From: Psychroserpens jangbogonensis
Lineage (GTDB): Bacteria > Bacteroidota > Bacteroidia > Flavobacteriales > Flavobacteriaceae
Direction of reading: 5' to 3'
DNA length: 64,000 nt
Assembly (NCBI RefSeq): GCF_000797465.1
Contig: NZ_JSWG01000015.1
Location: 62,001-126,000, forward strand
In this document: positions 1-64,000 of the stretch, in pieces
Position numbering within the stretch: the first letter of the stretch is position 1
Layout of the letters: each line of letters starts with the position of its first letter
Made by a program: the position numbers and the translations under genes
The notes under the pieces: model-generated
Seen by the model: only the letters and a program-made list of their open reading frames with translations
The model's database searches: none
What the model was told of the DNA's origin: nothing

Positions 1-1596
1 TTCTCCAGCAGATAAAGTTGGTAAAATATCAGTTATTGAGTTTGCATTGTTTGGTAAAAGACCTTTTATATAATTTTGGTCGCTAATATTTGTCAACCTA
101 AGCGCAACAAAGTTATTGCATTGAGAAAAAATTGTATCAGAAACTTCTGAAGGTCTTTGACTAACAACCATTAAACTTAAACCATATTTTCGTCCTTCTT
201 TTGCAATACGCTCAATTGATTTTTTAGACGATTTATATTCAGCACCACCAGATTTAGGAATATAATTATGTGCTTCTTCACAAACAATTAAGAAAGGAAT
301 ATCATTTAATTCACCTTTGCTGTGCTTTAGTTTAGAATAATGAAAGGCAAAATCAAAAACCAACCTTGAGATTAAACTTACGGTAATGCTTAAAACTTCA
401 AAAGGAACTCCACTTAAATCAATTATTGTGATATTAGATTTTTCCAAATAGCCTAAAAACTGCATTAAAATGTCTTTAAAATCACTTGTTTTGTATAATG
501 AACCACCAGTTTTAATAGGTTTAAGTAAAAAGTCTAATCTTTTATCATTTATTTTGGTCTCTAATCTTGATAAAAAACGATTGAATTCGCCATTAAATGC
601 ACCATTACTTGCTTTAGTTGCTTTAGCAGTTGAAGTTGATATAAAACTTAATTCTTTATCAAAATATGTAGTAATATCATCTATTAAAGTACCATCATTT
701 AATTTTGGTTTCTGTTCTTCAGATTCTATCTTATTTATAACTTCATTATTCATATTGAAAATGTAATTATATACTTCTTGAATACTAAAATAAACAGGCG
801 TGTCATAATTTACTTTTGTCAATGTTGAATTATGCTTTTCTTTGTTTAGTATTACTGCCTTTTTAAATTGTGAAACTTGATTATGTGAATTTTGTTCGTT
901 GCTTTCAATAAATAATGCTTCTAATTCTTCTGAGTTCATTAACCAATATGGGAGTTTCAATTTATCAACATCAAGAGAGTTTAAATTGAATTTTTCGTCA
1001 TCTTCAATTTCAAATGCTGATTTGTATTCAGAATGAATATCAAAAATTATTACGTGTGCATTTTTTTGTTTTCCTTTATTTAAATTAGCTTTTTTATTTA
1101 TTCCAACAACATCTTGTAAAATTTTTGCAACTGTGCAAGACTTTCCAGAACCAGTAGAACCTACAACAGCAATATGCTTACTAAAAAATCTATTTCCGTT
1201 TATGTGTAGTTTTATATCTCTATTTTGTATTAATTGCCCTAACTCAAATGAATAATTACTGTCTTTACTAAATATTTTATTCATTACTTCCTTGTCAATA
1301 ATGAATACTTCTTCTGTTGGTGATGGCAGAATTGAACTTCCTTGTTTGAAATCTTCAAAAAACACTCCTATTGGTTGAGAGTTTATTAGGTATTTTCCAT
1401 TTTCATCATTGATTTTTATGCTTTGAATAACACAAATCACAAAATTATGATTTCCTTCTTTGACCTGTAAATACTTTCCAATCTGTATTGCTTCTTTGTT
1501 GGCTTCAAAAACCTCATCATTATCAATTTTTATTAAAATTGAATTTGTAGAACTTTCAATTACTGATCCTATTTTCATTAAGTCTTTTTCTTCCAT
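1..1596 (-). CDS. HerA-like ATPase of a nuclease-HerA system, C-terminus cut by window edge
   Basis: An open frame of 532 codons runs from ATG at 1596 off the left edge with no stop. The N-terminal ~130 residues look like a HAS-barrel domain. A Walker A (GSTGSGKS, about residue 144), a Walker B-like stretch (FLIVCEEAHNYIP, about residue 433) and the late motif LSAGE at the edge identify the HerA/FtsK-type DUF87 hexameric translocase family. Members pump DNA and, in phage-defence operons, assemble with a nuclease. The start codon lies one base after the stop of the nuclease gene, so the two are translated as a unit. The family call is firm from the motifs; the defence role is inferred from the pairing. 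The final part of the protein is not visible. Confidence 0.88.
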   Translation of the reverse strand, partial: MEEKDLMKIGSVIESSTNSILIKIDNDEVFEANKEAIQIGKYLQVKEGNHNFVICVIQSIKINDENGKYLINSQPIGVFFEDFKQGSSILPSPTEEVFIIDKEVMNKIFSKDSNYSFELGQLIQNRDIKLHINGNRFFSKHIAVVGSTGSGKSCTVAKILQDVVGINKKANLNKGKQKNAHVIIFDIHSEYKSAFEIEDDEKFNLNSLDVDKLKLPYWLMNSEELEALFIESNEQNSHNQVSQFKKAVILNKEKHNSTLTKVNYDTPVYFSIQEVYNYIFNMNNEVINKIESEEQKPKLNDGTLIDDITTYFDKELSFISTSTAKATKASNGAFNGEFNRFLSRLETKINDKRLDFLLKPIKTGGSLYKTSDFKDILMQFLGYLEKSNITIIDLSGVPFEVLSITVSLISRLVFDFAFHYSKLKHSKGELNDIPFLIVCEEAHNYIPKSGGAEYKSSKKSIERIAKEGRKYGLSLMVVSQRPSEVSDTIFSQCNNFVALRLTNISDQNYIKGLLPNNANSITDILPTLSAGE

Positions 1597-1597
1597 C

Positions 1598-2917
1598 TTA
1601 TTTATAATTTTCTGATAGCAATAATAGATATTGAAGTTCCTTGAAATCTTCAATTTCAATATATTCGGTATTAATATCTTGTTTATCGATTTCCTTGAAA
1701 TCTCTTTTCCCTACAATAAATAGGTCATCAGATTTTTCGCTATTTATTGCTTTTGATGTTTCATCTGAGTAACCACAAATTCGTATATCAAACTCTTTCC
1801 AACTTTGATTTTGTATTGTTTTAGGTTCTTTTAGAAATTCAATTTGAAAAAAGGTTGTACCTTTTATTCCATTTTCAAAACTCACCCCTTTTTGATGTAA
1901 TCTACTTTCAATATTAGATAATAGTGATATGTTTTCTGTTTTTATACAGAAAATAGGTGTCTTATTGTGAAGTTTGATTTTATAATGATATTTACTAATA
2001 TAGTTTGATATGAATTTTACAATTTCATTTTCAAAATTGATTATACTTTTTTCGTTAAAAATAAAATATCTTAATCTGTGATTTTTTTGAAGATTTGGTT
2101 TTAATTGGATTCTTCTTTTTTTTAAAAGATTTTCGTAAGATGTTAATTCTCTTGTCCATCTTGAAATTGCCGTTTTCTTATGCTTTTCTAAATCTCTAAT
2201 AAAATCTGTATTTATTATTTTTCTATCTTCAGAATTGTGTAAAATACTCTTATTTGCAATAACTTGAATTGCATTTGGGTAGAACAAATCATTTATATCT
2301 TCTGTAGAAAAACTGCTCTTTTCTTTTATTAACTTTTTTATTTCATTGATTAAATCATCAAACGATTGACCTATCACAAAACTAAACTTCTTAGGTTTTA
2401 GAAAATCATCAATATTTATTGATAAATCTAAATCAGTTGCAGAATTGTAATAATCTATTATTTGTTTTTTTTCTGTACCATTTAATTTGGATTTTAAGAG
2501 AAGCTTTATTATTGCATCATCCTTTGGTGGTATTATTGTCGAAATATATTTTAGGTAACTTTTATCTTTTGATTTTAATATAGTTTCAATATTTTTTTTA
2601 GTAATTTTTTTTTCACCAATTTTTTCATCTGAAAAATGTGCATAAAGAATATACTGTATGTCTTTATCTTTATTTTTTGAATAATGAACCAACATTTGCA
2701 AAATTGGTTTTGAAATGTCGGATAAATTATATTTCTCTTTTGTTTCGTGATATTTACATTGAATTGCTTTTGTTATACCATCTGAATTAACATCTATATC
2801 TTCTATAATTCCTTCTACGGTTATTTCAGTTCCATTAGGTTCAGAGAATACCTGTTCAAGGGTTTTATTAAATTGATAAATGAATCCTTTTATTGTGTAA
2901 TCTGCTTCTCTGCTCAT
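1598..2917 (-). CDS. PD-(D/E)XK nuclease, DUF4297/Cap4-like, partner of HerA
   Basis: 439 residues. The N-terminus reads GFIYQFNKTLEQVF (11-24), then VEGIIEDIDV (34-43) and IQCKYHE (52-58). This is an E...D...QxK arrangement (E35/E39, D40/D42, Q53, K55) typical of restriction-endonuclease-fold DUF4297/Cap4 nucleases. The remaining ~350 residues are Lys/Ile-rich with no recognised domain, apart from a possible C-terminal sensing region. It is the first gene of a two-gene operon with the HerA ATPase, which follows after 1 nt. Nuclease plus HerA pairs are known anti-phage modules in which the nuclease docks on the HerA hexamer. The fold assignment is by motif only; another effector of the same fold is possible. 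Confidence 0.7.
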   Translation of the reverse strand: MSREADYTIKGFIYQFNKTLEQVFSEPNGTEITVEGIIEDIDVNSDGITKAIQCKYHETKEKYNLSDISKPILQMLVHYSKNKDKDIQYILYAHFSDEKIGEKKITKKNIETILKSKDKSYLKYISTIIPPKDDAIIKLLLKSKLNGTEKKQIIDYYNSATDLDLSINIDDFLKPKKFSFVIGQSFDDLINEIKKLIKEKSSFSTEDINDLFYPNAIQVIANKSILHNSEDRKIINTDFIRDLEKHKKTAISRWTRELTSYENLLKKRRIQLKPNLQKNHRLRYFIFNEKSIINFENEIVKFISNYISKYHYKIKLHNKTPIFCIKTENISLLSNIESRLHQKGVSFENGIKGTTFFQIEFLKEPKTIQNQSWKEFDIRICGYSDETSKAINSEKSDDLFIVGKRDFKEIDKQDINTEYIEIEDFKELQYLLLLSENYK

Positions 2918-2952
2918 AGTATACTCTAATTTGTTCTAACGTGTTTGCGTAT

Positions 2953-2995
2953 GGTTTCGTTGCTTGAGGACTAAGTTTGCAACTAAGCAGAAACC
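2953..2995. repeat. attC-like imperfect hairpin upstream of the nuclease-HerA pair
   Basis: GGTTTC-GTTGC (2953-2963) can pair with GCAAC (2979-2983) and GAAACC (2990-2995), leaving an extrahelical 6-nt bulge (2984-2989) and a 15-nt loop. Interrupted hairpins with bulged bases resemble integron attC sites. It sits 36 bp before the start of the nuclease gene, at a cassette-like boundary. No integrase is visible in the window. Confidence 0.4.
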
Positions 2996-3038
2996 CATTG
3001 TTCAGTAGCAAAGAAATTTCGTAATTTATGTTTACTAA

Positions 3039-3143
3039 TTAATTTTCCTCTCTTGAATGCCAATACTCATCGTTGTTTGGATTTAATTGGTCAGAGTGAT
3101 TGTCCAAATCTTCTTGTGTTGGGTCATCTTTAAATCTTTTCAT
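3039..3143 (-). CDS. 34-residue acidic hypothetical peptide
   Basis: A short ATG-initiated frame encodes a hydrophilic peptide that begins MKRFKDDPTQED and ends NDEYWHSREEN. It lies in the 332-bp gap between the nuclease gene and the next gene. Its composition (regular codons, Asp/Asn/Pro-rich, a W/H near the end) looks protein-like rather than random. I recall similar tiny ORFs in marine bacterial cassette regions but cannot verify this. No function can be assigned. Confidence 0.4.
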   Translation of the reverse strand: MKRFKDDPTQEDLDNHSDQLNPNNDEYWHSREEN

Positions 3144-3234
3144 GTTTAGGTTATTTTGATTAGGTTAAACTTAAATTTCATTTATATTTTTTACATTCGA
3201 GTACACACAGGACCAGCAATTAATTATACACGGT

Positions 3235-4132
3235 GTTGTAAGCAGTTTTTTATCCAAGTGTAATCCAATTCGAATTAGTAAGATTTGCAAAAATTTTGAT
3301 TAAAATATAGCTTTTACTTTCCTTGCTGATTTCCATTTCTACGATACTTTCATATCTAAATAGGATTTCATTTGCTATATAATTAGACTTTCTACTTTTA
3401 CTTGATATTTCTATTATACTTTGCTCTAATTGAATTAAATTTTCATTTTCATTATTCTTTTCATTGTTGTTTTTTTTAATTGCATTATTAATCTCATTAA
3501 AGAAATATTCATCCTCAATTCTTTGTGGTTTTGAGCAAGCAATACCATTTGAACCAGAACAATCATAAACCCATTTATAATGCCCATTTAATCTTTCTGC
3601 TCTAACAAAAGTTGAATTTTCTACCAGAGTATTATTTCTAGTATTGGTATATAAATCATTTGCTAAATGGAACGCAGGACTTGCATAGGCAACAAATGCA
3701 CGATTATTTAATTTTCGAGCCAATTGCATTAATAATTCCTGTTGGTGTTTCTTAATTCCAAATCGCCAATATGGACTTCTTAATCCAAGAGCTTTTAAAT
3801 TGCGAGGTCTATTTTTTAACCCTTCAGGTCTTTTAATTTGTAAAAAAAGGTTAAGACTAAAATCTGGAAGTTTTCTTTTACGTTTTATTTTTCTCCATAC
3901 ATACCCAAAATTATAATCAGATAGAATAACACTATTTGGATAATCAAAATGACCAATAGTTTTCCAAAAATCAGGTCTTAAAACTTCTAAAGAAGTATCA
4001 ATCCCAAAGTTTCCTTCAAACACTTGACCTGGTGACCACATATTGTTAGATTCCATCATTAGCTGATGAATTAAGGGACTTTCATATTCTTTTTCTTCAA
4101 ATTCTGCTTCCATTCGGTAAATTGCTTACAAC
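3235..4132. repeat. 10-bp perfect inverted repeats bracketing one gene
   Basis: GTTGTAAGCA at 3235-3244 is the exact reverse complement of TGCTTACAAC at 4123-4132. These two arms enclose the single minus-strand gene 3250-4113 with only 5 bp and 9 bp of slack. The right arm continues into CGTTATATGC. Terminal complementary ends around one gene are expected of a mobile gene cassette or a small transposed unit. Confidence 0.5.
3250..4113 (-). CDS. Unrecognised 287-residue protein in cassette-like setting
   Basis: No confident family. The N-terminal half contains GIDTSLEVLRPDFW (about residues 37-50) and NLFLQIKRPEG (about 87-97). The D...QIK spacing is weakly reminiscent of a restriction-like nuclease core, but the fit is too loose to call. 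A Lys/Asn/Glu-rich linker (about 210-225) separates a C-terminal region that ends in a hydrophobic stretch. No signal peptide, so probably cytoplasmic. Its flanking inverted repeats and the neighbouring defence pair suggest an accessory role. Confidence 0.6.
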   Translation of the reverse strand: MEAEFEEKEYESPLIHQLMMESNNMWSPGQVFEGNFGIDTSLEVLRPDFWKTIGHFDYPNSVILSDYNFGYVWRKIKRKRKLPDFSLNLFLQIKRPEGLKNRPRNLKALGLRSPYWRFGIKKHQQELLMQLARKLNNRAFVAYASPAFHLANDLYTNTRNNTLVENSTFVRAERLNGHYKWVYDCSGSNGIACSKPQRIEDEYFFNEINNAIKKNNNEKNNENENLIQLEQSIIEISSKSRKSNYIANEILFRYESIVEMEISKESKSYILIKIFANLTNSNWITLG

Positions 4133-4135
4133 TCG

Positions 4136-4197
4136 TTATATGCGGAAAGATATACTCATTATCCAGAGCTACATTACGGATAGCCGTAACTTATGTT
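4136..4197. repeat. Direct repeat copy A (62 bp)
   Basis: Aligns without gaps to 5152-5213 with 11 mismatches in 62 (about 82% identity). It contains the perfect hairpin TTACGG-ATAG-CCGTAA near its right end. It lies just beyond the 3' end of the minus-strand lipoprotein gene, while copy B lies just upstream of that gene, so the two bracket it. Confidence 0.75.
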
Positions 4198-4202
4198 TGT
4201 TT

Positions 4203-5117
4203 TTATTCATATTGGTACGTTGTCACTGTTTTATAAATATCTGCTGTTGACGTCCGTGTAATAGTTTCTGTTTGTTTCAGTATATAATCATTAGCATCAA
4301 ATTCGTAACTAAATGTTCCTGTTACTGAAACGTTTAAAACAAAATGATAGGCATGGTAATCTGAAACATAGTTTTCACTTATTTTAGTAGCTCTTTGTTG
4401 ACCTAAACCAAATTGAGTATTAAGCGCACTATTATTTTTCCATTCACTCCCAAATAAATATTGACTATATCTGTATTCTTTAGAACTAGTCTTGTTTAAA
4501 TAGTTGTATGTTTCTTCGTATGTCGTGTTATTATCTGCATTATTTTTAGTTTGCTTAGTCAAATTATTATTTACATATTCAAATAGTCTTTGATCTACAA
4601 GATCGTTATCACTATTAAATAGTTTGTCTTCTATCATGAAATTGTCGCTATTTAGTGTGATGGTGTTTGCATGAAATCCGCCATCACTCCAAGAATTTTC
4701 AGATTGAATTACGTTTCCATTATAGACAAAGTCTTTTTGGCGACTCACAGTAATCGGGTTATTTGGACTAGGAATTACTTTTTTTTGTATTAATTGATTA
4801 AAGCTATTGTAAGCATAGGTTATTGTCCATTCCAAATTATTATTGGCGTCAAATTCTAAAATTCTTGAGATTAAACCTCTCTCATAATAGATGTCATCAT
4901 AACTACCGTTAGAATGTTGAATGTTAATTAATTTATCGTAATAAAAATTAAATTTTGAACTAGCAGTTGGCGTGTTATTAGTGTAATAATCTTCGGTTAT
5001 TGAAACTAAATCTTTTGTGGTGTTCGAAACTTTACCATTATTATCATCATCATCAGAACTACAAGATGATAGTATTAATAAAAGTGACATGATAAGTAGT
5101 GCATTCAGTTTTTTCAT
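4203..5117 (-). CDS. Hypothetical lipoprotein bracketed by 62-bp repeats
   Basis: 304 residues with a type II signal peptide (lipobox LSSC, Cys about residue 19) followed by SSDDDD, the Bacteroidota style for surface-exposed lipoproteins. The body has repeated short Tyr/Asn-rich strands (for example FVYNGNVIQSENSW) reminiscent of YD/RHS-like or DUF4595-type beta structures, but no domain is certain. One copy of a 62-bp repeat lies on each side, so the gene may have arrived as a unit. Probably anchored in the outer membrane; function unknown. Confidence 0.65.
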   Translation of the reverse strand: MKKLNALLIMSLLLILSSCSSDDDDNNGKVSNTTKDLVSITEDYYTNNTPTASSKFNFYYDKLINIQHSNGSYDDIYYERGLISRILEFDANNNLEWTITYAYNSFNQLIQKKVIPSPNNPITVSRQKDFVYNGNVIQSENSWSDGGFHANTITLNSDNFMIEDKLFNSDNDLVDQRLFEYVNNNLTKQTKNNADNNTTYEETYNYLNKTSSKEYRYSQYLFGSEWKNNSALNTQFGLGQQRATKISENYVSDYHAYHFVLNVSVTGTFSYEFDANDYILKQTETITRTSTADIYKTVTTYQYE

Positions 5118-5151
5118 TGGGTAAAATTTGATTTAAATTGTTTGAAACTGC

Positions 5152-5213
5152 TTATGTACGGAAAAGTACACACATTATCCTTAGCTATATTACGGATAGC
5201 CGGAACTTTTGTT
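5152..5213. repeat. Direct repeat copy B (62 bp)
   Basis: Partner of copy A at 4136-4197, start to start 1016 bp. The internal hairpin is degraded by one base (TTACGG-ATAG-CCGGAA). Its position upstream of the lipoprotein gene and at the edge of the accessory stretch makes it a plausible recombination site. Confidence 0.75.
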
Positions 5214-5246
5214 CAACGTAAATTTATAACAAATACCAATACTTTA

Positions 5247-5269
5247 TATACGTAGAAACTACGTATATT
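5247..5269. repeat. 10-bp palindrome with 3-nt spacer
   Basis: ATATACGTAG-AAA-CTACGTATAT is a perfect inverted repeat in the gap between two minus-strand genes (stop at 5326, start at 5117). Neither side carries a long T run, so it is not a good terminator. It could be an operator or a remnant of the cassette boundary. Confidence 0.5.
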
Positions 5270-5325
5270 TTAATACATAATGCGTCTAAATAGATCGTGG
5301 TTATTACACATGTTATTGTGAAAGG

Positions 5326-6033
5326 TTAATTTATTTTCTGTGTATTGACCTTCTGGTTTTTTATGGTATTGTCTATTTTATTATACCCTAAGTATTGTGG
5401 TGTAATAATAGTTTCTTTATCATAAATATGAGATTTTATAGTAGCTACAGCTTGAAGTGCAACAGATATTGAGGAAGGTGATAAATCTGTAGTAGTAGGA
5501 ATTATACCATTTATTTTTGGTGAACTTATTCCTGTAACTCTCACTTCTAAAGAGCCTTCAATTTTATTAGTATTTGCAGTCAAACCAAATGGACTTGATA
5601 AATTAATTCCAGCTTTTTTCGTTTTTACTTTTGCAACCATTCGCACTCCAATTCCCACTAAAACAGATTCTGCTTCCTCTCCTGTTCCATAAACTAAAGT
5701 TTGTGTTTGAGAATAGTCATAAATAACTTGATATACTTTGTTCTTTCCCGAAATACCAATGCCTAATACTTTTAATTCGCCATTATGCTCCACTTCATAC
5801 ACAGTTACATTAGAAACAATATTTGGCAATGAACGTAATAAGGTTTTGTCATTTTTTAAATCTGAAATATCCATTACTTCTTGAAACAAACTGTCATTGA
5901 CATAAGTGATTTCTCCATAGTAATGTTGAGGGACTGTAAGTGCAATATAATCTGAAGTAAATATTTCTACTTGAGCATTCATGGTTTGCGCTATACATGC
6001 TAAAACAATCAATAAACAATTAAATTTTTTCAT
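5326..6033 (-). CDS. Secreted hypothetical protein
   Basis: 235 residues with a clear Sec signal peptide ending at NAQ (about residue 20). The mature part is a predicted beta-rich periplasmic or surface protein with no recognised domain; it lacks Cys after cleavage and has no transmembrane segment. A strong terminator at 6129-6163 separates it from sodC upstream, so it probably has its own promoter. Function not assignable. Confidence 0.6.
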   Translation of the reverse strand: MKKFNCLLIVLACIAQTMNAQVEIFTSDYIALTVPQHYYGEITYVNDSLFQEVMDISDLKNDKTLLRSLPNIVSNVTVYEVEHNGELKVLGIGISGKNKVYQVIYDYSQTQTLVYGTGEEAESVLVGIGVRMVAKVKTKKAGINLSSPFGLTANTNKIEGSLEVRVTGISSPKINGIIPTTTDLSPSSISVALQAVATIKSHIYDKETIITPQYLGYNKIDNTIKNQKVNTQKIN

Positions 6034-6128
6034 AATACTTGGTTTTAGGTTGTTACTACTAGTTTTATAATGGGAAAATTACCAATAGTAAGCGCTAAAA
6101 ACCATACCCAACAAAGGGTATATTATAC

Positions 6129-6163
6129 AAAAAGAGCTATAACATTACGCTATAGCTCTTTTT
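6129..6163 (-). terminator. Rho-independent terminator of sodC
   Basis: A perfect 13-bp stem (AAAAAGAGCTATA / TATAGCTCTTTTT) with a 9-nt loop, 21 bp beyond the sodC stop. The terminal T run is present in both directions. Confidence 0.9.
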
Positions 6164-6183
6164 GAAAATTATTTTTTAGTGTA

Positions 6184-6819
6184 TTATTCTATAATACCAC
6201 CACAACTTACTCTAGCACCAGCAGCACCAGATGGTTGAGAAGTAAAGTCATCAACACCTTGGTGTACGATGATCGCTTTTCCTAAAATATCTTTGGTCGC
6301 GTCACCACAACCTATACACCATTCGTCAGTAATTTTAGTGATGGTACCACGACCATCGCTATTTGCTGTAAAGTTTCCAATATCACCTTTGTGATATCCT
6401 TTTGCATCTGCCCATTTTCCGTGTGGCTGTGCAGTAGGATTCCAATGGCCTCCAGAAGATTTTCCGTCGTCAGAAGAACAATCGGCTTTGTCATGAATAT
6501 GAATCGCATGCTCTCCAGGAGTTAATTTACTCAAAACAGCAATCATAGTTACGATGCCACCTTCTTGTGTGAATACAATATTACCAGTCGCAGTACTTCC
6601 ACTTTTTGAGTCTAAACTCATAGCTACTTTTCGTGTTTCAGAATAATAGGCTGGCTTTTCTTTTACTTCAGTTAATACAGGCGTTTTTGTTGCAGCTTCA
6701 GTTGCTACTTCTGTAGCAGCCTCTTCTACAACCGTTTCTGTTTCTTTTTTATCGCTTTTACAGGATACAAATAGACATGTTGCCATTATTGCTAGTCCTA
6801 AAATTTTGTGTTTCATCAT
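6184..6819 (-). CDS. sodC: Cu/Zn superoxide dismutase, lipoprotein
   Basis: 211 residues. Lipobox FVSC is followed by a Glu/Ala/Thr-rich linker to about residue 55, then the SOD fold. Copper and zinc ligands are visible in HAIHIHDKADC, GGHWNP, HGKWADAKGYHKGD and IIVHQGVDDF; the structural disulfide partners are the Cys in KADC and RVSCGG. It dismutates superoxide outside the cytoplasmic membrane. An extra CIGC pair lies in the loop before the final metal-binding strand (WCIGCGDATKD), which is not usual for the family and might add a disulfide or metal site. Start could be either of two adjacent ATGs. Confidence 0.93.
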   Translation of the reverse strand: MMKHKILGLAIMATCLFVSCKSDKKETETVVEEAATEVATEAATKTPVLTEVKEKPAYYSETRKVAMSLDSKSGSTATGNIVFTQEGGIVTMIAVLSKLTPGEHAIHIHDKADCSSDDGKSSGGHWNPTAQPHGKWADAKGYHKGDIGNFTANSDGRGTITKITDEWCIGCGDATKDILGKAIIVHQGVDDFTSQPSGAAGARVSCGGIIE

Positions 6820-6901
6820 TTAGTGTTTAAGTCGTTAATTCAATTTGAAAGATACTGATTATTTAATTCGCACTAAAATTATTTTTTGTTTAAATATTGG
6901 T

Positions 6902-6945
6902 ATGATAAATGTCATTTTTATTGCCATATCTAGACCTTACCTTTG
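6902..6945 (+). promoter_or_regulatory. Crp/Fnr-type box and -7 element, universal stress protein promoter
   Basis: Palindrome ATGATAAATGTCAT (6902-6915), then 22 nt, then TACCTTTG (6938-6945), a match to the Bacteroidota TAnnTTTG. No -33 TTTG exists at the usual distance, so the promoter should need an activator bound near -41.5. It drives the gene starting at 7014 with a leader of about 65 nt. Confidence 0.8.
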
Positions 6946-7013
6946 ACTAATAATTAAAGGTTTATTTGCCATTAATGGTGAATAATTATAACACAAACAC
7001 TAAATTTTAAATC

Positions 7014-7847
7014 ATGAAAAAAATAATCGTACCAATTGATTTTTCTCAATATTCTGAATTTGCACTTGAAACTGCTGCAATTATGGCAAAGAAAAATGAT
7101 GCCGAAATAATTGCATTACATATGTTAGAAATGTCTACCAATATGCTAGTAGATTCTGGAGATGACCAACAAATGCAAACGGTATTCTTTTTGAAACTTG
7201 CTGAAAAGAAATTTAATGAGTTTCTAGAAAGAGACTATTTAAAAGACGTGAAAGTCACACCTGTTGTAAAACACTTTAAAGTGTTTCGCGAAGTCAATGA
7301 TGTAGCTACAGAACACAATGCAGATTTAATTGTGATGGGTTCTCATGGCGCTAGTGGTCTTTCCGAAATTTTTGTAGGATCAAATACCGAAAAGGTAGTA
7401 AGACATTCTGTTGTTCCTGTGCTTATCGTTAAGCAAAAACCAGTGAATGTTCAGTTTGAAACTGTTGTTTTCGCTTGTGATTTTTCAGAAGCAATGATTG
7501 AACCTTACGTGAAAGCATGTCAGTTTTTTGAAAATTCAAATTCTAACTTGAAACTCTTATATGTAAACTTACCAGGAGAGCGTTTTAAAAACTCTGCTGA
7601 AATGGAATCTACAGTAGCGAAGTTTCTAGAAAAGGTTGATGGTAATTTAAATAAGATAAATGACATCCATTACATTTCAGATTATACAGTTGAAGATGGT
7701 GTACTAGCATTTGCTAATCTTATTGGAGCTGATTTAATTGCTGTACCAACGCATGGACGACGAGGGATTTCTCATTTCTTTAGCGGAAGTATAGGTGAAG
7801 ATATTGCGAATCATTCTACCTTACCAGTGATTACATTTAAAATATAA
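7014..7847 (+). CDS. Tandem universal stress protein
   Basis: 277 residues with two Usp domains (about 1-142 and 147-277). Domain one has the ATP-binding signature GSHGASGLSEIFVGS (G-2x-G-9x-G-S). Domain two has a weaker version, THGRRGISHFFSGS, preceded by Pro instead of Gly. Cytoplasmic nucleotide-binding stress protein. The Fnr-type promoter suggests induction when oxygen falls, like many Usp genes of anaerobic regulons. It converges on the CBS gene across a shared terminator. Confidence 0.9.
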   Translation: MKKIIVPIDFSQYSEFALETAAIMAKKNDAEIIALHMLEMSTNMLVDSGDDQQMQTVFFLKLAEKKFNEFLERDYLKDVKVTPVVKHFKVFREVNDVATEHNADLIVMGSHGASGLSEIFVGSNTEKVVRHSVVPVLIVKQKPVNVQFETVVFACDFSEAMIEPYVKACQFFENSNSNLKLLYVNLPGERFKNSAEMESTVAKFLEKVDGNLNKINDIHYISDYTVEDGVLAFANLIGADLIAVPTHGRRGISHFFSGSIGEDIANHSTLPVITFKI

Positions 7848-7866
7848 ATACATAAAGTAAGCGCAT

Positions 7867-7898
7867 AAAAAAAGAGTTAGGAAACTAACTCTTTTTTT
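7867..7898. terminator. Bidirectional terminator
   Basis: A 14-bp perfect stem (AAAAAAAGAGTTAG / CTAACTCTTTTTTT) with a GAAA tetraloop between the convergent universal stress protein and CBS genes. T runs on both strands. Confidence 0.93.
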
Positions 7899-7917
7899 AA
7901 TGTTTAACGGTTAAGGT

Positions 7918-8337
7918 TTAAAATTGTTCAATCAAAAAGTTGATTAAATCTGTACTGGTTACAATACCTACAAGTTCACCATTGTCTACAACAGGTAGGG
8001 CATGAAACTCATTTTTAGTTATTATTCCTGCAACCTCCTTAATGCTCGTTTCTGAATTTACAGTCACTACATTTTTAGACATCACTTGATCAATTGTAAA
8101 CATATTGTATACAACAGTATCGACTTCTGTTTCATCTTCATTTAATGCATCAGCAAAACTAATTCGTAATAAATCAGTATAGCTTAACATTCCAATAATA
8201 ACGTCTCCTGATACGACAGGAATATGTCTAATATGGTGTTGTTTGAATAGTGTTTCGGCAGTCTCTAAATCGTCTGTTCTATTTACTGCAATAATATCTT
8301 TGGTCATTATAGTTGACACTGGCATACGCTTTCTCAT
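7918..8337 (-). CDS. CBS-domain pair protein
   Basis: 139 residues, essentially two CBS repeats (MTKDIIAVNRTDDLETAETLF..., then MSKNVVTVNSETSIKEVAGII...). Stand-alone CBS pairs bind adenine nucleotides and act as energy sensors. The start is close to a -7-like TATCTTTA (8371 down to 8364) placed 22 nt from the palindrome at 8394-8407, so it is probably co-activated with the divergent gene, which itself ends in CBS repeats. The target of this small regulator is unknown. Confidence 0.88.
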   Translation of the reverse strand: MRKRMPVSTIMTKDIIAVNRTDDLETAETLFKQHHIRHIPVVSGDVIIGMLSYTDLLRISFADALNEDETEVDTVVYNMFTIDQVMSKNVVTVNSETSIKEVAGIITKNEFHALPVVDNGELVGIVTSTDLINFLIEQF

Positions 8338-8363
8338 AATGGTTTAGGTTTTAATTTCTATAC

Positions 8364-8437
8364 TAAAGATACCCATATACGCTACTCGAAACTATGATAA
8401 AAGTCATAATTCCTGCGTACCTAATACATTAACTTTG
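8364..8437. promoter_or_regulatory. Divergent promoter pair sharing one Crp/Fnr-type box
   Basis: ATGATAAAAGTCAT (8394-8407). On the plus strand TAACTTTG (8430-8437) starts 22 nt after the box; on the minus strand TATCTTTA (8371-8364) starts 22 nt from the other edge. The plus -7 element overlaps a potential TTG codon at 8435, which argues that translation starts at ATG 8456. One regulator dimer could switch both genes on. Confidence 0.8.
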
Positions 8438-8455
8438 AGATATTGTATCAATACT

Positions 8456-10318
8456 ATGGGATCACAATCGGTAATACCAATAACAACTAATGCTCAGAGA
8501 AAGCAGTTTATAAATCATTTGCTAAATGATATAGAAGCGCTGGACATGATGATTAAATCTGATGCCTTCGAAAAAGGGGTTCAGCGTATTGGTGCCGAAC
8601 AAGAACTTTGTATTGTAGATAAGTATTACAGACCTTCCTTTAATGCCTTAGAAATTTTAGAAAAAATTAATGACCCTCACTTTACTACAGAGTTGGGTCT
8701 TTTTAATGTAGAGGCTAACCTTGATCCTCTAGTCTTAAAGGAAAACTGCTTTACACAATTAGAAAAAGACCTCTGTGATTTAATTGATAAAGCACACCAA
8801 GCTGCGGAAGCTATAGATTATAACAAAATCATTCTTACCGGAATTTTACCAACGTTTAAACGAAAGGATCTTGTGTTTGAAAACATGACGCCTCACCAAC
8901 GTTATAAAGTGCTCAATGATGTAATGAAGAAGGTGAGAGGTAACGATTTTAGAGTGAAAGTAAGAGGTGTAGACGAGCTGATTCTAGATCACGAATCTAT
9001 TTTATTTGAAGCTTGTAATACCAGCTTTCAAGTCCACCTCCAAATTGATTTAGAGAATATTGTAGATCAGTATAATTGGTCGCAAGCAATTGCTGGACCT
9101 GTATTATCTGTGATGACGAATTCGCCAATGCTTTTAGGACGAGAGTTGTGGAGTGAAACGCGAATTGCTTTATTTCAGCAGAGTATAGATTTAAGAAACA
9201 CGTCTCAATTACTAAGAGAACAAAAAGCGCGAGTAAACTTCGGAAACAATTGGATTAAAGATTCTATTTTAGAAGTGTTTACAGATGACGTTGCACGATA
9301 TGCACCTTTAGTGACTGCCGATTTATCTGGCAATCCTATTGATGATTTAAAAAACGGAATTAAACCAGATCTTAAAGCGATTGGCTTACATAATGGAACC
9401 TTGTACAAATGGAATAGAGTCTGTTATGGTGTTCATAAAAATGTCGCACATCTACGTATTGAAAATAGATACATTCCTTCTGGTCCAAGCATAAAAGATG
9501 AAATTGCTAACGCGATGTTTTGGGTTGGTACCATGTTAGGAATGCCAGACGATTGTAAATCGATTTGGAAACGCATGGAATTTAAAGATGCCAAAGGAAA
9601 TTTTATCAAAGCAGCACGAACTGGTTTGGATACCTATTTCAATTGGTTTGGTAGTGGTATTTCAGCAAAGAAATTGATAAAACTTGTCTTGTTGCCAATG
9701 GCTCACGACGGGCTTTTAAAAGCGAATGTAGATCTAAAAGATATTGAGTTTTATCTCAATATCATCAAAGAACGTGTTGATAAAAATACAACTGGTAGCA
9801 AGTGGTTAGTAAGAAGTAGTAGAATGCTACAAGAAACGGTTTCTAGAGAAGAGGCCAATATATTATTAGCCTATCACATGCATAAAAACCAGCAGGAAAA
9901 TTTACCTGTTAGTAAATGGGAATTAGCGAAACCTTTAGCGAGGAAAGACGCAAATTCTAGTAATAAAGTACATAAGGTAATGTCTACTCAGATTTTTACA
10001 GTTCATGAAAATGATTCAGTGCGCCTTATTAAAAACATCATGCTTTGGAAAGATATTCATCACATTCCTGTGATTAATACGAATCATAAAATCGTTGGAA
10101 TTATTTCAGCAAGTGATATTTCTGATTTGGATAAGTTTGATGATTACTCTGCATCTCAAGTGATGCAAAAAGAAATTAAAACTGCAATTCCAGACATGCT
10201 TATTGAAGATGCTAAGTCTTTAATGATTGAACATAAAATACGCTGTTTACCAATTGTTGATCATAATGAATTAGTAGGCATAATTACCAAAACAGATTTA
10301 GAAAAAATTAATTTATAG
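8456..10318 (+). CDS. GCS2-type carboxylate-amine ligase fused to a CBS pair
   Basis: 620 residues from ATG 8456; an in-frame TTG at 8435 lies inside the -7 element and is rejected as the start. Residues ~25-480 are a glutamate-cysteine ligase (GCS2) type domain: GAEQELCIVD, FNVEANLDPL and ENRYIPSGPS mark the Mg-ATP and substrate cleft. The C-terminal ~120 residues are two CBS repeats (VMSTQIFTVHENDSV, VMQKEIKTAIPDML). It would form a gamma-glutamyl or other amide bond with ATP, gated by adenylate charge through the CBS pair. Followed after 2 nt by an aspartoacylase-like hydrolase, so the two probably act on related amides. Substrate unknown. Confidence 0.85.
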   Translation: MGSQSVIPITTNAQRKQFINHLLNDIEALDMMIKSDAFEKGVQRIGAEQELCIVDKYYRPSFNALEILEKINDPHFTTELGLFNVEANLDPLVLKENCFTQLEKDLCDLIDKAHQAAEAIDYNKIILTGILPTFKRKDLVFENMTPHQRYKVLNDVMKKVRGNDFRVKVRGVDELILDHESILFEACNTSFQVHLQIDLENIVDQYNWSQAIAGPVLSVMTNSPMLLGRELWSETRIALFQQSIDLRNTSQLLREQKARVNFGNNWIKDSILEVFTDDVARYAPLVTADLSGNPIDDLKNGIKPDLKAIGLHNGTLYKWNRVCYGVHKNVAHLRIENRYIPSGPSIKDEIANAMFWVGTMLGMPDDCKSIWKRMEFKDAKGNFIKAARTGLDTYFNWFGSGISAKKLIKLVLLPMAHDGLLKANVDLKDIEFYLNIIKERVDKNTTGSKWLVRSSRMLQETVSREEANILLAYHMHKNQQENLPVSKWELAKPLARKDANSSNKVHKVMSTQIFTVHENDSVRLIKNIMLWKDIHHIPVINTNHKIVGIISASDISDLDKFDDYSASQVMQKEIKTAIPDMLIEDAKSLMIEHKIRCLPIVDHNELVGIITKTDLEKINL

Positions 10319-10320
10319 CC

Positions 10321-11484
10321 ATGATAAAAGAAGCTACCAAACCCTTAACCTATATGGTTAAAGATAGAATTTTCTATAGCCAGAATAATGATGTCAATGG
10401 CACTACAGTAATATGTGTTGGTGGTATTCATGGTAATGAACCAGCAGGTGTTTATGGTTTGCAAAAAGTGATTAGTGATATTATCGTAAATAATATTACC
10501 ATTAAAGGTAATTTTTATGCCTTACTAGGTAATATGAATGCTTTGAAAACGAGCATGCGTTATAAAGACTTTGACCTTAATAGGCTATGGACAAAAGATG
10601 AAATCGAGTCCTTAGATGATGACGATGATTTTTTTGAGTTTGAAGAGAAGAAAGAACAGCATGAATTATATAATACTATTAAAGATATTTGTAATACTAA
10701 TAATGGTGATTTTGTATTTGTAGATTTACATACCACATCGTCTCCAACAGTTCCTTTTATAACCATTAGTGACTCACTTAATAATAGAGGTTTAGCCAAT
10801 AAGTTTAATATTCCTATTGTTTTGGGTATTGAAGAATATTTAGATGGACCATTGCTGTCTTATATCAACGAATTTGGTCATATATCTGTAGGTTTTGAAG
10901 CTGGTCAGCACGATGATGAAAATTCTATATTGTATTGTGAAGCTTTTGTTTGGATGGTTATGGAAAAACTAGGCATGGTATCAAAAGACCAATTTGCCTA
11001 TAAAAGTTCGAATAGATTACTGACCATTGAAAATGGTTTTTACGAAATTATTTATAGACATTCTTTATCTGAATCTAATCAGTTTAAGATGAAACCTGGT
11101 TTCAAGAATTTCAAACCTGTAATGAAACATCAATCTCTAGCTTATAATGGTAGTAGCGAAGTGAAAAGCCCATTTACCGGATTGATTTTTATGCCATTGT
11201 ATCAAAAGCAAGGTGAGGATGGCTTTTTTGTAGTTCGGAAATTATCCAAGTTCTGGCTAATACTATCTAAAGTATTGAGAAGTTTGAAGTTCCATCAATT
11301 TTTAAGACTACTTCCTGGTATTAACAAACATCCAGAAAATGATTATTGTCTCGTTGCAAACCGAAGAATAGCGTTGTTTTTAACGACTAAAATATTTCAT
11401 TTATTCGGCTATAGAAAGAAGATTATTATAGAGGATAAAATTCACTTTATAAAACGTGACCGAAAAGTAACGCCTTTTAGTTAA
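10321..11484 (+). CDS. Succinylglutamate desuccinylase/aspartoacylase-family zinc hydrolase
   Basis: 387 residues. Zinc ligands H and E in GGIHGNEPAG (about residues 37-46) and the third His in VDLHTTSSP place it in the M14-like AstE/AspA family, which cleaves N-acyl amino acids. The C-terminal third contains a beta-barrel-like domain (SPFTGLIFMPLYQKQGEDGFF) and a basic tail. It is translated directly after the GCS2-CBS gene (2-nt gap) and ends 3 nt before the convergent PPOx gene. No arginine-catabolism genes are nearby, so a role with the amide ligase is more likely than classical AstE activity. Confidence 0.82.
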   Translation: MIKEATKPLTYMVKDRIFYSQNNDVNGTTVICVGGIHGNEPAGVYGLQKVISDIIVNNITIKGNFYALLGNMNALKTSMRYKDFDLNRLWTKDEIESLDDDDDFFEFEEKKEQHELYNTIKDICNTNNGDFVFVDLHTTSSPTVPFITISDSLNNRGLANKFNIPIVLGIEEYLDGPLLSYINEFGHISVGFEAGQHDDENSILYCEAFVWMVMEKLGMVSKDQFAYKSSNRLLTIENGFYEIIYRHSLSESNQFKMKPGFKNFKPVMKHQSLAYNGSSEVKSPFTGLIFMPLYQKQGEDGFFVVRKLSKFWLILSKVLRSLKFHQFLRLLPGINKHPENDYCLVANRRIALFLTTKIFHLFGYRKKIIIEDKIHFIKRDRKVTPFS

Positions 11485-11487
11485 CGC

Positions 11488-11937
11488 TTATTTTCGTCGC
11501 TTTTTCCCAGTGATGTCTTCAATATTTATTACAAATACAATTGGAATATCATTCTTAGCAATTTTTGCTGAAAACTCACTGATAAAGTTCAAATCTCTGT
11601 GCTCCTTATTCATTATAATATCTTTGATTCCTAATGAGAAATCATGGAGTAATGCCTTCGCTGTACTGCCATCAAATTCTTCATAACTGCCATGTATAGC
11701 TATAGATTTCCACTGGTTTACAGAATCAATTTCTGAAACTTCCATTGTAATTGGCGCATGTTTACGCATGGCAATAATTTTATGGCCTTCACCAGAATAA
11801 CAAATTATTCTATTGTCTTTATAGAAATACGTAATAGGAATGACATAAGGTCTGTTTCTATAGATATAAGCTAAATGACCAATGTAGTTGTGTCTTAAAA
11901 CAATTTCGCATTCTTCTCTGTCTAAACTCTTAATCAT
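11488..11937 (-). CDS. Pyridoxamine 5'-phosphate oxidase-family FMN-binding protein
   Basis: 149 residues with the split beta-barrel pattern of small PPOx-like proteins (GHLAYIYRNRPYVIPITYFY near the N-terminus, then IICYSGEGHKI). These bind FMN or F420/heme; several members are induced by low oxygen or NO. Second gene of a unit after the universal stress protein (12-nt gap), hence probably driven by the same Fnr-type promoter. Substrate unknown. Confidence 0.8.
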   Translation of the reverse strand: MIKSLDREECEIVLRHNYIGHLAYIYRNRPYVIPITYFYKDNRIICYSGEGHKIIAMRKHAPITMEVSEIDSVNQWKSIAIHGSYEEFDGSTAKALLHDFSLGIKDIIMNKEHRDLNFISEFSAKIAKNDIPIVFVINIEDITGKKRRK

Positions 11938-11949
11938 CGTATTAAAGTT

Positions 11950-12783
11950 TTAAATTAATGTTCTGCTGTGGAATATCATTAAAGGTAATTTGATAACCTT
12001 ACTTAATTCTATAGTTGGCGACTCCGTAAAGAATCGTTTTATAAAGGATTTATCATGAACAATTAAGCCAGTCATATCAATTGCATTCGATTTGAGATAA
12101 TTGGTTACGGCTTGATAAAATGTAGATTCTTCTTCAACAGAATACTTACAATTAAACTTATCTAGTCGATCTTGATCACTGGTAATGCTATTGGTAGTTT
12201 CGTTTTTAGCGCATACTCTCAAGACATGTAGTTTGAGTTCATATTTTTTAGTGAAGTCGCTTATGATGTCTAACTGTTCACTTGGTACGTTGTCATCAAA
12301 CTGTAAAGGCAATAAGAAATTAGAGATGGGTTTAAACGTATAGTCATTTGGTACAACCAGCGTTTTACACATGACTTGTCTAATCACATTAATGGCATTG
12401 CTACCAAAAACCACTTCTTTCGCACCTGTTGCTCCATTAGATCCCATAACAACATAATCAATGTTATTACGTTTTACGGCTTGGTTGATTGCATCTGTAA
12501 ACACATCAAAATCAACAATAATTTCGAATTTATGATTTGGGTTATGATACGTTTGTTTTAATTCGTCTACAAGTGCATTTAGTTTTTGCTTAGGAATTTT
12601 TGTAAATGAATCATAGATACTTTCCGTAGGAGAGATCATCAAATCGTCAGAAATAAATGTCCCAGCTTTATGCACATTCATGACATGAAAAACACATGTT
12701 TTAGATTCGAAAAAGCGCATAGCATAATGGATGGCATTAGTTGCGCAATTGGAAAAGTCTGTAAGTAATAGAATAGTTTTCAT
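11950..12783 (-). CDS. Tandem universal stress protein
   Basis: 277 residues, two Usp domains. The first carries MGSNGATGAKEVVFGSN, an intact G-2x-G-9x-G-S ATP motif; the second has lost it (VHDKSFIKRFFTESP). Diverged paralogue of the protein at 7014, same length. It has its own Fnr-type promoter and leads into the PPOx gene. Role: cytoplasmic stress protein, probably in oxygen limitation. Confidence 0.88.
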   Translation of the reverse strand: MKTILLLTDFSNCATNAIHYAMRFFESKTCVFHVMNVHKAGTFISDDLMISPTESIYDSFTKIPKQKLNALVDELKQTYHNPNHKFEIIVDFDVFTDAINQAVKRNNIDYVVMGSNGATGAKEVVFGSNAINVIRQVMCKTLVVPNDYTFKPISNFLLPLQFDDNVPSEQLDIISDFTKKYELKLHVLRVCAKNETTNSITSDQDRLDKFNCKYSVEEESTFYQAVTNYLKSNAIDMTGLIVHDKSFIKRFFTESPTIELSKVIKLPLMIFHSRTLI

Positions 12784-12802
12784 TTGTGTTGTTCCTATTA
12801 AC

Positions 12803-12846
12803 TAAAGTTACAGAAATACACGGTAAAGAACTATGACGAATGTCAG
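12803..12846 (-). promoter_or_regulatory. Crp/Fnr-type box and -7 element for second universal stress protein
   Basis: ATGACGAATGTCAG (12833-12846), one base off the palindrome, with TAACTTTA (12810 down to 12803) exactly 22 nt away on the minus strand. Leader of about 15-19 nt to the ATG at 12783. Confidence 0.7.
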
Positions 12847-12870
12847 TTTAATATTTAGAATAAATAAAGT

Positions 12871-13572
12871 CTAATGACAATCTACAGCACTAGTAGCAAC
12901 GTCAACAATTGGAGAAGGAGAGAGGTAAGGTATGCCTAATCCCATACCACGAATAATGAAAAGTAAACCGATTATGACAACAAACACAGGAATGGCTTTT
13001 TGAATGCGTTGTTTAACTTTTGAATTTAAAAACTTCCCTAAATAAATAGCAGTCGTCATCAACGGAATGGTTCCTACACCAAATAGCATCATGTATAAGC
13101 CGCTCTCTAAAGCATTTGGCATAGTTAACGATGCAAAAACAGCCATATATACCAAACCACATGGCAAAAATCCATTTAGAAAGCCTATCGTTAAAAACGT
13201 ATCTGCAGTTTTCTTTTTTAAAGCTTTACCTAATGATGATTTTACTTTTGAAATGACTTTATATAAAGGTTTAGAAAAATTGTATTTATTAAAAGTTTGA
13301 ACAGGAATAAGGACGACAATAATCATTAAGATTCCAATAATAATAGATAGTTGCTGTTGTATTCCGAAGATGTAGAGACTTTTACCAATAAGCCCAAAGC
13401 CGAAACCTATTAACGCATAAGCTAATAATCGACCTAAGTGATACGTTAAAATTTGAGAGATTTTTCTAAAGGAGTTACTTCTGTCTACAGGTAGCATAAA
13501 GGCAATAGGACCACACATTCCAACACAATGGAAACTACCTAATAAACCAAATATGATTGCAGACCAAAGCAC
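12871..13572 (-). CDS. SafE/TauE-like membrane protein of the cbb3 operon
   Basis: 233 residues, about six transmembrane segments, start GTG (13572) immediately after the ccoH stop. The first helix carries HCVGMCGP and another has FLPCGLVYMA, the conserved Cys pairs of the DsbD-transmembrane/SafE family found beside cbb3 and heavy-metal ATPase genes. The usual interpretation is a role in copper or redox handling for oxidase assembly. The C-terminus ends in DCH. Last gene of the cco operon; its function is not proven. Confidence 0.8.
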   Translation of the reverse strand: MLWSAIIFGLLGSFHCVGMCGPIAFMLPVDRSNSFRKISQILTYHLGRLLAYALIGFGFGLIGKSLYIFGIQQQLSIIIGILMIIVVLIPVQTFNKYNFSKPLYKVISKVKSSLGKALKKKTADTFLTIGFLNGFLPCGLVYMAVFASLTMPNALESGLYMMLFGVGTIPLMTTAIYLGKFLNSKVKQRIQKAIPVFVVIIGLLFIIRGMGLGIPYLSPSPIVDVATSAVDCH

Positions 13573-14019
13573 TTAGTAGACAATTTCTTTTTTGTACAGA
13601 TACGATTTTCCGTTATATTGCCAATCAACTTTAATGTTCCAACGACCATCTAGCAAACGTTTGTCAGGTATGAGCAAATTGTGATTAGACAATGAAATCG
13701 AAGTTTCAAAGTCCACTTGTTTGTTAGATGGTCTATATAGGAACACTTTTCCTTTAATTTCGTCAGCTTTAAGCTGTTCTGGAAAAATAATTTCTAAACC
13801 TTCAGACGTTTTTTCCCAAGTAATATCTGAAGCTAAGTTTTGAGAGTTTTCCTCTTTATTAATGTCGTTTTGATATTCTAGTTCAGCTTTATAATAATCT
13901 TCTGTAACTAAGTCATGATCGTATTTATCGTTCGTGTTCATGCGTATAACGAAGAACATAATAAAGCTTATAAAGCCTATAAATGCTAATACAACTCCTG
14001 TTCCCCAATTTATTTTCAT
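13573..14019 (-). CDS. ccoH: CcoH/FixH, cbb3 oxidase assembly protein
   Basis: 148 residues from ATG 14019 (MKINWGTG), 13 nt after the ccoG stop. A longer in-frame reading to 14106 would overlap ccoG and add no membrane signal, so the shorter start is chosen. One N-terminal transmembrane helix (GVVLAFIGFISFIMFFVI) is followed by a periplasmic FixH-like beta domain (GRWNIKVDWQYNGKSYLYKKE). It aids assembly or stability of the cbb3 complex. Transcribed with ccoNOQPG. Confidence 0.9.
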   Translation of the reverse strand: MKINWGTGVVLAFIGFISFIMFFVIRMNTNDKYDHDLVTEDYYKAELEYQNDINKEENSQNLASDITWEKTSEGLEIIFPEQLKADEIKGKVFLYRPSNKQVDFETSISLSNHNLLIPDKRLLDGRWNIKVDWQYNGKSYLYKKEIVY

Positions 14020-14032
14020 AACCTTATGACTT

Positions 14033-15457
14033 TTAATTATAACTTCTAGGAGCCAAAAAATTAACGGTTGTCGTTTCGATGAGAAGGTCACCACTATAGA
14101 CTTCAATCATTAATTTATTCTTATCTCCTTTTAATTCGCTTTTATCAATTTCTATAAATAAAGTACCTTCTGCTAATCCTTGTTCAGGAACTTCTACTTC
14201 ACCTGTATTAGAAACCAATTTAATCTCTCCTTTATAACTACGTAATTTAAAATTGACATCTTCAATCTTCTGTGTAGTTTTATTAATGAGTTTATAGGTA
14301 AAGACATTACTTATTACGGTTTCACCTTTGTGCTCATAGAGTTGTCCTGGTAATCGTAATACTCTTGCTTCAACATCATTTCTTAAGAGTAACATCCCAA
14401 TTAATACACCAGTGAGAATGACTAAAACGGCTGTATATCCTTTTAATCTTGGAGAAAATTCAAATTTCTCATTTTTCTCAATATTTTCTTCACTCGCATA
14501 TCTAATCAATCCTTTAGGAAGATTAATGCTTTCCATAATGTGATCACATTCATCAATACAAGCTGTACAGTTGACACATTCTAATTGTGTTCCGTTTCTA
14601 ATGTCTATTCCAGTCGGACAAACATTTACACATTGTAAACAATCAATACAATCTCCATGACCAAGCTCTGCGCGATCTTCGTTTTTTCTAAATTTCTTTC
14701 TTCCGTTTTCACTTTCACCACGTTTATGATCGTAAGCGACAACGATAGATTTGTTGTCTAAAAGAACACCTTGCAGTCTTCCGTAAGGACAAGCGATGAT
14801 ACACACTTGTTCTCTAAACCACGCAAATACAAAATAGAAAACTCCAGTGAAAATAATCAACGGAAACAAAGTGCCTAAATGCTCAAATGGTCCGTCAATG
14901 ATATATCTTAATAGTTTGTCGCTTCCAATTATATACGCTAGAAATATATTAGCGATTAAAAAGGATATGACTAAAAAGATAAACCATTTTAAGACACGCT
15001 TCTTAATTTTTTCGGCGTTCCATTTTTGTCGTTGTAATTTTCGTTGTTTATTTCTATCTCCATCAATCCAGTATTCTATTCTTCGGAATACCATTTCCAT
15101 AAATATAGTTTGCGGACAAATCCATCCACAAAAAATACGACCAAAACCTACTGTAAATAATGTAATAAAAATCACACCAATCAACATAGATATCACAAAC
15201 AGGTGAAAATCCTGAGGCCAAAATGGGAAACCAAATATGTTAAAACGTCGTTCTAGCACATTGAACATTAAAAACTGATTCCCGTTTATTTTAATGAATG
15301 GTGCAGCAAAAAGAAAGGCTAATAATACATAGCTTACAATTTTGCGTTTTTCATAAAACCATCCACTAGGTTTTTTAGGAAATACCCAAGCACGATTACC
15401 ATCTTCATTGATTGTGCCAATGGAATCTCTAAAAGTTTCGTTTTCTGGGGTGTTCAT
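14033..15457 (-). CDS. ccoG: CcoG/FixG/RdxA, membrane ferredoxin-like assembly factor
   Basis: 474 residues. Several transmembrane helices, GRIFCGWICPQTIFMEM in the NapH-like core, then two 4Fe-4S clusters in CIDCLQCVNVCPTGID and CVNCTACIDECD, and a C-terminal immunoglobulin-like periplasmic domain. CcoG acts as a Cu(II) reductase feeding copper to cbb3 oxidase. Lies 53 bp after ccoP in the same operon. Confidence 0.95.
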   Translation of the reverse strand: MNTPENETFRDSIGTINEDGNRAWVFPKKPSGWFYEKRKIVSYVLLAFLFAAPFIKINGNQFLMFNVLERRFNIFGFPFWPQDFHLFVISMLIGVIFITLFTVGFGRIFCGWICPQTIFMEMVFRRIEYWIDGDRNKQRKLQRQKWNAEKIKKRVLKWFIFLVISFLIANIFLAYIIGSDKLLRYIIDGPFEHLGTLFPLIIFTGVFYFVFAWFREQVCIIACPYGRLQGVLLDNKSIVVAYDHKRGESENGRKKFRKNEDRAELGHGDCIDCLQCVNVCPTGIDIRNGTQLECVNCTACIDECDHIMESINLPKGLIRYASEENIEKNEKFEFSPRLKGYTAVLVILTGVLIGMLLLRNDVEARVLRLPGQLYEHKGETVISNVFTYKLINKTTQKIEDVNFKLRSYKGEIKLVSNTGEVEVPEQGLAEGTLFIEIDKSELKGDKNKLMIEVYSGDLLIETTTVNFLAPRSYN

Positions 15458-15510
15458 GATAATCTTATTTTGAGGCTTAGCAGATATTAATCTGTAAAGT
15501 CAATAAAAAA

Positions 15511-16419
15511 TTAATCTTCTATTATTTCTTCAACTGGTGCATTTTCATCTACCCAAATATCACCTTCGGCAGCTTTTGGTTCAGCAGGTGTTGTACCTTC
15601 AAATTGAAGTACATAACTAGAGATTTGCGCCATTTCAGAAGGTTTCAAACTTTGTTTCCAAGCAATCATACCTTTTCCGTCACGACCACCTTCAGAAATT
15701 GTTTTAAAGACGTTTTTAATTCCACCACCTAAAATCCAATTTTTATCTGTTAAGTTGGGACCAATTCCACCTCCACCATCAGCTTTATGACAAGCGACAC
15801 AGTTCAAATCAAACAGTTTCTGTCCAGCTTTTAAATCACCAGCATCAGTTAATAGTTCAACTGTATTAAAGTCAACTAAATCTTTAGCAGTTTTCTTATA
15901 TTCTTCAATATCAAGTTTTGCTTGTACTAAATCAGATTCTAGCTCATCATATTGGTTTTCACCATTAAGGACATGAAAACGAACCAAATAAACCGCTGCA
16001 AAAACAATACTTGCATAGAATCCATAGATCCACCATGGCGGAAGATTGTTATCTAATTCTTTAATGCCATCATAGTTATGATCTAAAATGATTTCATGTT
16101 CTTCTGCCATAGGTTTTGTACCTACTAACTTATTATAAGTTTCATCAATCCAAGTAATTAATGCTGGAGTTTTAGACTTTTTAGCATCAAATCTTGCTTT
16201 AGATTCTTCATCTAAACTTTGATATAATACATTTTTTATTGAAGACACTATAGCTTCAATAGCAATGATTATTAATAGTACTAATACTAAGAATAATAGT
16301 ACCATTGGTTCTTCAATAAATGCTGGTTTCTCACCAGAATCAATAGTGTATTCTACGATACCCATTATAATAAAGAATACAACAGGTACTCTTAACCAAG
16401 AAGGAATAAAATTTCTCAT
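15511..16419 (-). CDS. ccoP: CcoP, cbb3 oxidase cytochrome c subunit with one visible heme site
   Basis: 302 residues. N-terminal hydrophobic helices, a DNNLPPWWIYGFYASIVFA segment typical of CcoP, then a single c-type heme site (CVACHKADGGGGIGPNL, about residue 207). Classical CcoP has two CxxCH motifs; only one is present here, together with an extra N-terminal membrane region. Acidic tail. Overlaps ccoQ by 4 nt (ATGA). Passes electrons from soluble c cytochromes to CcoO. Confidence 0.93.
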   Translation of the reverse strand: MRNFIPSWLRVPVVFFIIMGIVEYTIDSGEKPAFIEEPMVLLFLVLVLLIIIAIEAIVSSIKNVLYQSLDEESKARFDAKKSKTPALITWIDETYNKLVGTKPMAEEHEIILDHNYDGIKELDNNLPPWWIYGFYASIVFAAVYLVRFHVLNGENQYDELESDLVQAKLDIEEYKKTAKDLVDFNTVELLTDAGDLKAGQKLFDLNCVACHKADGGGGIGPNLTDKNWILGGGIKNVFKTISEGGRDGKGMIAWKQSLKPSEMAQISSYVLQFEGTTPAEPKAAEGDIWVDENAPVEEIIED

Positions 16420-16601
16420 AATTCTGTAGTGTTTTGGTTGTCTAAAGGAAGGCTACTTACCTTATTTATGTATTCTTTTTTTGCAGTGATTACCCACCAG
16501 AATAGGATGACGAAAAAACTGAAAAATATAAGTAAGGAGATCATAGGATAGATTTCTATTCCTGTGATGCTTTCCATATGGTTTTTTACAAATTTTAGCA
16601 T
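16416..16601 (-). CDS. ccoQ: CcoQ small membrane subunit
   Basis: 61 residues with one transmembrane helix (MISLLIFFSFFVILFWWVI) and the AKKEYI basic boundary usual in CcoQ/FixQ, followed by a short polar tail. Located between ccoNO (6-nt gap) and ccoP (4-nt overlap). Stabilises CcoP in the complex. Confidence 0.9.
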   Translation of the reverse strand: MLKFVKNHMESITGIEIYPMISLLIFFSFFVILFWWVITAKKEYINKVSSLPLDNQNTTEL

Positions 16602-16607
16602 GATAAA

Positions 16608-18797
16608 TTAGTTTTGAGTTGATGATACTTCAGCATCTTTTACTTTAATGTCTGTACCTAATCGCTGTAAGTATGCAATGATTGCAACGATTTCACGATT
16701 ACGCATCTCTATAAATTCTTGTCCGCCAGCTTGTTTGTCGGCTTCATAATTTTTAGCAAAATCAGGGTCTGAATACAAGTTTTCCTCAATTTTAGTTCCT
16801 TGTTCTAACATAGATTGTTGTGCATTGGCAATTTCATCTTCAGTATATGGAACACCAAGTGTTACCATAGCTTCCATTTTAGCTTCAGTTAGAGATTTGT
16901 CAAGTTCATCTCTTACCAGCCATTGATAAGCTGGCATAATAGAACCTGATGAGGTACTTTGTGGATCATACATGTGGTTGAGGTGCCAATTGTCAGAATA
17001 CTTTCCACCTATACGATGTAAATCTGGTCCAGTACGTTTACTTCCCCAAAGGAATGGGTGATCGTAAACAAATTCTCCAGCTTTAGAATATTCACCATAG
17101 CGTTCAACTTCACTTCTAAATGGTCTAACCATTTGAGAGTGACAACCAACACAACCTTCTCTAATGTATAAATCTCTACCTTCTAGTTCTAATGGAGTAT
17201 AAGGTTTTACGCTACTAATTGTAGGTATATTTGATTTCACCATGATGGTTGGTACAATTTGTACAATACCACCAATTAAAATAGCGACAGTTGCAAGAAT
17301 GGTCAATTTAACAGGCTTACGTTCTAACCAAGTATGCCATCCTTCACCAGCAACACGTTTTTTAGAAACGTTTTGTAATGCTGGAGCTTCTGCTAATTCA
17401 TCAGTTACTGGACTACCTTTTCTAATAGTCATAATGATATTATAAACTAAGATCAACATACCAGTTATAAAGAGAGTACCTCCAATAGCACGCATCCAAT
17501 ACATTGGTATAATTTCAGAAACTGTTTCTAAGAAGTTTCCATAAACTAAAGTTCCGTCAGGATTAAATTGTTTCCACATACTTGCTTGTGTGAATCCAGC
17601 AACATACATAGGTAAGGCATACATTATGATACCAAGTGTGCCAATCCAAAAATGGACATTCGCTAAGGCTGTAGAATATAATTTTGTTTTAACTAAACGT
17701 GGAATTAAGTAATAAATCATACCGAAGGCTAGGAAGCCATTCCAAGCTAAAGCACCGACGTGAACGTGTGCGATAATCCAATCGGTATAATGCGCAATGG
17801 CATTTACATTTTTTAGAGATAACATAGGACCTTCAAAGGTTGCCATACCATAACCAGTAATTGCAACAACCATAAATTTTAGAACAGGATCTGTTCGTAC
17901 TTTATCCCAAGCACCACGAAGTGTTAGTAGTCCGTTAATCATTCCACCCCAAGAAGGCATTAGTAACATTATAGAAAATGCAACACCTAAATTTTGAGCC
18001 CATTCAGGTAAAGCTGTATATAATAAATGGTGAGGTCCAGCCCAAATGTATATGAATATCAATGACCAAAAGTGAACAATAGATAATCGATATGAGTATA
18101 CAGGTCTGTTGGCTGCTTTAGGTACAAAGTAGTACATTAAACCTAAGAATGGTGTAGTTAAGAAAAATGCAACCGCATTGTGACCATACCACCATTGAAC
18201 TAAGGCATCTTGCACACCAGCATAAACTGAGTAACTTTTAAGTCCGCTTACAGGTAATTCTAAACTATTAAAAATATGAAGTACGGCAACCGTTACAAAT
18301 GTTGCTAGGTAAAACCAAATAGCTACATAAAGGTGACGTTGTCTTCTTTTAAGAATTGTTCCTATCAGGTTCCAACCAAAAACGACCCAAACAACTGCAA
18401 TGGCAATATCAAATGGCCATTCTAATTCAGCATATTCTTTAGAAGTTGTATATCCTAACGGAAGTGTGATTGCGGCTCCAACGATGATTAATTGCCAACC
18501 CCAAAAATTGACTTTACTTAGAAGGTCGCTAAACATTCTAGCTTTTAGCAAACGTTGAGATGAGTAGTACACACCTGCAAAAATGGCGTTACCTACAAAG
18601 GCAAAAATAACCGCATTGGTGTGTAATGGTCTAAGTCGACCAAAACTTAACCACGAAATACCGTCGGTTAAATTTGGGAATAAAAACATAAATGCGAGCA
18701 GTAGACCCACTAACATTCCTACAACTCCCCAAAGCATTGTTGCATAGAGGAAATTTTTGACGATTTTGTTATCGTAATGAAACTGTTGGACTTCCAT
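16608..18797 (-). CDS. ccoNO: Fused CcoN-CcoO, cbb3-type cytochrome c oxidase catalytic and monoheme subunits
   Basis: 729 residues. Residues ~1-480 are the 12-helix heme-copper oxidase CcoN; HVHVGALAWNGF and YGHNAVAFFLTTPF carry the heme b, b3 and CuB histidines. Residues ~500-729 are CcoO: a membrane anchor, CVGCHSQMVRPFRSEVERYG (c-heme) and GPDLHRIGGKYSD. Fusion of the two is common in Bacteroidota. High-affinity oxygen reduction and proton pumping. Follows ccoS by 10 nt. Confidence 0.97.
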   Translation of the reverse strand: MEVQQFHYDNKIVKNFLYATMLWGVVGMLVGLLLAFMFLFPNLTDGISWLSFGRLRPLHTNAVIFAFVGNAIFAGVYYSSQRLLKARMFSDLLSKVNFWGWQLIIVGAAITLPLGYTTSKEYAELEWPFDIAIAVVWVVFGWNLIGTILKRRQRHLYVAIWFYLATFVTVAVLHIFNSLELPVSGLKSYSVYAGVQDALVQWWYGHNAVAFFLTTPFLGLMYYFVPKAANRPVYSYRLSIVHFWSLIFIYIWAGPHHLLYTALPEWAQNLGVAFSIMLLMPSWGGMINGLLTLRGAWDKVRTDPVLKFMVVAITGYGMATFEGPMLSLKNVNAIAHYTDWIIAHVHVGALAWNGFLAFGMIYYLIPRLVKTKLYSTALANVHFWIGTLGIIMYALPMYVAGFTQASMWKQFNPDGTLVYGNFLETVSEIIPMYWMRAIGGTLFITGMLILVYNIIMTIRKGSPVTDELAEAPALQNVSKKRVAGEGWHTWLERKPVKLTILATVAILIGGIVQIVPTIMVKSNIPTISSVKPYTPLELEGRDLYIREGCVGCHSQMVRPFRSEVERYGEYSKAGEFVYDHPFLWGSKRTGPDLHRIGGKYSDNWHLNHMYDPQSTSSGSIMPAYQWLVRDELDKSLTEAKMEAMVTLGVPYTEDEIANAQQSMLEQGTKIEENLYSDPDFAKNYEADKQAGGQEFIEMRNREIVAIIAYLQRLGTDIKVKDAEVSSTQN

Positions 18798-18807
18798 AAT
18801 AATTTAA

Positions 18808-18993
18808 TTAGTCTTTTTTTGATTTAACAGATGGTTTTGGTTGCTCTTTAACGAGTTCGTCTTCAAAAAGCATTCTAACAGAAGGTGTATAACTATCATC
18901 ATACTGTCCACTTTTTACAGCTGCTATAAACGCTATAAAAAACAAGATTGCTACGATAATACTGATACTTAATAAAATATATATAACACTCAT
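18808..18993 (-). CDS. ccoS: CcoS, cbb3 maturation protein
   Basis: 61 residues with one N-terminal transmembrane helix (IYILLSISIIVAILFFIAF) and the downstream VKSGQYDD motif characteristic of CcoS/FixS. Needed for cofactor insertion. First gene of the operon behind a perfect Fnr-type promoter. Confidence 0.92.
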   Translation of the reverse strand: MSVIYILLSISIIVAILFFIAFIAAVKSGQYDDSYTPSVRMLFEDELVKEQPKPSVKSKKD

Positions 18994-19014
18994 ACCTACT
19001 TAGAAGTTATAATT

Positions 19015-19058
19015 CAAAATTACATTGGTTTGCACTTATATAATATGACAAATGTCAT
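19015..19058 (-). promoter_or_regulatory. Crp/Fnr-type promoter of the cco operon
   Basis: ATGACAAATGTCAT (19045-19058, symmetric for three more bases on each side) with TAATTTTG (19022 down to 19015) 22 nt away. Leader of about 17-20 nt to ccoS. No -33 element, so expression should depend on the activator. Confidence 0.88.
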
Positions 19059-19069
19059 ATTTAAAAAAA

Positions 19070-20434
19070 TTATATTGTCATAGAAAACACTTGGGTTTCT
19101 GGTCGACTTTCATGAAGTCTTAAATCAAATCCCATGCATATATTTCTAATAAATGGTTTAGCCTCTTCAGGAACTTTTAAGGAGTCCTTTTCAACAAGAA
19201 TTAATCCGTCTTTTTGAGCCTCTTTTAAGGACTCTAAAACCATCTCAATTTTTGGAAATTTTAAATTTTGATCAGACCATGATGTTTCTAACTGACACAT
19301 AATATTTAGAATATGCTGTCTAATTACTAAATCTTCATCAGTTAAAATATGTCCACGGAATATAGGGATTTCTCCTGAATTTACAATGCGCTCATAGTCT
19401 TTTACGGTTTTGACGTTTTGCGCAAACCCATACCAACTATCACTAATAGAAGACATTCCTAAACCAATCATAACTTGTGTCGTATTCGCGGTATAACCCA
19501 TGAAATTACGATGTAATGTTTTATTGATAGTCGCTTTATATAAGTGATCGCTTTTTAAAGCAAAATGATCCATTCCAATTTCTTCATAACCTAAATCGGT
19601 TAGGAGTTGCTTGCCAGTTTCATACAACGCTCGTTTTTCATCTCCTTTAGGCAAATTATCTTCATTGAAACCACGTTGACCAACACCTTTAACCCAAGGC
19701 ACATGTGCATAGCTATAAAACGAAATACGATCAGGTCGTAAGCGTTTTGTTTTGTTAATGCTTTCTGTCATGGTTTCTATATTTTGAAATGGTAATCCAA
19801 AAATTAAATCATGACTTATAGACGTATAGCCTATAGCTCTAGACCATTCGGTTACTTTTTTAACTTGTTCAAAGGATTGAACACGATGTATCGCTTTCTG
19901 AACTGTGGCGTCATAATCTTGAATTCCAAAACTGACACGTGTAAATCCTAAGTCATTGAGCGTTTGAAGTTGTTCTTTTGTTGTATTGTTTGGGTGACCT
20001 TCAAAACTAAATTCATAGTCACTATGCAATTCTGAAGGCTCTAATAACCCATTAATCAGATTTCCTAAGTTTTCACTTGAGAAGAATGTTGGTGTTCCTC
20101 CACCTAAATGAATTTCTTTTATAATCGGTCGAGAAGACATTAAATCTACATATAAACTCCATTCTTTTAAAACGGTTTCGATGTAGCTTTCTTCCATAGA
20201 ATGTCGTTTGGTAATATGCTTATGACACGCACAAAACGTACATAAACTTTCACAAAAAGGAAGATGAATATATAAACTTATGCCTTGTTCGCTATTACTT
20301 TCTTCAAAAGACGTTTTAAAAGTCTTTAGCCATTTGTCTTTGGTGAATTGAACTTCGTCCCAAAATGGAACTGTTGGATAACTCGTATACCTTGGACCTG
20401 GAATATTATATTTTTGAATTAACGATGTCTTCAT
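19070..20434 (-). CDS. hemN: Oxygen-independent coproporphyrinogen III oxidase
   Basis: 454 residues, radical SAM. The N-terminus YNIPGPRYTSYPTVPFW is the HemN signature, followed by the cluster motif CESLCTFCAC and IHLGGGTPTFF for SAM binding. Converts coproporphyrinogen III to protoporphyrinogen IX without oxygen, supplying heme for cbb3, NirK's cytochrome domain and NorBC. Overlaps ccoI by 4 nt, so it is read from the ccoI promoter. Confidence 0.96.
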   Translation of the reverse strand: MKTSLIQKYNIPGPRYTSYPTVPFWDEVQFTKDKWLKTFKTSFEESNSEQGISLYIHLPFCESLCTFCACHKHITKRHSMEESYIETVLKEWSLYVDLMSSRPIIKEIHLGGGTPTFFSSENLGNLINGLLEPSELHSDYEFSFEGHPNNTTKEQLQTLNDLGFTRVSFGIQDYDATVQKAIHRVQSFEQVKKVTEWSRAIGYTSISHDLIFGLPFQNIETMTESINKTKRLRPDRISFYSYAHVPWVKGVGQRGFNEDNLPKGDEKRALYETGKQLLTDLGYEEIGMDHFALKSDHLYKATINKTLHRNFMGYTANTTQVMIGLGMSSISDSWYGFAQNVKTVKDYERIVNSGEIPIFRGHILTDEDLVIRQHILNIMCQLETSWSDQNLKFPKIEMVLESLKEAQKDGLILVEKDSLKVPEEAKPFIRNICMGFDLRLHESRPETQVFSMTI

Positions 20435-22809
20435 GATTTTGATAATTTTCTTCCAACAATATTTGTTGCGATTGTTGTAAATATGACTATGCTTATTGAA
20501 CTTAATGGCATTAGTATTGCTGCAATGACAGGAGCTAACTGCCCAGTAACAGCAAAATAAAGTCCGATGATATTATATATAAATGATAAAACGAAACTCC
20601 ATTTTATAATTGTAATTGCGCTTTTTGAAGCTTTAATAAAACTGTATAATTGATTAAATTTAGAAGCATCTAAAATGGCATCACAAGCAGGAGAGAAGAC
20701 GTTAACATTTTCAGATATGGCTATGCCAACATTGCTTTGTGCAAGTGCACCAGCATCATTAAGTCCGTCGCCAATCATAAGTACTTTGGCACCTTCAGTT
20801 TGATGATATTTAATGTATTCTAGCTTGTCGTCTGGTTTTTGATTAAAGATTAATTTTGTTTTTGAAGGGAGTAACTTCTTAAGATTATCAAATTCACCTT
20901 CATTATCTCCTGAAAGTATCACCAAGTCAAATTGCTTTTTTAGACTATTGAATAATTTAGATAATCCTTTCCTATAGCTATTATAAAACGTATACTTTCC
21001 TTTGTATTGATTGTTTGTGCTAATATGTACTGCCGTATTTAGTACAGACAGTTCTTCGGAACCAACAAAACTTGCCGAACCAATTTTAATGTGGTCGTTA
21101 TTATGAGAAGCCTCAATGCCTTTACCCAAATGTTCTTCAAAATTATTTAAAGTAATAATATTATGCTCATCTAAAATGTCATATAATGTTCTGCTTAAAG
21201 GATGATTTGAGCCTCGAAGCGTGTTCTTTAATAGTAACTCTTCGGAAGGCTTTAAGGCAATTCCATCATAATTGGCAGTACTTCTTTTATTAGAAGTTAT
21301 GGTTCCGGTTTTATCAAAAATAATTGTATTAATCGCTGCTAATTGCTCAATTACCGAAGCATTTTTTACATAGAATTTTAACTTTCCGAAGATGCGCAAC
21401 AAATTACCAAACGTAAATGGAGCAGATAAAGCAATAGCACAAGGACAAGCAATTATAAGAACTGCCGTAAATACATTCATTGCTTTAGAAGGGTCAGTAA
21501 ATAACCAAAATGTTGTTGCGATAAATGCAATACTTAAGACGATGATTGTAAAACGTTTACTTATGGTATTGGTCAAGGTTGTGAAACCATCTTCTTTATT
21601 TGTACTGAAGACATCATTACTCCATAATTGAGTCAGGTAACTTTGCTCAACCGATTTGATCGCTTCCATTTCAATAACACCAGATGTTTGTTTTCCACCA
21701 GCAAATAATTTATCTCCAGATTGTTTCCTAAGTGCTTCAGATTCTCCAGTAACAAAGCTATAATCGATTTTTGCTTTTCCATTAATAAGGATGCCGTCTA
21801 CCGGAATTAATTCTTCATTTCTAATAAGCAAACGGTCTCCTTTTTCAATATCATAGACCTGAATTGGTGTTTCGTCACCTTGCTTGTTTATTTTGGTAAT
21901 AGCAATTGGGAAGTATGATTTATAATCCCGTTCAAAAGATAAAAATGTATATGTTTTTTGTTGGAAGAACTTTCCGAGTAATAAAAAGAAAACCAAACCT
22001 GTTAGACTATCAAAAAAGCCAGAACCTAAGTCGAATGCAATTTCAACAGTACTTCTAATAAATAAGACGGCAATACCTAAGGCTATTGGAACATCAATAT
22101 TTAATAATTTAGAACTTAAACCTTTGTATGCAGAAACGAAATAATCCCGTCCAGCGTAGAATACAACTGGTAATGAAAAGGCAAACATTAGCCAACGAAA
22201 TAAAGGTTTGTATTTTTCAATCCAAAAACCATCGACTTGAAAGTATTCTGGAAATGATAAAAACATCACATTTCCAAAAGCAAAACCAGCTATACCTACT
22301 TTATAAATAAGACTGCGATTAACGTTTTGCGTTCCTGTTTTAAAATCGTCTAAAGAAATGTATGGTTCGTAGCCTATAGAATTTAATAAGAGTACAACAT
22401 CTTTAAGCGAACAGGTTTCAGATTTGTAAGTAACACGCACAGTTTTCTTTCCGAAATTGACTTGTGATGACGTGATAAATGGATTTAATTTATTGAGGTT
22501 TTCTAATATCCAGATACAAGAACTACAATGAATATGAGGAATAAATAATGTTGCAATTTGTGTTTTACCATCATTGAATTCTGTTAATTTATCAACAATG
22601 TTGTCTTTTGAAAGAAAATCGTATTTACCTTCAATTTCTTTTGGGATTGCTCCAGGAGAAGATTGCAGATCGTAGTAGCATGTTAAATCGTTTTCAGAGA
22701 AAATCTCATAAACGGTTTTACAGCCATTACAACAGAAGTTTTTGTCGTTGTAGGAGATTATTGTTGTATTACAATTATCACCACAGTGGAAACAAGTTGT
22801 TTGCTCCAT
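20431..22809 (-). CDS. ccoI: CcoI/FixI copper-exporting P-type ATPase
   Basis: 792 residues from ATG 22809 (MEQTTCFHCG). An upstream in-frame TTG at 22839 sits inside the -7 element and is rejected. Order: Cys-rich metal-binding leader (CFHCGDNC, FCCNGCK), HMA domain with HCSSCIWIL, membrane helices, ACPCAIALSAP (CPx metal motif), DKTGTI phosphorylation site, GDGLNDAGAL hinge. Delivers copper to the periplasm for the cbb3 CuB site. Divergent from fnr. Confidence 0.95.
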   Translation of the reverse strand: MEQTTCFHCGDNCNTTIISYNDKNFCCNGCKTVYEIFSENDLTCYYDLQSSPGAIPKEIEGKYDFLSKDNIVDKLTEFNDGKTQIATLFIPHIHCSSCIWILENLNKLNPFITSSQVNFGKKTVRVTYKSETCSLKDVVLLLNSIGYEPYISLDDFKTGTQNVNRSLIYKVGIAGFAFGNVMFLSFPEYFQVDGFWIEKYKPLFRWLMFAFSLPVVFYAGRDYFVSAYKGLSSKLLNIDVPIALGIAVLFIRSTVEIAFDLGSGFFDSLTGLVFFLLLGKFFQQKTYTFLSFERDYKSYFPIAITKINKQGDETPIQVYDIEKGDRLLIRNEELIPVDGILINGKAKIDYSFVTGESEALRKQSGDKLFAGGKQTSGVIEMEAIKSVEQSYLTQLWSNDVFSTNKEDGFTTLTNTISKRFTIIVLSIAFIATTFWLFTDPSKAMNVFTAVLIIACPCAIALSAPFTFGNLLRIFGKLKFYVKNASVIEQLAAINTIIFDKTGTITSNKRSTANYDGIALKPSEELLLKNTLRGSNHPLSRTLYDILDEHNIITLNNFEEHLGKGIEASHNNDHIKIGSASFVGSEELSVLNTAVHISTNNQYKGKYTFYNSYRKGLSKLFNSLKKQFDLVILSGDNEGEFDNLKKLLPSKTKLIFNQKPDDKLEYIKYHQTEGAKVLMIGDGLNDAGALAQSNVGIAISENVNVFSPACDAILDASKFNQLYSFIKASKSAITIIKWSFVLSFIYNIIGLYFAVTGQLAPVIAAILMPLSSISIVIFTTIATNIVGRKLSKS

Positions 22810-22836
22810 AATTATTTGCTCATTTATACCTGATTG

Positions 22837-22910
22837 CAAAGGTTAACAAAGAGTGTGATTTAAACTATGATTTTTGTCATGTTTTTAGTATTTTTGAAGA
22901 TATAGATTTT
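22837..22910. promoter_or_regulatory. Shared ccoI / fnr control region
   Basis: Box ATGATTTTTGTCAT (22867-22880). Minus side: AACCTTTG (22844-22837) at the standard 22 nt for ccoI. Plus side: TAGATTTT (22903-22910) at 22 nt, and a better -7 match TATTTTTG (22889-22896) only 8 nt away. If the latter is the true fnr promoter the box would lie near -26 and repress it; if the former is used the fnr message is almost leaderless. Confidence 0.72.
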
Positions 22911-22917
22911 ATTAGGT

Positions 22918-23595
22918 ATGAGTAGATGTGAACAGTGCATCGTAAGAGAATTTAATTCATTAAAAGCTCTGACGAAAGAGGAATTGCTTCGAATTTCTGG
23001 ATGTAAAACATCTAGATTTGTAAAAAAAGGCGAAGTTATTTTTGAGGAAGGAGAAACCATTAATGGTGTCTATTGTGTAAAAGATGGTATTTGCAAATTA
23101 TCAAAGCTAAGTGCTAATGGCAAGGACCAAATTGTAAAATTGGTTGTCAAGGGTGACTTATTAGGGCAACGTTCATTGGTTGGAGATGAATCGGCAAATT
23201 TAAGCGCAGTTGCACTTAATGATATGGAAGTTTGTTTTATTCCTAAGAGAGAAATCATGGGAGACCTTCAAAACAATCCTAAATTCACAATGGAAGTTTT
23301 AAGGAACATGGCTAAAGATCTAAAGGATTCTGAAGACATTATTGTTAATATGGCTCAGAAATCAGTTAGAGAACGATTAGCTGATATATTAATATATATA
23401 CATAATAGTTTTGGAGTTGATGATGATGGTTATTTAAGTGTGGTTTTGTCAAGAGAAGACTATGCTAATGTTGTTGGAACTGCTACAGAATCTGCTATTA
23501 GGATACTTTCACAATTTAAAAAGGAAAGTTTAATTTCTACTAAAGGCAAAAGGATAAAGTTAGAAAATATTGAAGGATTAAGACGTATCGAATAA
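22918..23595 (+). CDS. Crp/Fnr-family regulator, probable oxygen sensor of this region
   Basis: 225 residues. Cyclic-nucleotide-fold sensor (~20-140), long helix, winged helix C-terminus (SREDYANVVGTATESAIR as recognition region). The N-terminus has C4 and C7, then C29, C53 and C59, so Fe-S ligands like those of Fnr are available, though the exact set is unclear. E-x3-R in TESAIR matches residues that read TGA half-sites in Crp/Fnr proteins, as found in ATGAYA. Placed between ccoI and the nos/nir genes, all of which carry that box. A cAMP-like or heme-type (Dnr) sensor remains possible. Confidence 0.88.
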   Translation: MSRCEQCIVREFNSLKALTKEELLRISGCKTSRFVKKGEVIFEEGETINGVYCVKDGICKLSKLSANGKDQIVKLVVKGDLLGQRSLVGDESANLSAVALNDMEVCFIPKREIMGDLQNNPKFTMEVLRNMAKDLKDSEDIIVNMAQKSVRERLADILIYIHNSFGVDDDGYLSVVLSREDYANVVGTATESAIRILSQFKKESLISTKGKRIKLENIEGLRRIE

Positions 23596-23627
23596 AAAAA
23601 AACTCTAATATTTTAGAGCTTTTTTTA
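23592..23627. terminator. Bidirectional terminator
   Basis: CTCTAA (23603-23608) / TTAGAG (23613-23618), 4-nt loop, flanked by an A run on the left and a T run on the right. Serves the convergent fnr and beta-propeller genes. Confidence 0.85.
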
Positions 23628-23648
23628 GTTTAAATTCTGTTGTATTGA

Positions 23649-26600
23649 TTAATCTAATTTAAATGTACTGACCTCTTTAAACGGATTAGTTTCTAATGCT
23701 TCCATTTTAGTTTGATATGATTTCCAAGAGTCCTGAAAAAACATATTTGTTTTTTCAAGCGCATCTTTTACAGCATCTTCAGCCTGTTTTATCAATGTGT
23801 CTTCGGTACTTGTTAATCCATTTTGTCTAGAACCAACATACCAGCTTGCCATGCCTAATCGATCTGTTACTGTAACAACTGACGTATTCGTAATTCCCTG
23901 ACGTTTATCTTCTTTTCCTAAAAATAAGTCGATGAGTACATCAATGTCTTTAATTAAGTTTTTAGAAGCTTTAATATCGTCTTTGTATTGATCCTTATCT
24001 AATTTGCTTAAGTCTCCTTTAAATGTATTAGCAATTTGTTTGCTTTCAACGAGTTGTTTAACAGCATTTGCTACTGTCTCCTGCATTTTTTCAAGTCTTT
24101 TTGAAGCAGCATACACTTCATTGGTATTAGTCATTGAAACATCTAATCGAGGATCAGACTCAACAGTAATAGTTTCTTCAGAGGATTGATCACCAAAATG
24201 CAATACAGCTTTATAAGCTCCAGGTTTTACAATAACTCCACTTGGTTCTCTGTTTTGTTTTCTAATTTTTCGTGATGGTCCAGAAACTCCAGCTTCATCC
24301 ATAAACCAAGACCATTTATGAATACCTGTTGAGTCAGGAGCTTTTTGCTTGAGCGTACGAATTAATCGTTCTCCATCATAAATTTTCATGGTTAACGAGT
24401 CCCACTTTACTTTTGTTTCATCTTTTTCATTTTCATTTTCAGCTTCATCTTCGTCAATGTCTTCTTCATTATCATTTTCGGTGGTTTCGTCTTTTTTAGT
24501 TTCATCTATTTGTACAAAATATGAAAAGATGGCTCCAGAACCTCTATTCTCACCATGATACATACCATCAGCTCCAAAACGACTTCCAGTCGGTTGTTGG
24601 TAAGCAGCTTGGTATGCTGTTGGTGGTGCAAATAATTCTAATTTCTGATTTACAATTTGTTTGTTTTTAGCTAGAGCTCTAAGCGGGCGAATATCATCTA
24701 AAACCCAAGCAGCACGACCAAATGTTCCTATAATTAAATCATGTTCCCTAGGATGAATCACTAAATCTTTGACAGATACAGTTGGAAATCCTTGGGTCCA
24801 TTTTGTCCAGGTGTTTCCTGCATCAATTGAAACATATAATCCATCATCTGTGCCTAAGAACACTAAGTTTTTCTCTACTGGATCTTCAACAATTGATAAG
24901 GCATAGCTTTCTACATCATTCCCATCAGCAATACGTTGCCATGTTTTACCATAATCTTTTGTTCTATATACATAAGGTGTAAAATTAAATCGACGGTAAT
25001 CATTAGCGATTAAAAGTGCTTCACCTTTATTTTTATTAGAAGCCTTTATTTGCGGAATCCAACTTCCAGCAGGTAAACCCTTAATATTTTTAGTAACGTC
25101 TGTATAGGTTTGTCCACCATTTTGCGTATAATGTACTTGTCCATCATCAGTACCAACCCAGAACATATTTTGTTCTAGGGTAGAAGGTTCAATAACCAAA
25201 ATTGAACAATGGTTTTCAGCTCCTGTAGCATCCATTGTTAATCCGCCGCTTTCGTTTTGTTTTAGCTTTTCAGGATCATTAGTCGTTAGATCTTCCGAAA
25301 TAACCGTCCATGTTTGTCCTTTATCAGTTGATTTATGAACAAATTGACTTCCGAAGTACAGTGTGCTATTATCAAATGGATCAATATTAATAGCAGAATT
25401 CCAATTAAAACGCAGCTCTACTTCTGGATCTGAATGCGTAGGTTTAACCGTGAAATTATTCCCAGTTTGCCAATCGTATCTACTAACATAACCTTGCTGA
25501 CTCATAGACCAGCCAAAACGAGAATCGTCTTTATCTGGAACCACATCAAAACCATCACCAAAGCTAATCTCCTGCCAATAACTATTTCTAATACCTTGAA
25601 CTCGCCATGCATATGCAGGACCTCTCCAAGATCCATTATCTTGCATGCCACCATATACATTATATGGAATTTCATTATCTACATTAATATGGTAGAATTG
25701 TGCTACAGGCAAGTTTCCAATAAAACGCCAATTTTTTCCGCCATCTTTAGTGATATTCATTCCACCATCATTACCATCAATCATAAAATCACCATTAGTA
25801 GGATGAATCCACCAAGCATGATGATCTGGATGAACGCCATTGCTTACACCATAAGCTGGCATTAACTGGTTAAAGCTTTTTCCTCCATCTTCAGATACAT
25901 TTATATATGTAAAAACTGAATAGACACGATTTTCATTTTGAGGATCTACATAGATTTCAGCGTAATAAAACGGTCTATTTCCTATACCTTCACCACCTCG
26001 TCCACTAGATTTATCATTTACTTTTTTCCAGTTTACACCACCATCTTCACTCTTGTATAGCGCATTCTTTTTAGCCTCAACAAGAGCATAAACAATATTT
26101 GGTTTGTTAGCAGCAATAGCAACACCAATGCGACCCAAATTACCTTTAGGGAAACCGTCTTGATCTGTTACCTTTCTCCATGTATTACCACCATCATGAG
26201 TAATATGTAATCCAGAACCTTCACCACCAGAATTAAAAAACCAAGGATCTCGTTTATGTTCCCAAAGTGCAGCAATTAATTTGTTTGGATTTGATGGATC
26301 CATAACTAAGTCTGCAGCTCCTGTTTTATTATTAGCAAATAGAATTTTCACCCAAGTAATACCACCATCAGTTGTTTTAAAAATACCGCGTTCAGGATGT
26401 TCTCCCCAAGGAGAACCAATGGCAGCAGCATAAACAATATCAGGATTTGTAGGATCAATAATTACACGATGAATATGACGTGTTTTTTCTAAGCCCATCA
26501 AGTCCCAAGTTTTACCTGCATCAAGTGATTTATAAATACCATAACCACCATTTAAACTATTTCTAGGATTACCTTCGCCAGTTCCAACCCAAATCACACT

Positions 26601-26891
26601 AGGATTTGATTGTTGTACGGCAACAGCACCAATAGAACTCGTTGCTTCTTCTTCAAAAATAGGATCCCATTTAATACCTCCAGATGTAGATTTCCATAAA
26701 CCTCCAGAAGCTGTACCTACGTACATAATGTCAGTGTTATTATGAACTACATCAATGCTTGTCACACGACCAGACATACCTCCTGGTCCAATATTACGTG
26801 GTTTCATGTTTTTGACCAAATCCATTGATAATTCTTGAGCGAAAAGAGAAAAAGATGCAAAGAGCATCAGGAGGTAAAGTATTTTTTTCAT
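23649..26891 (-). CDS. Large secreted BNR/VPS10-type beta-propeller protein
   Basis: 1080 residues from ATG 26891 (MKKILYLLMLFASFSLFAQ, a clean Sec signal); a longer reading to 26936 lacks a sensible signal. At least six Asp-box-like repeats of the type S-x-D-x-G-x-T-W (SLDAGKTWDL, TTDGGITWVK, SEDGGVNWKK, STDKGQTWTV, SIDAGNTWTK) form a sortilin-like double propeller. A Glu/Asp-rich linker (about 815-835) and a helical C-terminal region follow. Found widely in Bacteroidota, annotated as glycosyl hydrolase or WD40/YVTN protein, but no catalytic residues are evident. Periplasmic or surface; unrelated to the respiratory genes. Confidence 0.85.
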   Translation of the reverse strand: MKKILYLLMLFASFSLFAQELSMDLVKNMKPRNIGPGGMSGRVTSIDVVHNNTDIMYVGTASGGLWKSTSGGIKWDPIFEEEATSSIGAVAVQQSNPSVIWVGTGEGNPRNSLNGGYGIYKSLDAGKTWDLMGLEKTRHIHRVIIDPTNPDIVYAAAIGSPWGEHPERGIFKTTDGGITWVKILFANNKTGAADLVMDPSNPNKLIAALWEHKRDPWFFNSGGEGSGLHITHDGGNTWRKVTDQDGFPKGNLGRIGVAIAANKPNIVYALVEAKKNALYKSEDGGVNWKKVNDKSSGRGGEGIGNRPFYYAEIYVDPQNENRVYSVFTYINVSEDGGKSFNQLMPAYGVSNGVHPDHHAWWIHPTNGDFMIDGNDGGMNITKDGGKNWRFIGNLPVAQFYHINVDNEIPYNVYGGMQDNGSWRGPAYAWRVQGIRNSYWQEISFGDGFDVVPDKDDSRFGWSMSQQGYVSRYDWQTGNNFTVKPTHSDPEVELRFNWNSAINIDPFDNSTLYFGSQFVHKSTDKGQTWTVISEDLTTNDPEKLKQNESGGLTMDATGAENHCSILVIEPSTLEQNMFWVGTDDGQVHYTQNGGQTYTDVTKNIKGLPAGSWIPQIKASNKNKGEALLIANDYRRFNFTPYVYRTKDYGKTWQRIADGNDVESYALSIVEDPVEKNLVFLGTDDGLYVSIDAGNTWTKWTQGFPTVSVKDLVIHPREHDLIIGTFGRAAWVLDDIRPLRALAKNKQIVNQKLELFAPPTAYQAAYQQPTGSRFGADGMYHGENRGSGAIFSYFVQIDETKKDETTENDNEEDIDEDEAENENEKDETKVKWDSLTMKIYDGERLIRTLKQKAPDSTGIHKWSWFMDEAGVSGPSRKIRKQNREPSGVIVKPGAYKAVLHFGDQSSEETITVESDPRLDVSMTNTNEVYAASKRLEKMQETVANAVKQLVESKQIANTFKGDLSKLDKDQYKDDIKASKNLIKDIDVLIDLFLGKEDKRQGITNTSVVTVTDRLGMASWYVGSRQNGLTSTEDTLIKQAEDAVKDALEKTNMFFQDSWKSYQTKMEALETNPFKEVSTFKLD

Positions 26892-27040
26892 GTGTAAAAA
26901 GTTAGCGTTTTTTTTAAGTTGGATAAAGATAAGCAAAAGTTATTGGGATGTAGTTTTACATGTAATTCCTTGAACATTTTTAACAAAAAAATGAACTAAA
27001 ATGAAAATACATTTTTAAATAAGACGATTTTATCCCAAAT

Positions 27041-27084
27041 ATGATATTTATCATATTTATTACTGTGAAAGGCAACTATTTTTG
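27041..27084 (+). promoter_or_regulatory. Crp/Fnr-type promoter of the nos operon
   Basis: ATGATATTTATCAT (27041-27054), symmetric for four further bases on each side, then TATTTTTG (27077-27084) after 22 nt. Leader about 16-19 nt to the cytochrome gene at 27104. The most symmetric box in the window. Confidence 0.9.
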
Positions 27085-27103
27085 CAGTATAAATTAAAAC
27101 AAT

Positions 27104-27607
27104 ATGAAGACAACACTAAAACTCATGACTGTATTATTTGTAACCCTACTATTAAGTTGTGGAGGCAAAGAAGAAAAGAAAAAAGAACCTATTTCTTACG
27201 GTAAAAAAGAAGTTCCTACAAAAGTAGAGACGCCTAAAGAAGCAGCAGTTACTGCTTCAAAAAGAATTGACTTAGCTACAAAAGGTGTAGGTCCAATTAA
27301 ATCTGTGACTTTAGGAGCGGAAATTGACCAGGAAATGGTAACTCACGGAGCAGATGTATATAAAAAAATGTGTACAGCTTGCCATAGAACAGACAAAAAA
27401 TTTATTGGACCAGCTCCAACAGGAATTATGAAACGTCGTTCTCCAGAATGGATAATGAACATGATTTTAAATCCTGAGGAAATGGTAAAAGTAGATCCAT
27501 TAGCTAAAGAATTATTAATGGAATTCAATGGTGCTCCAATGGCAAATCAAAACCTTTCTGAAGAAGATGCTAGAGCAGTTTTAGAATACTTCAGAACACT
27601 TAAATAA
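27104..27607 (+). CDS. Lipoprotein monoheme cytochrome c of the nos operon
   Basis: 167 residues. Lipobox LLSC, Lys/Glu/Pro/Ala linker to about residue 65, then one class I cytochrome c domain: CTACHRTDKKFIGP and the distal Met in NGAPMANQNL. Likely electron donor to NosZ, comparable in role to NosC proteins of clade II clusters. First gene of the operon; 6 nt from the FAS1 gene. Confidence 0.88.
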   Translation: MKTTLKLMTVLFVTLLLSCGGKEEKKKEPISYGKKEVPTKVETPKEAAVTASKRIDLATKGVGPIKSVTLGAEIDQEMVTHGADVYKKMCTACHRTDKKFIGPAPTGIMKRRSPEWIMNMILNPEEMVKVDPLAKELLMEFNGAPMANQNLSEEDARAVLEYFRTLK

Positions 27608-27613
27608 ATAATT

Positions 27614-28189
27614 ATGAAACTAACCAAACAACTATTTTTTGTTTTTTCATTTGTAGCTTTAGTTTACTCATGTAAAGAAACAGACAAAGACGCAACAGCA
27701 ACAACTACAGAAACTAAAGTTGAAGCAGAATCGACAAAAAGAACAGGTCAAGCTTTTATTAAAGATGATGGAAGTACAACGGTTTTAAGTATAGCTATTG
27801 GTTCTAAAGACCATACTACTTTAGTCGCTGCTGTTCAGGCTGCACAATTAGAAAACGCTTTAGTAAACGCTGGACCATTAATGGTTTTTGCACCAACAAA
27901 TGAAGCATTTGCGGCATTGCCAGAAGGAACTGTTGAATCTTTATTAAAACCTGAGAACAAAGATGCTTTAGCCAATATTTTGAAGTATCATGTAACACCA
28001 GGGAATTATTCAAAAGACTTTTTGAAGAAATTTAAAAAGTTAGGTCAAGCAAACAACCAATATGTAAAAGTTGAAGTTGTAGATGGAGAACCTATGATAG
28101 GAGGAGCAAAAATACTAGGAAGCGTAAAAGCTGGTAACGGTATTGTTCATATCATAGATAAGGTGTTGTTACCACCAACTGAAGAATAA
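27614..28189 (+). CDS. FAS1 (fasciclin) domain lipoprotein
   Basis: 191 residues, lipobox VYSC, linker, then one FAS1 domain (about 60-190) with the H1 and H2 signatures GPLMVFAPTNEAFAALP and GNGIVHIIDKVLLPP. Fasciclin genes sit between the cytochrome and nosZ in many Bacteroidota nos clusters; the role is not established. Likely outer- or cytoplasmic-membrane anchored facing the periplasm, perhaps holding NosZ partners together. Confidence 0.87.
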   Translation: MKLTKQLFFVFSFVALVYSCKETDKDATATTTETKVEAESTKRTGQAFIKDDGSTTVLSIAIGSKDHTTLVAAVQAAQLENALVNAGPLMVFAPTNEAFAALPEGTVESLLKPENKDALANILKYHVTPGNYSKDFLKKFKKLGQANNQYVKVEVVDGEPMIGGAKILGSVKAGNGIVHIIDKVLLPPTEE

Positions 28190-28215
28190 AACACTAATTA
28201 AATTTAAAAGAAAAC

Positions 28216-30186
28216 ATGAAAAATTTATTAAAATTAACTTTTGCCCTTGTATTTGTTTTTGCAGCTTTTACAAGTTGTAATAACACAAAATCATCAGATA
28301 GCAAATCTGGTGCTTTAGCAAGTAATGTAGCGGAAAAAGTATATGTTGCTCCTGGAGAACATGATTCGCATTATGCATTCATATCAGGAGGATATAGTGG
28401 TAATCTAACCGTTTATGGTTTACCATCAGGTCGTATGTTTAAGGAAATCCCTGTGTTTTCCCAATTTGCAACTTCTGGTTATGGGTATTCTGAAGAAACA
28501 AAACCAATGCTAAATACGTCTCATGGTTTCATTCCTTGGGGAGATTCTCACCATCCAGACATTTCACAAACTGCTGGAGAAATAGATGGACGTTTTATTT
28601 TTATAAATGAAAATAACACACCAAGAATTGCAAAAATTGATCTTAAAACATTTGAAACTACAGAGATTATTGAAGTACCTAATAGTGCAGGTAATCATAG
28701 TTCTTCATTTGTAACAGAAAATACAGAGTATGTTGTTGCGGGTACACGTTTTTCAGTGCCAATTCCACAACGTGATATGCCAATTAAGGATTATAAAGGA
28801 AACTTTCAAGGTGCTTTATCTTTTATTAGTGTAGCTCCTGAAACTGGTAATATGGATATAAAATTCCAAGTATTAATGCCAGGTTTTAACTATGATTTAT
28901 CTCACCCTGGACGTGGAAAATCTCATGGTTGGTTCTTTTTTACTACTTATAATACAGAAGAAGCAAGTACTTTATTAGAGGTTAATGCATCTCAAAATGA
29001 TAAAGATTTTATTGCAGCTGTAAACTGGAAAAAAATTGAAGAGTATGTAAATAATGGTGGTGGTACAATGATGCCAGCAGATTATGCACACAATGTTTAT
29101 GATGAGCATACGCATACTGCGACTTCTACAATGATAAAAGAAGTTCGTGTAGTTAATCCAATAGATGTTCCTGGAGCTGTATATTTTTTACCAACACCAA
29201 AATCACCTCACGGTTGCGATGTCGATCCTTCAGGTGAATACATTGTTGGTAATGGTAAACTTTCTGCTAATTTAACTGTGCACTCATTTACAAAAATGCT
29301 AGCTGCAATTGAAGGTGAGAAATTTGATGGTGAAGCTTATGGTATTCCAATTTTAAAATTTGAAGATGTACTAGCAGGTTCTGTTGAGCAACCAGGTTTA
29401 GGTCCTTTACATACCGAGTTTGATGGTAAAGGGAATGCTTATACTACATTCTTTATTTCTTCGGAAGTTGTGAAATGGAAATTAGGTACTTGGGAAGTTA
29501 TTGATAGACAACCTACGTATTACTCTGTTGGTCACTTAACTATTCCTGGAGGGAACTCTGGAAAACCACAAGGTAAATACATGTTCGCGATGAATAAAAT
29601 CACTAAAGACAGATACTTGCCAACTGGTCCAGAAATGGAACACTCTGCACAATTGTATGATATTTCTGGAGAAAAAATGGAGTTGCTTTTGGATTTTCCA
29701 ACACACGGAGAACCTCATTATGCAGCTGCAATGGAAGCAGGTTTAATAAAAGAACGTTCTCAGAAAATATATAACTTAGAAGATAACAAGCACCCATACG
29801 CTGCTTTATCTGATGCAGATACTAAAGTTGTGAGAAAAGGAAACGAAGTCCATATTTATATGACGACTATTAGAAGTCACTTCTCACCAGATAATATTGA
29901 AGGTGTTAAAGTGGGTGATAAAGTTTATTTCCACGTCACTAACTTAGAGCAAGATTTTGATGTACCACATGGATTTGCAGTTCTAGGACAAAATACATCT
30001 GAACTATTAGTTATGCCAGGACAAACTAAAAGTTCAGTTTGGGAACCGACTAAAGTAGGTGTTTGGCCATTCTATTGTACTGATTTCTGTTCTGCACTTC
30101 ACCAAGAAATGCAAGGCTATATTAGAGTATCAGCAGCAGATGCAGATACACCAATAAAATGGTCACTAGGAGAAGATATTGAATAA
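28216..30186 (+). CDS. nosZ: Nitrous oxide reductase, clade II, lipoprotein type
   Basis: 656 residues. Sec-type lipoprotein signal (AFTSC) instead of a Tat signal, the mark of clade II enzymes. The beta-propeller carries CuZ ligands in motifs such as DSHHPD, LSHPGRGKSHGW, KSPHGCDVDPSG and LGPLHTEFD; the C-terminal cupredoxin has the CuA site CTDFCSALHQEM. Reduces N2O to N2 in the periplasm. Terminator-like hairpin 50 bp downstream may lower expression of the accessory genes relative to nosZ. Confidence 0.97.
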   Translation: MKNLLKLTFALVFVFAAFTSCNNTKSSDSKSGALASNVAEKVYVAPGEHDSHYAFISGGYSGNLTVYGLPSGRMFKEIPVFSQFATSGYGYSEETKPMLNTSHGFIPWGDSHHPDISQTAGEIDGRFIFINENNTPRIAKIDLKTFETTEIIEVPNSAGNHSSSFVTENTEYVVAGTRFSVPIPQRDMPIKDYKGNFQGALSFISVAPETGNMDIKFQVLMPGFNYDLSHPGRGKSHGWFFFTTYNTEEASTLLEVNASQNDKDFIAAVNWKKIEEYVNNGGGTMMPADYAHNVYDEHTHTATSTMIKEVRVVNPIDVPGAVYFLPTPKSPHGCDVDPSGEYIVGNGKLSANLTVHSFTKMLAAIEGEKFDGEAYGIPILKFEDVLAGSVEQPGLGPLHTEFDGKGNAYTTFFISSEVVKWKLGTWEVIDRQPTYYSVGHLTIPGGNSGKPQGKYMFAMNKITKDRYLPTGPEMEHSAQLYDISGEKMELLLDFPTHGEPHYAAAMEAGLIKERSQKIYNLEDNKHPYAALSDADTKVVRKGNEVHIYMTTIRSHFSPDNIEGVKVGDKVYFHVTNLEQDFDVPHGFAVLGQNTSELLVMPGQTKSSVWEPTKVGVWPFYCTDFCSALHQEMQGYIRVSAADADTPIKWSLGEDIE

Positions 30187-30235
30187 ATTATTTAGAATTA
30201 GGGAGATTTTGTTTTAGTGTTTATTTCCCTATATC

Positions 30236-30273
30236 AAAGGCGAGAGTTAACTTTTGCTCTCGCCTTTATTTTT
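30236..30273 (+). terminator. Terminator or attenuator after nosZ
   Basis: A perfect 11-bp GC-rich stem (AAAGGCGAGAG / CTCTCGCCTTT), 10-nt loop, then A plus six T. Lies between nosZ and the accessory genes with no obvious new promoter, so partial readthrough is expected. Confidence 0.88.
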
Positions 30274-30307
30274 TAAAACACTAATAAAACTACTAAATCT
30301 TTTTACG

Positions 30308-30907
30308 ATGAAAAAGTCAAATATCATCATGCTACTCGCAGCGATTTTACCTTTAGGATTATTTCTGTTTCCACTTTGGAAAATTACTTTAGAAGCACCG
30401 CAATATCCTACACCTTTAGGTATGTATATTCATATCAATGACTTTTCAGATGCCAATCCGCATGACATCAAAAACATAAACTTGATGAATCATTATGTAG
30501 GCATGAAGTATATTCCAGATGCGATTCCTGAGTTTAAGATTTTCCCTATGGGAATTATTATCACATGTGTTATAGGTCTACTTATTGCATTTAAAGGTAA
30601 TTACAAATGGTTTTTAGGTTGGTTTATATTAATGATTGCAATGAGTGCTGCAGGAATGTATGACTTTTATTTGTGGGAACATGACTATGGTCATAACCTC
30701 GATCCTAAAGCTATTATGAAATTCACCAATCCAGATGGTACCCAAATGGGATTTCAGCCACCTCTTTTTGGAAGTAGAGATATTTTGAATTTTAAAGCAC
30801 ACTCTTATCCGCAACTAGGTGCTTTATTCTTAACTCTTGGTATAGGGATTTCATTTATTGCCTATCTTGTTGGAAAAAAGAGACATAAAAAATCTTTGAC
30901 TATGTAG
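30308..30907 (+). CDS. Four-helix membrane protein of the nos cluster
   Basis: 199 residues from ATG 30308; the in-frame ATG at 30254 lies inside the terminator loop and is rejected. Four predicted transmembrane helices (residues ~5-25, 75-95, 105-125, 165-190) with a His/Asp-containing periplasmic loop (WEHDYGHNLDPKA). It occupies the place of nosB in clade II clusters and may be its counterpart, but sequence similarity cannot be checked here. Confidence 0.72.
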   Translation: MKKSNIIMLLAAILPLGLFLFPLWKITLEAPQYPTPLGMYIHINDFSDANPHDIKNINLMNHYVGMKYIPDAIPEFKIFPMGIIITCVIGLLIAFKGNYKWFLGWFILMIAMSAAGMYDFYLWEHDYGHNLDPKAIMKFTNPDGTQMGFQPPLFGSRDILNFKAHSYPQLGALFLTLGIGISFIAYLVGKKRHKKSLTM

Positions 30908-30938
30908 GCAAAAATCAAAACACTAAAACACTAAAATC

Positions 30939-31376
30939 ATGCAAACACTAAAACGCTATTCTAGCATAGCATTGCTATTGCTCATTTTGAGCTGCAATGT
31001 ATCACCAAAGCCCATAGATTATGGCAGCGATGGTTGTCATTTCTGTAAAATGACCATCGTAGATAAAATTCATGCTGCAGAAATTGTAACTCAAAAAGGA
31101 AAAGTCTATAAGTTTGATGCTACGGAATGTATGATCAATTTTATGGAGGAGTTTGACACTACAGATATAGCATTGTATTTAACAAATAACTACACAACAC
31201 CTGAAAGTCTTATTGATGCAACAAAAGCTACGTTCTTAATAAGTGAAAATATTCCTAGTCCAATGGGAGCATTTTTATCAGCTTTTAAGGATAAAGCTGA
31301 TGCAGAAAAAATGCAATCAGCAAAGGGAGGAACATTATATAATTGGGATGAATTACTAGCACATTTTAAAGACTAG
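30939..31376 (+). CDS. nosL: NosL copper chaperone lipoprotein
   Basis: 145 residues. Lipobox ILSC followed by the copper-binding CHFCKMTI and KFDATECMINFM motifs of NosL. Delivers Cu(I) to apo-NosZ with the NosDFY complex. Precedes nosD by 4 nt. Confidence 0.94.
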   Translation: MQTLKRYSSIALLLLILSCNVSPKPIDYGSDGCHFCKMTIVDKIHAAEIVTQKGKVYKFDATECMINFMEEFDTTDIALYLTNNYTTPESLIDATKATFLISENIPSPMGAFLSAFKDKADAEKMQSAKGGTLYNWDELLAHFKD

Positions 31377-31380
31377 TTTC

Positions 31381-32616
31381 ATGAAAACTGTATTCATTTT
31401 TTTGTCCGTCATTTTTATGACCAATTCTTCTTATGCACTTCAACTAGAAGTTTGTAAAAGTTGTCCTATTTCAACAATTCAAGATGCTATAAATCAAGCA
31501 AAAGACTTTGACACTATTATGGTGAAAAAAGGCACTTATAAGGAGCATGATATTTTAGTGAACAAGCCCTTGACTATTATTGGTGAGGACTACCCAGTTA
31601 TTGATGGTGAATTAAAAGGAGAGATCATTACTGTTATATCAGATAATGTAACCGTTGATGGTTTGTTTATAATCAATGTAGGTACAAGTTATACAGAAGA
31701 TTATGCAGCTATTCGTGTTAGAAGAAGCAAACATTTTGAGATCAAAAATTTAGTACTAGAAAAGCTGTTTTTCGGAATATATATCGAGAAGTCTAGCTAC
31801 GGAAAAGTATTTCATAATAAGATTATTGGTGATGCCATTGAGGAGTATAACTCCGGAAATGGAATACAACTCTGGTATAGTCACCATATCGAAATTGAGC
31901 ATAACTATGTGGAGCATGTTCGGGATGGTATATATTTAGAGTTTTCAGACGATTGTCTAATAAAAAATAATGTGAGTGCTTTAAACCTAAGGTATGGTTT
32001 ACACTTTATGTTCTCTAATGATGATATCTATCAAGACAATACATTTGAAAACAATGGAGCAGGAGTAGCTGTGATGTTTTCTAAGAAAATTAAAATGTTA
32101 AACAACATATTTAAAGAAAACTGGGGAACAGCTTCTTATGGATTACTCTTGAAAGAAATAAATGATGCCGAAATTATTGGTAATACTTTTGAAGAAAACA
32201 CAATTGGGATTAATATTGAAGGGTCTAACCGAATCATATATAAAAACAACAATTTCAAAAATAACGGTTGGGCTATAAAAGTACGTGGCGCATGTTATAC
32301 CAACCAATTTGTCGAAAATAATTTTCTGTATAACTCATTTGATATTGCTTACAATAGTAAGGTTAATGATAACGTGTTTGATGGAAACTATTGGAGCAAT
32401 TATACTGGCTACGACTTAGATAAAGACGGAGTAGGAGATATTCCTTACAGACCTGTAAAACTGTTTTCTTATATTGTAAATCGTACACCAGAAACTATCA
32501 TTTTATTACGAAGTATGTTTATAGATATTATTGATTTTTCTGAAAAAGTGTCACCTGTTTTTACACCAGATGACCTCTTGGATAATCACCCACTAACAAA
32601 GAAAGTAACATGGTAA
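31381..32616 (+). CDS. nosD: NosD periplasmic right-handed beta-helix protein
   Basis: 411 residues, signal peptide to about residue 20, then many parallel beta-helix (PbH1) turns with N-rich repeats (HNKIIGDAI, NNIFKENWGT, NTFEENTIGINIEG) and the conserved end YWSNYTGYDLDKDGVGDIPY. Receives copper from NosL and loads NosZ. Its 3' end overlaps nosF by 7 nt. Confidence 0.96.
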   Translation: MKTVFIFLSVIFMTNSSYALQLEVCKSCPISTIQDAINQAKDFDTIMVKKGTYKEHDILVNKPLTIIGEDYPVIDGELKGEIITVISDNVTVDGLFIINVGTSYTEDYAAIRVRRSKHFEIKNLVLEKLFFGIYIEKSSYGKVFHNKIIGDAIEEYNSGNGIQLWYSHHIEIEHNYVEHVRDGIYLEFSDDCLIKNNVSALNLRYGLHFMFSNDDIYQDNTFENNGAGVAVMFSKKIKMLNNIFKENWGTASYGLLLKEINDAEIIGNTFEENTIGINIEGSNRIIYKNNNFKNNGWAIKVRGACYTNQFVENNFLYNSFDIAYNSKVNDNVFDGNYWSNYTGYDLDKDGVGDIPYRPVKLFSYIVNRTPETIILLRSMFIDIIDFSEKVSPVFTPDDLLDNHPLTKKVTW

Positions 32617-33317
32617 ATATTGAAAATTTACATAAAAAATTTGGAAAGAACCAAGTATTAAGTGGTTTAGATTTAACGATTAATGAAGGTGGCATTTTCG
32701 CAGTACTTGGGCCAAACGGTTCGGGTAAAACAACATTAATTAAGTCTATTCTTGGTATGGTTATTCCTAACAAAGGAGTGATTAATGTCTTGGGAGAAAA
32801 CATAAAGAAAAATTCAAACTATCGACACAAAATTGACTATTTACCACAAATCGCCAATTTTCCAAGCAACCTAAAAGTTAAGGAGTTGATTAAAATGATC
32901 AAAGACCTACGTAAAAATACCAATGAAGATCAACGGTTAATTGAACTATTTAAATTAGAGCCTTTTTTAGATAAAAAATTAGGAAACCTCTCAGGAGGAA
33001 CCAAACAAAAAGTGAATATCGTTTTGACGTTTATGTTCGATAGTCCACTTATTATTTTAGATGAACCAACAACTGGATTAGATCCAATTTCCTTAATTCG
33101 TTTGAAAGATTTGATTCAAGCAGAAAAAGCTAAAGGAAAGACCATTTTAATCACATCTCATATTATGAGTTTTGTGGAAGAAGTTTCAGATGAAATCGTC
33201 TTCTTACTAGAAGGCAAGATTTACTTCAGAGGTTCAATTTCAGAATTAAAAACCAAGACCAATCAGCCAGATTTTGAACATGCTATTGCGTCTATATTAA
33301 CCGATAACCATGCTTAA
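32610..33317 (+). CDS. nosF: NosF ABC transporter ATPase
   Basis: 235 residues: Walker A GPNGSGKTT, Q-loop YLPQ, signature LSGGTKQK, Walker B LIILDEPTTGLD, H-loop TSHIMS. Powers the NosDFY complex for NosZ maturation. Overlaps nosD and nosY, implying translational coupling. Confidence 0.96.
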   Translation: MVNIENLHKKFGKNQVLSGLDLTINEGGIFAVLGPNGSGKTTLIKSILGMVIPNKGVINVLGENIKKNSNYRHKIDYLPQIANFPSNLKVKELIKMIKDLRKNTNEDQRLIELFKLEPFLDKKLGNLSGGTKQKVNIVLTFMFDSPLIILDEPTTGLDPISLIRLKDLIQAEKAKGKTILITSHIMSFVEEVSDEIVFLLEGKIYFRGSISELKTKTNQPDFEHAIASILTDNHA

Positions 33318-34092
33318 AATATTAAAATATAGTTTTTTTGATTTAATGCGTAGTCGTTGGAGTTACGTCTATTTTGCATTCTATTTACTATTAGGACTTG
33401 TTCTATTGTTTTTGAATAACGATTTATCAAAAGCTGTCATCACGTTAATGAATGTGATTATTGTTTTGGTTCCTTTAATAGGAACCATTTTTGGAGTCAT
33501 GTATTATTACAATTCTAAGGAGTTTACCGAACTTCTTTTAGCACAACCTTTAAAACGGTCTTCAATATTTCTTGGACAGTATTTAGGTGTTGCTTTGTCA
33601 CTCTCAATTAGTTTAGTTCTCGGACTAGGAATCCCTTTTGTATTCTATGGTTTGTTTGAAAGTAGTGCTATTTGGGATTTTTCATTACTGCTAATAACAG
33701 GTACATTTCTAACCTTAATTTTCACGGCTTTAGCATTTAATATTGCGTTGTCAAATGAGAATAGAATTAAAGGCTTTGGCTATGCAATCTTATTATGGTT
33801 GTTTTTAGCAATTATTTACGATGGCTTATTTTTAATGACCTTAATTATGTTTGAAGATTACCCTCTTGACAAATTATCGTTAGTTGGTACCATGTTGAAT
33901 CCTATAGATTTATCACGAACACTTATTCTTTTAAAATTAGATATTTCGGCATTATTAGGATATACAGGTGCTATCTTTAAGCAATTCTTCGGAACTAGTT
34001 TTGGTCTTATTGTATCTTTTGTTATGTTAACGGTTTGGGTGGTATTACCTGTGTTGAGAATTGTGTTTAAATCACGAAAGAAAGATTTTTAG
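33310..34092 (+). CDS. nosY: NosY ABC transporter permease
   Basis: 260 residues with six predicted transmembrane helices and the NosY-type FTELLLAQPLKRSSIFLGQYLG cytoplasmic loop region (seen from about residue 75). Membrane partner of NosF and NosD. Overlaps nosF by 8 nt. Confidence 0.94.
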   Translation: MLKILKYSFFDLMRSRWSYVYFAFYLLLGLVLLFLNNDLSKAVITLMNVIIVLVPLIGTIFGVMYYYNSKEFTELLLAQPLKRSSIFLGQYLGVALSLSISLVLGLGIPFVFYGLFESSAIWDFSLLLITGTFLTLIFTALAFNIALSNENRIKGFGYAILLWLFLAIIYDGLFLMTLIMFEDYPLDKLSLVGTMLNPIDLSRTLILLKLDISALLGYTGAIFKQFFGTSFGLIVSFVMLTVWVVLPVLRIVFKSRKKDF

Positions 34093-34113
34093 AATTAATA
34101 AATAAAATTGAAT

Positions 34114-34566
34114 ATGAAAAAGGTTTTTGTAATTGGATGTTTTCTAATTTTTATGATTGGTTGTAAAAGCGAAACAAAAAAGGTGAATTCTAAACAGGGT
34201 TCTGATGTAGAAACAATTTCAATTGTGGATACTTTATCACTTAAATTGAATGCTACTGAAAAGTGGATTGCGAATGCAGAAACACATGAAGGCATTACAA
34301 AAATGGATTCCATTATTTCAGCATTCAAAACAGAAGATTTAAGCGATTATAAAACCTTAGGTAAGACCCTTTCAAAGCAAACGGGATATATCATTAAACA
34401 TTGCAGTATGAAAGGTGAACCACATGATCAATTGCATGTGGTGTTAATTCCTATGCTTGATGAAATATCAGTTTTAAGAGAGGAAAAAAATATTGAGAAA
34501 ACTCAATCTGCACTTGATAATCTAGAACTGTTAATAGGAGCTTATTTTAAGTTCTTTAAAGTATGA
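34114..34566 (+). CDS. Lipoprotein downstream of nosY
   Basis: 150 residues from ATG 34114; an in-frame TTG six bases upstream gives no gain. Lipobox MIGC. The mature domain is helical, about 100 residues, with HCSMKGEPHDQLHV (His/Cys/Met-rich) in its centre, which could bind heme or copper. No named family recognised. It closes the nos operon and probably serves copper or electron delivery; this is inference from place and residues. Confidence 0.7.
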   Translation: MKKVFVIGCFLIFMIGCKSETKKVNSKQGSDVETISIVDTLSLKLNATEKWIANAETHEGITKMDSIISAFKTEDLSDYKTLGKTLSKQTGYIIKHCSMKGEPHDQLHVVLIPMLDEISVLREEKNIEKTQSALDNLELLIGAYFKFFKV

Positions 34567-34606
34567 TATTAGTCATATTTTTTACAATAACATAGTCTTA
34601 GATTTG
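34563..34606 (+). promoter_or_regulatory. Crp/Fnr-type promoter of the copper-uptake module
   Basis: ATGATATTAGTCAT (34563-34576) overlaps the stop of the preceding gene; TAGATTTG (34599-34606) follows after 22 nt. The next ATG (34614) is only 7 nt beyond, so the transcript would have almost no leader. Confidence 0.82.
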
Positions 34607-34613
34607 CGGTACG

Positions 34614-35006
34614 ATGACTGCGATAGTTCATAAAATAACAGTATTTGTTTTAGTATTTATATTATTTGCCCATAATATAAATACACTTGCTATTGTTGGT
34701 GATTTCATGATTAATCAAGAGTTCATTGCAAAAACTTTATGTATTCAAAAAGAGGAGCAAAAAGGATGTAATGGTAAATGTCAATTGCGTAAAGAATTAT
34801 CTGAAAGTAATACCAATTCAAACTCTGAAACACCACTTCAAGAAAACAAAAGACTGATTTTAGATGCTTTTTTTATCTCAACTATTAGTCAAGTTGATAC
34901 GTCTGATTTAGAGTCTCAATCAAGACGACATGAATTGATTAAGAATACACCAAAAATAATTAAAATGTATCTCGAAATAGATACACCTCCACCAAATTTC
35001 TGTTAG
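34614..35006 (+). CDS. Small Cys-motif protein of the copper module
   Basis: 130 residues. N-terminal hydrophobic segment (signal or anchor, residues ~8-28), then CIQKEEQKGCNGKCQLRKEL with three cysteines (C-x8-C-x3-C), a polar linker and a Cys at the very end. Comparable small proteins with a CNGKC core sit beside copper TonB receptors and nos genes in Flavobacteriaceae, as far as I recall. A copper ligand role is plausible; no enzymatic domain seen. Confidence 0.72.
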   Translation: MTAIVHKITVFVLVFILFAHNINTLAIVGDFMINQEFIAKTLCIQKEEQKGCNGKCQLRKELSESNTNSNSETPLQENKRLILDAFFISTISQVDTSDLESQSRRHELIKNTPKIIKMYLEIDTPPPNFC

Positions 35007-35109
35007 TTTTTTAAATTATAAAATCTGTTCGATTTTACTCTAGTTCTTGCTTGTATAAACAAGTGAGCAAGGGGTTTTAAGTCTTATTTTAAATATTAAA
35101 GCTAACATT

Positions 35110-35973
35110 ATGAAATCAATTAAATTTATATATATACTATTACCAATATTGTTTTTATCAGTACTAACAACATCTTGTTCTTCAGATGACGATGATGACG
35201 ATCCTATAATCACTAACGAAGTTGAAGGGCTTTCAAAGATTCTAGACCTAACTAATGCAACCCATACAGTTGAATTATTTAATAAAGAAGGAGATTTTTA
35301 TACAGGCTATAACGCAATTAGTATAAGATTAAAAGACAATGCAACAGACGCATACATCGAAGATGCTTCATTCTCATGGATGCCAATGATGCAAATGCCA
35401 ACAATGCAACACTCTTCCCCAAGATCTGCAATTATAAAAGCTTCAGGAAAAAATACAGTTTTTGAAGGTTATATTATATATCAAATGACAAATACAGATG
35501 GTTCTGGTTGGTCTTTAACAGTCAACTATACTATTGATGGTGTAGATTATACAGCAAGTGATGCTATAACTGTGAGACAAAATGACAATCAAAACGTTAC
35601 TAGTTTCATGGGTAGTGATGATAGTCGTTATATCATATCACTTATCAAACCAAATAATCCAATTATTGGAATCAATGATTTAATGGTCGGTGTTCACAAA
35701 ATGGAAAACATGATGACATTTCCAGTTGTAGAAAATTATTCAATTGCATTAGATCCAAGAATGCCAGGTATGGGCAATCACAGCTCACCTAATAATACAG
35801 ATTTGAATTATAGTATGGTAGATGACATGTATCATGCAGATTTATCTTTAACTATGACAGGTTATTGGGTTCTTAATTTGAAGTTCATGAATACCAATGA
35901 CGATGTGCTTAAAGGAGAAAATGTAACCGATGAGAACACACAAAGTTCTCTGTATTTAGAATTAGAATTCTAA
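35110..35973 (+). CDS. Met-rich YtkA/FixH-like lipoprotein, probable copper binder
   Basis: 287 residues. Lipobox TTSC then SSDDDDDD. Two similar beta-sandwich halves of YtkA-like type: the first has FSWMPMMQMPTMQHSSP (about residues 88-104), the second DPRMPGMGNHSSPN and MTGYWVLNLKF. Paired Met/His clusters like these bind Cu(I)/Cu(II). Placed between the Cys-motif protein and the TonB receptor; likely passes copper at the outer membrane. Confidence 0.78.
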   Translation: MKSIKFIYILLPILFLSVLTTSCSSDDDDDDPIITNEVEGLSKILDLTNATHTVELFNKEGDFYTGYNAISIRLKDNATDAYIEDASFSWMPMMQMPTMQHSSPRSAIIKASGKNTVFEGYIIYQMTNTDGSGWSLTVNYTIDGVDYTASDAITVRQNDNQNVTSFMGSDDSRYIISLIKPNNPIIGINDLMVGVHKMENMMTFPVVENYSIALDPRMPGMGNHSSPNNTDLNYSMVDDMYHADLSLTMTGYWVLNLKFMNTNDDVLKGENVTDENTQSSLYLELEF

Positions 35974-35982
35974 ATGCTTACC

Positions 35983-36013
35983 AATAGCTAAATAAAGCTA
36001 TTCCATTTTTTTT
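35983..36013 (+). terminator. Probable terminator before the TonB receptor
   Basis: AATAGCT / AGCTATT (7 bp, 6-nt loop) followed by CCA and a run of eight T. Partial readthrough into the receptor gene is likely. Confidence 0.65.
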
Positions 36014-36067
36014 CTGTCAATTTTGAGTGTGGTTTATTCAAAACGGTTAACCACACTCAAAAGACAG
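36014..36067 (+). promoter_or_regulatory. Long hairpin in the 5' region of the TonB receptor
   Basis: TTTTGAGTGTGGTT (36021-36034) pairs perfectly with AACCACACTCAAAA (36049-36062), extended by CTGTC/GACAG across a 2-nt bulge: 19 bp in total with a 14-nt loop. No T run follows on either strand, so it is not a normal terminator. It ends 23 nt before the receptor ATG and may control its translation or mRNA stability. Confidence 0.65.
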
Positions 36068-36090
36068 TTCATTTTCTAAACATTGTATTA

Positions 36091-38088
36091 ATGAAAAAGC
36101 TCACCATATATAGTATTTGTATACTCTTTAGTGGATTTATATTCGCTCAAAAAGAGGAACCTGTTGTTGAAAAAGATACAACAAGGTTAACTGAAGTTAT
36201 CGTTATCGGTAAACGTAGATTAAGTAATCATCGACAAGAAAAGACCTTGTCTAGTATTGATGATTATCTTGAAAAATCTAATAAAGTAGCCATGATAAAA
36301 CGTGGTAATTATGCATGGGAACCTACAATAAATAACATGAATAGTGAACGGTTGAATATCACTATTGATGGCATGCAAATTTTTGGTGCATGTACAGACA
36401 AAATGGACCCAATTACATCTTATGTTGATGTGTCTAATCTTGAAAAAGTAAGTGTTGGTTCTGGGCAAAATGGTACCGAAAACGGACATTGCGTAGGAGG
36501 TGGTATTGATTTACAACTGCCTTCAAGCAAGTTTTATCAATCTGGATTTAAAACGAACTTCGATTTGGGTTATGAGACAAATGGAAACTATAGAGTTGGA
36601 GGTTTAGATGTGGAATATTCTGGAAATACTTTTTACATAAATACTGATGGTATTTTTAGAAAATCAGATAATTATGACGCAGGAGGAAATGATGAGGTTT
36701 TGTATTCTCAATTTCAAAAGTATAACATCTCAATGCAAACAGGTTTTAAGCTTTCTGAAAAGCACGCCATAGATGCGAATATCATTTATGATAAAGCGAC
36801 TGATGTTGGTTATCCTGCTTTGCCAATGGATGTGTCTTTAGCTGAAGCATTAATAACTTCCGTAACCCATAATTATGTAAGCGATTCTACCTTTATAAAT
36901 ACTTTAGAAACGAAGCTTTATTTTAACACAATCACGCATATTATGGACGATTCTAATCGTCCAGATGTGCCAATTCGAATGGATATGCCAGGTTGGAGCG
37001 ATACATATGGGTTTTATTCTAAAGCGACAAGTACGATTAAAAGACACAATTTACTATTTAATGTCAATGGATATTATAATCGATCGTTAGCAGAAATGAC
37101 GATGTACCCAAATGATTCTAGTCAACCAGCAATGTTTATGTATACCTGGCCTGATATTAGAACGTTTTATACAGGGATTTTTGCAAAAGATATATTTGTA
37201 TTAAGTGAAAATGAACAACTCTCAGGTTCATTACGTTTAGGTTATCATAATAATAGAATAGCTGAAGATGTAGGTTTAGAAAGCCTACAAATATTTTATC
37301 CTGATATTGAAGATTCAAAAAGTAGGTTTCTAACGAGTATATCTTCAAACTATAATTATAAAACAACTAACTACGATGTGTCTTTTGGGTTGGGTTATGG
37401 AGAGAGAGCTCCATCTGTAAGTGAAGGCTATGGTTTTTTCTTATTTAATAGTTTTGATAATTATGACTACATAGGAAATCCTACACTAGATAATGAAAAA
37501 GCTATCGAAGTCAATGCTGGAGCTAATTATCATAAAGGTAAATTTCATATTGGCGTAGAGGCGTCTTATTTTTATATTATGGATTATATTATTGGCGAGA
37601 TCGATGAGACTCTAACGTCTATGACTATTGGTGCTAATGGTGTTAGAATTTATGAAGCTTTACCAAATGCCTCAATATTTGATGTGTATTTAAACTCTAG
37701 TTATGAATTATCAAACTCCTTTTCAATTAATGGAACTATTGGTTATAATTATGGACAAGGTAGCAATGATGAAAATTTACCACTGATAAGACCATTTACT
37801 TTTTTAGCTGAAGTAAATTATAAAGCTAAACGATTTAATGCCGCAATTCAATTGGAAGGTAACGGAAACCAAAGTAGTTATAGTAGTTATTATGGCGAAG
37901 ATGAAACACCTTCTTATGGTGTGTTAAACCTTAATTTTGGAAATGTATACCATGCAAAGGACACTAAATTCTTTTTAAAATATGGAGTAGAAAATATCTT
38001 AGATACTAACTATTCTACATTTGCAGATTGGAATAATATTCCTAGACAAGGGCGCAATTTTTATATGAACCTATCTTTAATTCTGTAA
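36091..38088 (+). CDS. TonB-dependent copper receptor, NosA/OprC-like
   Basis: 665 residues. Signal peptide to FAQ (about 20), plug domain with LNITIDGMQIFGACTDKMDP: the ACTDKMDP stretch holds the CxxxM pair that binds copper in OprC/NosA receptors. A 22-strand barrel ends with the usual aromatic-hydrophobic C-terminus. NosA was found as an outer-membrane protein needed for copper-loaded N2O reductase. Here it ends the module 34.6-38.1 kb. Uptake substrate is inferred from the motif and the neighbours. Confidence 0.85.
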   Translation: MKKLTIYSICILFSGFIFAQKEEPVVEKDTTRLTEVIVIGKRRLSNHRQEKTLSSIDDYLEKSNKVAMIKRGNYAWEPTINNMNSERLNITIDGMQIFGACTDKMDPITSYVDVSNLEKVSVGSGQNGTENGHCVGGGIDLQLPSSKFYQSGFKTNFDLGYETNGNYRVGGLDVEYSGNTFYINTDGIFRKSDNYDAGGNDEVLYSQFQKYNISMQTGFKLSEKHAIDANIIYDKATDVGYPALPMDVSLAEALITSVTHNYVSDSTFINTLETKLYFNTITHIMDDSNRPDVPIRMDMPGWSDTYGFYSKATSTIKRHNLLFNVNGYYNRSLAEMTMYPNDSSQPAMFMYTWPDIRTFYTGIFAKDIFVLSENEQLSGSLRLGYHNNRIAEDVGLESLQIFYPDIEDSKSRFLTSISSNYNYKTTNYDVSFGLGYGERAPSVSEGYGFFLFNSFDNYDYIGNPTLDNEKAIEVNAGANYHKGKFHIGVEASYFYIMDYIIGEIDETLTSMTIGANGVRIYEALPNASIFDVYLNSSYELSNSFSINGTIGYNYGQGSNDENLPLIRPFTFLAEVNYKAKRFNAAIQLEGNGNQSSYSSYYGEDETPSYGVLNLNFGNVYHAKDTKFFLKYGVENILDTNYSTFADWNNIPRQGRNFYMNLSLIL

Positions 38089-38117
38089 AAATGGAGTGAG
38101 TAATGATAAACTTATAC

Positions 38118-38192
38118 TAATTATGGACTAAATTTTATTTATAGAGTATGCACTAAATAAATTTTCGTTGGTTGGCATATTGTCCATAGTTA
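38118..38192 (+). repeat. Nested hairpin in the 313-bp gap before nirK
   Basis: TAATTATGGAC (38118-38128) pairs with GTCCATAGTTA (38182-38192), one G-U; inside, TAAATTTTATTTA (38129-38141) pairs with TAAATAAATTT (38154-38164) across a bulge. AACTTTTTCT follows, so it may terminate the TonB receptor transcript. The rest of the gap holds the nirK promoter. Confidence 0.5.
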
Positions 38193-38275
38193 AGAACTTT
38201 TTCTAAGTCTAAGGTGAAAGATTATTAATCCAAATAATTCTTCCTTTTTGTTATGCGTATTATTTTTTTGAAAGT

Positions 38276-38319
38276 GTGATAAAAGTCATGTTTTTAGAAA
38301 AGTCATTATACTATTTTTG
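38276..38319 (+). promoter_or_regulatory. Crp/Fnr-type promoter of nirK
   Basis: GTGATAAAAGTCAT (38276-38289), one base off the palindrome, then TATTTTTG (38312-38319) after 22 nt. Predicted transcription start about 38323-38326, giving a leader near 78 nt. Confidence 0.85.
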
Positions 38320-38326
38320 AAAATAT

Positions 38327-38348
38327 AATAGGACAAAATTGTCCTATT
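38327..38348. promoter_or_regulatory. NsrR-like (Rrf2) operator at the nirK start site
   Basis: Core AGGACAAAATTGTCCT within a 22-bp palindrome, arms of 10 bp around AA. Begins just after the predicted transcription start, a position suited to repression. Near-identical to the site in front of the Rrf2 gene. Confidence 0.85.
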
Positions 38349-38401
38349 AAAAAAAAAGCTTATTTAATCGTATATTGAAATAAACCATAACACCAACCAA
38401 A

Positions 38402-39853
38402 ATGAGAAAACTAAATTTATTACTGGGTACCATAATACTTGGAATGCTTTTTTTAACATCTTGTACAGAGAGTGAAAAAAAAGAACATACAGACGCAGCT
38501 GATATTCCAGTAAGTAAAGAAATGATGGCCGAATTAACGTCACCTCCCAACGTACCACGAGGAGTTGGAAGACGTAAAGCAAAAAAACTTATTGTAAACA
38601 TGGAGATTCTCGAACAAGTGGGAACCATGACTGATGGTACTACCTACAATTACTGGACCTTTGGAGGTTCGGTTCCAGGAAGTTTTATTAGAACTAGAGT
38701 TGGCGATGAAGTAGAGTTTACTTTATCTAATCATCCAGATAATAAGTTGCCGCATAATATAGATTTACATGCAGTAACTGGTCCAGGAGGTGGAGCAACT
38801 TCTTCTTTTGTGGCTCCTGGTCATGAGAAAACATTCAATTTCAAAACCTTAAACCCTGGGTTATATGTATACCATTGTGCGACTGCACCAGTTGGAATGC
38901 ATATTGCTAATGGTATGTATGGTTTAATTCTAGTTGAACCTGAAGGAGGTTTACCTCAAGTAGATAAAGAATACTATATCATGCAAGGTGACTTTTATAC
39001 TAAAGGTGAACATGGAGAACCAGGTCTACAACCATTTGATATGCAAAAAGCGGTTGATGAAGATGCTGACTATGTTGTATTTAATGGTAGTGTAGGTGCT
39101 TTAACAGGAGATAATGCTATTACTGCAAATGTTGGTGAAACCGTTCGTCTTTATGTTGGTAATGGAGGTCCAAATTTAGTGTCGTCATTTCATGTTATTG
39201 GTGAAATTTTCGATAAAGTTCATGTAGAAGGAGGTGATATGATTAATACAAATGTACAGACAACTCTAGTTCCTGCAGGTGGAGCTGCTATAGTTGAATT
39301 TAGAGTTGATGTTCCTGGAACATTTATTTTGGTAGATCACTCTATTTTTAGAGCATTTAATAAAGGTGCTTTAGGAATGCTTAAAGTGCAAGGTGAAGAA
39401 GATATGAAGATATATTCTGGTATGATGCAAGAAGGAATTTATCAACCAGAAGGTGGTGGAATTCAAGAAATGCCAGAAGACGAAAATGTTAAAACAGTAG
39501 TGGCATCTTCAGATAAAACCTTAGCTGAAAAAATGGAATCAGGGAAGAATGTTTATATGCAAACTTGTTTTGCCTGTCATCAAGCAGAAGGACAAGGTAT
39601 TCCAAACGCATTTCCTCCTTTAGCAAAATCAGATTATTTAAATGCTGATGTCAATAGAGCTATTCAAATAGTTCTTAAGGGAAAAACAGGAGAGATTACT
39701 GTAAATGGAGAGAAGTATAACAGTGTTATGACAAGACAAGCAATTAGCAGTGATGAGATAGCTGATGTAATGACGTATATCTATAACTCTTGGGATAATA
39801 ACAAAACAAATGTTACTAAGTCTCAAGTTGAAGCTGTTAAAAACGGTCACTAA
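38402..39853 (+). CDS. nirK: Copper nitrite reductase with C-terminal cytochrome c domain
   Basis: 483 residues, lipobox FLTSC. Two cupredoxin domains (about 60-345): type 1 and type 2 copper ligands in NIDLHAVTGPGGG, YVYHCATAPVGMH and LVDHSIFRAF. A linker leads to a cytochrome c domain with CFACHQAEGQGIPNAFPPL (about 383-401), so the enzyme carries its own electron-transfer heme. Reduces nitrite to NO in the periplasm. First gene of a run to the terminator at 44.5 kb. Confidence 0.96.
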   Translation: MRKLNLLLGTIILGMLFLTSCTESEKKEHTDAADIPVSKEMMAELTSPPNVPRGVGRRKAKKLIVNMEILEQVGTMTDGTTYNYWTFGGSVPGSFIRTRVGDEVEFTLSNHPDNKLPHNIDLHAVTGPGGGATSSFVAPGHEKTFNFKTLNPGLYVYHCATAPVGMHIANGMYGLILVEPEGGLPQVDKEYYIMQGDFYTKGEHGEPGLQPFDMQKAVDEDADYVVFNGSVGALTGDNAITANVGETVRLYVGNGGPNLVSSFHVIGEIFDKVHVEGGDMINTNVQTTLVPAGGAAIVEFRVDVPGTFILVDHSIFRAFNKGALGMLKVQGEEDMKIYSGMMQEGIYQPEGGGIQEMPEDENVKTVVASSDKTLAEKMESGKNVYMQTCFACHQAEGQGIPNAFPPLAKSDYLNADVNRAIQIVLKGKTGEITVNGEKYNSVMTRQAISSDEIADVMTYIYNSWDNNKTNVTKSQVEAVKNGH

Positions 39854-39880
39854 ACTATAATTAAAAATTAATAGCAAAAG

Positions 39881-40654
39881 ATGATAACTGTTTTAAGACT
39901 GACATTGAGTATATCCTTATTACTAACAATGACAATGGCTCAAAGTCAGTCTAAAATGGTATCTGTAAAAGGTGGAACTTATATACCACTTTATGGGAGA
40001 GATTCATTAAAAGTGACTATTGGTGATTTTCAAATGGATGTCTATCCCGTAACAAACAAAGAGTTTTTGGAATTTATTAAAAAGAAACCCAAATGGCAGC
40101 GATCTAATATTAAAAAGATTTTTGCAGACGATAATTATTTGGTTAGTTGGATTTCTGATACTATTCTAGGAAAAAATCAATCTTTAAAAGCTCCTGTTAC
40201 CAATGTTTCTTGGTTCGTTGCAAACGATTATTGCGATTGCCAAGGTAAACGATTAGCAACTATAGATGAATGGGAATATGTTGCAATGGCAAACAAAACT
40301 ATGCCAGATGCCAGATCTTTAGAAACCTACAATAAGTATATTTTAAGTTGGTATGAAAAGCCAAAAACTTTTAATAATGAAATAGGTTCAACCTTTAAAA
40401 ATTATTGGGGAGTTTACGATTTACATGGTTTGGTTTGGGAATGGACTTCAGATTTTAATTCGGTTTTAATTTCTGGTGAATCTAGAAAAGATGTAGATAA
40501 TGATAGTAATTTATTTTGTGGAAGTGCTGCAATTGGCGCTACAGATTTAATGAATTATGCAGCTTTTATGCGTTACGCTATAAGAGGTAGTGTAAAAGCA
40601 AAATACGGTTTGAAAAATTTAGGATTTAGATGCGTAAAAGATATTAAAGAATAA
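39881..40654 (+). CDS. nirV: NirV-like formylglycine-generating-enzyme-family protein
   Basis: 257 residues, signal peptide ending at AQS. SUMF1/FGE-sulfatase fold: MVSVKGGTYIPLYG, MDVYPVTNKEFLEF, PVTNVSWFVANDYCDCQGKRL, GLVWEWTSDF and GFRCVKD. NirV follows nirK in many denitrifiers; its job is unknown, possibly related to NirK maturation. Directly between nirK and the SCO gene (27 nt and 2 nt gaps). Confidence 0.85.
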   Translation: MITVLRLTLSISLLLTMTMAQSQSKMVSVKGGTYIPLYGRDSLKVTIGDFQMDVYPVTNKEFLEFIKKKPKWQRSNIKKIFADDNYLVSWISDTILGKNQSLKAPVTNVSWFVANDYCDCQGKRLATIDEWEYVAMANKTMPDARSLETYNKYILSWYEKPKTFNNEIGSTFKNYWGVYDLHGLVWEWTSDFNSVLISGESRKDVDNDSNLFCGSAAIGATDLMNYAAFMRYAIRGSVKAKYGLKNLGFRCVKDIKE

Positions 40655-40656
40655 AA

Positions 40657-41382
40657 ATGAAACAATTAAAAATAGTAACCTCAGTGTTTATATTGCTTTT
40701 AACCATGGTTTCTTGCAATTCTAAAACGTCTAAAAATGACAAGCAAAAGTTTGATTTGTATCAATGTCCTATGCAATGTGAGGGAGATAAAACTTATTCT
40801 GAATCTGGGAGTTGTCCAATCTGTAAAATGGATTTAAAACCAGTAGCAAGTAAAACTTCAAAAGTAGTCGACGATGGCGAAATTTCTGATGAATCTATTT
40901 TCAACTTAACATCTAAATGGAATACTGAAGAAGGAGAAACTATTCAGCTTGAAGATTTAAAAGGAAAAACCTTAGTCATGGTAATGATTTACACAACGTG
41001 TAAAGCTGCATGTCCACGTTTAGTAGCAGATATGAGAAATATTGAGGCTAAAATTCCAAAAGAAAACTTAGACAACCTTCAATTTGTTTTAGTGAGTATT
41101 GATCCAGAAACTGATACGCCAGAACATTTAAAAACGTTTGCAAAAGAAAATCTCATGGATGGTGAACAATGGACTTTTCTTCAAGGAACCGTAAGTGGAG
41201 TTAGAGAATTCGCAAATGTTTTAGCTGTGAAATACAAACAAATATCGCCTTTAGACTTTTCTCACTCAAATATAATAAGTGTGTTTAATAACAAAGGAGA
41301 ATTAGCGCACCAACAAGAAGGTTTAGGGGTTGATAATAAAGAAACCGTTCAGACTATTTTAGAATTAACAAATAACAAATAA
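40657..41382 (+). CDS. SCO1/SenC copper chaperone with N-terminal heavy-metal-binding domain
   Basis: 241 residues, lipobox VSC. A small YQCPMQCEGDKTYSESGSC-type metal-binding domain (about 35-65) precedes a thioredoxin-like SCO domain with the copper ligands CKAAC and the His in FSHSN. Supplies copper for NirK or oxidase sites. Embedded between nirV and norC, consistent with serving NirK. Confidence 0.92.
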   Translation: MKQLKIVTSVFILLLTMVSCNSKTSKNDKQKFDLYQCPMQCEGDKTYSESGSCPICKMDLKPVASKTSKVVDDGEISDESIFNLTSKWNTEEGETIQLEDLKGKTLVMVMIYTTCKAACPRLVADMRNIEAKIPKENLDNLQFVLVSIDPETDTPEHLKTFAKENLMDGEQWTFLQGTVSGVREFANVLAVKYKQISPLDFSHSNIISVFNNKGELAHQQEGLGVDNKETVQTILELTNNK

Positions 41383-41403
41383 TACTAATCAAAACTAAAT
41401 AAT

Positions 41404-41838
41404 ATGTTATCAAAAAAACAAGCACGCGCTTTTTTTCTTGGAGGAACATTGGTTACTTTCCTAATATTTATTGGACTTACCATTTTTTCTTTATCAAAAG
41501 ATGTTGATCAAACAAACCATGAGAATATCACAGAAGCTGTTGTTCGTGGTAAGAATCTTTGGGATTCAAACAATTGTATGGGATGTCATACTATTTTAGG
41601 AGAAGGAGGCTATTATGCTCCAGAATTAACTAAAGTAATTGACAGAAGAGGTAAAGGTTACATTAAAGCAGTTTTAATGTCGCCTGTTGCATGGGAACCT
41701 AACGGCAGAAAAATGGTTGCCTATGGTTTTTCAGAAGAAGAGGCATTAGATATAATTGAATTTTTCGATTGGATAGATGATATTGATTTAAACGGATTCG
41801 ACACAGTAGTCTCACCATTAGCAAAAGATAATAATTAA
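41404..41838 (+). CDS. norC: Nitric oxide reductase subunit C
   Basis: 144 residues. One N-terminal transmembrane anchor (FFLGGTLVTFLIFIGLTIF) and a single c heme CMGCHTILGEGGYYAPEL; the distal Met is likely in NGRKMVAYGF. Transfers electrons to NorB. 12-nt gap to norB. Confidence 0.96.
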   Translation: MLSKKQARAFFLGGTLVTFLIFIGLTIFSLSKDVDQTNHENITEAVVRGKNLWDSNNCMGCHTILGEGGYYAPELTKVIDRRGKGYIKAVLMSPVAWEPNGRKMVAYGFSEEEALDIIEFFDWIDDIDLNGFDTVVSPLAKDNN

Positions 41839-41849
41839 ACTAAAACATT

Positions 41850-43193
41850 ATGAAATATAAATCACAAAAAGTAGCGTATTGGTTTTTTGCATTATCAATG
41901 TTGCTATTCGTATTACAATTAGTATACGGTTTTATTATGGGATTTGCACACGCAGGATTTGACGGTTTGCATGATATTATTCCATTTAACACAGCAAAAG
42001 CAGTTCATTTAAATCTATTAGTAGTTTGGCTACTATCTGGTTTTATGGGAGCAGCATATTATATTATTCCAGAAGAAGCACAACGCGAACTCGTAAGTGT
42101 AAAACTAGCTTATGTACAGCTAATTAGTTTAGCATTAGTTGGAGTTGCTGCAATTATAGGTTTTCACTTTAATATTTGGGAAGGACGTAAGTTCTTAGAA
42201 ATACCAAGAGGTCTTGATTACCTAGTTGTTATAAATGTACTTTTATTTTTAGGAATAATTCTAACGACCTTATTTAAAGGAAAACGTAGAACAACAACAG
42301 CATTAGTGCTTACTATGGGGTTATTCTTTGCAGCTTTATTATACTTGCCAGGAATGTTGCCTTTTGATAGTCAAGTAACAGATTCATTCTTTAGATGGTG
42401 GGTTGTTCACCTTTGGGTTGAAGGTGTTTGGGAGTTAATAATGGGAGGTATTTTATCTTTCTTATTAATTAAACTAACTGGTGTTGATAGAGAAGTTATT
42501 GAGAAATGGCTATATGTTATTGTAGGATTAACATTCTTATCTGGTGTTTTAGGAACAGGTCACCATTACTACTATATTGGAGTAAATAAAATTTGGTTAA
42601 TCGTTGGTGGTATATTCTCTGCTTTAGAACCTTTAGCATTTTTAGCCATGGCTTTATTTGCAGTAAATATGTACAGAAAAGGAGAAAAGAAACATCCAAA
42701 CAAATTAGCATTATACTGGACACTTGGAGCTGCTATTGTTTCATTTGTAGGTGCAGGATTATTAGGATTTGCACACACATTACCACAAACAAATTTATAC
42801 ACACACGGAACTTTAGTAACAGCTATGCATGGTCACCTTGCATTTTGGGGAGCTTACGCAATGATTGTTTTAGCAATTATAAGCTACTCTTTACCCAATA
42901 TGACTGGTAGGAAACTCTATGATAGTTCTCGTGGAAGAATGGCGTTTTGGTTTTCAAATATAGGAATGATTGGTATGACAGTCGCCTTTGGTGTTGCCGG
43001 AGTTGTTCAAGTATATTTGGAACGTAAAATGAAAATGGAATTTATGGAAGTTCAGAAAGAAATCGAAGTTCATTTTTATGTGCTAATTCTGTGTGCTACT
43101 TTATTTGTAACAGGAATTATTCTATACATCATTGATTTCTACAAACATGGAAGACCAACTGATGAAGCTATAGACCTAACGTCAACAGACTAA
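41850..43193 (+). CDS. norB: Nitric oxide reductase subunit B
   Basis: 447 residues, 12 transmembrane helices. Catalytic residues of cNor are visible: WWVVHLWVEGVWE (His and Glu of the FeB site), GTGHHYYYIG (two His) and TAMHGHLAFWGAY (heme histidines). Reduces 2 NO to N2O. No fused quinol domain, so it is the cytochrome-type enzyme with NorC. Confidence 0.97.
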   Translation: MKYKSQKVAYWFFALSMLLFVLQLVYGFIMGFAHAGFDGLHDIIPFNTAKAVHLNLLVVWLLSGFMGAAYYIIPEEAQRELVSVKLAYVQLISLALVGVAAIIGFHFNIWEGRKFLEIPRGLDYLVVINVLLFLGIILTTLFKGKRRTTTALVLTMGLFFAALLYLPGMLPFDSQVTDSFFRWWVVHLWVEGVWELIMGGILSFLLIKLTGVDREVIEKWLYVIVGLTFLSGVLGTGHHYYYIGVNKIWLIVGGIFSALEPLAFLAMALFAVNMYRKGEKKHPNKLALYWTLGAAIVSFVGAGLLGFAHTLPQTNLYTHGTLVTAMHGHLAFWGAYAMIVLAIISYSLPNMTGRKLYDSSRGRMAFWFSNIGMIGMTVAFGVAGVVQVYLERKMKMEFMEVQKEIEVHFYVLILCATLFVTGIILYIIDFYKHGRPTDEAIDLTSTD

Positions 43194-43210
43194 AAAAAAC
43201 TTAGAAAAAA

Positions 43211-44488
43211 ATGAAAAAACATATAGTTTATTTCACCATTGCACTGTTAATGGGACTAAATTCTTATGCACAAACCTTTGATTTGTCAGCAGAGTTAAGG
43301 CCACGTTACGAAAATAAACACGGATTCGGAACTCTTTTAAATACCGATGAAGATGGAACAAATTTCGTGTCTCAACGTACGCGATTAAACTTTGGATTTG
43401 TAAATGAGAAAATGAATTTCAAAGTCGTTTTTCAAAACATTAGAGTTTGGGGAGATGTAAGCACATTAGCTAGTGATGATCAAGCATCAGCATTACACGA
43501 AGCTTGGGCAACCTATAAACTGAATGGAAAAGTGTCTTTTAAATTCGGACGCCAAGAAATAGTTTATGATGACCATAGAATATTTGGAAGCGTAGGTTGG
43601 GCTCAGCAAGCAAGAAGCCATGATGCATTTTTGTTTAAATATGTACCTAATGCCAACCATAAATTCGATGTCGGTTTAGCGTTAAATTCAGATTCACAAT
43701 CTAATGTAGATAACTTATATAGTAATGCTGCTGGATACAAATCATTTCAGTATGCATGGTATCATGGTAGTTTTGAGAAATTTGGATTAAGTGTTTTAGC
43801 TTTAAATACAGGAATTGAGTATTTAGAGAATGAAAACTTACCTGATGAAAAGCAAACCATCGATTATATGCAAACTGTTGGTCCAAGATTAACATATGCT
43901 TCAGGTAAATTTAATGCTAATGTAGCAGCATACTTTCAAACTGGAAAATCGTTAGATACAGATGTAAGTGCCTCTTATTTTTCAGGGAACTTAGGTTATA
44001 AAATAAATGATAATTTTAATGTTGGTATTGGAGCAGAATTTCTTTCAGGTAAGGATATGGATGATACAGATGCTGATATAAAATCTTTTGCGCCATTATT
44101 TGGTACAAATCATAAGTTTAATGGTTTTATGGATTATTTTTATGTTGGAAACCATGCTAATAATGTTGGTTTGAACGATTTTTATGGGTCAATAGGCTAT
44201 AAAAATAACAAGTTTTCGGCTAAAATAATGCCTCACTTTTTCTCATCTGCAGGAAATGTATTTGATGGTACAGAAAAAATGGATAGCAATCTGGGAACAG
44301 AAATAGATTTAACGGTTGGTTATAAATTGGCTAGTGATATTTCATTAAATGCTGGGTATTCTAAAATGTTTGCTACAGATACTATGGAGATATTAAAAGG
44401 CGGAGATAAAGATGAAAATAATTCTTGGGCTTGGGTGATGATTACCTTTAAACCGAAATTATTTTCACATACGCTACAAGCACAGTAA
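43211..44488 (+). CDS. Alginate-export-type outer membrane porin
   Basis: 425 residues, signal peptide to YAQ (about 21), then a beta-barrel with the pattern of the alginate_exp family (LSAELRPRYENKHGFGT, SQRTRLNFGF, VSFKFGRQEI). Found after norB in this operon and followed by a terminator. Likely a passive porin, perhaps for nitrite or other anions; specificity is not visible. Confidence 0.8.
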   Translation: MKKHIVYFTIALLMGLNSYAQTFDLSAELRPRYENKHGFGTLLNTDEDGTNFVSQRTRLNFGFVNEKMNFKVVFQNIRVWGDVSTLASDDQASALHEAWATYKLNGKVSFKFGRQEIVYDDHRIFGSVGWAQQARSHDAFLFKYVPNANHKFDVGLALNSDSQSNVDNLYSNAAGYKSFQYAWYHGSFEKFGLSVLALNTGIEYLENENLPDEKQTIDYMQTVGPRLTYASGKFNANVAAYFQTGKSLDTDVSASYFSGNLGYKINDNFNVGIGAEFLSGKDMDDTDADIKSFAPLFGTNHKFNGFMDYFYVGNHANNVGLNDFYGSIGYKNNKFSAKIMPHFFSSAGNVFDGTEKMDSNLGTEIDLTVGYKLASDISLNAGYSKMFATDTMEILKGGDKDENNSWAWVMITFKPKLFSHTLQAQ

Positions 44489-44512
44489 GTCTAGATAATT
44501 AAATTTTTAAAT

Positions 44513-44556
44513 AAACCAGAGTCGAAATTTTGAAGGAAGATTGACTCTGGTTTTTT
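44513..44556 (+). terminator. Terminator after the porin gene
   Basis: AAACCAGAGTC / GACTCTGGTTT, 11-bp perfect stem with 19-nt loop and six T. Ends the nirK to porin unit; norQDEF follow without a recognisable promoter box. Confidence 0.88.
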
Positions 44557-44577
44557 AATTCGATAAAAAACACTAAA

Positions 44578-45351
44578 ATGAGTAAGCCATTTTATCAAGA
44601 AGTAGGAAAAGAAATCACGGTTTTTGAACATACCTATAAGTGTAAGATTCCTTTTTTATTAAAAGGACCAACAGGAACCGGAAAGTCGAGATTTATTGAG
44701 TTCATGGCTCATGAATTAAACACTAAATTAATTACTATTTCCTGTCATGAAGAAACATCGTCTACAGATTTAATCGGACGTTTTATCATTAAAGGAGCAG
44801 AAACAGTTTGGTTGGATGGTCCATTAACAACGGCTGTTAAAGAAGGACATATTTTATATTTAGATGAAATAGCAGAAGCTAGACCAGATGTAATTGTAGC
44901 TATTCACTCTTTAACAGATCATCGAAGAGAATTGTTTATTGATAAGTTGGGAAAAACCATTAAAGCACATGAAAACTTTATGCTTGTCGCTTCGTTTAAC
45001 CCTGGTTATCAACGAGGTTTTAAAGAACTGAAACCGTCTACTAGACAACGATTTGTTGCCATTTCTTTTGACTATCCTACAGAAAAGTTAGAAGCTGAAA
45101 TAGTTGTGTCTGAGACAGGAATTGAACCTGATGTGGCTAAAAAGTTGGTAAACATTGCAACTAAGATTAGAAATCTAACAGAATTGGGTTTAACTGAAAC
45201 CGTTTCAACACGATTATTGGTAGATGCAGCTAAATTAATTCATATCGGCTTGCCAAAAAGATTAGCAGTGCATGTTGCCGTTGTAGAACCATTAACTGAC
45301 GATTTAGAAGTTATTCAAGCACTAAAAGATTTAAGTGATTTAATGATATAA
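44578..45351 (+). CDS. norQ: NorQ, MoxR-type AAA+ ATPase
   Basis: 257 residues: Walker A GPTGTGKSRF, Walker B ILYLDEIAEA, sensor VASFNPGYQRGFKELKPSTRQRF, all close to CbbQ/NirQ/NorQ. Works with the VWA protein NorD to insert FeB iron into NorB. Stop is 1 nt before norD. Confidence 0.95.
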   Translation: MSKPFYQEVGKEITVFEHTYKCKIPFLLKGPTGTGKSRFIEFMAHELNTKLITISCHEETSSTDLIGRFIIKGAETVWLDGPLTTAVKEGHILYLDEIAEARPDVIVAIHSLTDHRRELFIDKLGKTIKAHENFMLVASFNPGYQRGFKELKPSTRQRFVAISFDYPTEKLEAEIVVSETGIEPDVAKKLVNIATKIRNLTELGLTETVSTRLLVDAAKLIHIGLPKRLAVHVAVVEPLTDDLEVIQALKDLSDLMI

Positions 45352-45352
45352 T

Positions 45353-47128
45353 ATGTTTGAGTTCGAGCCAGATGAATATATTTTCACCAAGTTTGCTTTC
45401 TTTTTTAAAAAACGAAAAAGGAAGAAAGAGGCAGCATTAGAACATGCTGTTTATTTAAGTGATCTCAAACCACGCTTAATGATTTTTGCTCGTGCTATTA
45501 CTGGTGAAGCTATTGAAATATTTGAAGCGGAAAGAGAAGGAGGTTTCAAAAACAATAACTTTTTCTTACCTGTCAAGTTCTATGATTTCTCTACCATAGA
45601 TGAAAATATTTCTTTTTATTTATTCAGAATATTGTATTTATCCATTCAGAAAAATTTAGATCTAAATTGGAAAGATAATGTAGATCATGACCTTAAAGAA
45701 TCACAAGAAAAAGCTGAAGAAACGGCAAATAAAGTGCTCAAGGGTTTATTTGAACAGTTCCCGATAGCTGAAAATTATTACAATAAATTCATCTCTCATT
45801 ATAAACTAATAGAAACGTCAAAACTTCCTGCAGATTATTCGTTTATCTATGGAAAATGGATGAAAGATTCACTTAATGATGATACTGATATACAATTAAA
45901 GAATTTCACTGATAAGGTTAAGGAAGCCAATCAAGAGCAAGTTAAAACAACTATCAAATCTAAAGCTGTAGAAGAAATAATCTCTGTGCAAATAGACCAA
46001 AAACAAATGGAGGATGCTGTGTTGCAACATCAATTTGAAAAGGTAGAAACTGCAGAAGAATTTGGTGGTAATTTTAGAGATATGGATGGTGATGATGATC
46101 TAGAAGATCATTCTAATGCCTTAGATGAGGTGAATATGAAACATACAGTTCGTGTTGATGACACTGCACATTCTGTGTATCAGGCGGAGTTTACAGAGAA
46201 TACTACAATTTTAGAAAGTGCCGAAAGTGACAGCTCTGGTTACCATATAACTTATGACGAATGGAATTATAAGGACAGAAGTTATAAGGAGGATTTTTGT
46301 AAAGTATATCCAAAAACACAGCTGAAGAGAGATGTTGATTACTATAAAAAAACATTAAACGATAATAGGTCTACCTTGGTTGGTTTACGAAAAATGCTAA
46401 CCACAGTTAATAATAAATACCAGCAGCAAAGAAATCAAACACAGGGAGAGGAATTTGATATTGATGCAATAACTGATTTGTTCATCGATGTAAAATCTGG
46501 ACATACACCTTCAGAAAAAATTTATTTATCTAAACGGAAAAAAGAGAAGGATTTATCTATTTTATTGCTTTTAGATGTTAGCCTTTCTAGTGATGGTTAT
46601 GCCGACGGAAACCGAGTGATAGATGTAGAAAAGCAGGTATCTATTTTGTTTGGTGAAATTTTGGATGAATTCAATATCGATTTTTCTATCGATTGCTTTT
46701 ACTCAAAAACGAGAAATCACTCCACATACCTAACACTTAAAGGTTTTGATGATGACTGGAATACAGCAAAACATAGAGTAGGAGCAGTAGAGCCAAGTGG
46801 CTATACAAGAATTGGTGCTGCATTACGTCATTCGGGTGCTTTGTTAGATAAGCGTGATACTAAAAACAAATGGGTAATTTTAATCTCTGATGGAAAGCCA
46901 AACGATTACGATAAATATGAGGGAAAGTACGGGATTAATGATGTGAAGCAAGCCTTAAGGGAATTAAATGAGCGCCAAATCAATTCGTATGCATTAGCTA
47001 TTGAAGCACAAGCTAAATATTATTTACCACAAATGTTCGGACAAAATCACTACCAAATCCTTACAACTCCTGTAGAATTATTACAATCTCTTGTGAAATT
47101 GTATGAGAAAATTAAGCATCAATCATAA
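45353..47128 (+). CDS. norD: NorD, VWA-domain partner of NorQ
   Basis: 591 residues. A helical N-terminal region with acidic segments (FRDMDGDDDLEDH), then a VWA domain with the MIDAS LLDVSLSSDGY (about residue 405) and EPSGYTRIGAAL. Binds NorQ and probably NorB for metal insertion. Followed by norE after 18 nt. Confidence 0.93.
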   Translation: MFEFEPDEYIFTKFAFFFKKRKRKKEAALEHAVYLSDLKPRLMIFARAITGEAIEIFEAEREGGFKNNNFFLPVKFYDFSTIDENISFYLFRILYLSIQKNLDLNWKDNVDHDLKESQEKAEETANKVLKGLFEQFPIAENYYNKFISHYKLIETSKLPADYSFIYGKWMKDSLNDDTDIQLKNFTDKVKEANQEQVKTTIKSKAVEEIISVQIDQKQMEDAVLQHQFEKVETAEEFGGNFRDMDGDDDLEDHSNALDEVNMKHTVRVDDTAHSVYQAEFTENTTILESAESDSSGYHITYDEWNYKDRSYKEDFCKVYPKTQLKRDVDYYKKTLNDNRSTLVGLRKMLTTVNNKYQQQRNQTQGEEFDIDAITDLFIDVKSGHTPSEKIYLSKRKKEKDLSILLLLDVSLSSDGYADGNRVIDVEKQVSILFGEILDEFNIDFSIDCFYSKTRNHSTYLTLKGFDDDWNTAKHRVGAVEPSGYTRIGAALRHSGALLDKRDTKNKWVILISDGKPNDYDKYEGKYGINDVKQALRELNERQINSYALAIEAQAKYYLPQMFGQNHYQILTTPVELLQSLVKLYEKIKHQS

Positions 47129-47146
47129 CTTGAAATTTTTTAATAG

Positions 47147-47728
47147 ATGCAAAAAATAACTATAGATTATAAAAACGTATACTATCCTCCTGGAGGAATA
47201 CTAATCTGGATTATCATTTTTCTTGAGTTATTCACCTTTGGTGCAGCACTCATTGCAATGGCTTATTATGGCAATCAAGAAATTGAATTATTTCATGATT
47301 CTAGCTTAAAATTGAGTAAAACTTTTGGATTGATAAATACCATATTCTTACTGACTAGTGGTTTTTTTATGGCAATTTCAGTAACAGAATTAAAGAAAGG
47401 TAATAAAAAGAAGTTTCAAAAGTTATTGCTCTTAACTATGTTTTTTGGTCTTCTTTTTCTAGGATTAAAGAGCTTTGAATATAATGAGAAAATCAGTCAA
47501 GGCTTTGATCTTAACTACGACACTTTTTTTACCTTTTATTGGATGCTTACTTTGTTTCACGTCATTCATGTTATTGTAGGTTTGGTGATTTTAACTACTG
47601 TTTATTTTGGAATAAGAAAAGAAAATTCTACTACTAGTATTGAAGATGTTGAGTCTAGTGCTGCATTTTGGCACATGTGTGATTTGATATGGATGTTACT
47701 TTTTCCTGTAATTTATTTACTTTTTTGA
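47147..47728 (+). CDS. norE: NorE, cytochrome oxidase subunit III-like
   Basis: 193 residues, about five transmembrane helices; LTLFHVIHVIVGLVIL and AFWHMCDLIWMLLFPVIY are typical of subunit III-like NorE proteins. Accessory to NO reductase activity. Followed by norF after 1 nt. Confidence 0.9.
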   Translation: MQKITIDYKNVYYPPGGILIWIIIFLELFTFGAALIAMAYYGNQEIELFHDSSLKLSKTFGLINTIFLLTSGFFMAISVTELKKGNKKKFQKLLLLTMFFGLLFLGLKSFEYNEKISQGFDLNYDTFFTFYWMLTLFHVIHVIVGLVILTTVYFGIRKENSTTSIEDVESSAAFWHMCDLIWMLLFPVIYLLF

Positions 47729-47729
47729 T

Positions 47730-47966
47730 ATGAAACTAAACGCAACCTTAACTTGGATAATATTAATTATACTGACAATAGTTTCAGCTTTGGTTTCTAA
47801 ACTAAATAGCAATTATATTGTGCTGCTCATTTTGTTACTGTCTTCACTAAAGTTCTTGGGTATTGCTTTTCAATTTATGGAACTAAAAAAAGCACACGGA
47901 TTTTGGAAAGGAATCATTGTTGCCTTCCTATTGTTTTTTATCACTTCAATTGTGGTGGTTTTTTAA
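47730..47966 (+). CDS. norF: NorF-like small membrane protein
   Basis: 78 residues with three hydrophobic stretches and the LLSSLKFLGIAFQFMELKKAHGFWK core of subunit IV/NorF-type proteins. Its last 26 nt overlap the 3' end of the convergent membrane-protein gene. Confidence 0.82.
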   Translation: MKLNATLTWIILIILTIVSALVSKLNSNYIVLLILLLSSLKFLGIAFQFMELKKAHGFWKGIIVAFLLFFITSIVVVF

Positions 47967-49155
47967 TAGGATTGCTTTTATGGCTTGTCATATTTAATAG
48001 GAGTAAAAGTATTCCTAAAGGCATTAAAATGCTAAAAATGAAGAGTAACAAGTAATAATTAGGAAGTAATCCTTTTCCGAAGTAAAAATAATAGCCTTGA
48101 ATAAACAATACTATTTCAGTTAAAATGAAACCTAAAAGAAAGCTATAGATTCCTAGGTATAAAGTTCTAGAGGTGTTGACTAATTCCTTTTTCAGAATAA
48201 AAGAAAATAAAAACCCTGAAATAACTCCCAACATTAATAAATGAATAAATCCTATCACAAAGTTGCGATGTTGATAGGCATTACTTGCTAATTCTGGAAT
48301 TAATGTGAGCCCTTGTAATACAATTTTTAAGCTATAGCAAAAGACGGCAAAGTATAATAAGTAATTGGTCAGTTTAAATTCATTTTTTGATAAAATAACT
48401 TTGTTAAGCCTAAAGATTTTTAAAAAATAAAACAATGTAATGAGTTGAAAAATAGTCCCAATTCCATTAATCCATAATAAAATGTTATGAGGAGCAAACC
48501 ATTGAATAGGTAATGCCACTGTTAGTATTGTTGAGATTATTAGTAAATAAAAAAAGCGTTTAATTGTTTTAGAATATTCAATGTTTAATAAATGAAATAG
48601 GATGGCTAAAGCAGAAATTAAAAACCAACCATTAAACTGAAAATGTAAAAAGAACTGTATGGCAATTTGATAAAATGCAGAGGCTTTACCCATCAGTCCT
48701 ACGGCAGGTCCCAAACACCAAACTCCCAATGTTGATAATAACATAAATAGGAGTGAAGCCTTTAAAAGTAACGCAGTAGCCTTAGATGTTGTTTTGTGAT
48801 GCTTCCATATCAAATAAACAAAATAGTAACTACATAAGATGTGCAATGTTGAAAATGTAATAGAAACAACGCCATAACCTTGAAAAGGAAAACTAAGCAT
48901 CATACCAATTACAGCAAACTGAGTTAACCAAAACAAACGATTGTAGATTGGCTTTTTTTCTGGGATAAAATAATGTACAATACACACGAACAACATTAAA
49001 TAGACCCAACCCAACATAGCAACGTGAGAATGCGCATGTGTTAGATATCGATAATTTAATCCTATGGATTCAATAAATGAATAACGTAATGCTAAACCCA
49101 TTAAAGCGGCTACTAAAAAATTTAGAAGGCAAACAATAACAAGTTTTTTCTGCAT
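47941..49155 (-). CDS. Heme-copper-oxidase-like polytopic membrane protein
   Basis: 404 residues, about 12 transmembrane helices. The N-terminal LTHAHSHVAMLGWVYL and later QFNGWFLISALAIL resemble the His-rich helices of heme-copper oxidases and NorB, but a full set of metal ligands is not evident. Frequently seen with ric and nor genes in Bacteroidota as far as I recall. A heme-binding NO-linked protein is possible (an NnrS-like role), not shown. It lies downstream of ric across a strong structured RNA/terminator. Confidence 0.72.
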   Translation of the reverse strand: MQKKLVIVCLLNFLVAALMGLALRYSFIESIGLNYRYLTHAHSHVAMLGWVYLMLFVCIVHYFIPEKKPIYNRLFWLTQFAVIGMMLSFPFQGYGVVSITFSTLHILCSYYFVYLIWKHHKTTSKATALLLKASLLFMLLSTLGVWCLGPAVGLMGKASAFYQIAIQFFLHFQFNGWFLISALAILFHLLNIEYSKTIKRFFYLLIISTILTVALPIQWFAPHNILLWINGIGTIFQLITLFYFLKIFRLNKVILSKNEFKLTNYLLYFAVFCYSLKIVLQGLTLIPELASNAYQHRNFVIGFIHLLMLGVISGFLFSFILKKELVNTSRTLYLGIYSFLLGFILTEIVLFIQGYYFYFGKGLLPNYYLLLFIFSILMPLGILLLLLNMTSHKSNPIKKPPQLK

Positions 49156-49190
49156 ATTATTTCTTTGTATACTTAATGATTAAAGGTATT

Positions 49191-49290
49191 AAAAAAAAGA
49201 ACACTTCCCCTGAGTCCAAATATTGTAACTTCTGTGGTTTCCCTCGAAAATACAGCAATTACAATAGGTTAAGTAACTCATAGGAAGTGT
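49191..49290 (-). ncRNA. Long nested hairpin ending in a U run
   Basis: On the minus strand helices nest: ACACTTCC/GGAAGTGT (49283-49290 with 49201-49208), TGAGT/ACTCA (49276-49280 with 49211-49215, read on either strand), TATTGTAA/TTACAATA (49259-49266 with 49221-49228), CTGT/ACAG (49252-49255 with 49232-49235) and TTTTC/GGAAA (49246-49250 with 49238-49242), capped by GAG. The last helix needs a G-U present only on the minus strand. TCTTTTTTTT follows. It fills the gap between ric and the membrane-protein gene; it may be a terminator, a small RNA or a leader. Confidence 0.65.
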
Positions 49291-49311
49291 AACTTAAATA
49301 AAAACCAAATG

Positions 49312-50043
49312 TTAAGCAAAGAGTTTTTCTAATTGTACAGCCTTTGGAAATAGAATATTATTCTCTAGGTGAATATGTAAATGCAAGTCTTTTTCAAACT
49401 CATCTAGCATTGAAAAGGTTACTTTATACGTATTGCAGGCATCTGCTGGTGGATTGTAATTATCTGTAAGCTCTGCAATTTTTCTAAAGCGTTCTCCTTC
49501 GTTATCGTGTTCATGTTTCATCATAGCTATTGGATTTTCTACAGTTTGAAATTGAGGAGATTGCACAGCTCCACCTTCCAATTTAGCTTTTACCAATTGC
49601 TTTATAAACGGGAAAAGAATTAGTTCCTCTTTTTTCATATGTGCTGCTAAGTCGCCTGCGGAACCTGTAAACAATTCGTTGATTTTAAACAATTCTGGAT
49701 GACGCTCACCATGTACACGGCATAACTTATCTAAAAATTGACGAATAACAGGAATTTTTTCTTCAACATATCTGTGATGCTTCTTTTCAATATAGTCCAC
49801 TAATAAATCTAAAGGCCACGATTTATAGTCAATCGTTTCAGCTCCCTTATTGCTCAAAACTGTATTTATTTCATCCATTAATAAATTACTATCAATGCCT
49901 TTTTTATCACAAGCTTCTGCTACTGTTCTATTACCATTGCAGCAAAAATCAATTTTGTGTTTTGAGAAAATAGCGGCAGTTCTGTAATCTTTAGCAACAA
50001 AATGGCCTATTTCTTTTTGAGTGTTTTTTTCTAATGTTTCCAT
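49312..50043 (-). CDS. ric: Di-iron repair protein of iron-sulfur clusters (RIC/YtfE/ScdA)
   Basis: 243 residues. N-terminal DUF542 with KIDFCCNGN (about residues 31-39), then a hemerythrin-like four-helix domain with di-iron ligands in KKHHRYVEEK, HMKKEELILFPF, MMKHEHDNEGE and LHIHLENNILFP. Repairs clusters damaged by NO and oxidants in the cytoplasm. A degenerate copy of the Rrf2 palindrome lies 15 nt before its start, over a -7-like sequence. Confidence 0.95.
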   Translation of the reverse strand: METLEKNTQKEIGHFVAKDYRTAAIFSKHKIDFCCNGNRTVAEACDKKGIDSNLLMDEINTVLSNKGAETIDYKSWPLDLLVDYIEKKHHRYVEEKIPVIRQFLDKLCRVHGERHPELFKINELFTGSAGDLAAHMKKEELILFPFIKQLVKAKLEGGAVQSPQFQTVENPIAMMKHEHDNEGERFRKIAELTDNYNPPADACNTYKVTFSMLDEFEKDLHLHIHLENNILFPKAVQLEKLFA

Positions 50044-50055
50044 AATTAATTCATT

Positions 50056-50073
50056 TCGGACAAGTTTATCCTA
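50056..50073. promoter_or_regulatory. Degenerate NsrR-like operator of ric
   Basis: GGACAAGTTTATCC (50058-50071) matches AGGACAA-N2-TTGTCCT with TTATCC in the right arm. On the minus strand it overlaps TAAACTTG (50068-50061), a -7-like element, so binding should block ric transcription. Confidence 0.65.
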
Positions 50074-50092
50074 TTTATATTCAAATTTTTTT

Positions 50093-50527
50093 TCAAATTT
50101 TTAAAAATGCTTCACCATTTTTTATACCTCTTGCTAATTCATCCAAATTTGTGTTTTCTAACATGTCTCTTAAACCGTTACGGATGGATTTGAATTTATC
50201 ATGCATTGGACAAGGATGATCTTCGCTACATTCTTTTAATCCTAAGCCACAACCCAAATACACGCTATTGCCATCTATGGCCTCAACAATTTGAGATAAT
50301 TTAACGGTAGCAATTAGATCCTTATCTATTTCAAAGCCACCATAGGCTCCTTGAATAGATTTAATGATTTTGTGTTTTACTAAATCTTGTAAAATTTTTG
50401 CAGTAAAAGCTTGAGGAGAATCAATCTCTTTTGATATTTCTTTAGGACTTACTCGTCTGCCTTCAATAGAATTTTTAGCAATAAATATTGATGCTCTAAT
50501 TCCGTATTCACAAGCTTTTGAAAACAT
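50093..50527 (-). CDS. Rrf2-family Fe-S regulator, NsrR-like
   Basis: 144 residues. Winged helix N-terminus with the recognition stretch SKEIDSPQAFTAKILQDLVK, then the cluster ligands C93, C100 and C106 (CGLGLKECSEDHPC), spaced x6 and x5 like NsrR/IscR proteins. Its operator candidates lie at its own promoter, at ric and at nirK, so it probably senses NO and derepresses them. Gap of 49 nt to ric. Identification as NsrR proper rather than IscR or RirA rests on this target set. Confidence 0.87.
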   Translation of the reverse strand: MFSKACEYGIRASIFIAKNSIEGRRVSPKEISKEIDSPQAFTAKILQDLVKHKIIKSIQGAYGGFEIDKDLIATVKLSQIVEAIDGNSVYLGCGLGLKECSEDHPCPMHDKFKSIRNGLRDMLENTNLDELARGIKNGEAFLKI

Positions 50528-50544
50528 TGATTGTTATTTTAATG

Positions 50545-50587
50545 CAAATATCAGAAAATTTTTTAACTAGGACAAAATTGTCTGATA
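50545..50587 (-). promoter_or_regulatory. rrf2 promoter with NsrR-like operator
   Basis: Palindrome TAGGACAAAATTGTCTGATA (50568-50587). On the minus strand TTTG inside it (50576-50573) is 20 nt from GATATTTG (50552-50545), the normal -33/-7 spacing. Bound repressor would cover -33, so autorepression is expected. Confidence 0.75.
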
Positions 50588-50665
50588 TAAAAATGAAAAA
50601 ATCTTGCATTATTTTATAATTCCTTTAATATCTATTGGTACAAAAAGCAGTATTTTTATAGTGCT

Positions 50666-51793
50666 ATGAAATATAATACAGATTTAAGGAAAGGATTCGT
50701 TTTTAAACCTTACGAAGCTCCTAATAAATCACCTTTTGAAACACTTTTTGAAATTTTAAAAGAGCTTATTACACACACTTCTGGAGATTTTGATGAGGCT
50801 ATTTCATGGCTTCGAGAATTAAATAAGGAGTATGAGTTAACTACTGCTGAATATTCTATTGACGATTTTATTGAAGATCTTAAAAAGAAAGGCTATATCA
50901 AAGAAGAAATTGATCCCGATGGAAAAGCAGGAATGGCAATTACTGCTAAGACCGAACGTGCAATTCGTCAGCAGGCTTTAGATCATATTTTTGGAAAAAT
51001 TAAGCGTAGTGGACAGGGAAATCACAAAAGTAAAAGCCCAGGAATTGGAGATGAACATACTGGAGATTTTAGAAACTATCAGTTTGGAGATGCTTTAGAT
51101 AAAGTTTCTATGACCGAAAGTTTAAGAAACGCTCAAATTAATCATGGTATTGATGATTTTAATTTAACTGAAGATGATTTGATCGTTGAAGAAACAATGC
51201 ACAAGTCGCAGATGAGTACTGTTTTGATGATAGATATTAGTCATAGTATGATATTATATGGTGAAGATCGCATCACACCAGCAAAGCGAGTTGCAATGGC
51301 ATTGGCAGAATTGATTACAACACGTTACCCAAAAGATACCTTAGATATTATTGTCTTTGGAAATGATTCGTGGCAGATTGAAATTAAAGATTTGCCATAT
51401 CTAAAAGTTGGACCTTATCATACCAATACAGTAGCTGGTTTGCAATTGGCAATGGATTTACTCCGAAGAAAACGAAATACGAATAAGCAGATTTTCATGA
51501 TTACCGATGGAAAGCCAAGTTGTCTGCGATTGCCTGATGGACAATATTATAAGGATAGCAACGGACTTAATCCTTACATCACTAATAAGTGCTACGCGAT
51601 GGCACAACAAGCAAGAAAATTGCACATACCAATTACCACATTTATGATTGCTCAAGATCAATACTTGATGCAATTTGTTCAAGAGTTTACAAGAGCCAAT
51701 CAAGGAAAAGCCTTTTATACTGGTTTAAAAGGATTGGGTGAAATGATTTTTGAAGACTATGAAACAAACAGAAAAAAAAGAATTAAAGGATAA
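50666..51793 (+). CDS. VWA-domain protein of a second MoxR/VWA pair
   Basis: 375 residues. Helical N-terminal half, a basic linker (GKIKRSGQGNHKSKSPG), then a VWA domain with MIDAS IDISHSMILYG (about residue 190), TVAGLQLAMDLL and IFMITDGKPSC. Cytoplasmic, no signal. Adjacent AAA+ ATPase starts 1 nt after its stop. Similar pairs insert metals or remodel enzymes (NorQD, CbbQO, Mg chelatase). Divergent from the Rrf2 gene across 138 bp. Client unknown. Confidence 0.82.
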   Translation: MKYNTDLRKGFVFKPYEAPNKSPFETLFEILKELITHTSGDFDEAISWLRELNKEYELTTAEYSIDDFIEDLKKKGYIKEEIDPDGKAGMAITAKTERAIRQQALDHIFGKIKRSGQGNHKSKSPGIGDEHTGDFRNYQFGDALDKVSMTESLRNAQINHGIDDFNLTEDDLIVEETMHKSQMSTVLMIDISHSMILYGEDRITPAKRVAMALAELITTRYPKDTLDIIVFGNDSWQIEIKDLPYLKVGPYHTNTVAGLQLAMDLLRRKRNTNKQIFMITDGKPSCLRLPDGQYYKDSNGLNPYITNKCYAMAQQARKLHIPITTFMIAQDQYLMQFVQEFTRANQGKAFYTGLKGLGEMIFEDYETNRKKRIKG

Positions 51794-51794
51794 A

Positions 51795-53261
51795 ATGAAG
51801 ATAGAAACAATAAAAACTTTAGGCGCTTTAAAAAAAGCTGGTTATCAATCTAGATCTATAAAAGATGAACTAAGAGATAATCTAATTGAAAAAATAAAAA
51901 ACAAAGAAACAGCTTTTGAAGGTGTACATGGTTATGAAAACACTGTAATTCCTGAACTAGAGCGCGCTATTCTTTCAAGACATAATATTAATTTATTAGG
52001 TCTTCGTGGACAGGCAAAAACGCGTTTAGCACGTTTGATGCTAAACTTGTTGGACGAATACATTCCATATGTGGATGGCTCAGAGATTAACGATGACCCA
52101 CTTAACCCTATTTCTCGTTTTGCTACCGAGTTAATTTCAGAAAAAGGAGACGATACACCAATCGCTTGGTTGCATAGAAGTGATCGTTTTGCCGAAAAAT
52201 TAGCAACACCAGATGTGACAGTTGCAGATCTTATTGGAGATGTTGATCCTATTAAAGCAGCGAATTTAAAATTAAGTTATGCTGATGATCGTGTCATTCA
52301 CTACGGAATGATTCCAAGAGCAAATCGATGTATTTTCGTAATTAATGAATTACCAGATTTACAAGCTAGAATTCAGGTAGCATTATTCAATATTTTGCAA
52401 GAAGGTGATATTCAAATTAGAGGTTTTAAATTGAGATTACCATTAGATGTCCAGTTTCTTTTTACAGCAAACCCAGAGGATTATACCAATAGAGGAAGTA
52501 TTGTTACACCATTGAAAGATAGGATTGGAAGTCAGATTTTAACGCATTATCCAGTTGATATTGAAACAGCTCGTTTGATTACAGAACAAGAAGCCAAACT
52601 TGTTGAAAGTCAGAAGGATGCTGTAATCGTTCCAGATTTAGCAAGAGATTTATTAGAGCAAATTGTATTTGAAGCTCGAGAAAGTGAATACATAGATGCT
52701 AAAAGTGGTGTAAGTGCTAGGCTTAGTATTACAGCTTTAGAAAACTTATTTAGTACAGCAGAACGTAGAGCATTGTTGTCAGGTGATGACAAAACGATGC
52801 TACGTTTAAGCGATTTTGTCGGAATCATTCCTGCAATTACTGGAAAGGTAGAATTGGTTTATGAAGGAGAACAAGAAGGTGCAGCTGTTGTAGCTTATAA
52901 TTTAATTGGTGAAGCTGTTAAGAGTTTATTTCCTGAATTCTTTCCGAAGATAGAAAAGTTAAAAAAAGAAAATGATGAAACACCTTATGACGATATCATA
53001 TCATGGTTTTTCAATCAAAAAGATGGATTTGAAATTTTAGACGATTTGCGAGACAAAGAATATAAGAGTTTACTTGATGCAATTTCTCCATTAGATGATT
53101 TGTTAGGATTACATCAACCTAATATAAGTAAAGAAGATAGTTATTTCGTTAAAGAGTTTGTTCTTTGGGCTCTTGTAGAATTTAAGCAACTTAGTAAATA
53201 CCGATTTACTGAAGGCATTCAATTCAAAGATCCTTATGGTAGTTTTATTAATGGAATATAA
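51795..53261 (+). CDS. Mg-chelatase-I/MoxR-like AAA+ ATPase
   Basis: 488 residues from ATG 51795; an in-frame ATG 45 nt upstream would overlap the VWA gene and is less likely. N-terminal basic helix, Walker A LLGLRGQAKTRLARL, Walker B region CIFVINELPDLQARIQVAL, sensor FLFTANPEDYTNRGSI and an arginine-finger region, as in ChlI-type proteins. The C-terminal ~150 residues are acidic and specific. Works with the VWA protein before it. No cobalt or magnesium chelatase large subunit is nearby. Confidence 0.85.
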   Translation: MKIETIKTLGALKKAGYQSRSIKDELRDNLIEKIKNKETAFEGVHGYENTVIPELERAILSRHNINLLGLRGQAKTRLARLMLNLLDEYIPYVDGSEINDDPLNPISRFATELISEKGDDTPIAWLHRSDRFAEKLATPDVTVADLIGDVDPIKAANLKLSYADDRVIHYGMIPRANRCIFVINELPDLQARIQVALFNILQEGDIQIRGFKLRLPLDVQFLFTANPEDYTNRGSIVTPLKDRIGSQILTHYPVDIETARLITEQEAKLVESQKDAVIVPDLARDLLEQIVFEARESEYIDAKSGVSARLSITALENLFSTAERRALLSGDDKTMLRLSDFVGIIPAITGKVELVYEGEQEGAAVVAYNLIGEAVKSLFPEFFPKIEKLKKENDETPYDDIISWFFNQKDGFEILDDLRDKEYKSLLDAISPLDDLLGLHQPNISKEDSYFVKEFVLWALVEFKQLSKYRFTEGIQFKDPYGSFINGI

Positions 53262-53264
53262 TTT

Positions 53265-53293
53265 AAAAAGGGAAGCAAATTGCTTCCCTTTTT
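53265..53293. terminator. Bidirectional terminator
   Basis: AAAAAGGGAAGCA / TGCTTCCCTTTTT, a perfect 13-bp stem with a 3-nt loop between convergent genes. Confidence 0.93.
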
Positions 53294-53309
53294 AGTTTTA
53301 TAAACTAAT

Positions 53310-53873
53310 TTACCAATTACCTCTACTTTTTATATTATTAGCACAAAACTTGATAATTTCTGTAATTCTTTTTTCGCGAGTTGCATCTCGTTTGGCTTGA
53401 TTTAGCCAATACAAATAGCCTTTTCTGTAGGAAGTGGCAAAATTATTATAGTTATCATATGCTTTTGGGTTTTTATCAAAGGCTTCCTGTAATGCCTTTG
53501 GAATGATCCCTTTCTCAACATTATCTAAAGCAGTCCAACTTCCATTTTGTTTGCCTTTTTTAATTTTCGTCAAACCACTTTGATGCATTAATCCTGCATA
53601 GGTGAGTTCTTTTATGTATTTCTTATTTAAGGCACTCCAAACGCTTTTTTCATTTCTTTCACAAAAATATTGCCTGCGTTTTCCGTTGCCTAAACTTTTG
53701 ACAGTAGAATCAATCCAACCATAACATAAAGCCACTTTTACAGCTTCTTCCCAGCGCATTGATTGGTTTTCGTGATCCACTTTATAAAATATTAATTGAA
53801 CGCCTTGTGAAGAATGATGATTATCCTTAAGCCAATCCCTCCATTCTGAGTCGGTTTTAAAATAGTATTCCAT
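53310..53873 (-). CDS. YdeI/OmpD-associated family protein
   Basis: 187 residues. SSQGVQLIFYKVDHENQSMRWEEAVKVALCYGWIDSTVKSLG and KSVWSALNKKYIKELTYAGLM regions mark the YdeI family (seen here near the N-terminus and the middle). Cytoplasmic; implicated in peptide or bacteriocin tolerance in some species, biochemical role unknown. Its ATG overlaps the stop of the peptidase gene by one base. Confidence 0.88.
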   Translation of the reverse strand: MEYYFKTDSEWRDWLKDNHHSSQGVQLIFYKVDHENQSMRWEEAVKVALCYGWIDSTVKSLGNGKRRQYFCERNEKSVWSALNKKYIKELTYAGLMHQSGLTKIKKGKQNGSWTALDNVEKGIIPKALQEAFDKNPKAYDNYNNFATSYRKGYLYWLNQAKRDATREKRITEIIKFCANNIKSRGNW

Positions 53874-55201
53874 TATCTCATAATTTCATTCGGAAATACT
53901 ACAACACTTTCAAAACCTTCTTCATCAACAGCAGCTACTCCAAAGTAAAAGTTGTCTATCACGATACCTTCTAGAGTAAACTCCGTAACGTCACCAACAT
54001 ATCTACTATGATCCCAAGTAGGAGAGGTAGTATCTCTCCAATAAATTTTATAGCCTTTTGCGCCTTCAACAGCATCCCATTTAAACTTTGCTGATGGTTC
54101 TACAATACCTCCAATGCCTACTGTAACTGGTGAAGGAGGAGCAGAGGCCAAACTCGCCATTGCAATTGCATTTACAGCTGTTAGTTTTTTTGCATATTCA
54201 AAGTTGACATGCTCAAAAGTATCACCATAATGAACATCATTTTCAATACGAATATCTTGGTGTTGCTGTGTGTAGTTTTCATGAGCTTCCATAATTCGTA
54301 TTCCAGGGAAACCAACATCATTAAAAGGTCTGTGATGGCCACCACGACCAAATCGGTCTAGTCTGTAAACCATAATCGGATTCATTTCTGGCATATAAGT
54401 AGTAACTGTATTATGGATATAACGTGCTAACTGGCGAGAAATCCCATCAACTTCACCACCATAAAATCGTCTTGATTTTCTTTGCTTTTCTGTTTCAGTT
54501 GGAGAAACAGGTTCTGAAAAGATTCTGAATGTACGATTGTCAATAACGCCATCGACGCCTTTAATATTTCCAATCATATCATTGTTTAAAACACCAATAA
54601 TATCCCATTTTTTTTCTTTAGCATATTGAGCAAGCCCTTTGCCACCAAATAATCCTTGTTCTTCACCAGATAAGCCTACATAAATAATACTGCTTTCAAA
54701 TTGATATTGAGATAACACTCTTGCAGCTTCAATGGTACCTGCCATTCCTGAAGCATTATCATTTGCACCTGGAGAATCTGAAGTGAAATTATTTGGATCT
54801 GAAACTCTTGAGTCAATATCACCACTCATAATAATATAACGGTTTGGATACTTTGTCCCTTTTTGAATGGCAACAACATTAACTACCCAAACATCTTTTG
54901 TTATGCGATCATTTGCTCCTTTTTTCACTAAGTCTTTCTGATAAAAAACGTCTAAGCAATTTTTGCAATCGCTAGAAATCGTTTCAAATTCTTTTCTAAT
55001 CCAACGTCTTGCAGCTCCTATTCCTCGCGTGTTTGAAACCGTATCGCTAAGTGTATGTCTAGTTCCAAAATCGGCTAAAGTTTTGACATCGTTTTTTAGA
55101 CGTTCTTCAGAAATAGTATCGATAATATCATAAATCTTTTGACTGGTTTGAGCATGTATTGAAATGGTAAATAATAAAAGAGCAATAATTGAATATTTCA
55201 T
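53873..55201 (-). CDS. Secreted M28 zinc aminopeptidase
   Basis: 442 residues, signal peptide to IHAQ. M28 metal ligands: SGDIDSR, GANDNASG, SGEEQGLFG and NNDMIGN; a late GGHHRPFNDVGFPG supplies the remaining His. The last ~90 residues look like a fibronectin III domain (FKWDAVEGAKGYKIYWRD). Cleaves peptides in the periplasm or outside. Follows the small DUF6265 gene by 2 nt. Confidence 0.92.
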   Translation of the reverse strand: MKYSIIALLLFTISIHAQTSQKIYDIIDTISEERLKNDVKTLADFGTRHTLSDTVSNTRGIGAARRWIRKEFETISSDCKNCLDVFYQKDLVKKGANDRITKDVWVVNVVAIQKGTKYPNRYIIMSGDIDSRVSDPNNFTSDSPGANDNASGMAGTIEAARVLSQYQFESSIIYVGLSGEEQGLFGGKGLAQYAKEKKWDIIGVLNNDMIGNIKGVDGVIDNRTFRIFSEPVSPTETEKQRKSRRFYGGEVDGISRQLARYIHNTVTTYMPEMNPIMVYRLDRFGRGGHHRPFNDVGFPGIRIMEAHENYTQQHQDIRIENDVHYGDTFEHVNFEYAKKLTAVNAIAMASLASAPPSPVTVGIGGIVEPSAKFKWDAVEGAKGYKIYWRDTTSPTWDHSRYVGDVTEFTLEGIVIDNFYFGVAAVDEEGFESVVVFPNEIMR

Positions 55202-55203
55202 TG

Positions 55204-55674
55204 TTATTCTTTTTTGTAGTTGAACTTCACAATTTGAATACTGCCTTCTTCATTTTCGATGTCAACAAATACATTCATTTCAGTGTCACTAACTTTTTCA
55301 AATTGCATGCCTTCAAAAACAACTTTATTTTTGGTGATTTCTTTTAAAGGAAAGTCTACAGTTTCGTTTTTAGTTTCCCATCCTTTTAACTCATTGTCAA
55401 AATGTTTTAATTGTAATACTAATGAGTTCTCAACTTCTCTAATAATTTCAATTTCATAAAAAGACACTTTTCCGTCATTGATCAATTTAAATGTGGCCAT
55501 CATGGAACCTCCAGAAGGTTCACTCCAGTTTTCTTCAGTTTGACCTCCAAAAGCTTCGCCTTTCCAGTTGCCAGAAATCCAAGCACAGTTTTCTAATTTA
55601 GGTTCTAATTGTGTTTCACTTTGTGCTGCTGAAGACAATGTAAATGCAAAACAGAGGATGAGAATATATTTCAT
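55204..55674 (-). CDS. DUF6265 secreted protein
   Basis: 156 residues, signal peptide to SAAQ. CAWISGNWKGEAFGG and NWSEPSGGSMMATFKL are the family signature; beta-barrel of lipocalin-like type expected. Function unknown. Located between a TolB-like protein and the M28 peptidase in one operon. Confidence 0.82.
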   Translation of the reverse strand: MKYILILCFAFTLSSAAQSETQLEPKLENCAWISGNWKGEAFGGQTEENWSEPSGGSMMATFKLINDGKVSFYEIEIIREVENSLVLQLKHFDNELKGWETKNETVDFPLKEITKNKVVFEGMQFEKVSDTEMNVFVDIENEEGSIQIVKFNYKKE

Positions 55675-55681
55675 AATGTGT

Positions 55682-56968
55682 TTATTGAATGAATGTCACT
55701 TTAGTTATCTTACCGTTTTCAACTTCATAAATAGCAACAGCATCAAATATTTTACCGTTAGCTGTAACTTGCTCTTCGTCTATTACTTTATTCCCGATGA
55801 CAATACGTTTTTTTACGAATGCTCTTAAGTCTGGTGTGTGTTCAAACCATACTTTATAACTTTTTCGCATGGCTTCCTTACCATCTGTGCGTAAGGTATT
55901 TGGATATGCATATAATTTTACATCATCTGCATAGTCTTCCAAAAAGGCATCAATATCTCTAGCATTATAAGCATCTAGGTTTTTTTGCACTACGGCTTCA
56001 ATGGCCTTAGGATCAATTGTTGTTTCTGTTTTAGTGCCTCCAGTTTCAGTTGTTTCTTCTTTTGTTTCATCTGTAGTTTCTTCAGTGTCAGTTTCAGTTT
56101 TTGCACCAACATCTCCTGCGATTAGTAGTTTATTCGATTCAGGATTAACTGCCAATCGTGTAATTTGAGTAATATTATTTGATGTTAAGTCGGAAACTTT
56201 CTTCCAATTATTATCTCTATGAAGTCTTAATTTGAATAGCGTACTCTCTTTACTTGAAAGCAAAGTTTTACCATCTAGCCAACATATGTCTTCAACACCA
56301 TCTATAGTATTCGCAATTACCTTTGTTGCTCCTGTTAAAGGATTAAGCGATTTTATTTGCCATTGATTTTCGTTTTCTTTTGAAATGAAGCTTACCAGGT
56401 TTGAATTAGGAATTCTGTGAAAGGATCTACCAACACTTGTTGCATATTTTCTGCTTGTTCCATTCTGAAGATTACTAACAAATAAATTTAAGTTATCCTC
56501 TTCAATAACAGCCGAAACTATGGTATGCTCATCATACCACGTGTAATAAGCTACAACCAAATCTGAAATAAGCTCAGTGGATTCTCCATTACTAGCGTTA
56601 TAACTGTACAAGCGTTGCTTACCATCTTTGTCTAAACGAACTGCAGAGATTTCATTTTTATTAGGGTTTTTTAAAGGTGTGTATTCTCCTCCTTCTGTAA
56701 AATTTAGCCAAGATTTAGAATCATATCGTGTGTCGTATTTTGCAATGTCTGTTTGATCATTTCTAGTGGATGCAAATAGAATATATCTGTCATTTAAAAA
56801 TGAAGGTTGATTGTCATAACCTTCATTGTTTGAAATGTTTTTACCATTCGTAACTTCAATTTTTGAAGAGTTAACTTCAATATCGAATAAGAAAACTTCA
56901 GTATTGGATTGTGCATTAATAGTAAGAATTGTGCAAAAAATGGTAAGGTTGGAGATTATTGATTTCAT
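55682..56968 (-). CDS. TolB-like propeller fused to a SnoaL/NTF2-like domain
   Basis: 429 residues from ATG 56968 (MKSIISNLTIFCTILTINAQ); the longer reading to 57031 destroys the signal peptide. Residues ~30-290 hold WD40/PD40-type blades (NEGYDNQPSFLNDRYILFAS). A Thr/Glu-rich linker (about 290-325) leads to a SnoaL-like domain (VQKNLDAYNARDIDAFLEDYADDVKLY). An envelope protein with unknown ligand; the linker is a run of repeated acidic-Thr units. Confidence 0.8.
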   Translation of the reverse strand: MKSIISNLTIFCTILTINAQSNTEVFLFDIEVNSSKIEVTNGKNISNNEGYDNQPSFLNDRYILFASTRNDQTDIAKYDTRYDSKSWLNFTEGGEYTPLKNPNKNEISAVRLDKDGKQRLYSYNASNGESTELISDLVVAYYTWYDEHTIVSAVIEEDNLNLFVSNLQNGTSRKYATSVGRSFHRIPNSNLVSFISKENENQWQIKSLNPLTGATKVIANTIDGVEDICWLDGKTLLSSKESTLFKLRLHRDNNWKKVSDLTSNNITQITRLAVNPESNKLLIAGDVGAKTETDTEETTDETKEETTETGGTKTETTIDPKAIEAVVQKNLDAYNARDIDAFLEDYADDVKLYAYPNTLRTDGKEAMRKSYKVWFEHTPDLRAFVKKRIVIGNKVIDEEQVTANGKIFDAVAIYEVENGKITKVTFIQ

Positions 56969-57043
56969 AAGCAATGATTTATGATAAAGATATGAAAGTT
57001 TTAATGTGGATTTTATAAAAAATTTGCACATTCAAATTTTATA

Positions 57044-57057
57044 ACTACATTTGTAGT
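57044..57057. promoter_or_regulatory. BlaI-type operator
   Basis: ACTACATTTGTAGT, a perfect 14-bp palindrome containing TACA/TGTA, the half-sites bound by BlaI/MecI repressors, 15 bp before the regulator's GTG. Confidence 0.78.
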
Positions 57058-57072
57058 ATTAAAACTATAATT

Positions 57073-57459
57073 GTGGATATAAAACAGTTAAATAAAACCG
57101 AATTGCAAATCATGAAATACTTATGGATTCTAAAAAAAGGATTCATGAAAGATATCGTTGAGCAATTTCCAGAGCCAAGACCAGCTTACACAACGATTTC
57201 AACACTCTTGAAACGCATGTGTGATAAGGGTTATATTGGTTTTGAGAGGTTAGGAAGAGATAAACAGTATCACCCAATTTTGAAGAAAAATGATTATTTC
57301 TCAACACAAGTTAACGGAATGATTACTCATTTCTTTAATGACTCAAAATCACAATTCGCATCATTTTTTACTAAAAATGCTGATTTATCAATTCAAGAAT
57401 TGGAAGAACTTCAGGAACTATTACAAAAGAAAATTAATAAAAGAAAAGTAAATGATTAA
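57073..57459 (+). CDS. BlaI/MecI-family repressor
   Basis: 128 residues, GTG start (MDIKQLNKTELQIMKYLW). Winged helix with RPAYTTISTLLKRMCDKGYIG as recognition region, then a dimerisation domain. Its C-terminus overlaps the next gene by 8 nt. It probably represses its own operon through the palindrome at 57044. Confidence 0.92.
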   Translation: MDIKQLNKTELQIMKYLWILKKGFMKDIVEQFPEPRPAYTTISTLLKRMCDKGYIGFERLGRDKQYHPILKKNDYFSTQVNGMITHFFNDSKSQFASFFTKNADLSIQELEELQELLQKKINKRKVND

Positions 57460-58864
57460 CTACATTTTTTATACAATAGTAAGTTTAGGTAGTGCTTATT
57501 TGGTGTATTATTTTTTTCTAAAGAAGCAAAAGACGTTTCAGTTTAATCGTTTTTTCCTTTTAGGAAGTTTACTACTTTGTTTATTAGCTCCAGTAATGGA
57601 AATAAATATGTTTGATGCTGTGCCGAGTATTACAGAGATTTCTTTAGAATCTTCACAAGAAGCAGTTTTTCCGCTGGAGGTTATGAAGGGAGTTACAGTA
57701 ACTGAAATTCAAAAACCCAATCATACATTATATAACATTCTTTGGTATTTGTATTTAGGGATAACGGTTTGCTTTTTGTTGAGGTTTATCAAGAATTTAT
57801 TTGGTATCATAAAACTTACAAAACAAAGCCATATACGAATTGGAAACCTAAAATTGGTTGAGACTAACGATTATAAAAATGCATCCAGCTTTTTTAATTA
57901 CTTATTTGTCAATTCCGAAAGTTTAAAGGATAAGCAATATTCTGAACCTATGATTCAACACGAACTTGTGCATTGTAATCATTTGCATACTATAGATGTT
58001 GTATTAATTGAGTTATTGCTATGTGTATTTTGGTTTAATCCATTGATGTGGTTGTATAAGAAAGCTATTGTACAAAATCATGAATTCATTGCAGATACAT
58101 ATACGGTCGAAACTGGAATTGATATCGAAGATTATTCTCAAATTATTATTAATTCAGGTCACATGGAACACCGCGTTCCACTAACTAGCGGATTTAATTT
58201 CATTCAAATCAAAAACCGAATTATTATGTTACATCAATCAAAATCATCAATTTTAAAACGAACATTAAAAATTAGTACTGCATTAATATTGTTCTCAGGA
58301 ATATTTGTGCTCAGTTCATTTAAAAATTCAAATGAACAAATCGTAGTTGTTATAGATGCAGGACATGGAGGTCATGATCCAGGAAATTTAAACGAAAAAG
58401 ATATTGTGCTCAATATATCAAATGTATTAGCAGAATTAAGTGATGAAAATGTCAAAATTATCACTTTGCGAGACGAAGATAAATTCTTATCACTTAAAGA
58501 TAGAGTTAAGTTTATCAATGCCCAAAATGCAGACTTAATGTTAAGTTTACATTGTAATTCGGCAAAGAATCCTGATGCGAGTGGAGTAGAAGCTTTTTAT
58601 TATGACAAAAATGAATTTGATAAACAATCATTGGATTTTGGTCAAATTCTAGTTAAGAATCAGTTGCAGTTATTTTCCAGTAGAGGAAAAGTAAAAAAGG
58701 CGAGTTTCTATATGCTCAAAAATGTTAATTGTCCAGCGGTTATATTAGAACTTGGTTTTCTTTCTAACGAAAAAGACAATGCAATTCTAACTAATGAAGT
58801 GCATCAAAAATCAATAGCTAAATCTATCCATGAAAGCTTATTGAAAATAGGACAAGGTAAATAA
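57452..58864 (+). CDS. BlaR1-type M56 metalloprotease fused to an amidase_3 domain
   Basis: 470 residues. N-terminal membrane region (about 1-280) with the zinc protease site IQHELVHCNHLH and NHEFIADTY, as in BlaR1/MecR1. After a further transmembrane segment (ALILFSGIFVLSSF), residues ~295-470 form an N-acetylmuramoyl-L-alanine amidase: IDAGHGGHDPG, LSLHCNSAKN and ILELGFLSNEKD carry the zinc His/Glu and the catalytic Glu. Instead of a beta-lactam sensor, the extracytoplasmic part is a wall-cleaving enzyme domain. Likely signals by cleaving BlaI. Confidence 0.88.
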   Translation: MINYIFYTIVSLGSAYLVYYFFLKKQKTFQFNRFFLLGSLLLCLLAPVMEINMFDAVPSITEISLESSQEAVFPLEVMKGVTVTEIQKPNHTLYNILWYLYLGITVCFLLRFIKNLFGIIKLTKQSHIRIGNLKLVETNDYKNASSFFNYLFVNSESLKDKQYSEPMIQHELVHCNHLHTIDVVLIELLLCVFWFNPLMWLYKKAIVQNHEFIADTYTVETGIDIEDYSQIIINSGHMEHRVPLTSGFNFIQIKNRIIMLHQSKSSILKRTLKISTALILFSGIFVLSSFKNSNEQIVVVIDAGHGGHDPGNLNEKDIVLNISNVLAELSDENVKIITLRDEDKFLSLKDRVKFINAQNADLMLSLHCNSAKNPDASGVEAFYYDKNEFDKQSLDFGQILVKNQLQLFSSRGKVKKASFYMLKNVNCPAVILELGFLSNEKDNAILTNEVHQKSIAKSIHESLLKIGQGK

Positions 58865-58883
58865 CCGTAAGAATCTAAAGCAT

Positions 58884-58922
58884 AAATAAAGCCAATTTAG
58901 ATAAGGAATTGGCTTTATTTTT
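58884..58922. terminator. Bidirectional terminator
   Basis: AAATAAAGCCAATT / AATTGGCTTTATTT, perfect 14-bp stem, 9-nt loop, between convergent genes. Confidence 0.92.
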
Positions 58923-58937
58923 TAGTTCTATAGTAAT

Positions 58938-60176
58938 CTAATTTTTCTTCAGTTCATTAAGATTTGAATGTAATACGTTTAGATAGTATTGTCTAACCTT
59001 TTTCTCTTTTGCAATAGCAATTGATTTTTCTAGATAGGTTCTAGCAACTGCTATATCTTTATTTGAAACAGCAATTTTTGAGAGACCTTCTAATGCCTTA
59101 TACGAATCGGGATTTTTAATAAGACAAGCATTAAAAAGCTTTTCGGCTTCATCTTGATTATCAGAACTTAAATAATTATTTGCTAATTGAATTTTGTATT
59201 CTTCTAGACTAGAAGGGAAATGGGCAAGAATACCTTCCTCCAATTGATTTAAATTTTCAGGTTGATTTTTCCGAATGTAGAAATAAGTAATATTTCCCAA
59301 ACTAGACCAAGGCAATAAAAACTCAGAATTATATTTGTCATTCAGTGTTTTATAATGATTGATAACATCATAGCCATTTTTAAATGAGTTGAACGTTTTT
59401 CTGTCTATATCCCAACCTTCAAAAACAGAATTTAATACATCTGTAATTGCTTTAAGATGTAATGAGCCATGATTGTCTTCTGGATATGGATTGAGTTGCC
59501 AGTTTTTATGTTCGGGAGTTTCTTTTTCTAAAACTGTTACGAGCTCATCAATTCCCATTCCTTCAGTACTGGCTTGAGCTATATAAAGTTTAGCGCTTGG
59601 ATTAAACCCTTCTTGTAGTAGATTTTCTAATCGTTTTACAATTTCAAAGTCATTAAACCAATACGAAGGGTCAATAGCTAAGAACACATCAAAGTCTTTT
59701 GGGTTAGTCATCCAATAATGTGTGGCTAATATTCCAAATTTTGAATGTCCAATTAATATGTCTAAGTTGGAAGTTCTATGCGTTCTATTGATTAATGGCT
59801 TGAGTTCAGATTGAATAAACCGAATAAAATTATCAGCATTTTTTTTGGGATCACTATTCTCAATTTGCTTTTTTCCTCCCTTATCTGAAATACCAATTAA
59901 AATCATTTCAGGAATAGTAAATGCCGAATCTGATAAGAACTCTATTAATCCACTATCGTAATGAAAATTATAATCACCATCTAATAAATAAACAACCGGA
60001 AATTCTGCTTGAGGACTGGTATAGTAACTAGGAGGTAAGTATACTTGGTACGAACGTTGTTCATTTAAAATTTCGGAATTAAAATTGTGACGTTCTCCAA
60101 TTGAAACCTCTTGAGCAATTAGAATTCCAGAAGTAAAAAAAAATAAGAAAAGTAATAAGTAAGCTTGTGATTTCAT
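58938..60176 (-). CDS. Secreted esterase of the IroE/Fes-like family with TPR tail
   Basis: 412 residues, signal peptide to IAQ. Alpha/beta hydrolase of the putative esterase family: YQVYLPPSYY, FPVVYLLDGDYNF, nucleophile elbow LIGHSKFG (Ser about residue 145). The C-terminal ~110 residues contain TPR-like helices (DEAEKLFNACLIKNPDSYKALEGL). Cleaves ester bonds, perhaps of siderophores or xenobiotic esters; substrate unknown. Confidence 0.85.
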   Translation of the reverse strand: MKSQAYLLLFLFFFTSGILIAQEVSIGERHNFNSEILNEQRSYQVYLPPSYYTSPQAEFPVVYLLDGDYNFHYDSGLIEFLSDSAFTIPEMILIGISDKGGKKQIENSDPKKNADNFIRFIQSELKPLINRTHRTSNLDILIGHSKFGILATHYWMTNPKDFDVFLAIDPSYWFNDFEIVKRLENLLQEGFNPSAKLYIAQASTEGMGIDELVTVLEKETPEHKNWQLNPYPEDNHGSLHLKAITDVLNSVFEGWDIDRKTFNSFKNGYDVINHYKTLNDKYNSEFLLPWSSLGNITYFYIRKNQPENLNQLEEGILAHFPSSLEEYKIQLANNYLSSDNQDEAEKLFNACLIKNPDSYKALEGLSKIAVSNKDIAVARTYLEKSIAIAKEKKVRQYYLNVLHSNLNELKKN

Positions 60177-60211
60177 CGTTTCCCTTTTAATAACTTCGAA
60201 GATAAAAAAAC

Positions 60212-60242
60212 GAAAGCCAATCCCGTTAGTGAATTGGCTTTC
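60212..60242 (-). terminator. Terminator of the beta-oxidation operon
   Basis: GAAAGCCAAT / ATTGGCTTTC, 10-bp stem, 11-nt loop, with GTTTTTTT following on the minus strand. The core GCCAAT/ATTGGC matches that of the 58884 terminator. Confidence 0.88.
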
Positions 60243-60275
60243 TATTGTTAAGAAAATTTTGAATTAGCCTAAATT

Positions 60276-62078
60276 TTAAAAACAATATTTGTTTTCTGCT
60301 TTTACTTTTTCTGCTATCTCAATACGTAAGTCTACGATATCTGGATAGTTTGCATATTTCGTAAAGCGTTTAAGTCCCATTAACATCATACGTTGTTCGT
60401 CTCCTTCAGCAAAAGAAATAATACTTTCTTTTCCTTTTTCTTCAACGATATCTACCGCGTGATATAAGTATAATTTGGCCATGGCTATTTGTGCAGATTG
60501 AGCATCTTTGCCAAAACGTTTTACATTCTTTTCAGTTCTTAAAATTGCAGATTCTGCCATGTAGATTTCAATTAAGATATCTGCTGCAGCAATAAGTAAT
60601 TGTTGATGATCTTCTAATTGGGGACCATATTTTTGAACAGCTCCACCAGCAACCATTAAGAATGTCTTTTTTAACTTCTTAATCATTTCTTTTTCTTCTG
60701 AAAATAATTCAGAATAATCAGGGGTGTCAAATGAAGGAATACCCATTAATTCTTCTTGAACTGCTTGAGCAGGTCCAAGTAAATCAACATGACCTTTCAT
60801 TGCTTTTTTGACTAGCATTCCAACAGAGAGCATTCTATTTATTTCATTTGTACCTTCGTAAATACGAGCAATTCGAGCATCTCTCCAAGCAGCTTCCATA
60901 GGAGTTTCCTCAGAGAATCCCATTCCACCGAAAATTTGGATACCTTCATCAGCACAGTTTTGAACATCTTCAGATACAGCTACTTTTAGAATAGAGCATT
61001 CTATAGCATATTCTTCAACACCTTTTAATTCTGCCTCTTGATGAGTATTACCAGCAGCTTCACGTAAAGCAATTCTGTCTTCAATATTTTTTGCAGCTCT
61101 ATACGTTGCAGATTCACCAGCATAAGCGCTAGCAGCCATTTCAGCTAATTTGGTTTTAATAGCACCAAAATCTGAAATACGTGTTTTAAATTGCTTACGC
61201 TCATTAGCGTAGTTTACAGCGATAGATAAAATTCTACGTTGCGAATCTAAACAAGCTCCTGCCAATTTAATACGACCAACATTAAGAGCGTTCATTGCGA
61301 TTTTGAAACCTTCACCACGACCAGCAAGCATATTTTCTACAGGGACAACACAGTCAGTAAAGAAAACCTGACGTGTAGAACTTGCACGAATACCTAATTT
61401 GTGTTCTTCTTCTCCCATCGTAATTCCATTTGTAGCATCATTCTCTACAATAAAACCAGTAATGTTTTTATCATCTCCAATACGAGCAAAAACGATCATC
61501 AAACTACAGAAACCTGCATTTGAAATCCACATTTTTTGTCCATTAATTTTGTATGTTTTCCCATCTGCCGAAAGTTCAGCAATTGTTTTACCAGAGTTGG
61601 CATCAGAACCAGCGCCTGGCTCAGTTAAACAATAGGCTCCAAACCATTCTCCAGTAGCTAATTTTGGAACATATTTTTGTTTTTGTTCTTCAGTTCCATA
61701 CAAAGTAATTGGCATAGTACCAATTCCTGTATGAGCACCAAAAGCAGTACTAAAAGAACCAGTTCCAGATGAAATGTAATCACAAGTTAATACTGTAGAA
61801 ACAAATCCCATTCCTAATCCACCATAAGCTTCAGGAACAGCCACACCAAGAAAACCAAGTTCTCCTGCTTTACTCATCACTTCTTCAGTTAAAGCAAAAT
61901 CTTTAGCTTCAAATCGTTCTCTGTGAGCAATAATTTCACGGTCATTAAATTCCATAACCGCATCTTTCATCATTTTTTGTTCTTCCGAAAAATCTTCAGG
62001 AGTAAATACGTCTTCGCATTTTGTTTCTTTTACTAAGAATTGACCTCCACGTAGGATATCTTTTTCAGTTGCTTCCAT
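60276..62078 (-). CDS. Acyl-CoA dehydrogenase
   Basis: 600 residues: N-terminal helical domain, FAD/substrate signatures GAYCLTEPGAGSDANSGKT and KMWISNAGFC, then C-terminal four-helix domain with the catalytic-region EECSI-like EYAIECSILKVAVSED and QIFGGMGFSEETPMEAAWRD. The length (600, versus ~380 for short-chain enzymes) with an extra ~180-residue C-terminal domain is like ACAD9/VLCAD. First oxidation step of fatty acids. Third gene of the operon (25-nt gap from thiolase). Confidence 0.94.
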   Translation of the reverse strand: MEATEKDILRGGQFLVKETKCEDVFTPEDFSEEQKMMKDAVMEFNDREIIAHRERFEAKDFALTEEVMSKAGELGFLGVAVPEAYGGLGMGFVSTVLTCDYISSGTGSFSTAFGAHTGIGTMPITLYGTEEQKQKYVPKLATGEWFGAYCLTEPGAGSDANSGKTIAELSADGKTYKINGQKMWISNAGFCSLMIVFARIGDDKNITGFIVENDATNGITMGEEEHKLGIRASSTRQVFFTDCVVPVENMLAGRGEGFKIAMNALNVGRIKLAGACLDSQRRILSIAVNYANERKQFKTRISDFGAIKTKLAEMAASAYAGESATYRAAKNIEDRIALREAAGNTHQEAELKGVEEYAIECSILKVAVSEDVQNCADEGIQIFGGMGFSEETPMEAAWRDARIARIYEGTNEINRMLSVGMLVKKAMKGHVDLLGPAQAVQEELMGIPSFDTPDYSELFSEEKEMIKKLKKTFLMVAGGAVQKYGPQLEDHQQLLIAAADILIEIYMAESAILRTEKNVKRFGKDAQSAQIAMAKLYLYHAVDIVEEKGKESIISFAEGDEQRMMLMGLKRFTKYANYPDIVDLRIEIAEKVKAENKYCF

Positions 62079-62103
62079 TGTATTATAATTGTATTAAGTT
62101 TTT

Positions 62104-63297
62104 TTAATTTAAAAATTCGAATATTCCACAGGCACCTTGACCAGTTCCCACACACATGGTTACAGCTCCATATTTACCTTTCATATCACGTTTACGCATT
62201 TCATCAAATAACTGCACTGATAGTTTTGCTCCAGTACATCCTAAAGGATGACCAAGTGCAATTGCACCACCATTAACATTAATGATATCTGGATTTAAAT
62301 CTAATTCTCTAATAACTGCAAGAGACTGAGATGCGAATGCTTCGTTAAGTTCTATTAATCCTAAATCTGATTGTTGTAATCCCGCTTGTTTCAAAGCTTT
62401 TGGAATAGCCTTAACTGGTCCAATTCCCATGATACGAGGTTCAACACCTGCAGCAGCATAGTTTACCATTCTTGCTATTGGTTCAAGATTTAACTCTTTA
62501 ACCATCTCTTCACTCATTACCATAACAAATGCAGCACCATCACTCATTTGAGATGAGTTTCCAGCGGTAACACTTCCGCCAGCTGCAAATACAGCTCTTA
62601 GTTTTGCTAAAGCCTCTTTGCTAGTTCCAGCACGAGGTCCTTCATCTTTAGTTACTGTATACGATTTTGTTGCTTTTTTTCCGTTGGCATCAATATAAGT
62701 TTGTTCTACTTCAATAGGAACAATCTGATCTTGAAATCGATTTTCCGCTTGCGCTTTTAAAGCCTTCATATGAGAATTGTAAGCAAATTCATCTTGATCT
62801 TCACGAGACACTTTGAATTGATTTGCAACTGCTTCTGCAGTATTTCCCATTCCCCAATAATAATCTTCATGACCAGCTTTGACAATCGCATCGTAATTCA
62901 ATTCTGGTTTAAAACCAGTCATAGGCACACTACTCATACTTTCTGCACCACCTGCGATTATACAATCTGCCATTCCAGCTTGAATTTTTGCTGTTGCCAT
63001 ACCAATAGTTTCTACTCCAGAAGAGCAAAAACGATTCACAGTTACTCCTGGAACATCTATAACTTCTAATCCCATTAAAGAGATTAAACGTGCCATATTT
63101 AATCCTTGAGAACCTTCAGGCATTGCGTTACCAACAATAACATCGTCAATACGTTTTGGGTCTAAACCTGGCAATTCCTTCATCATGTATTTGATGGTTT
63201 CGGCTGCCAATTCATCTGTTCTTTTAAAACGGAACACGCCTTTTGGTGCTTTACCAACTGCAGTTCTATATGCTTTTACTATATATGCTGTTTTCAT
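62104..63297 (-). CDS. fadA: Acetyl-CoA acyltransferase (3-ketoacyl-CoA thiolase)
   Basis: 397 residues. Active-site Cys in VNRFCSSGVETIGMA, then NEAFASQSLAV, GGAIALGHPLGCTGAK and the second Cys in MCVGTGQGACG. Cleaves 3-ketoacyl-CoA to acetyl-CoA. Situated 5 nt downstream of the hydratase/dehydrogenase gene. Confidence 0.95.
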   Translation of the reverse strand: MKTAYIVKAYRTAVGKAPKGVFRFKRTDELAAETIKYMMKELPGLDPKRIDDVIVGNAMPEGSQGLNMARLISLMGLEVIDVPGVTVNRFCSSGVETIGMATAKIQAGMADCIIAGGAESMSSVPMTGFKPELNYDAIVKAGHEDYYWGMGNTAEAVANQFKVSREDQDEFAYNSHMKALKAQAENRFQDQIVPIEVEQTYIDANGKKATKSYTVTKDEGPRAGTSKEALAKLRAVFAAGGSVTAGNSSQMSDGAAFVMVMSEEMVKELNLEPIARMVNYAAAGVEPRIMGIGPVKAIPKALKQAGLQQSDLGLIELNEAFASQSLAVIRELDLNPDIINVNGGAIALGHPLGCTGAKLSVQLFDEMRKRDMKGKYGAVTMCVGTGQGACGIFEFLN

Positions 63298-63302
63298 TTT
63301 TC

Positions 63303-64000
63303 TTAGTTTCTTAAAGGTTTTCCAGTTTTCAACATATGCTGAATTCTTTCTAAAGTTTTGCGTTCAGTACAAAGTGATAAGAACGCTTCACGCTCTAGAT
63401 CTAATAAGTATTGTTCGCTGACTAAAGTTGGTTCAGATAAATCTCCACCTGCCATAACATAGGCTAACTTATTCGCTATTTTCTTATCATGTTCACTTAT
63501 GTAATGACTCGCATGCATAGAATCTGTTCCTACTAAGAACATACTTAAAGCTTGTTTACCAAGTACTTTAATATCTTTTCGTTTTACAGGTTGTGTATAT
63601 CCAGCATCTGCCATTAATTTTGCATGTGATTTTGCTGTAGCAATTTGTCGGTCTTTATTAACAACTACAATATCCTTTCCTTTCTGAAGGATACCTAAAT
63701 CAAACGCTTCGTAAGCTGAAGTCGCTACTTTAGCCATTCCAATGGTTAAGAAATACTCTTGCAATACATTTAATTCAACATCTCCTTTTTTGAAAATATC
63801 TTGAGCTCTTAAAGCCATTTCTTTAGAACCTCCACCGCCAGGAATCACACCAACACCAAACTCTACAAGTCCGATATAAGTTTCTGCTGCTGCAACAACT
63901 TTGTCGGCATGCATTGATAACTCACATCCACCACCAAGAGCCATTCCGTGAGGAGCAGAAATTGTTGGAATAGAGGAGTAGCGCATGCGCATCATTGTAT
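63303..64000 (-). CDS. Multifunctional 3-hydroxyacyl-CoA dehydrogenase/enoyl-CoA hydratase, partial
   Basis: The last ~232 codons of a gene that runs off the right edge; an internal ATG at 63995 is not its start. The visible part is a crotonase-fold domain: APHGMALGGGCELSMHAD (oxyanion hole) and GLVEFGVGVIPGGGGSKEMA (catalytic Glu region), followed by a C-terminal helical part. In Bacteroidota the hydratase domain is the C-terminal half of a FadB-like protein whose N-terminal half is the dehydrogenase; the latter is outside the window. Confidence 0.88.
   Translation of the reverse strand, partial: TMMRMRYSSIPTISAPHGMALGGGCELSMHADKVVAAAETYIGLVEFGVGVIPGGGGSKEMALRAQDIFKKGDVELNVLQEYFLTIGMAKVATSAYEAFDLGILQKGKDIVVVNKDRQIATAKSHAKLMADAGYTQPVKRKDIKVLGKQALSMFLVGTDSMHASHYISEHDKKIANKLAYVMAGGDLSEPTLVSEQYLLDLEREAFLSLCTERKTLERIQHMLKTGKPLRN

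Follow-up and report, generated by a model that had tools for sequence, protein, structure and literature searches.

The 64,000-nucleotide stretch of Psychroserpens jangbogonensis DNA analysed here (hereafter, the window) is best read, with a probability of about 0.8, as carrying a low-oxygen regulon of the Crp/Fnr class II type on housekeeping promoters, in which the protein encoded at 22918 would be the main regulator and would repress its own gene, with a receiver-Crp fusion as a second regulator. Boxes of one kind stand at one spacing from the promoter cores, are conserved in related genomes, include an operator shared by ccoI and the regulator gene, and co-occur with Crp/Fnr proteins; from this we infer binding and activation by the regulator at the boxes. 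The promoters would be of the type used by the Bacteroidota housekeeping sigma factor, with a TAnnTTTG element at -7, and would depend on a Crp/Fnr-type activator whose dimer, on ATGAY-N4-RTCAT, is centred at -41.5 and overlaps the -33 region, where class II contacts would recruit the polymerase. A fall in oxygen (or a rise in NO) would turn on the genes of the cbb3 oxidase and of its assembly, together with those for making heme, for reducing nitrous oxide and nitrite, and for stress proteins, and the regulator would shut off its own gene from the ccoI operator because the box, at -27.5, covers the polymerase site.

All eight boxes that an earlier note had placed in this DNA (Table 1) lie where it put them, and its ten -7 readings at an offset of 22 nt are likewise present, ten of the 16 box sides having an element of at least 5/6. 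Six are perfect TAnnTTTG (6902, 8394, 27041, 34563 and 38276 on the plus strand, 19045 on the minus strand) and four have one mismatch (8394 and 12833 on the minus strand, 22867 on both). When offsets from 0 to 49 are counted, every offset other than 22 has at most one such element, and in 200 first-order Markov windows of like composition the mean number of strict boxes (TGAY-N4-RTCA) with an element of at least 5/6 at 22 nt is 0.11, with a maximum of 1, against ten in the window. On neither side of the five strict boxes that had not been listed (30681, 32021, 35822, 37112 and 40751) does the match at offset 22 exceed 3/6; all five are inside listed reading frames. The printed box form, ATGAYA-N2-TRTCAT, did not hold, as it fits only three of the eight boxes exactly; the better consensus, ATGAY-N4-RTCAT, often followed by nTTTW, fits six, and 12833 and 38276 deviate at one outer base.

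Table 1. Boxes, -7 elements and associated genes in the window (positions from its first letter).
Feature	Position	Strand	Context
Box 6902-6915, 22 nt, -7 TACCTTTG 6938-6945	6902..6945	+	Upstream of USP gene 7014 (predicted start 6950; Usp domain)
Box 8394-8407, 22 nt, -7 TAACTTTG 8430-8437	8394..8437	+	Upstream of CBS-domain protein, likely ATG 8456
Box 8394-8407, other side, -7 TATCTTTA 8371-8364	8364..8407	-	Upstream of CBS protein 8337-7918
Box 12833-12846 (C..T flavour), -7 TAACTTTA 12810-12803	12803..12846	-	Upstream of USP gene 12783-11950
Box 19045-19058, -7 TAATTTTG 19022-19015	19015..19058	-	Upstream of ccoS, ccoNO, cco operon
ccoS, 61 aa, first gene of cco operon	18808..18993	-	PF03597 FixS, 2e-19
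Box 22867-22880, 22 nt, -7 AACCTTTG 22844-22837	22837..22880	-	Upstream of ccoI (likely ATG 22809) and hemN; activation layout
Box 22867, regulator side, -7 TATTTTTG 22889-22896, offset 8	22867..22896	+	Centre -27.5; autorepression layout
Crp/Fnr-type regulator, 225 aa	22918..23595	+	Six cysteines unchanged across 81 close sequences
Box 27041, 22 nt, -7 TATTTTTG 27077-27084	27041..27084	+	Upstream of cytochrome c gene 27104 and nosZ 28216
Box 34563, 22 nt, -7 TAGATTTG 34599-34606	34563..34606	+	Upstream of 34614, 35110 and TonB-dependent receptor 36091; gene functions putative
Box 38276, 22 nt, -7 TATTTTTG 38312-38319	38276..38319	+	Upstream of nirK 38402

The same spacing is found well outside the window. 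Of 35 composites of box and -7 element in the whole genome, 15 have exactly 22 nt, and nine of these 15 are outside the window (the genes behind them were named by eye, without a family search). Across 120 Flavobacteriaceae genomes, 916 perfect composites have the spacing of 22, while eleven other spacings total 451 (about 41 each) and reversed-pattern controls give 18 (spacing 22) and 274; judged by the reversed control, false positives would amount to one in about seven genomes, and judged by the neighbouring spacings to one in about three.

The composite is also kept at orthologous promoters of respiration and denitrification, as had been anticipated for its targets. It is present at the ccoS-ccoNO promoter in 78 of 80 loci, each time in perfect form, at the ccoI promoter in 77 of 80 related loci and at the nos promoter in 29 of 30 nosZ loci, and among 30 loci of the family retrieved by way of NirK a perfect site is found in 13, and one of at least 5/6 in 19, anywhere in the locus. 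For the CBS gene at 8456, only 6 of 30 loci, its own included, have an offset-22 site of at least 5/6; for CBS protein 8337-7918, the homologue has the same box layout in two related loci. Two gene labels fared less well: "GCS2" at 8435 was not confirmed, as only CBS domains score there (Pfam, 1e-5), and "copper uptake" rests on a TonB-copper match that falls below its curated cut-off. A side peak at offset 45 (67 pooled sites at 5/6, none perfect) was discarded, as 64 of the 67 lie downstream of a box with its own -7 element at 22; the six cases printed consist of sequence around the ccoS start codon. The ccoS gene itself is too short for the open reading frame list, which has an 80-aa limit.

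In F. psychrophilum, start-site data place TAnnTTTG at -12 to -5, and the cbb3 oxidase is induced by oxygen limitation (PMC9723704). Applied here, that position puts the box centre at -41.5; the class II layout claimed earlier therefore agrees with the offset of 22, as far as sequence can tell. In E. coli, the start is known for 23 FNR-activated promoters, and in 19 of them the site is centred within 4 nt of -41.5 (PMC3688515). We infer class II activation, including predicted alpha and sigma contacts, at the promoters with 22 nt after the box. The additional claim that there is no -33 motif is right for the target-promoter consensus, which has no TTTG at -33, but T is found at -33/-32 in five of the nine activated window promoters. 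Measured to the likely start codons, nine of the ten predicted leaders have lengths between 14 and 78 nt, and the one at 34563 has 3 nt.

A different layout is observed where ccoI and the regulator gene share one operator. Five of 80 loci have no strict box ahead of the regulator gene and are left out of the count. The ccoI side has its -7 element at offset 22 in 75/75 boxed loci, whereas on the regulator side a conserved -7 element, perfect in the window, is found at offset 8 in 70/75 and at offset 22 in 0/75. Consequently, spacing of 22 on both sides of a box, proposed for 8394 and 22867, stands for the former; the regulator side of 22867 has a 5/6 element at that offset without conservation. 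Activation of the regulator's own gene from 22867 is likewise not supported, as the conserved layout centres the box at -27.5, where a repressor would sit. One operator should thus turn on ccoI and turn down the gene of its own regulator, whose autorepression is suggested by this geometry. Two loci (L084 and L105) that seemed to support offset 22 on the regulator side were rejected: they have a second box further upstream, and what was read as the offset-22 element is inner sequence of the main box.

The protein encoded at 22918 belongs to the Crp/Fnr superfamily, with a cNMP-type beta roll (PF00027, 6e-20) and a Crp helix-turn-helix (PF13545, 3e-14), and its predicted fold (48 relatives as input, pLDDT 76, weak at the N-terminus) matches 2gau and the CRP and FNR structures. 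Its recognition helix (TESAIR) keeps both the E and the R that align with FNR. Its conserved cysteines C4, C7, C53 and C106 form a set unlike that of E. coli FNR: C4, C7 and C106 align with FNR cysteines, and the third N-terminal one is missing. The four are found together in 12 of 23 non-fused homologues, and the signal is perhaps an Fe-S cluster on them. Such a signal cannot be general, since L245 and L247, two proteins from the same order, share the helix TATESAIR and lack all of these cysteines, with 10 and 6 composites in their genomes. With thresholds that differed by search (1e-60, 1e-10 and 1e-20), a regulator-profile match was found in 84 of 85 composite-bearing genomes tested (co-occurrence p 2.6e-15), and the 13 of 120 family genomes without a composite are all without such a match (at E 1e-10 for six of them and 1e-20 for the other seven). 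One genome (82% complete) has 9 composites and no regulator-profile match.

That the 22918 protein controls every box, as had been supposed, is doubtful. A close orthologue (E 1e-60) is missing in 51 of the 120 genomes, and since these still have a mean of 5.2 composites, there must be other Crp-type proteins that read the box. A candidate is encoded in the same genome: a REC-cNMP-HTH_Crp protein with the helix TETLIR instead of TESAIR, followed by a composite that starts at most 10 nt from the last codon and then by a USP gene. Among 13 loci with such fusions (the receiver domain being identified by Pfam in one protein and by eye in the other 12), a perfect composite lies within 50 nt of the gene end in 10 and a 5/6 one in an eleventh; a USP-like gene follows directly in nine and about 970 nt further on in a tenth. 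There are 38 genomes with composites but no close orthologue; in 16 of them, chosen mainly for many composites, a matching frame of 350-397 aa was found in 9/9 of one set and 6/7 of a second, and a genome with only a fusion-type match (G027) still keeps the composite before nos. The boxes read by the fusion, of C..T flavour, probably overlap with those of the 22918 protein and include some USP promoters.

It could be argued that the fusion, on two-component input, is the main reader of the boxes or a joint one, leaving only cco/ccoI and perhaps nos to the 22918 protein. The similar helix, the adjoining composites and USP genes and the fusion-only genomes speak for this, but the flavours do not match: the outer bases are C..T in 14 of 19 fusion-linked sites and A..T in 164 of 173 sites at cco loci and 32 of 33 at nos loci, and only one of the eight window boxes is C..T, namely 12833, before the USP gene at 11950. 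As composites are also more numerous where a close 22918 orthologue is present (mean 9.4), we consider this unlikely, although it deserves serious attention. Also short of even odds is the tentative idea that Bacteroidota have a low-oxygen regulon of their own, with a common class II operator grammar used by two dissimilar sensors, namely an FNR variant with an Fe-S ligand moved from the N-terminal loop to the beta roll (C4, C7, C53, C106) and a kinase-fed receiver-Crp fusion, the outer base A or C of the box separating them; lineages would have swapped regulators and kept promoters.

That the box is a repressor operator everywhere, its spacing reflecting polymerase exclusion, would suit the regulator's own promoter and the overlap of box and -33 region. 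However, one exact spacing would presumably be unneeded for exclusion, and the lack of TTTG at -33 in the target consensus, together with the loss of the first T of the ccoI -7 element in 74 of 75 loci, indicates weak core promoters that fit the need of an activator, making general repression quite improbable. Finally, AT-rich intergenic DNA might yield boxes and -7 elements by chance, as the window has 32.6% G+C and 5.9 strict boxes are expected per random window (13 are observed). Composition leaves unexplained the joint spacing and the orthologous conservation, and the random-window and family spacing counts already refute it.

In marine flavobacteria and relatives, low-oxygen respiration and denitrification genes thus have a single kind of box at a fixed distance to the core promoter, which makes a predicted regulon readable from the DNA of any genome alone. 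As nosZ is found in 56 of the 120 family genomes, members of the family can consume nitrous oxide. In the portions of the open-access literature covered, no oxygen- or NO-responsive Crp/Fnr regulon with a defined site was found for the family. The findings suggest base-pair precision in the conservation of class II geometry despite a core promoter unlike that of E. coli.

The E. coli FNR site is TTGAT-N4-ATCAA (half-site TTGAT), and the cysteine ligands of FNR, C-x2-C-x5-C plus one in the beta roll, bind an oxygen-labile [4Fe-4S] cluster. FixK and FnrL of alphaproteobacteria control cbb3 oxidase and denitrification, a target logic as found here; by contrast, they belong to another phylum with another core promoter, and here a single operator lies between an assembly operon and the divergent regulator gene and serves both. 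FixK2 is also subject to negative autoregulation (PMC9104804). With E. coli FNR class II promoters, the system shares a Crp/Fnr activator, a 14-bp palindrome centred at -41.5 and targets in anaerobic respiration (PMC3688515), but it has a TAnnTTTG core instead of -35/-10, another cysteine set and a box that nTTTW often follows. At the outer position of the half-site the base is A here, T in FNR sites and G in CRP sites (family positions from PMC1274295). With both site and cysteine pattern different, the 22918 protein would not be classed as an FNR of E. coli type.

Comparative genomics has predicted further FNR-like regulators of nitrogen oxides, namely HcpR1/HcpR2, DNR and NnrR, with HcpR2, whose target is hcp, extending to Bacteroides; these lack the FNR cysteine motif, whereas the 22918 protein has three FNR-aligned cysteines, and the HcpR2 motif, GTAACnnnnGTTAC, is unlike the present box, with Pro in the HcpR2 helix where the 22918 protein has E (PMC1274295). 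CRP/FNR homologues of Flavobacteriales have been classed as MalR-like and carbon-sensing with a Bacteroides MalR matrix (PMC8510549); they have superfamily and order in common with the regulator discussed here, but the conserved targets here are respiratory.

The eight boxes claimed by the earlier note are found where it placed them (starting at 6902, 8394, 12833, 19045, 22867, 27041, 34563 and 38276), and its ten -7 readings are confirmed, since ten of the 16 box sides carry TAnnTTTG with at least 5 of its 6 fixed bases exactly 22 nt from the box edge, six of these elements being perfect. At each of the other offsets from 0 to 49, at most one element of this quality is observed on the 16 sides. 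As a check on chance occurrence, 200 first-order Markov windows contained 0.11 such sites on average, with a maximum of 1, versus the ten seen. Strict boxes (TGAY-N4-RTCA) number 13 in the window, and the five that had not been listed reach at most 3/6 at offset 22 and are all inside listed reading frames. The proposed consensus, ATGAYA-N2-TRTCAT, was too narrow: it fits three of the eight boxes exactly but not the other five, while ATGAY-N4-RTCAT fits six.

When the whole genome and the Flavobacteriaceae are scanned for the box, 22 nt and TAnnTTTG, as had been suggested, spacing 22 stands out in both. The P. jangbogonensis genome (3.63 Mb) contains 35 strict boxes followed by a perfect TAnnTTTG over 31 spacings (17 in the reversed control); 15 of them are at spacing 22, six of these inside the window. 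Across 120 Flavobacteriaceae genomes (spacings 11-22), 916 composites are found at spacing 22 versus 18 with the reversed pattern, and the eleven spacings from 11 to 21 sum to 451 (reversed, 274); thus, spacing 22 exceeds their mean about 22-fold. When 198 genomes of the phylum are sampled, there are 175 matches in 19 genomes of the family (control 4), 16 in 2 of the order (control 0), 91 in 28 of the class (control 7) and, counted by hand, 58 in the remaining 149 (control 7). Further spacing-22 composites of this genome (L017, L020, L028, L033, L035, L036 and L037) precede, by eye, genes for an MlaE-like permease, a formate-THF ligase-like protein, an OmpW-like porin, a hydrolase and secreted proteins, with no obvious gene near L033.

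A search confined to open-access full texts yielded no oxygen- or NO-responsive Crp/Fnr regulon with a binding site in Flavobacteriaceae and, because of this scope, the novelty of the regulon is provisional. Word searches gave neither "fnr" nor "crp" in the main text of PMC9723704, and neither "Bacteroid" nor "Flavobacteri" in PMC12531629, which deals with the DNA-binding domain of the Crp/Fnr family. A Flavobacteriales homologue is classed as MalR-like in one study (PMC8510549).

Regarding conservation, 80 loci of relatives around the regulator gene 22918 contain 173 box+22 sites of at least 5/6, of which 78 (in 78 loci, all perfect) belong to the ccoNO promoter, 77 (in 77 loci, one perfect) to the ccoI promoter and 18 lie elsewhere. 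ccoS, of 61 aa, sits between the box and ccoN. The first T of the ccoI -7 element is substituted in 74 of 75 boxed loci and the ccoS element is perfect in 78 of 78 (L042-L121), a conserved difference in what would be core promoter strength. For nos, a perfect site is found in 29 of the 30 NosZ-fetched family loci (own included); the exception, L183, is a shorter stretch. Among 30 NirK-fetched loci (own included; L220 and L221 with a partial NirK match only), a perfect site occurs anywhere in the locus in 13 and one of at least 5/6 in 19. At the CBS gene 8456, any site is present in 6 of 30 loci, own included, which lends a putative box+22 promoter weak support across relatives.

Spacing 22 had also been claimed on both sides of box 22867, between ccoI and the regulator gene. 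A strict box lies within 200 nt upstream of the latter in 75 of 80 loci; in these 75, the spacing holds on the ccoI side in all and on the regulator side in none, where a -7 element of at least 5/6 is found at offset 8 in 70 (12 perfect). In the window, the element at 22 on the regulator side would leave a leader of only about 3 nt, unlike the 17 nt for offset 8. Among the relatives, a second box further upstream with an element at 22, seen in two loci, was discarded, the element being the inside of the main box. With the -7 element starting at -12, the centre of the regulator-side box would fall at -27.5, so that a protein bound to it would stand in the way of the polymerase. Because of offset 22 on one side and this centre on the other, a single operator should activate ccoI-hemN and turn off the regulator gene.

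Coordinates of the regulators and promoter features discussed
Feature	Position	Strand	Remarks
Crp/Fnr-type regulator gene 22918	22918-23595	+	225 aa
Regulator-side -7 element, TATTTTTG	22889-22896	+	offset 8 from box 22867; leader 17 nt
10-bp inverted repeat, AATAGGACAA-AA-TTGTCCTATT	38327-38348		predicted nirK leader, right after predicted start (by eye)
Receiver-Crp fusion (L122)	around C61:120794-122602 (own genome)		REC, cNMP and HTH_Crp by Pfam

Close orthologues of the 22918 regulator (E 1e-60) are present in 69 of the 120 family genomes, and each of these 69 contains composites. Sixteen of the 38 composite-bearing genomes without one were tested, and 15 have another match to the regulator profile, the exception being G048 (82% complete); no match was found in any of the 13 composite-free genomes (six at 1e-10, seven at 1e-20). 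The resulting contrast, 84/85 versus 0/13 (p 2.6e-15), is weakened by the small size or incompleteness of several of the 13. All 15 genomes have a matching frame of 350-397 aa, the length of the receiver-Crp fusion of the own genome; in 12 further fusion loci, the receiver domain was recognised by eye. A perfect composite lies within 50 nt of the fusion gene's end in 10 of these 13 fusion loci, own included (a 5/6 composite in one more), and a USP-like gene follows directly in nine and further on in one. In L122, the USP genes behind the fusion carry box+22 composites (L038, L039), and a 218-aa frame resembles, by eye, a histidine kinase end. Fusion-linked sites mostly have C..T as outer bases (14 of 19), as against A..T in 164 of 173 cco-locus and 32 of 33 nos-locus sites. 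As box 12833 has the C..T pair, the USP gene 11950 may be under control of the fusion.

Six cysteines of the 22918 regulator are invariant in 81 close sequences. C53 is present in 12 of 23 non-fused distant homologues, all with C4, C7 and C106, and C29 and C59 are not retained in them. Phenylalanine at position 53 accompanies three or four N-terminal cysteines in L224, L251, L255 and L258; some C53 homologues also bear extra N-terminal cysteines, and L222 and L254 have F53 without them. L245 and L247 (from G214 and G131, respectively, of the same order) share the recognition helix, have none of the four cysteines and come from genomes that hold composites; these proteins presumably read the same box in response to another signal. 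In the sequences compared, therefore, there is no clean exchange between C53 and N-terminal cysteines and, because of these mixed patterns, a moved cluster ligand is put forward only as a hypothesis.

The promoter geometry allows comparison with known systems. TAnnTTTG spans -12 to -5 in F. psychrophilum (PMC9723704); therefore, an offset of 22 places the centre of the box at -41.5, as the earlier note had proposed. Its statement that there is no -33 motif holds for TTTG, but a conserved nTTTW occupies that place in relatives: of their 41 perfect nos and nirK sites, all have T at offsets 1 and 2 (-33 and -32), and 73% and 82% have it at offsets 3 and 4. On the left of the box, A stands at the mirror positions in 75, 56 and 65% of these sites, and nTTTW is thus partly an extended palindrome. 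In the window, TT at -33/-32 is found in only 5 of 9 putatively activated promoters. E. coli FNR promoters are likewise centred at -41.5 (within 4 nt in 19 of 23 activated promoters with known start; PMC3688515), although here the position is read from sequence alone. The predicted structure of the 22918 protein suggests an ordinary Crp/Fnr fold, with 2gau of P. gingivalis as top match, and its C4, C7 and C106 align with cysteines of E. coli FNR, whose third N-terminal cysteine is absent from it.
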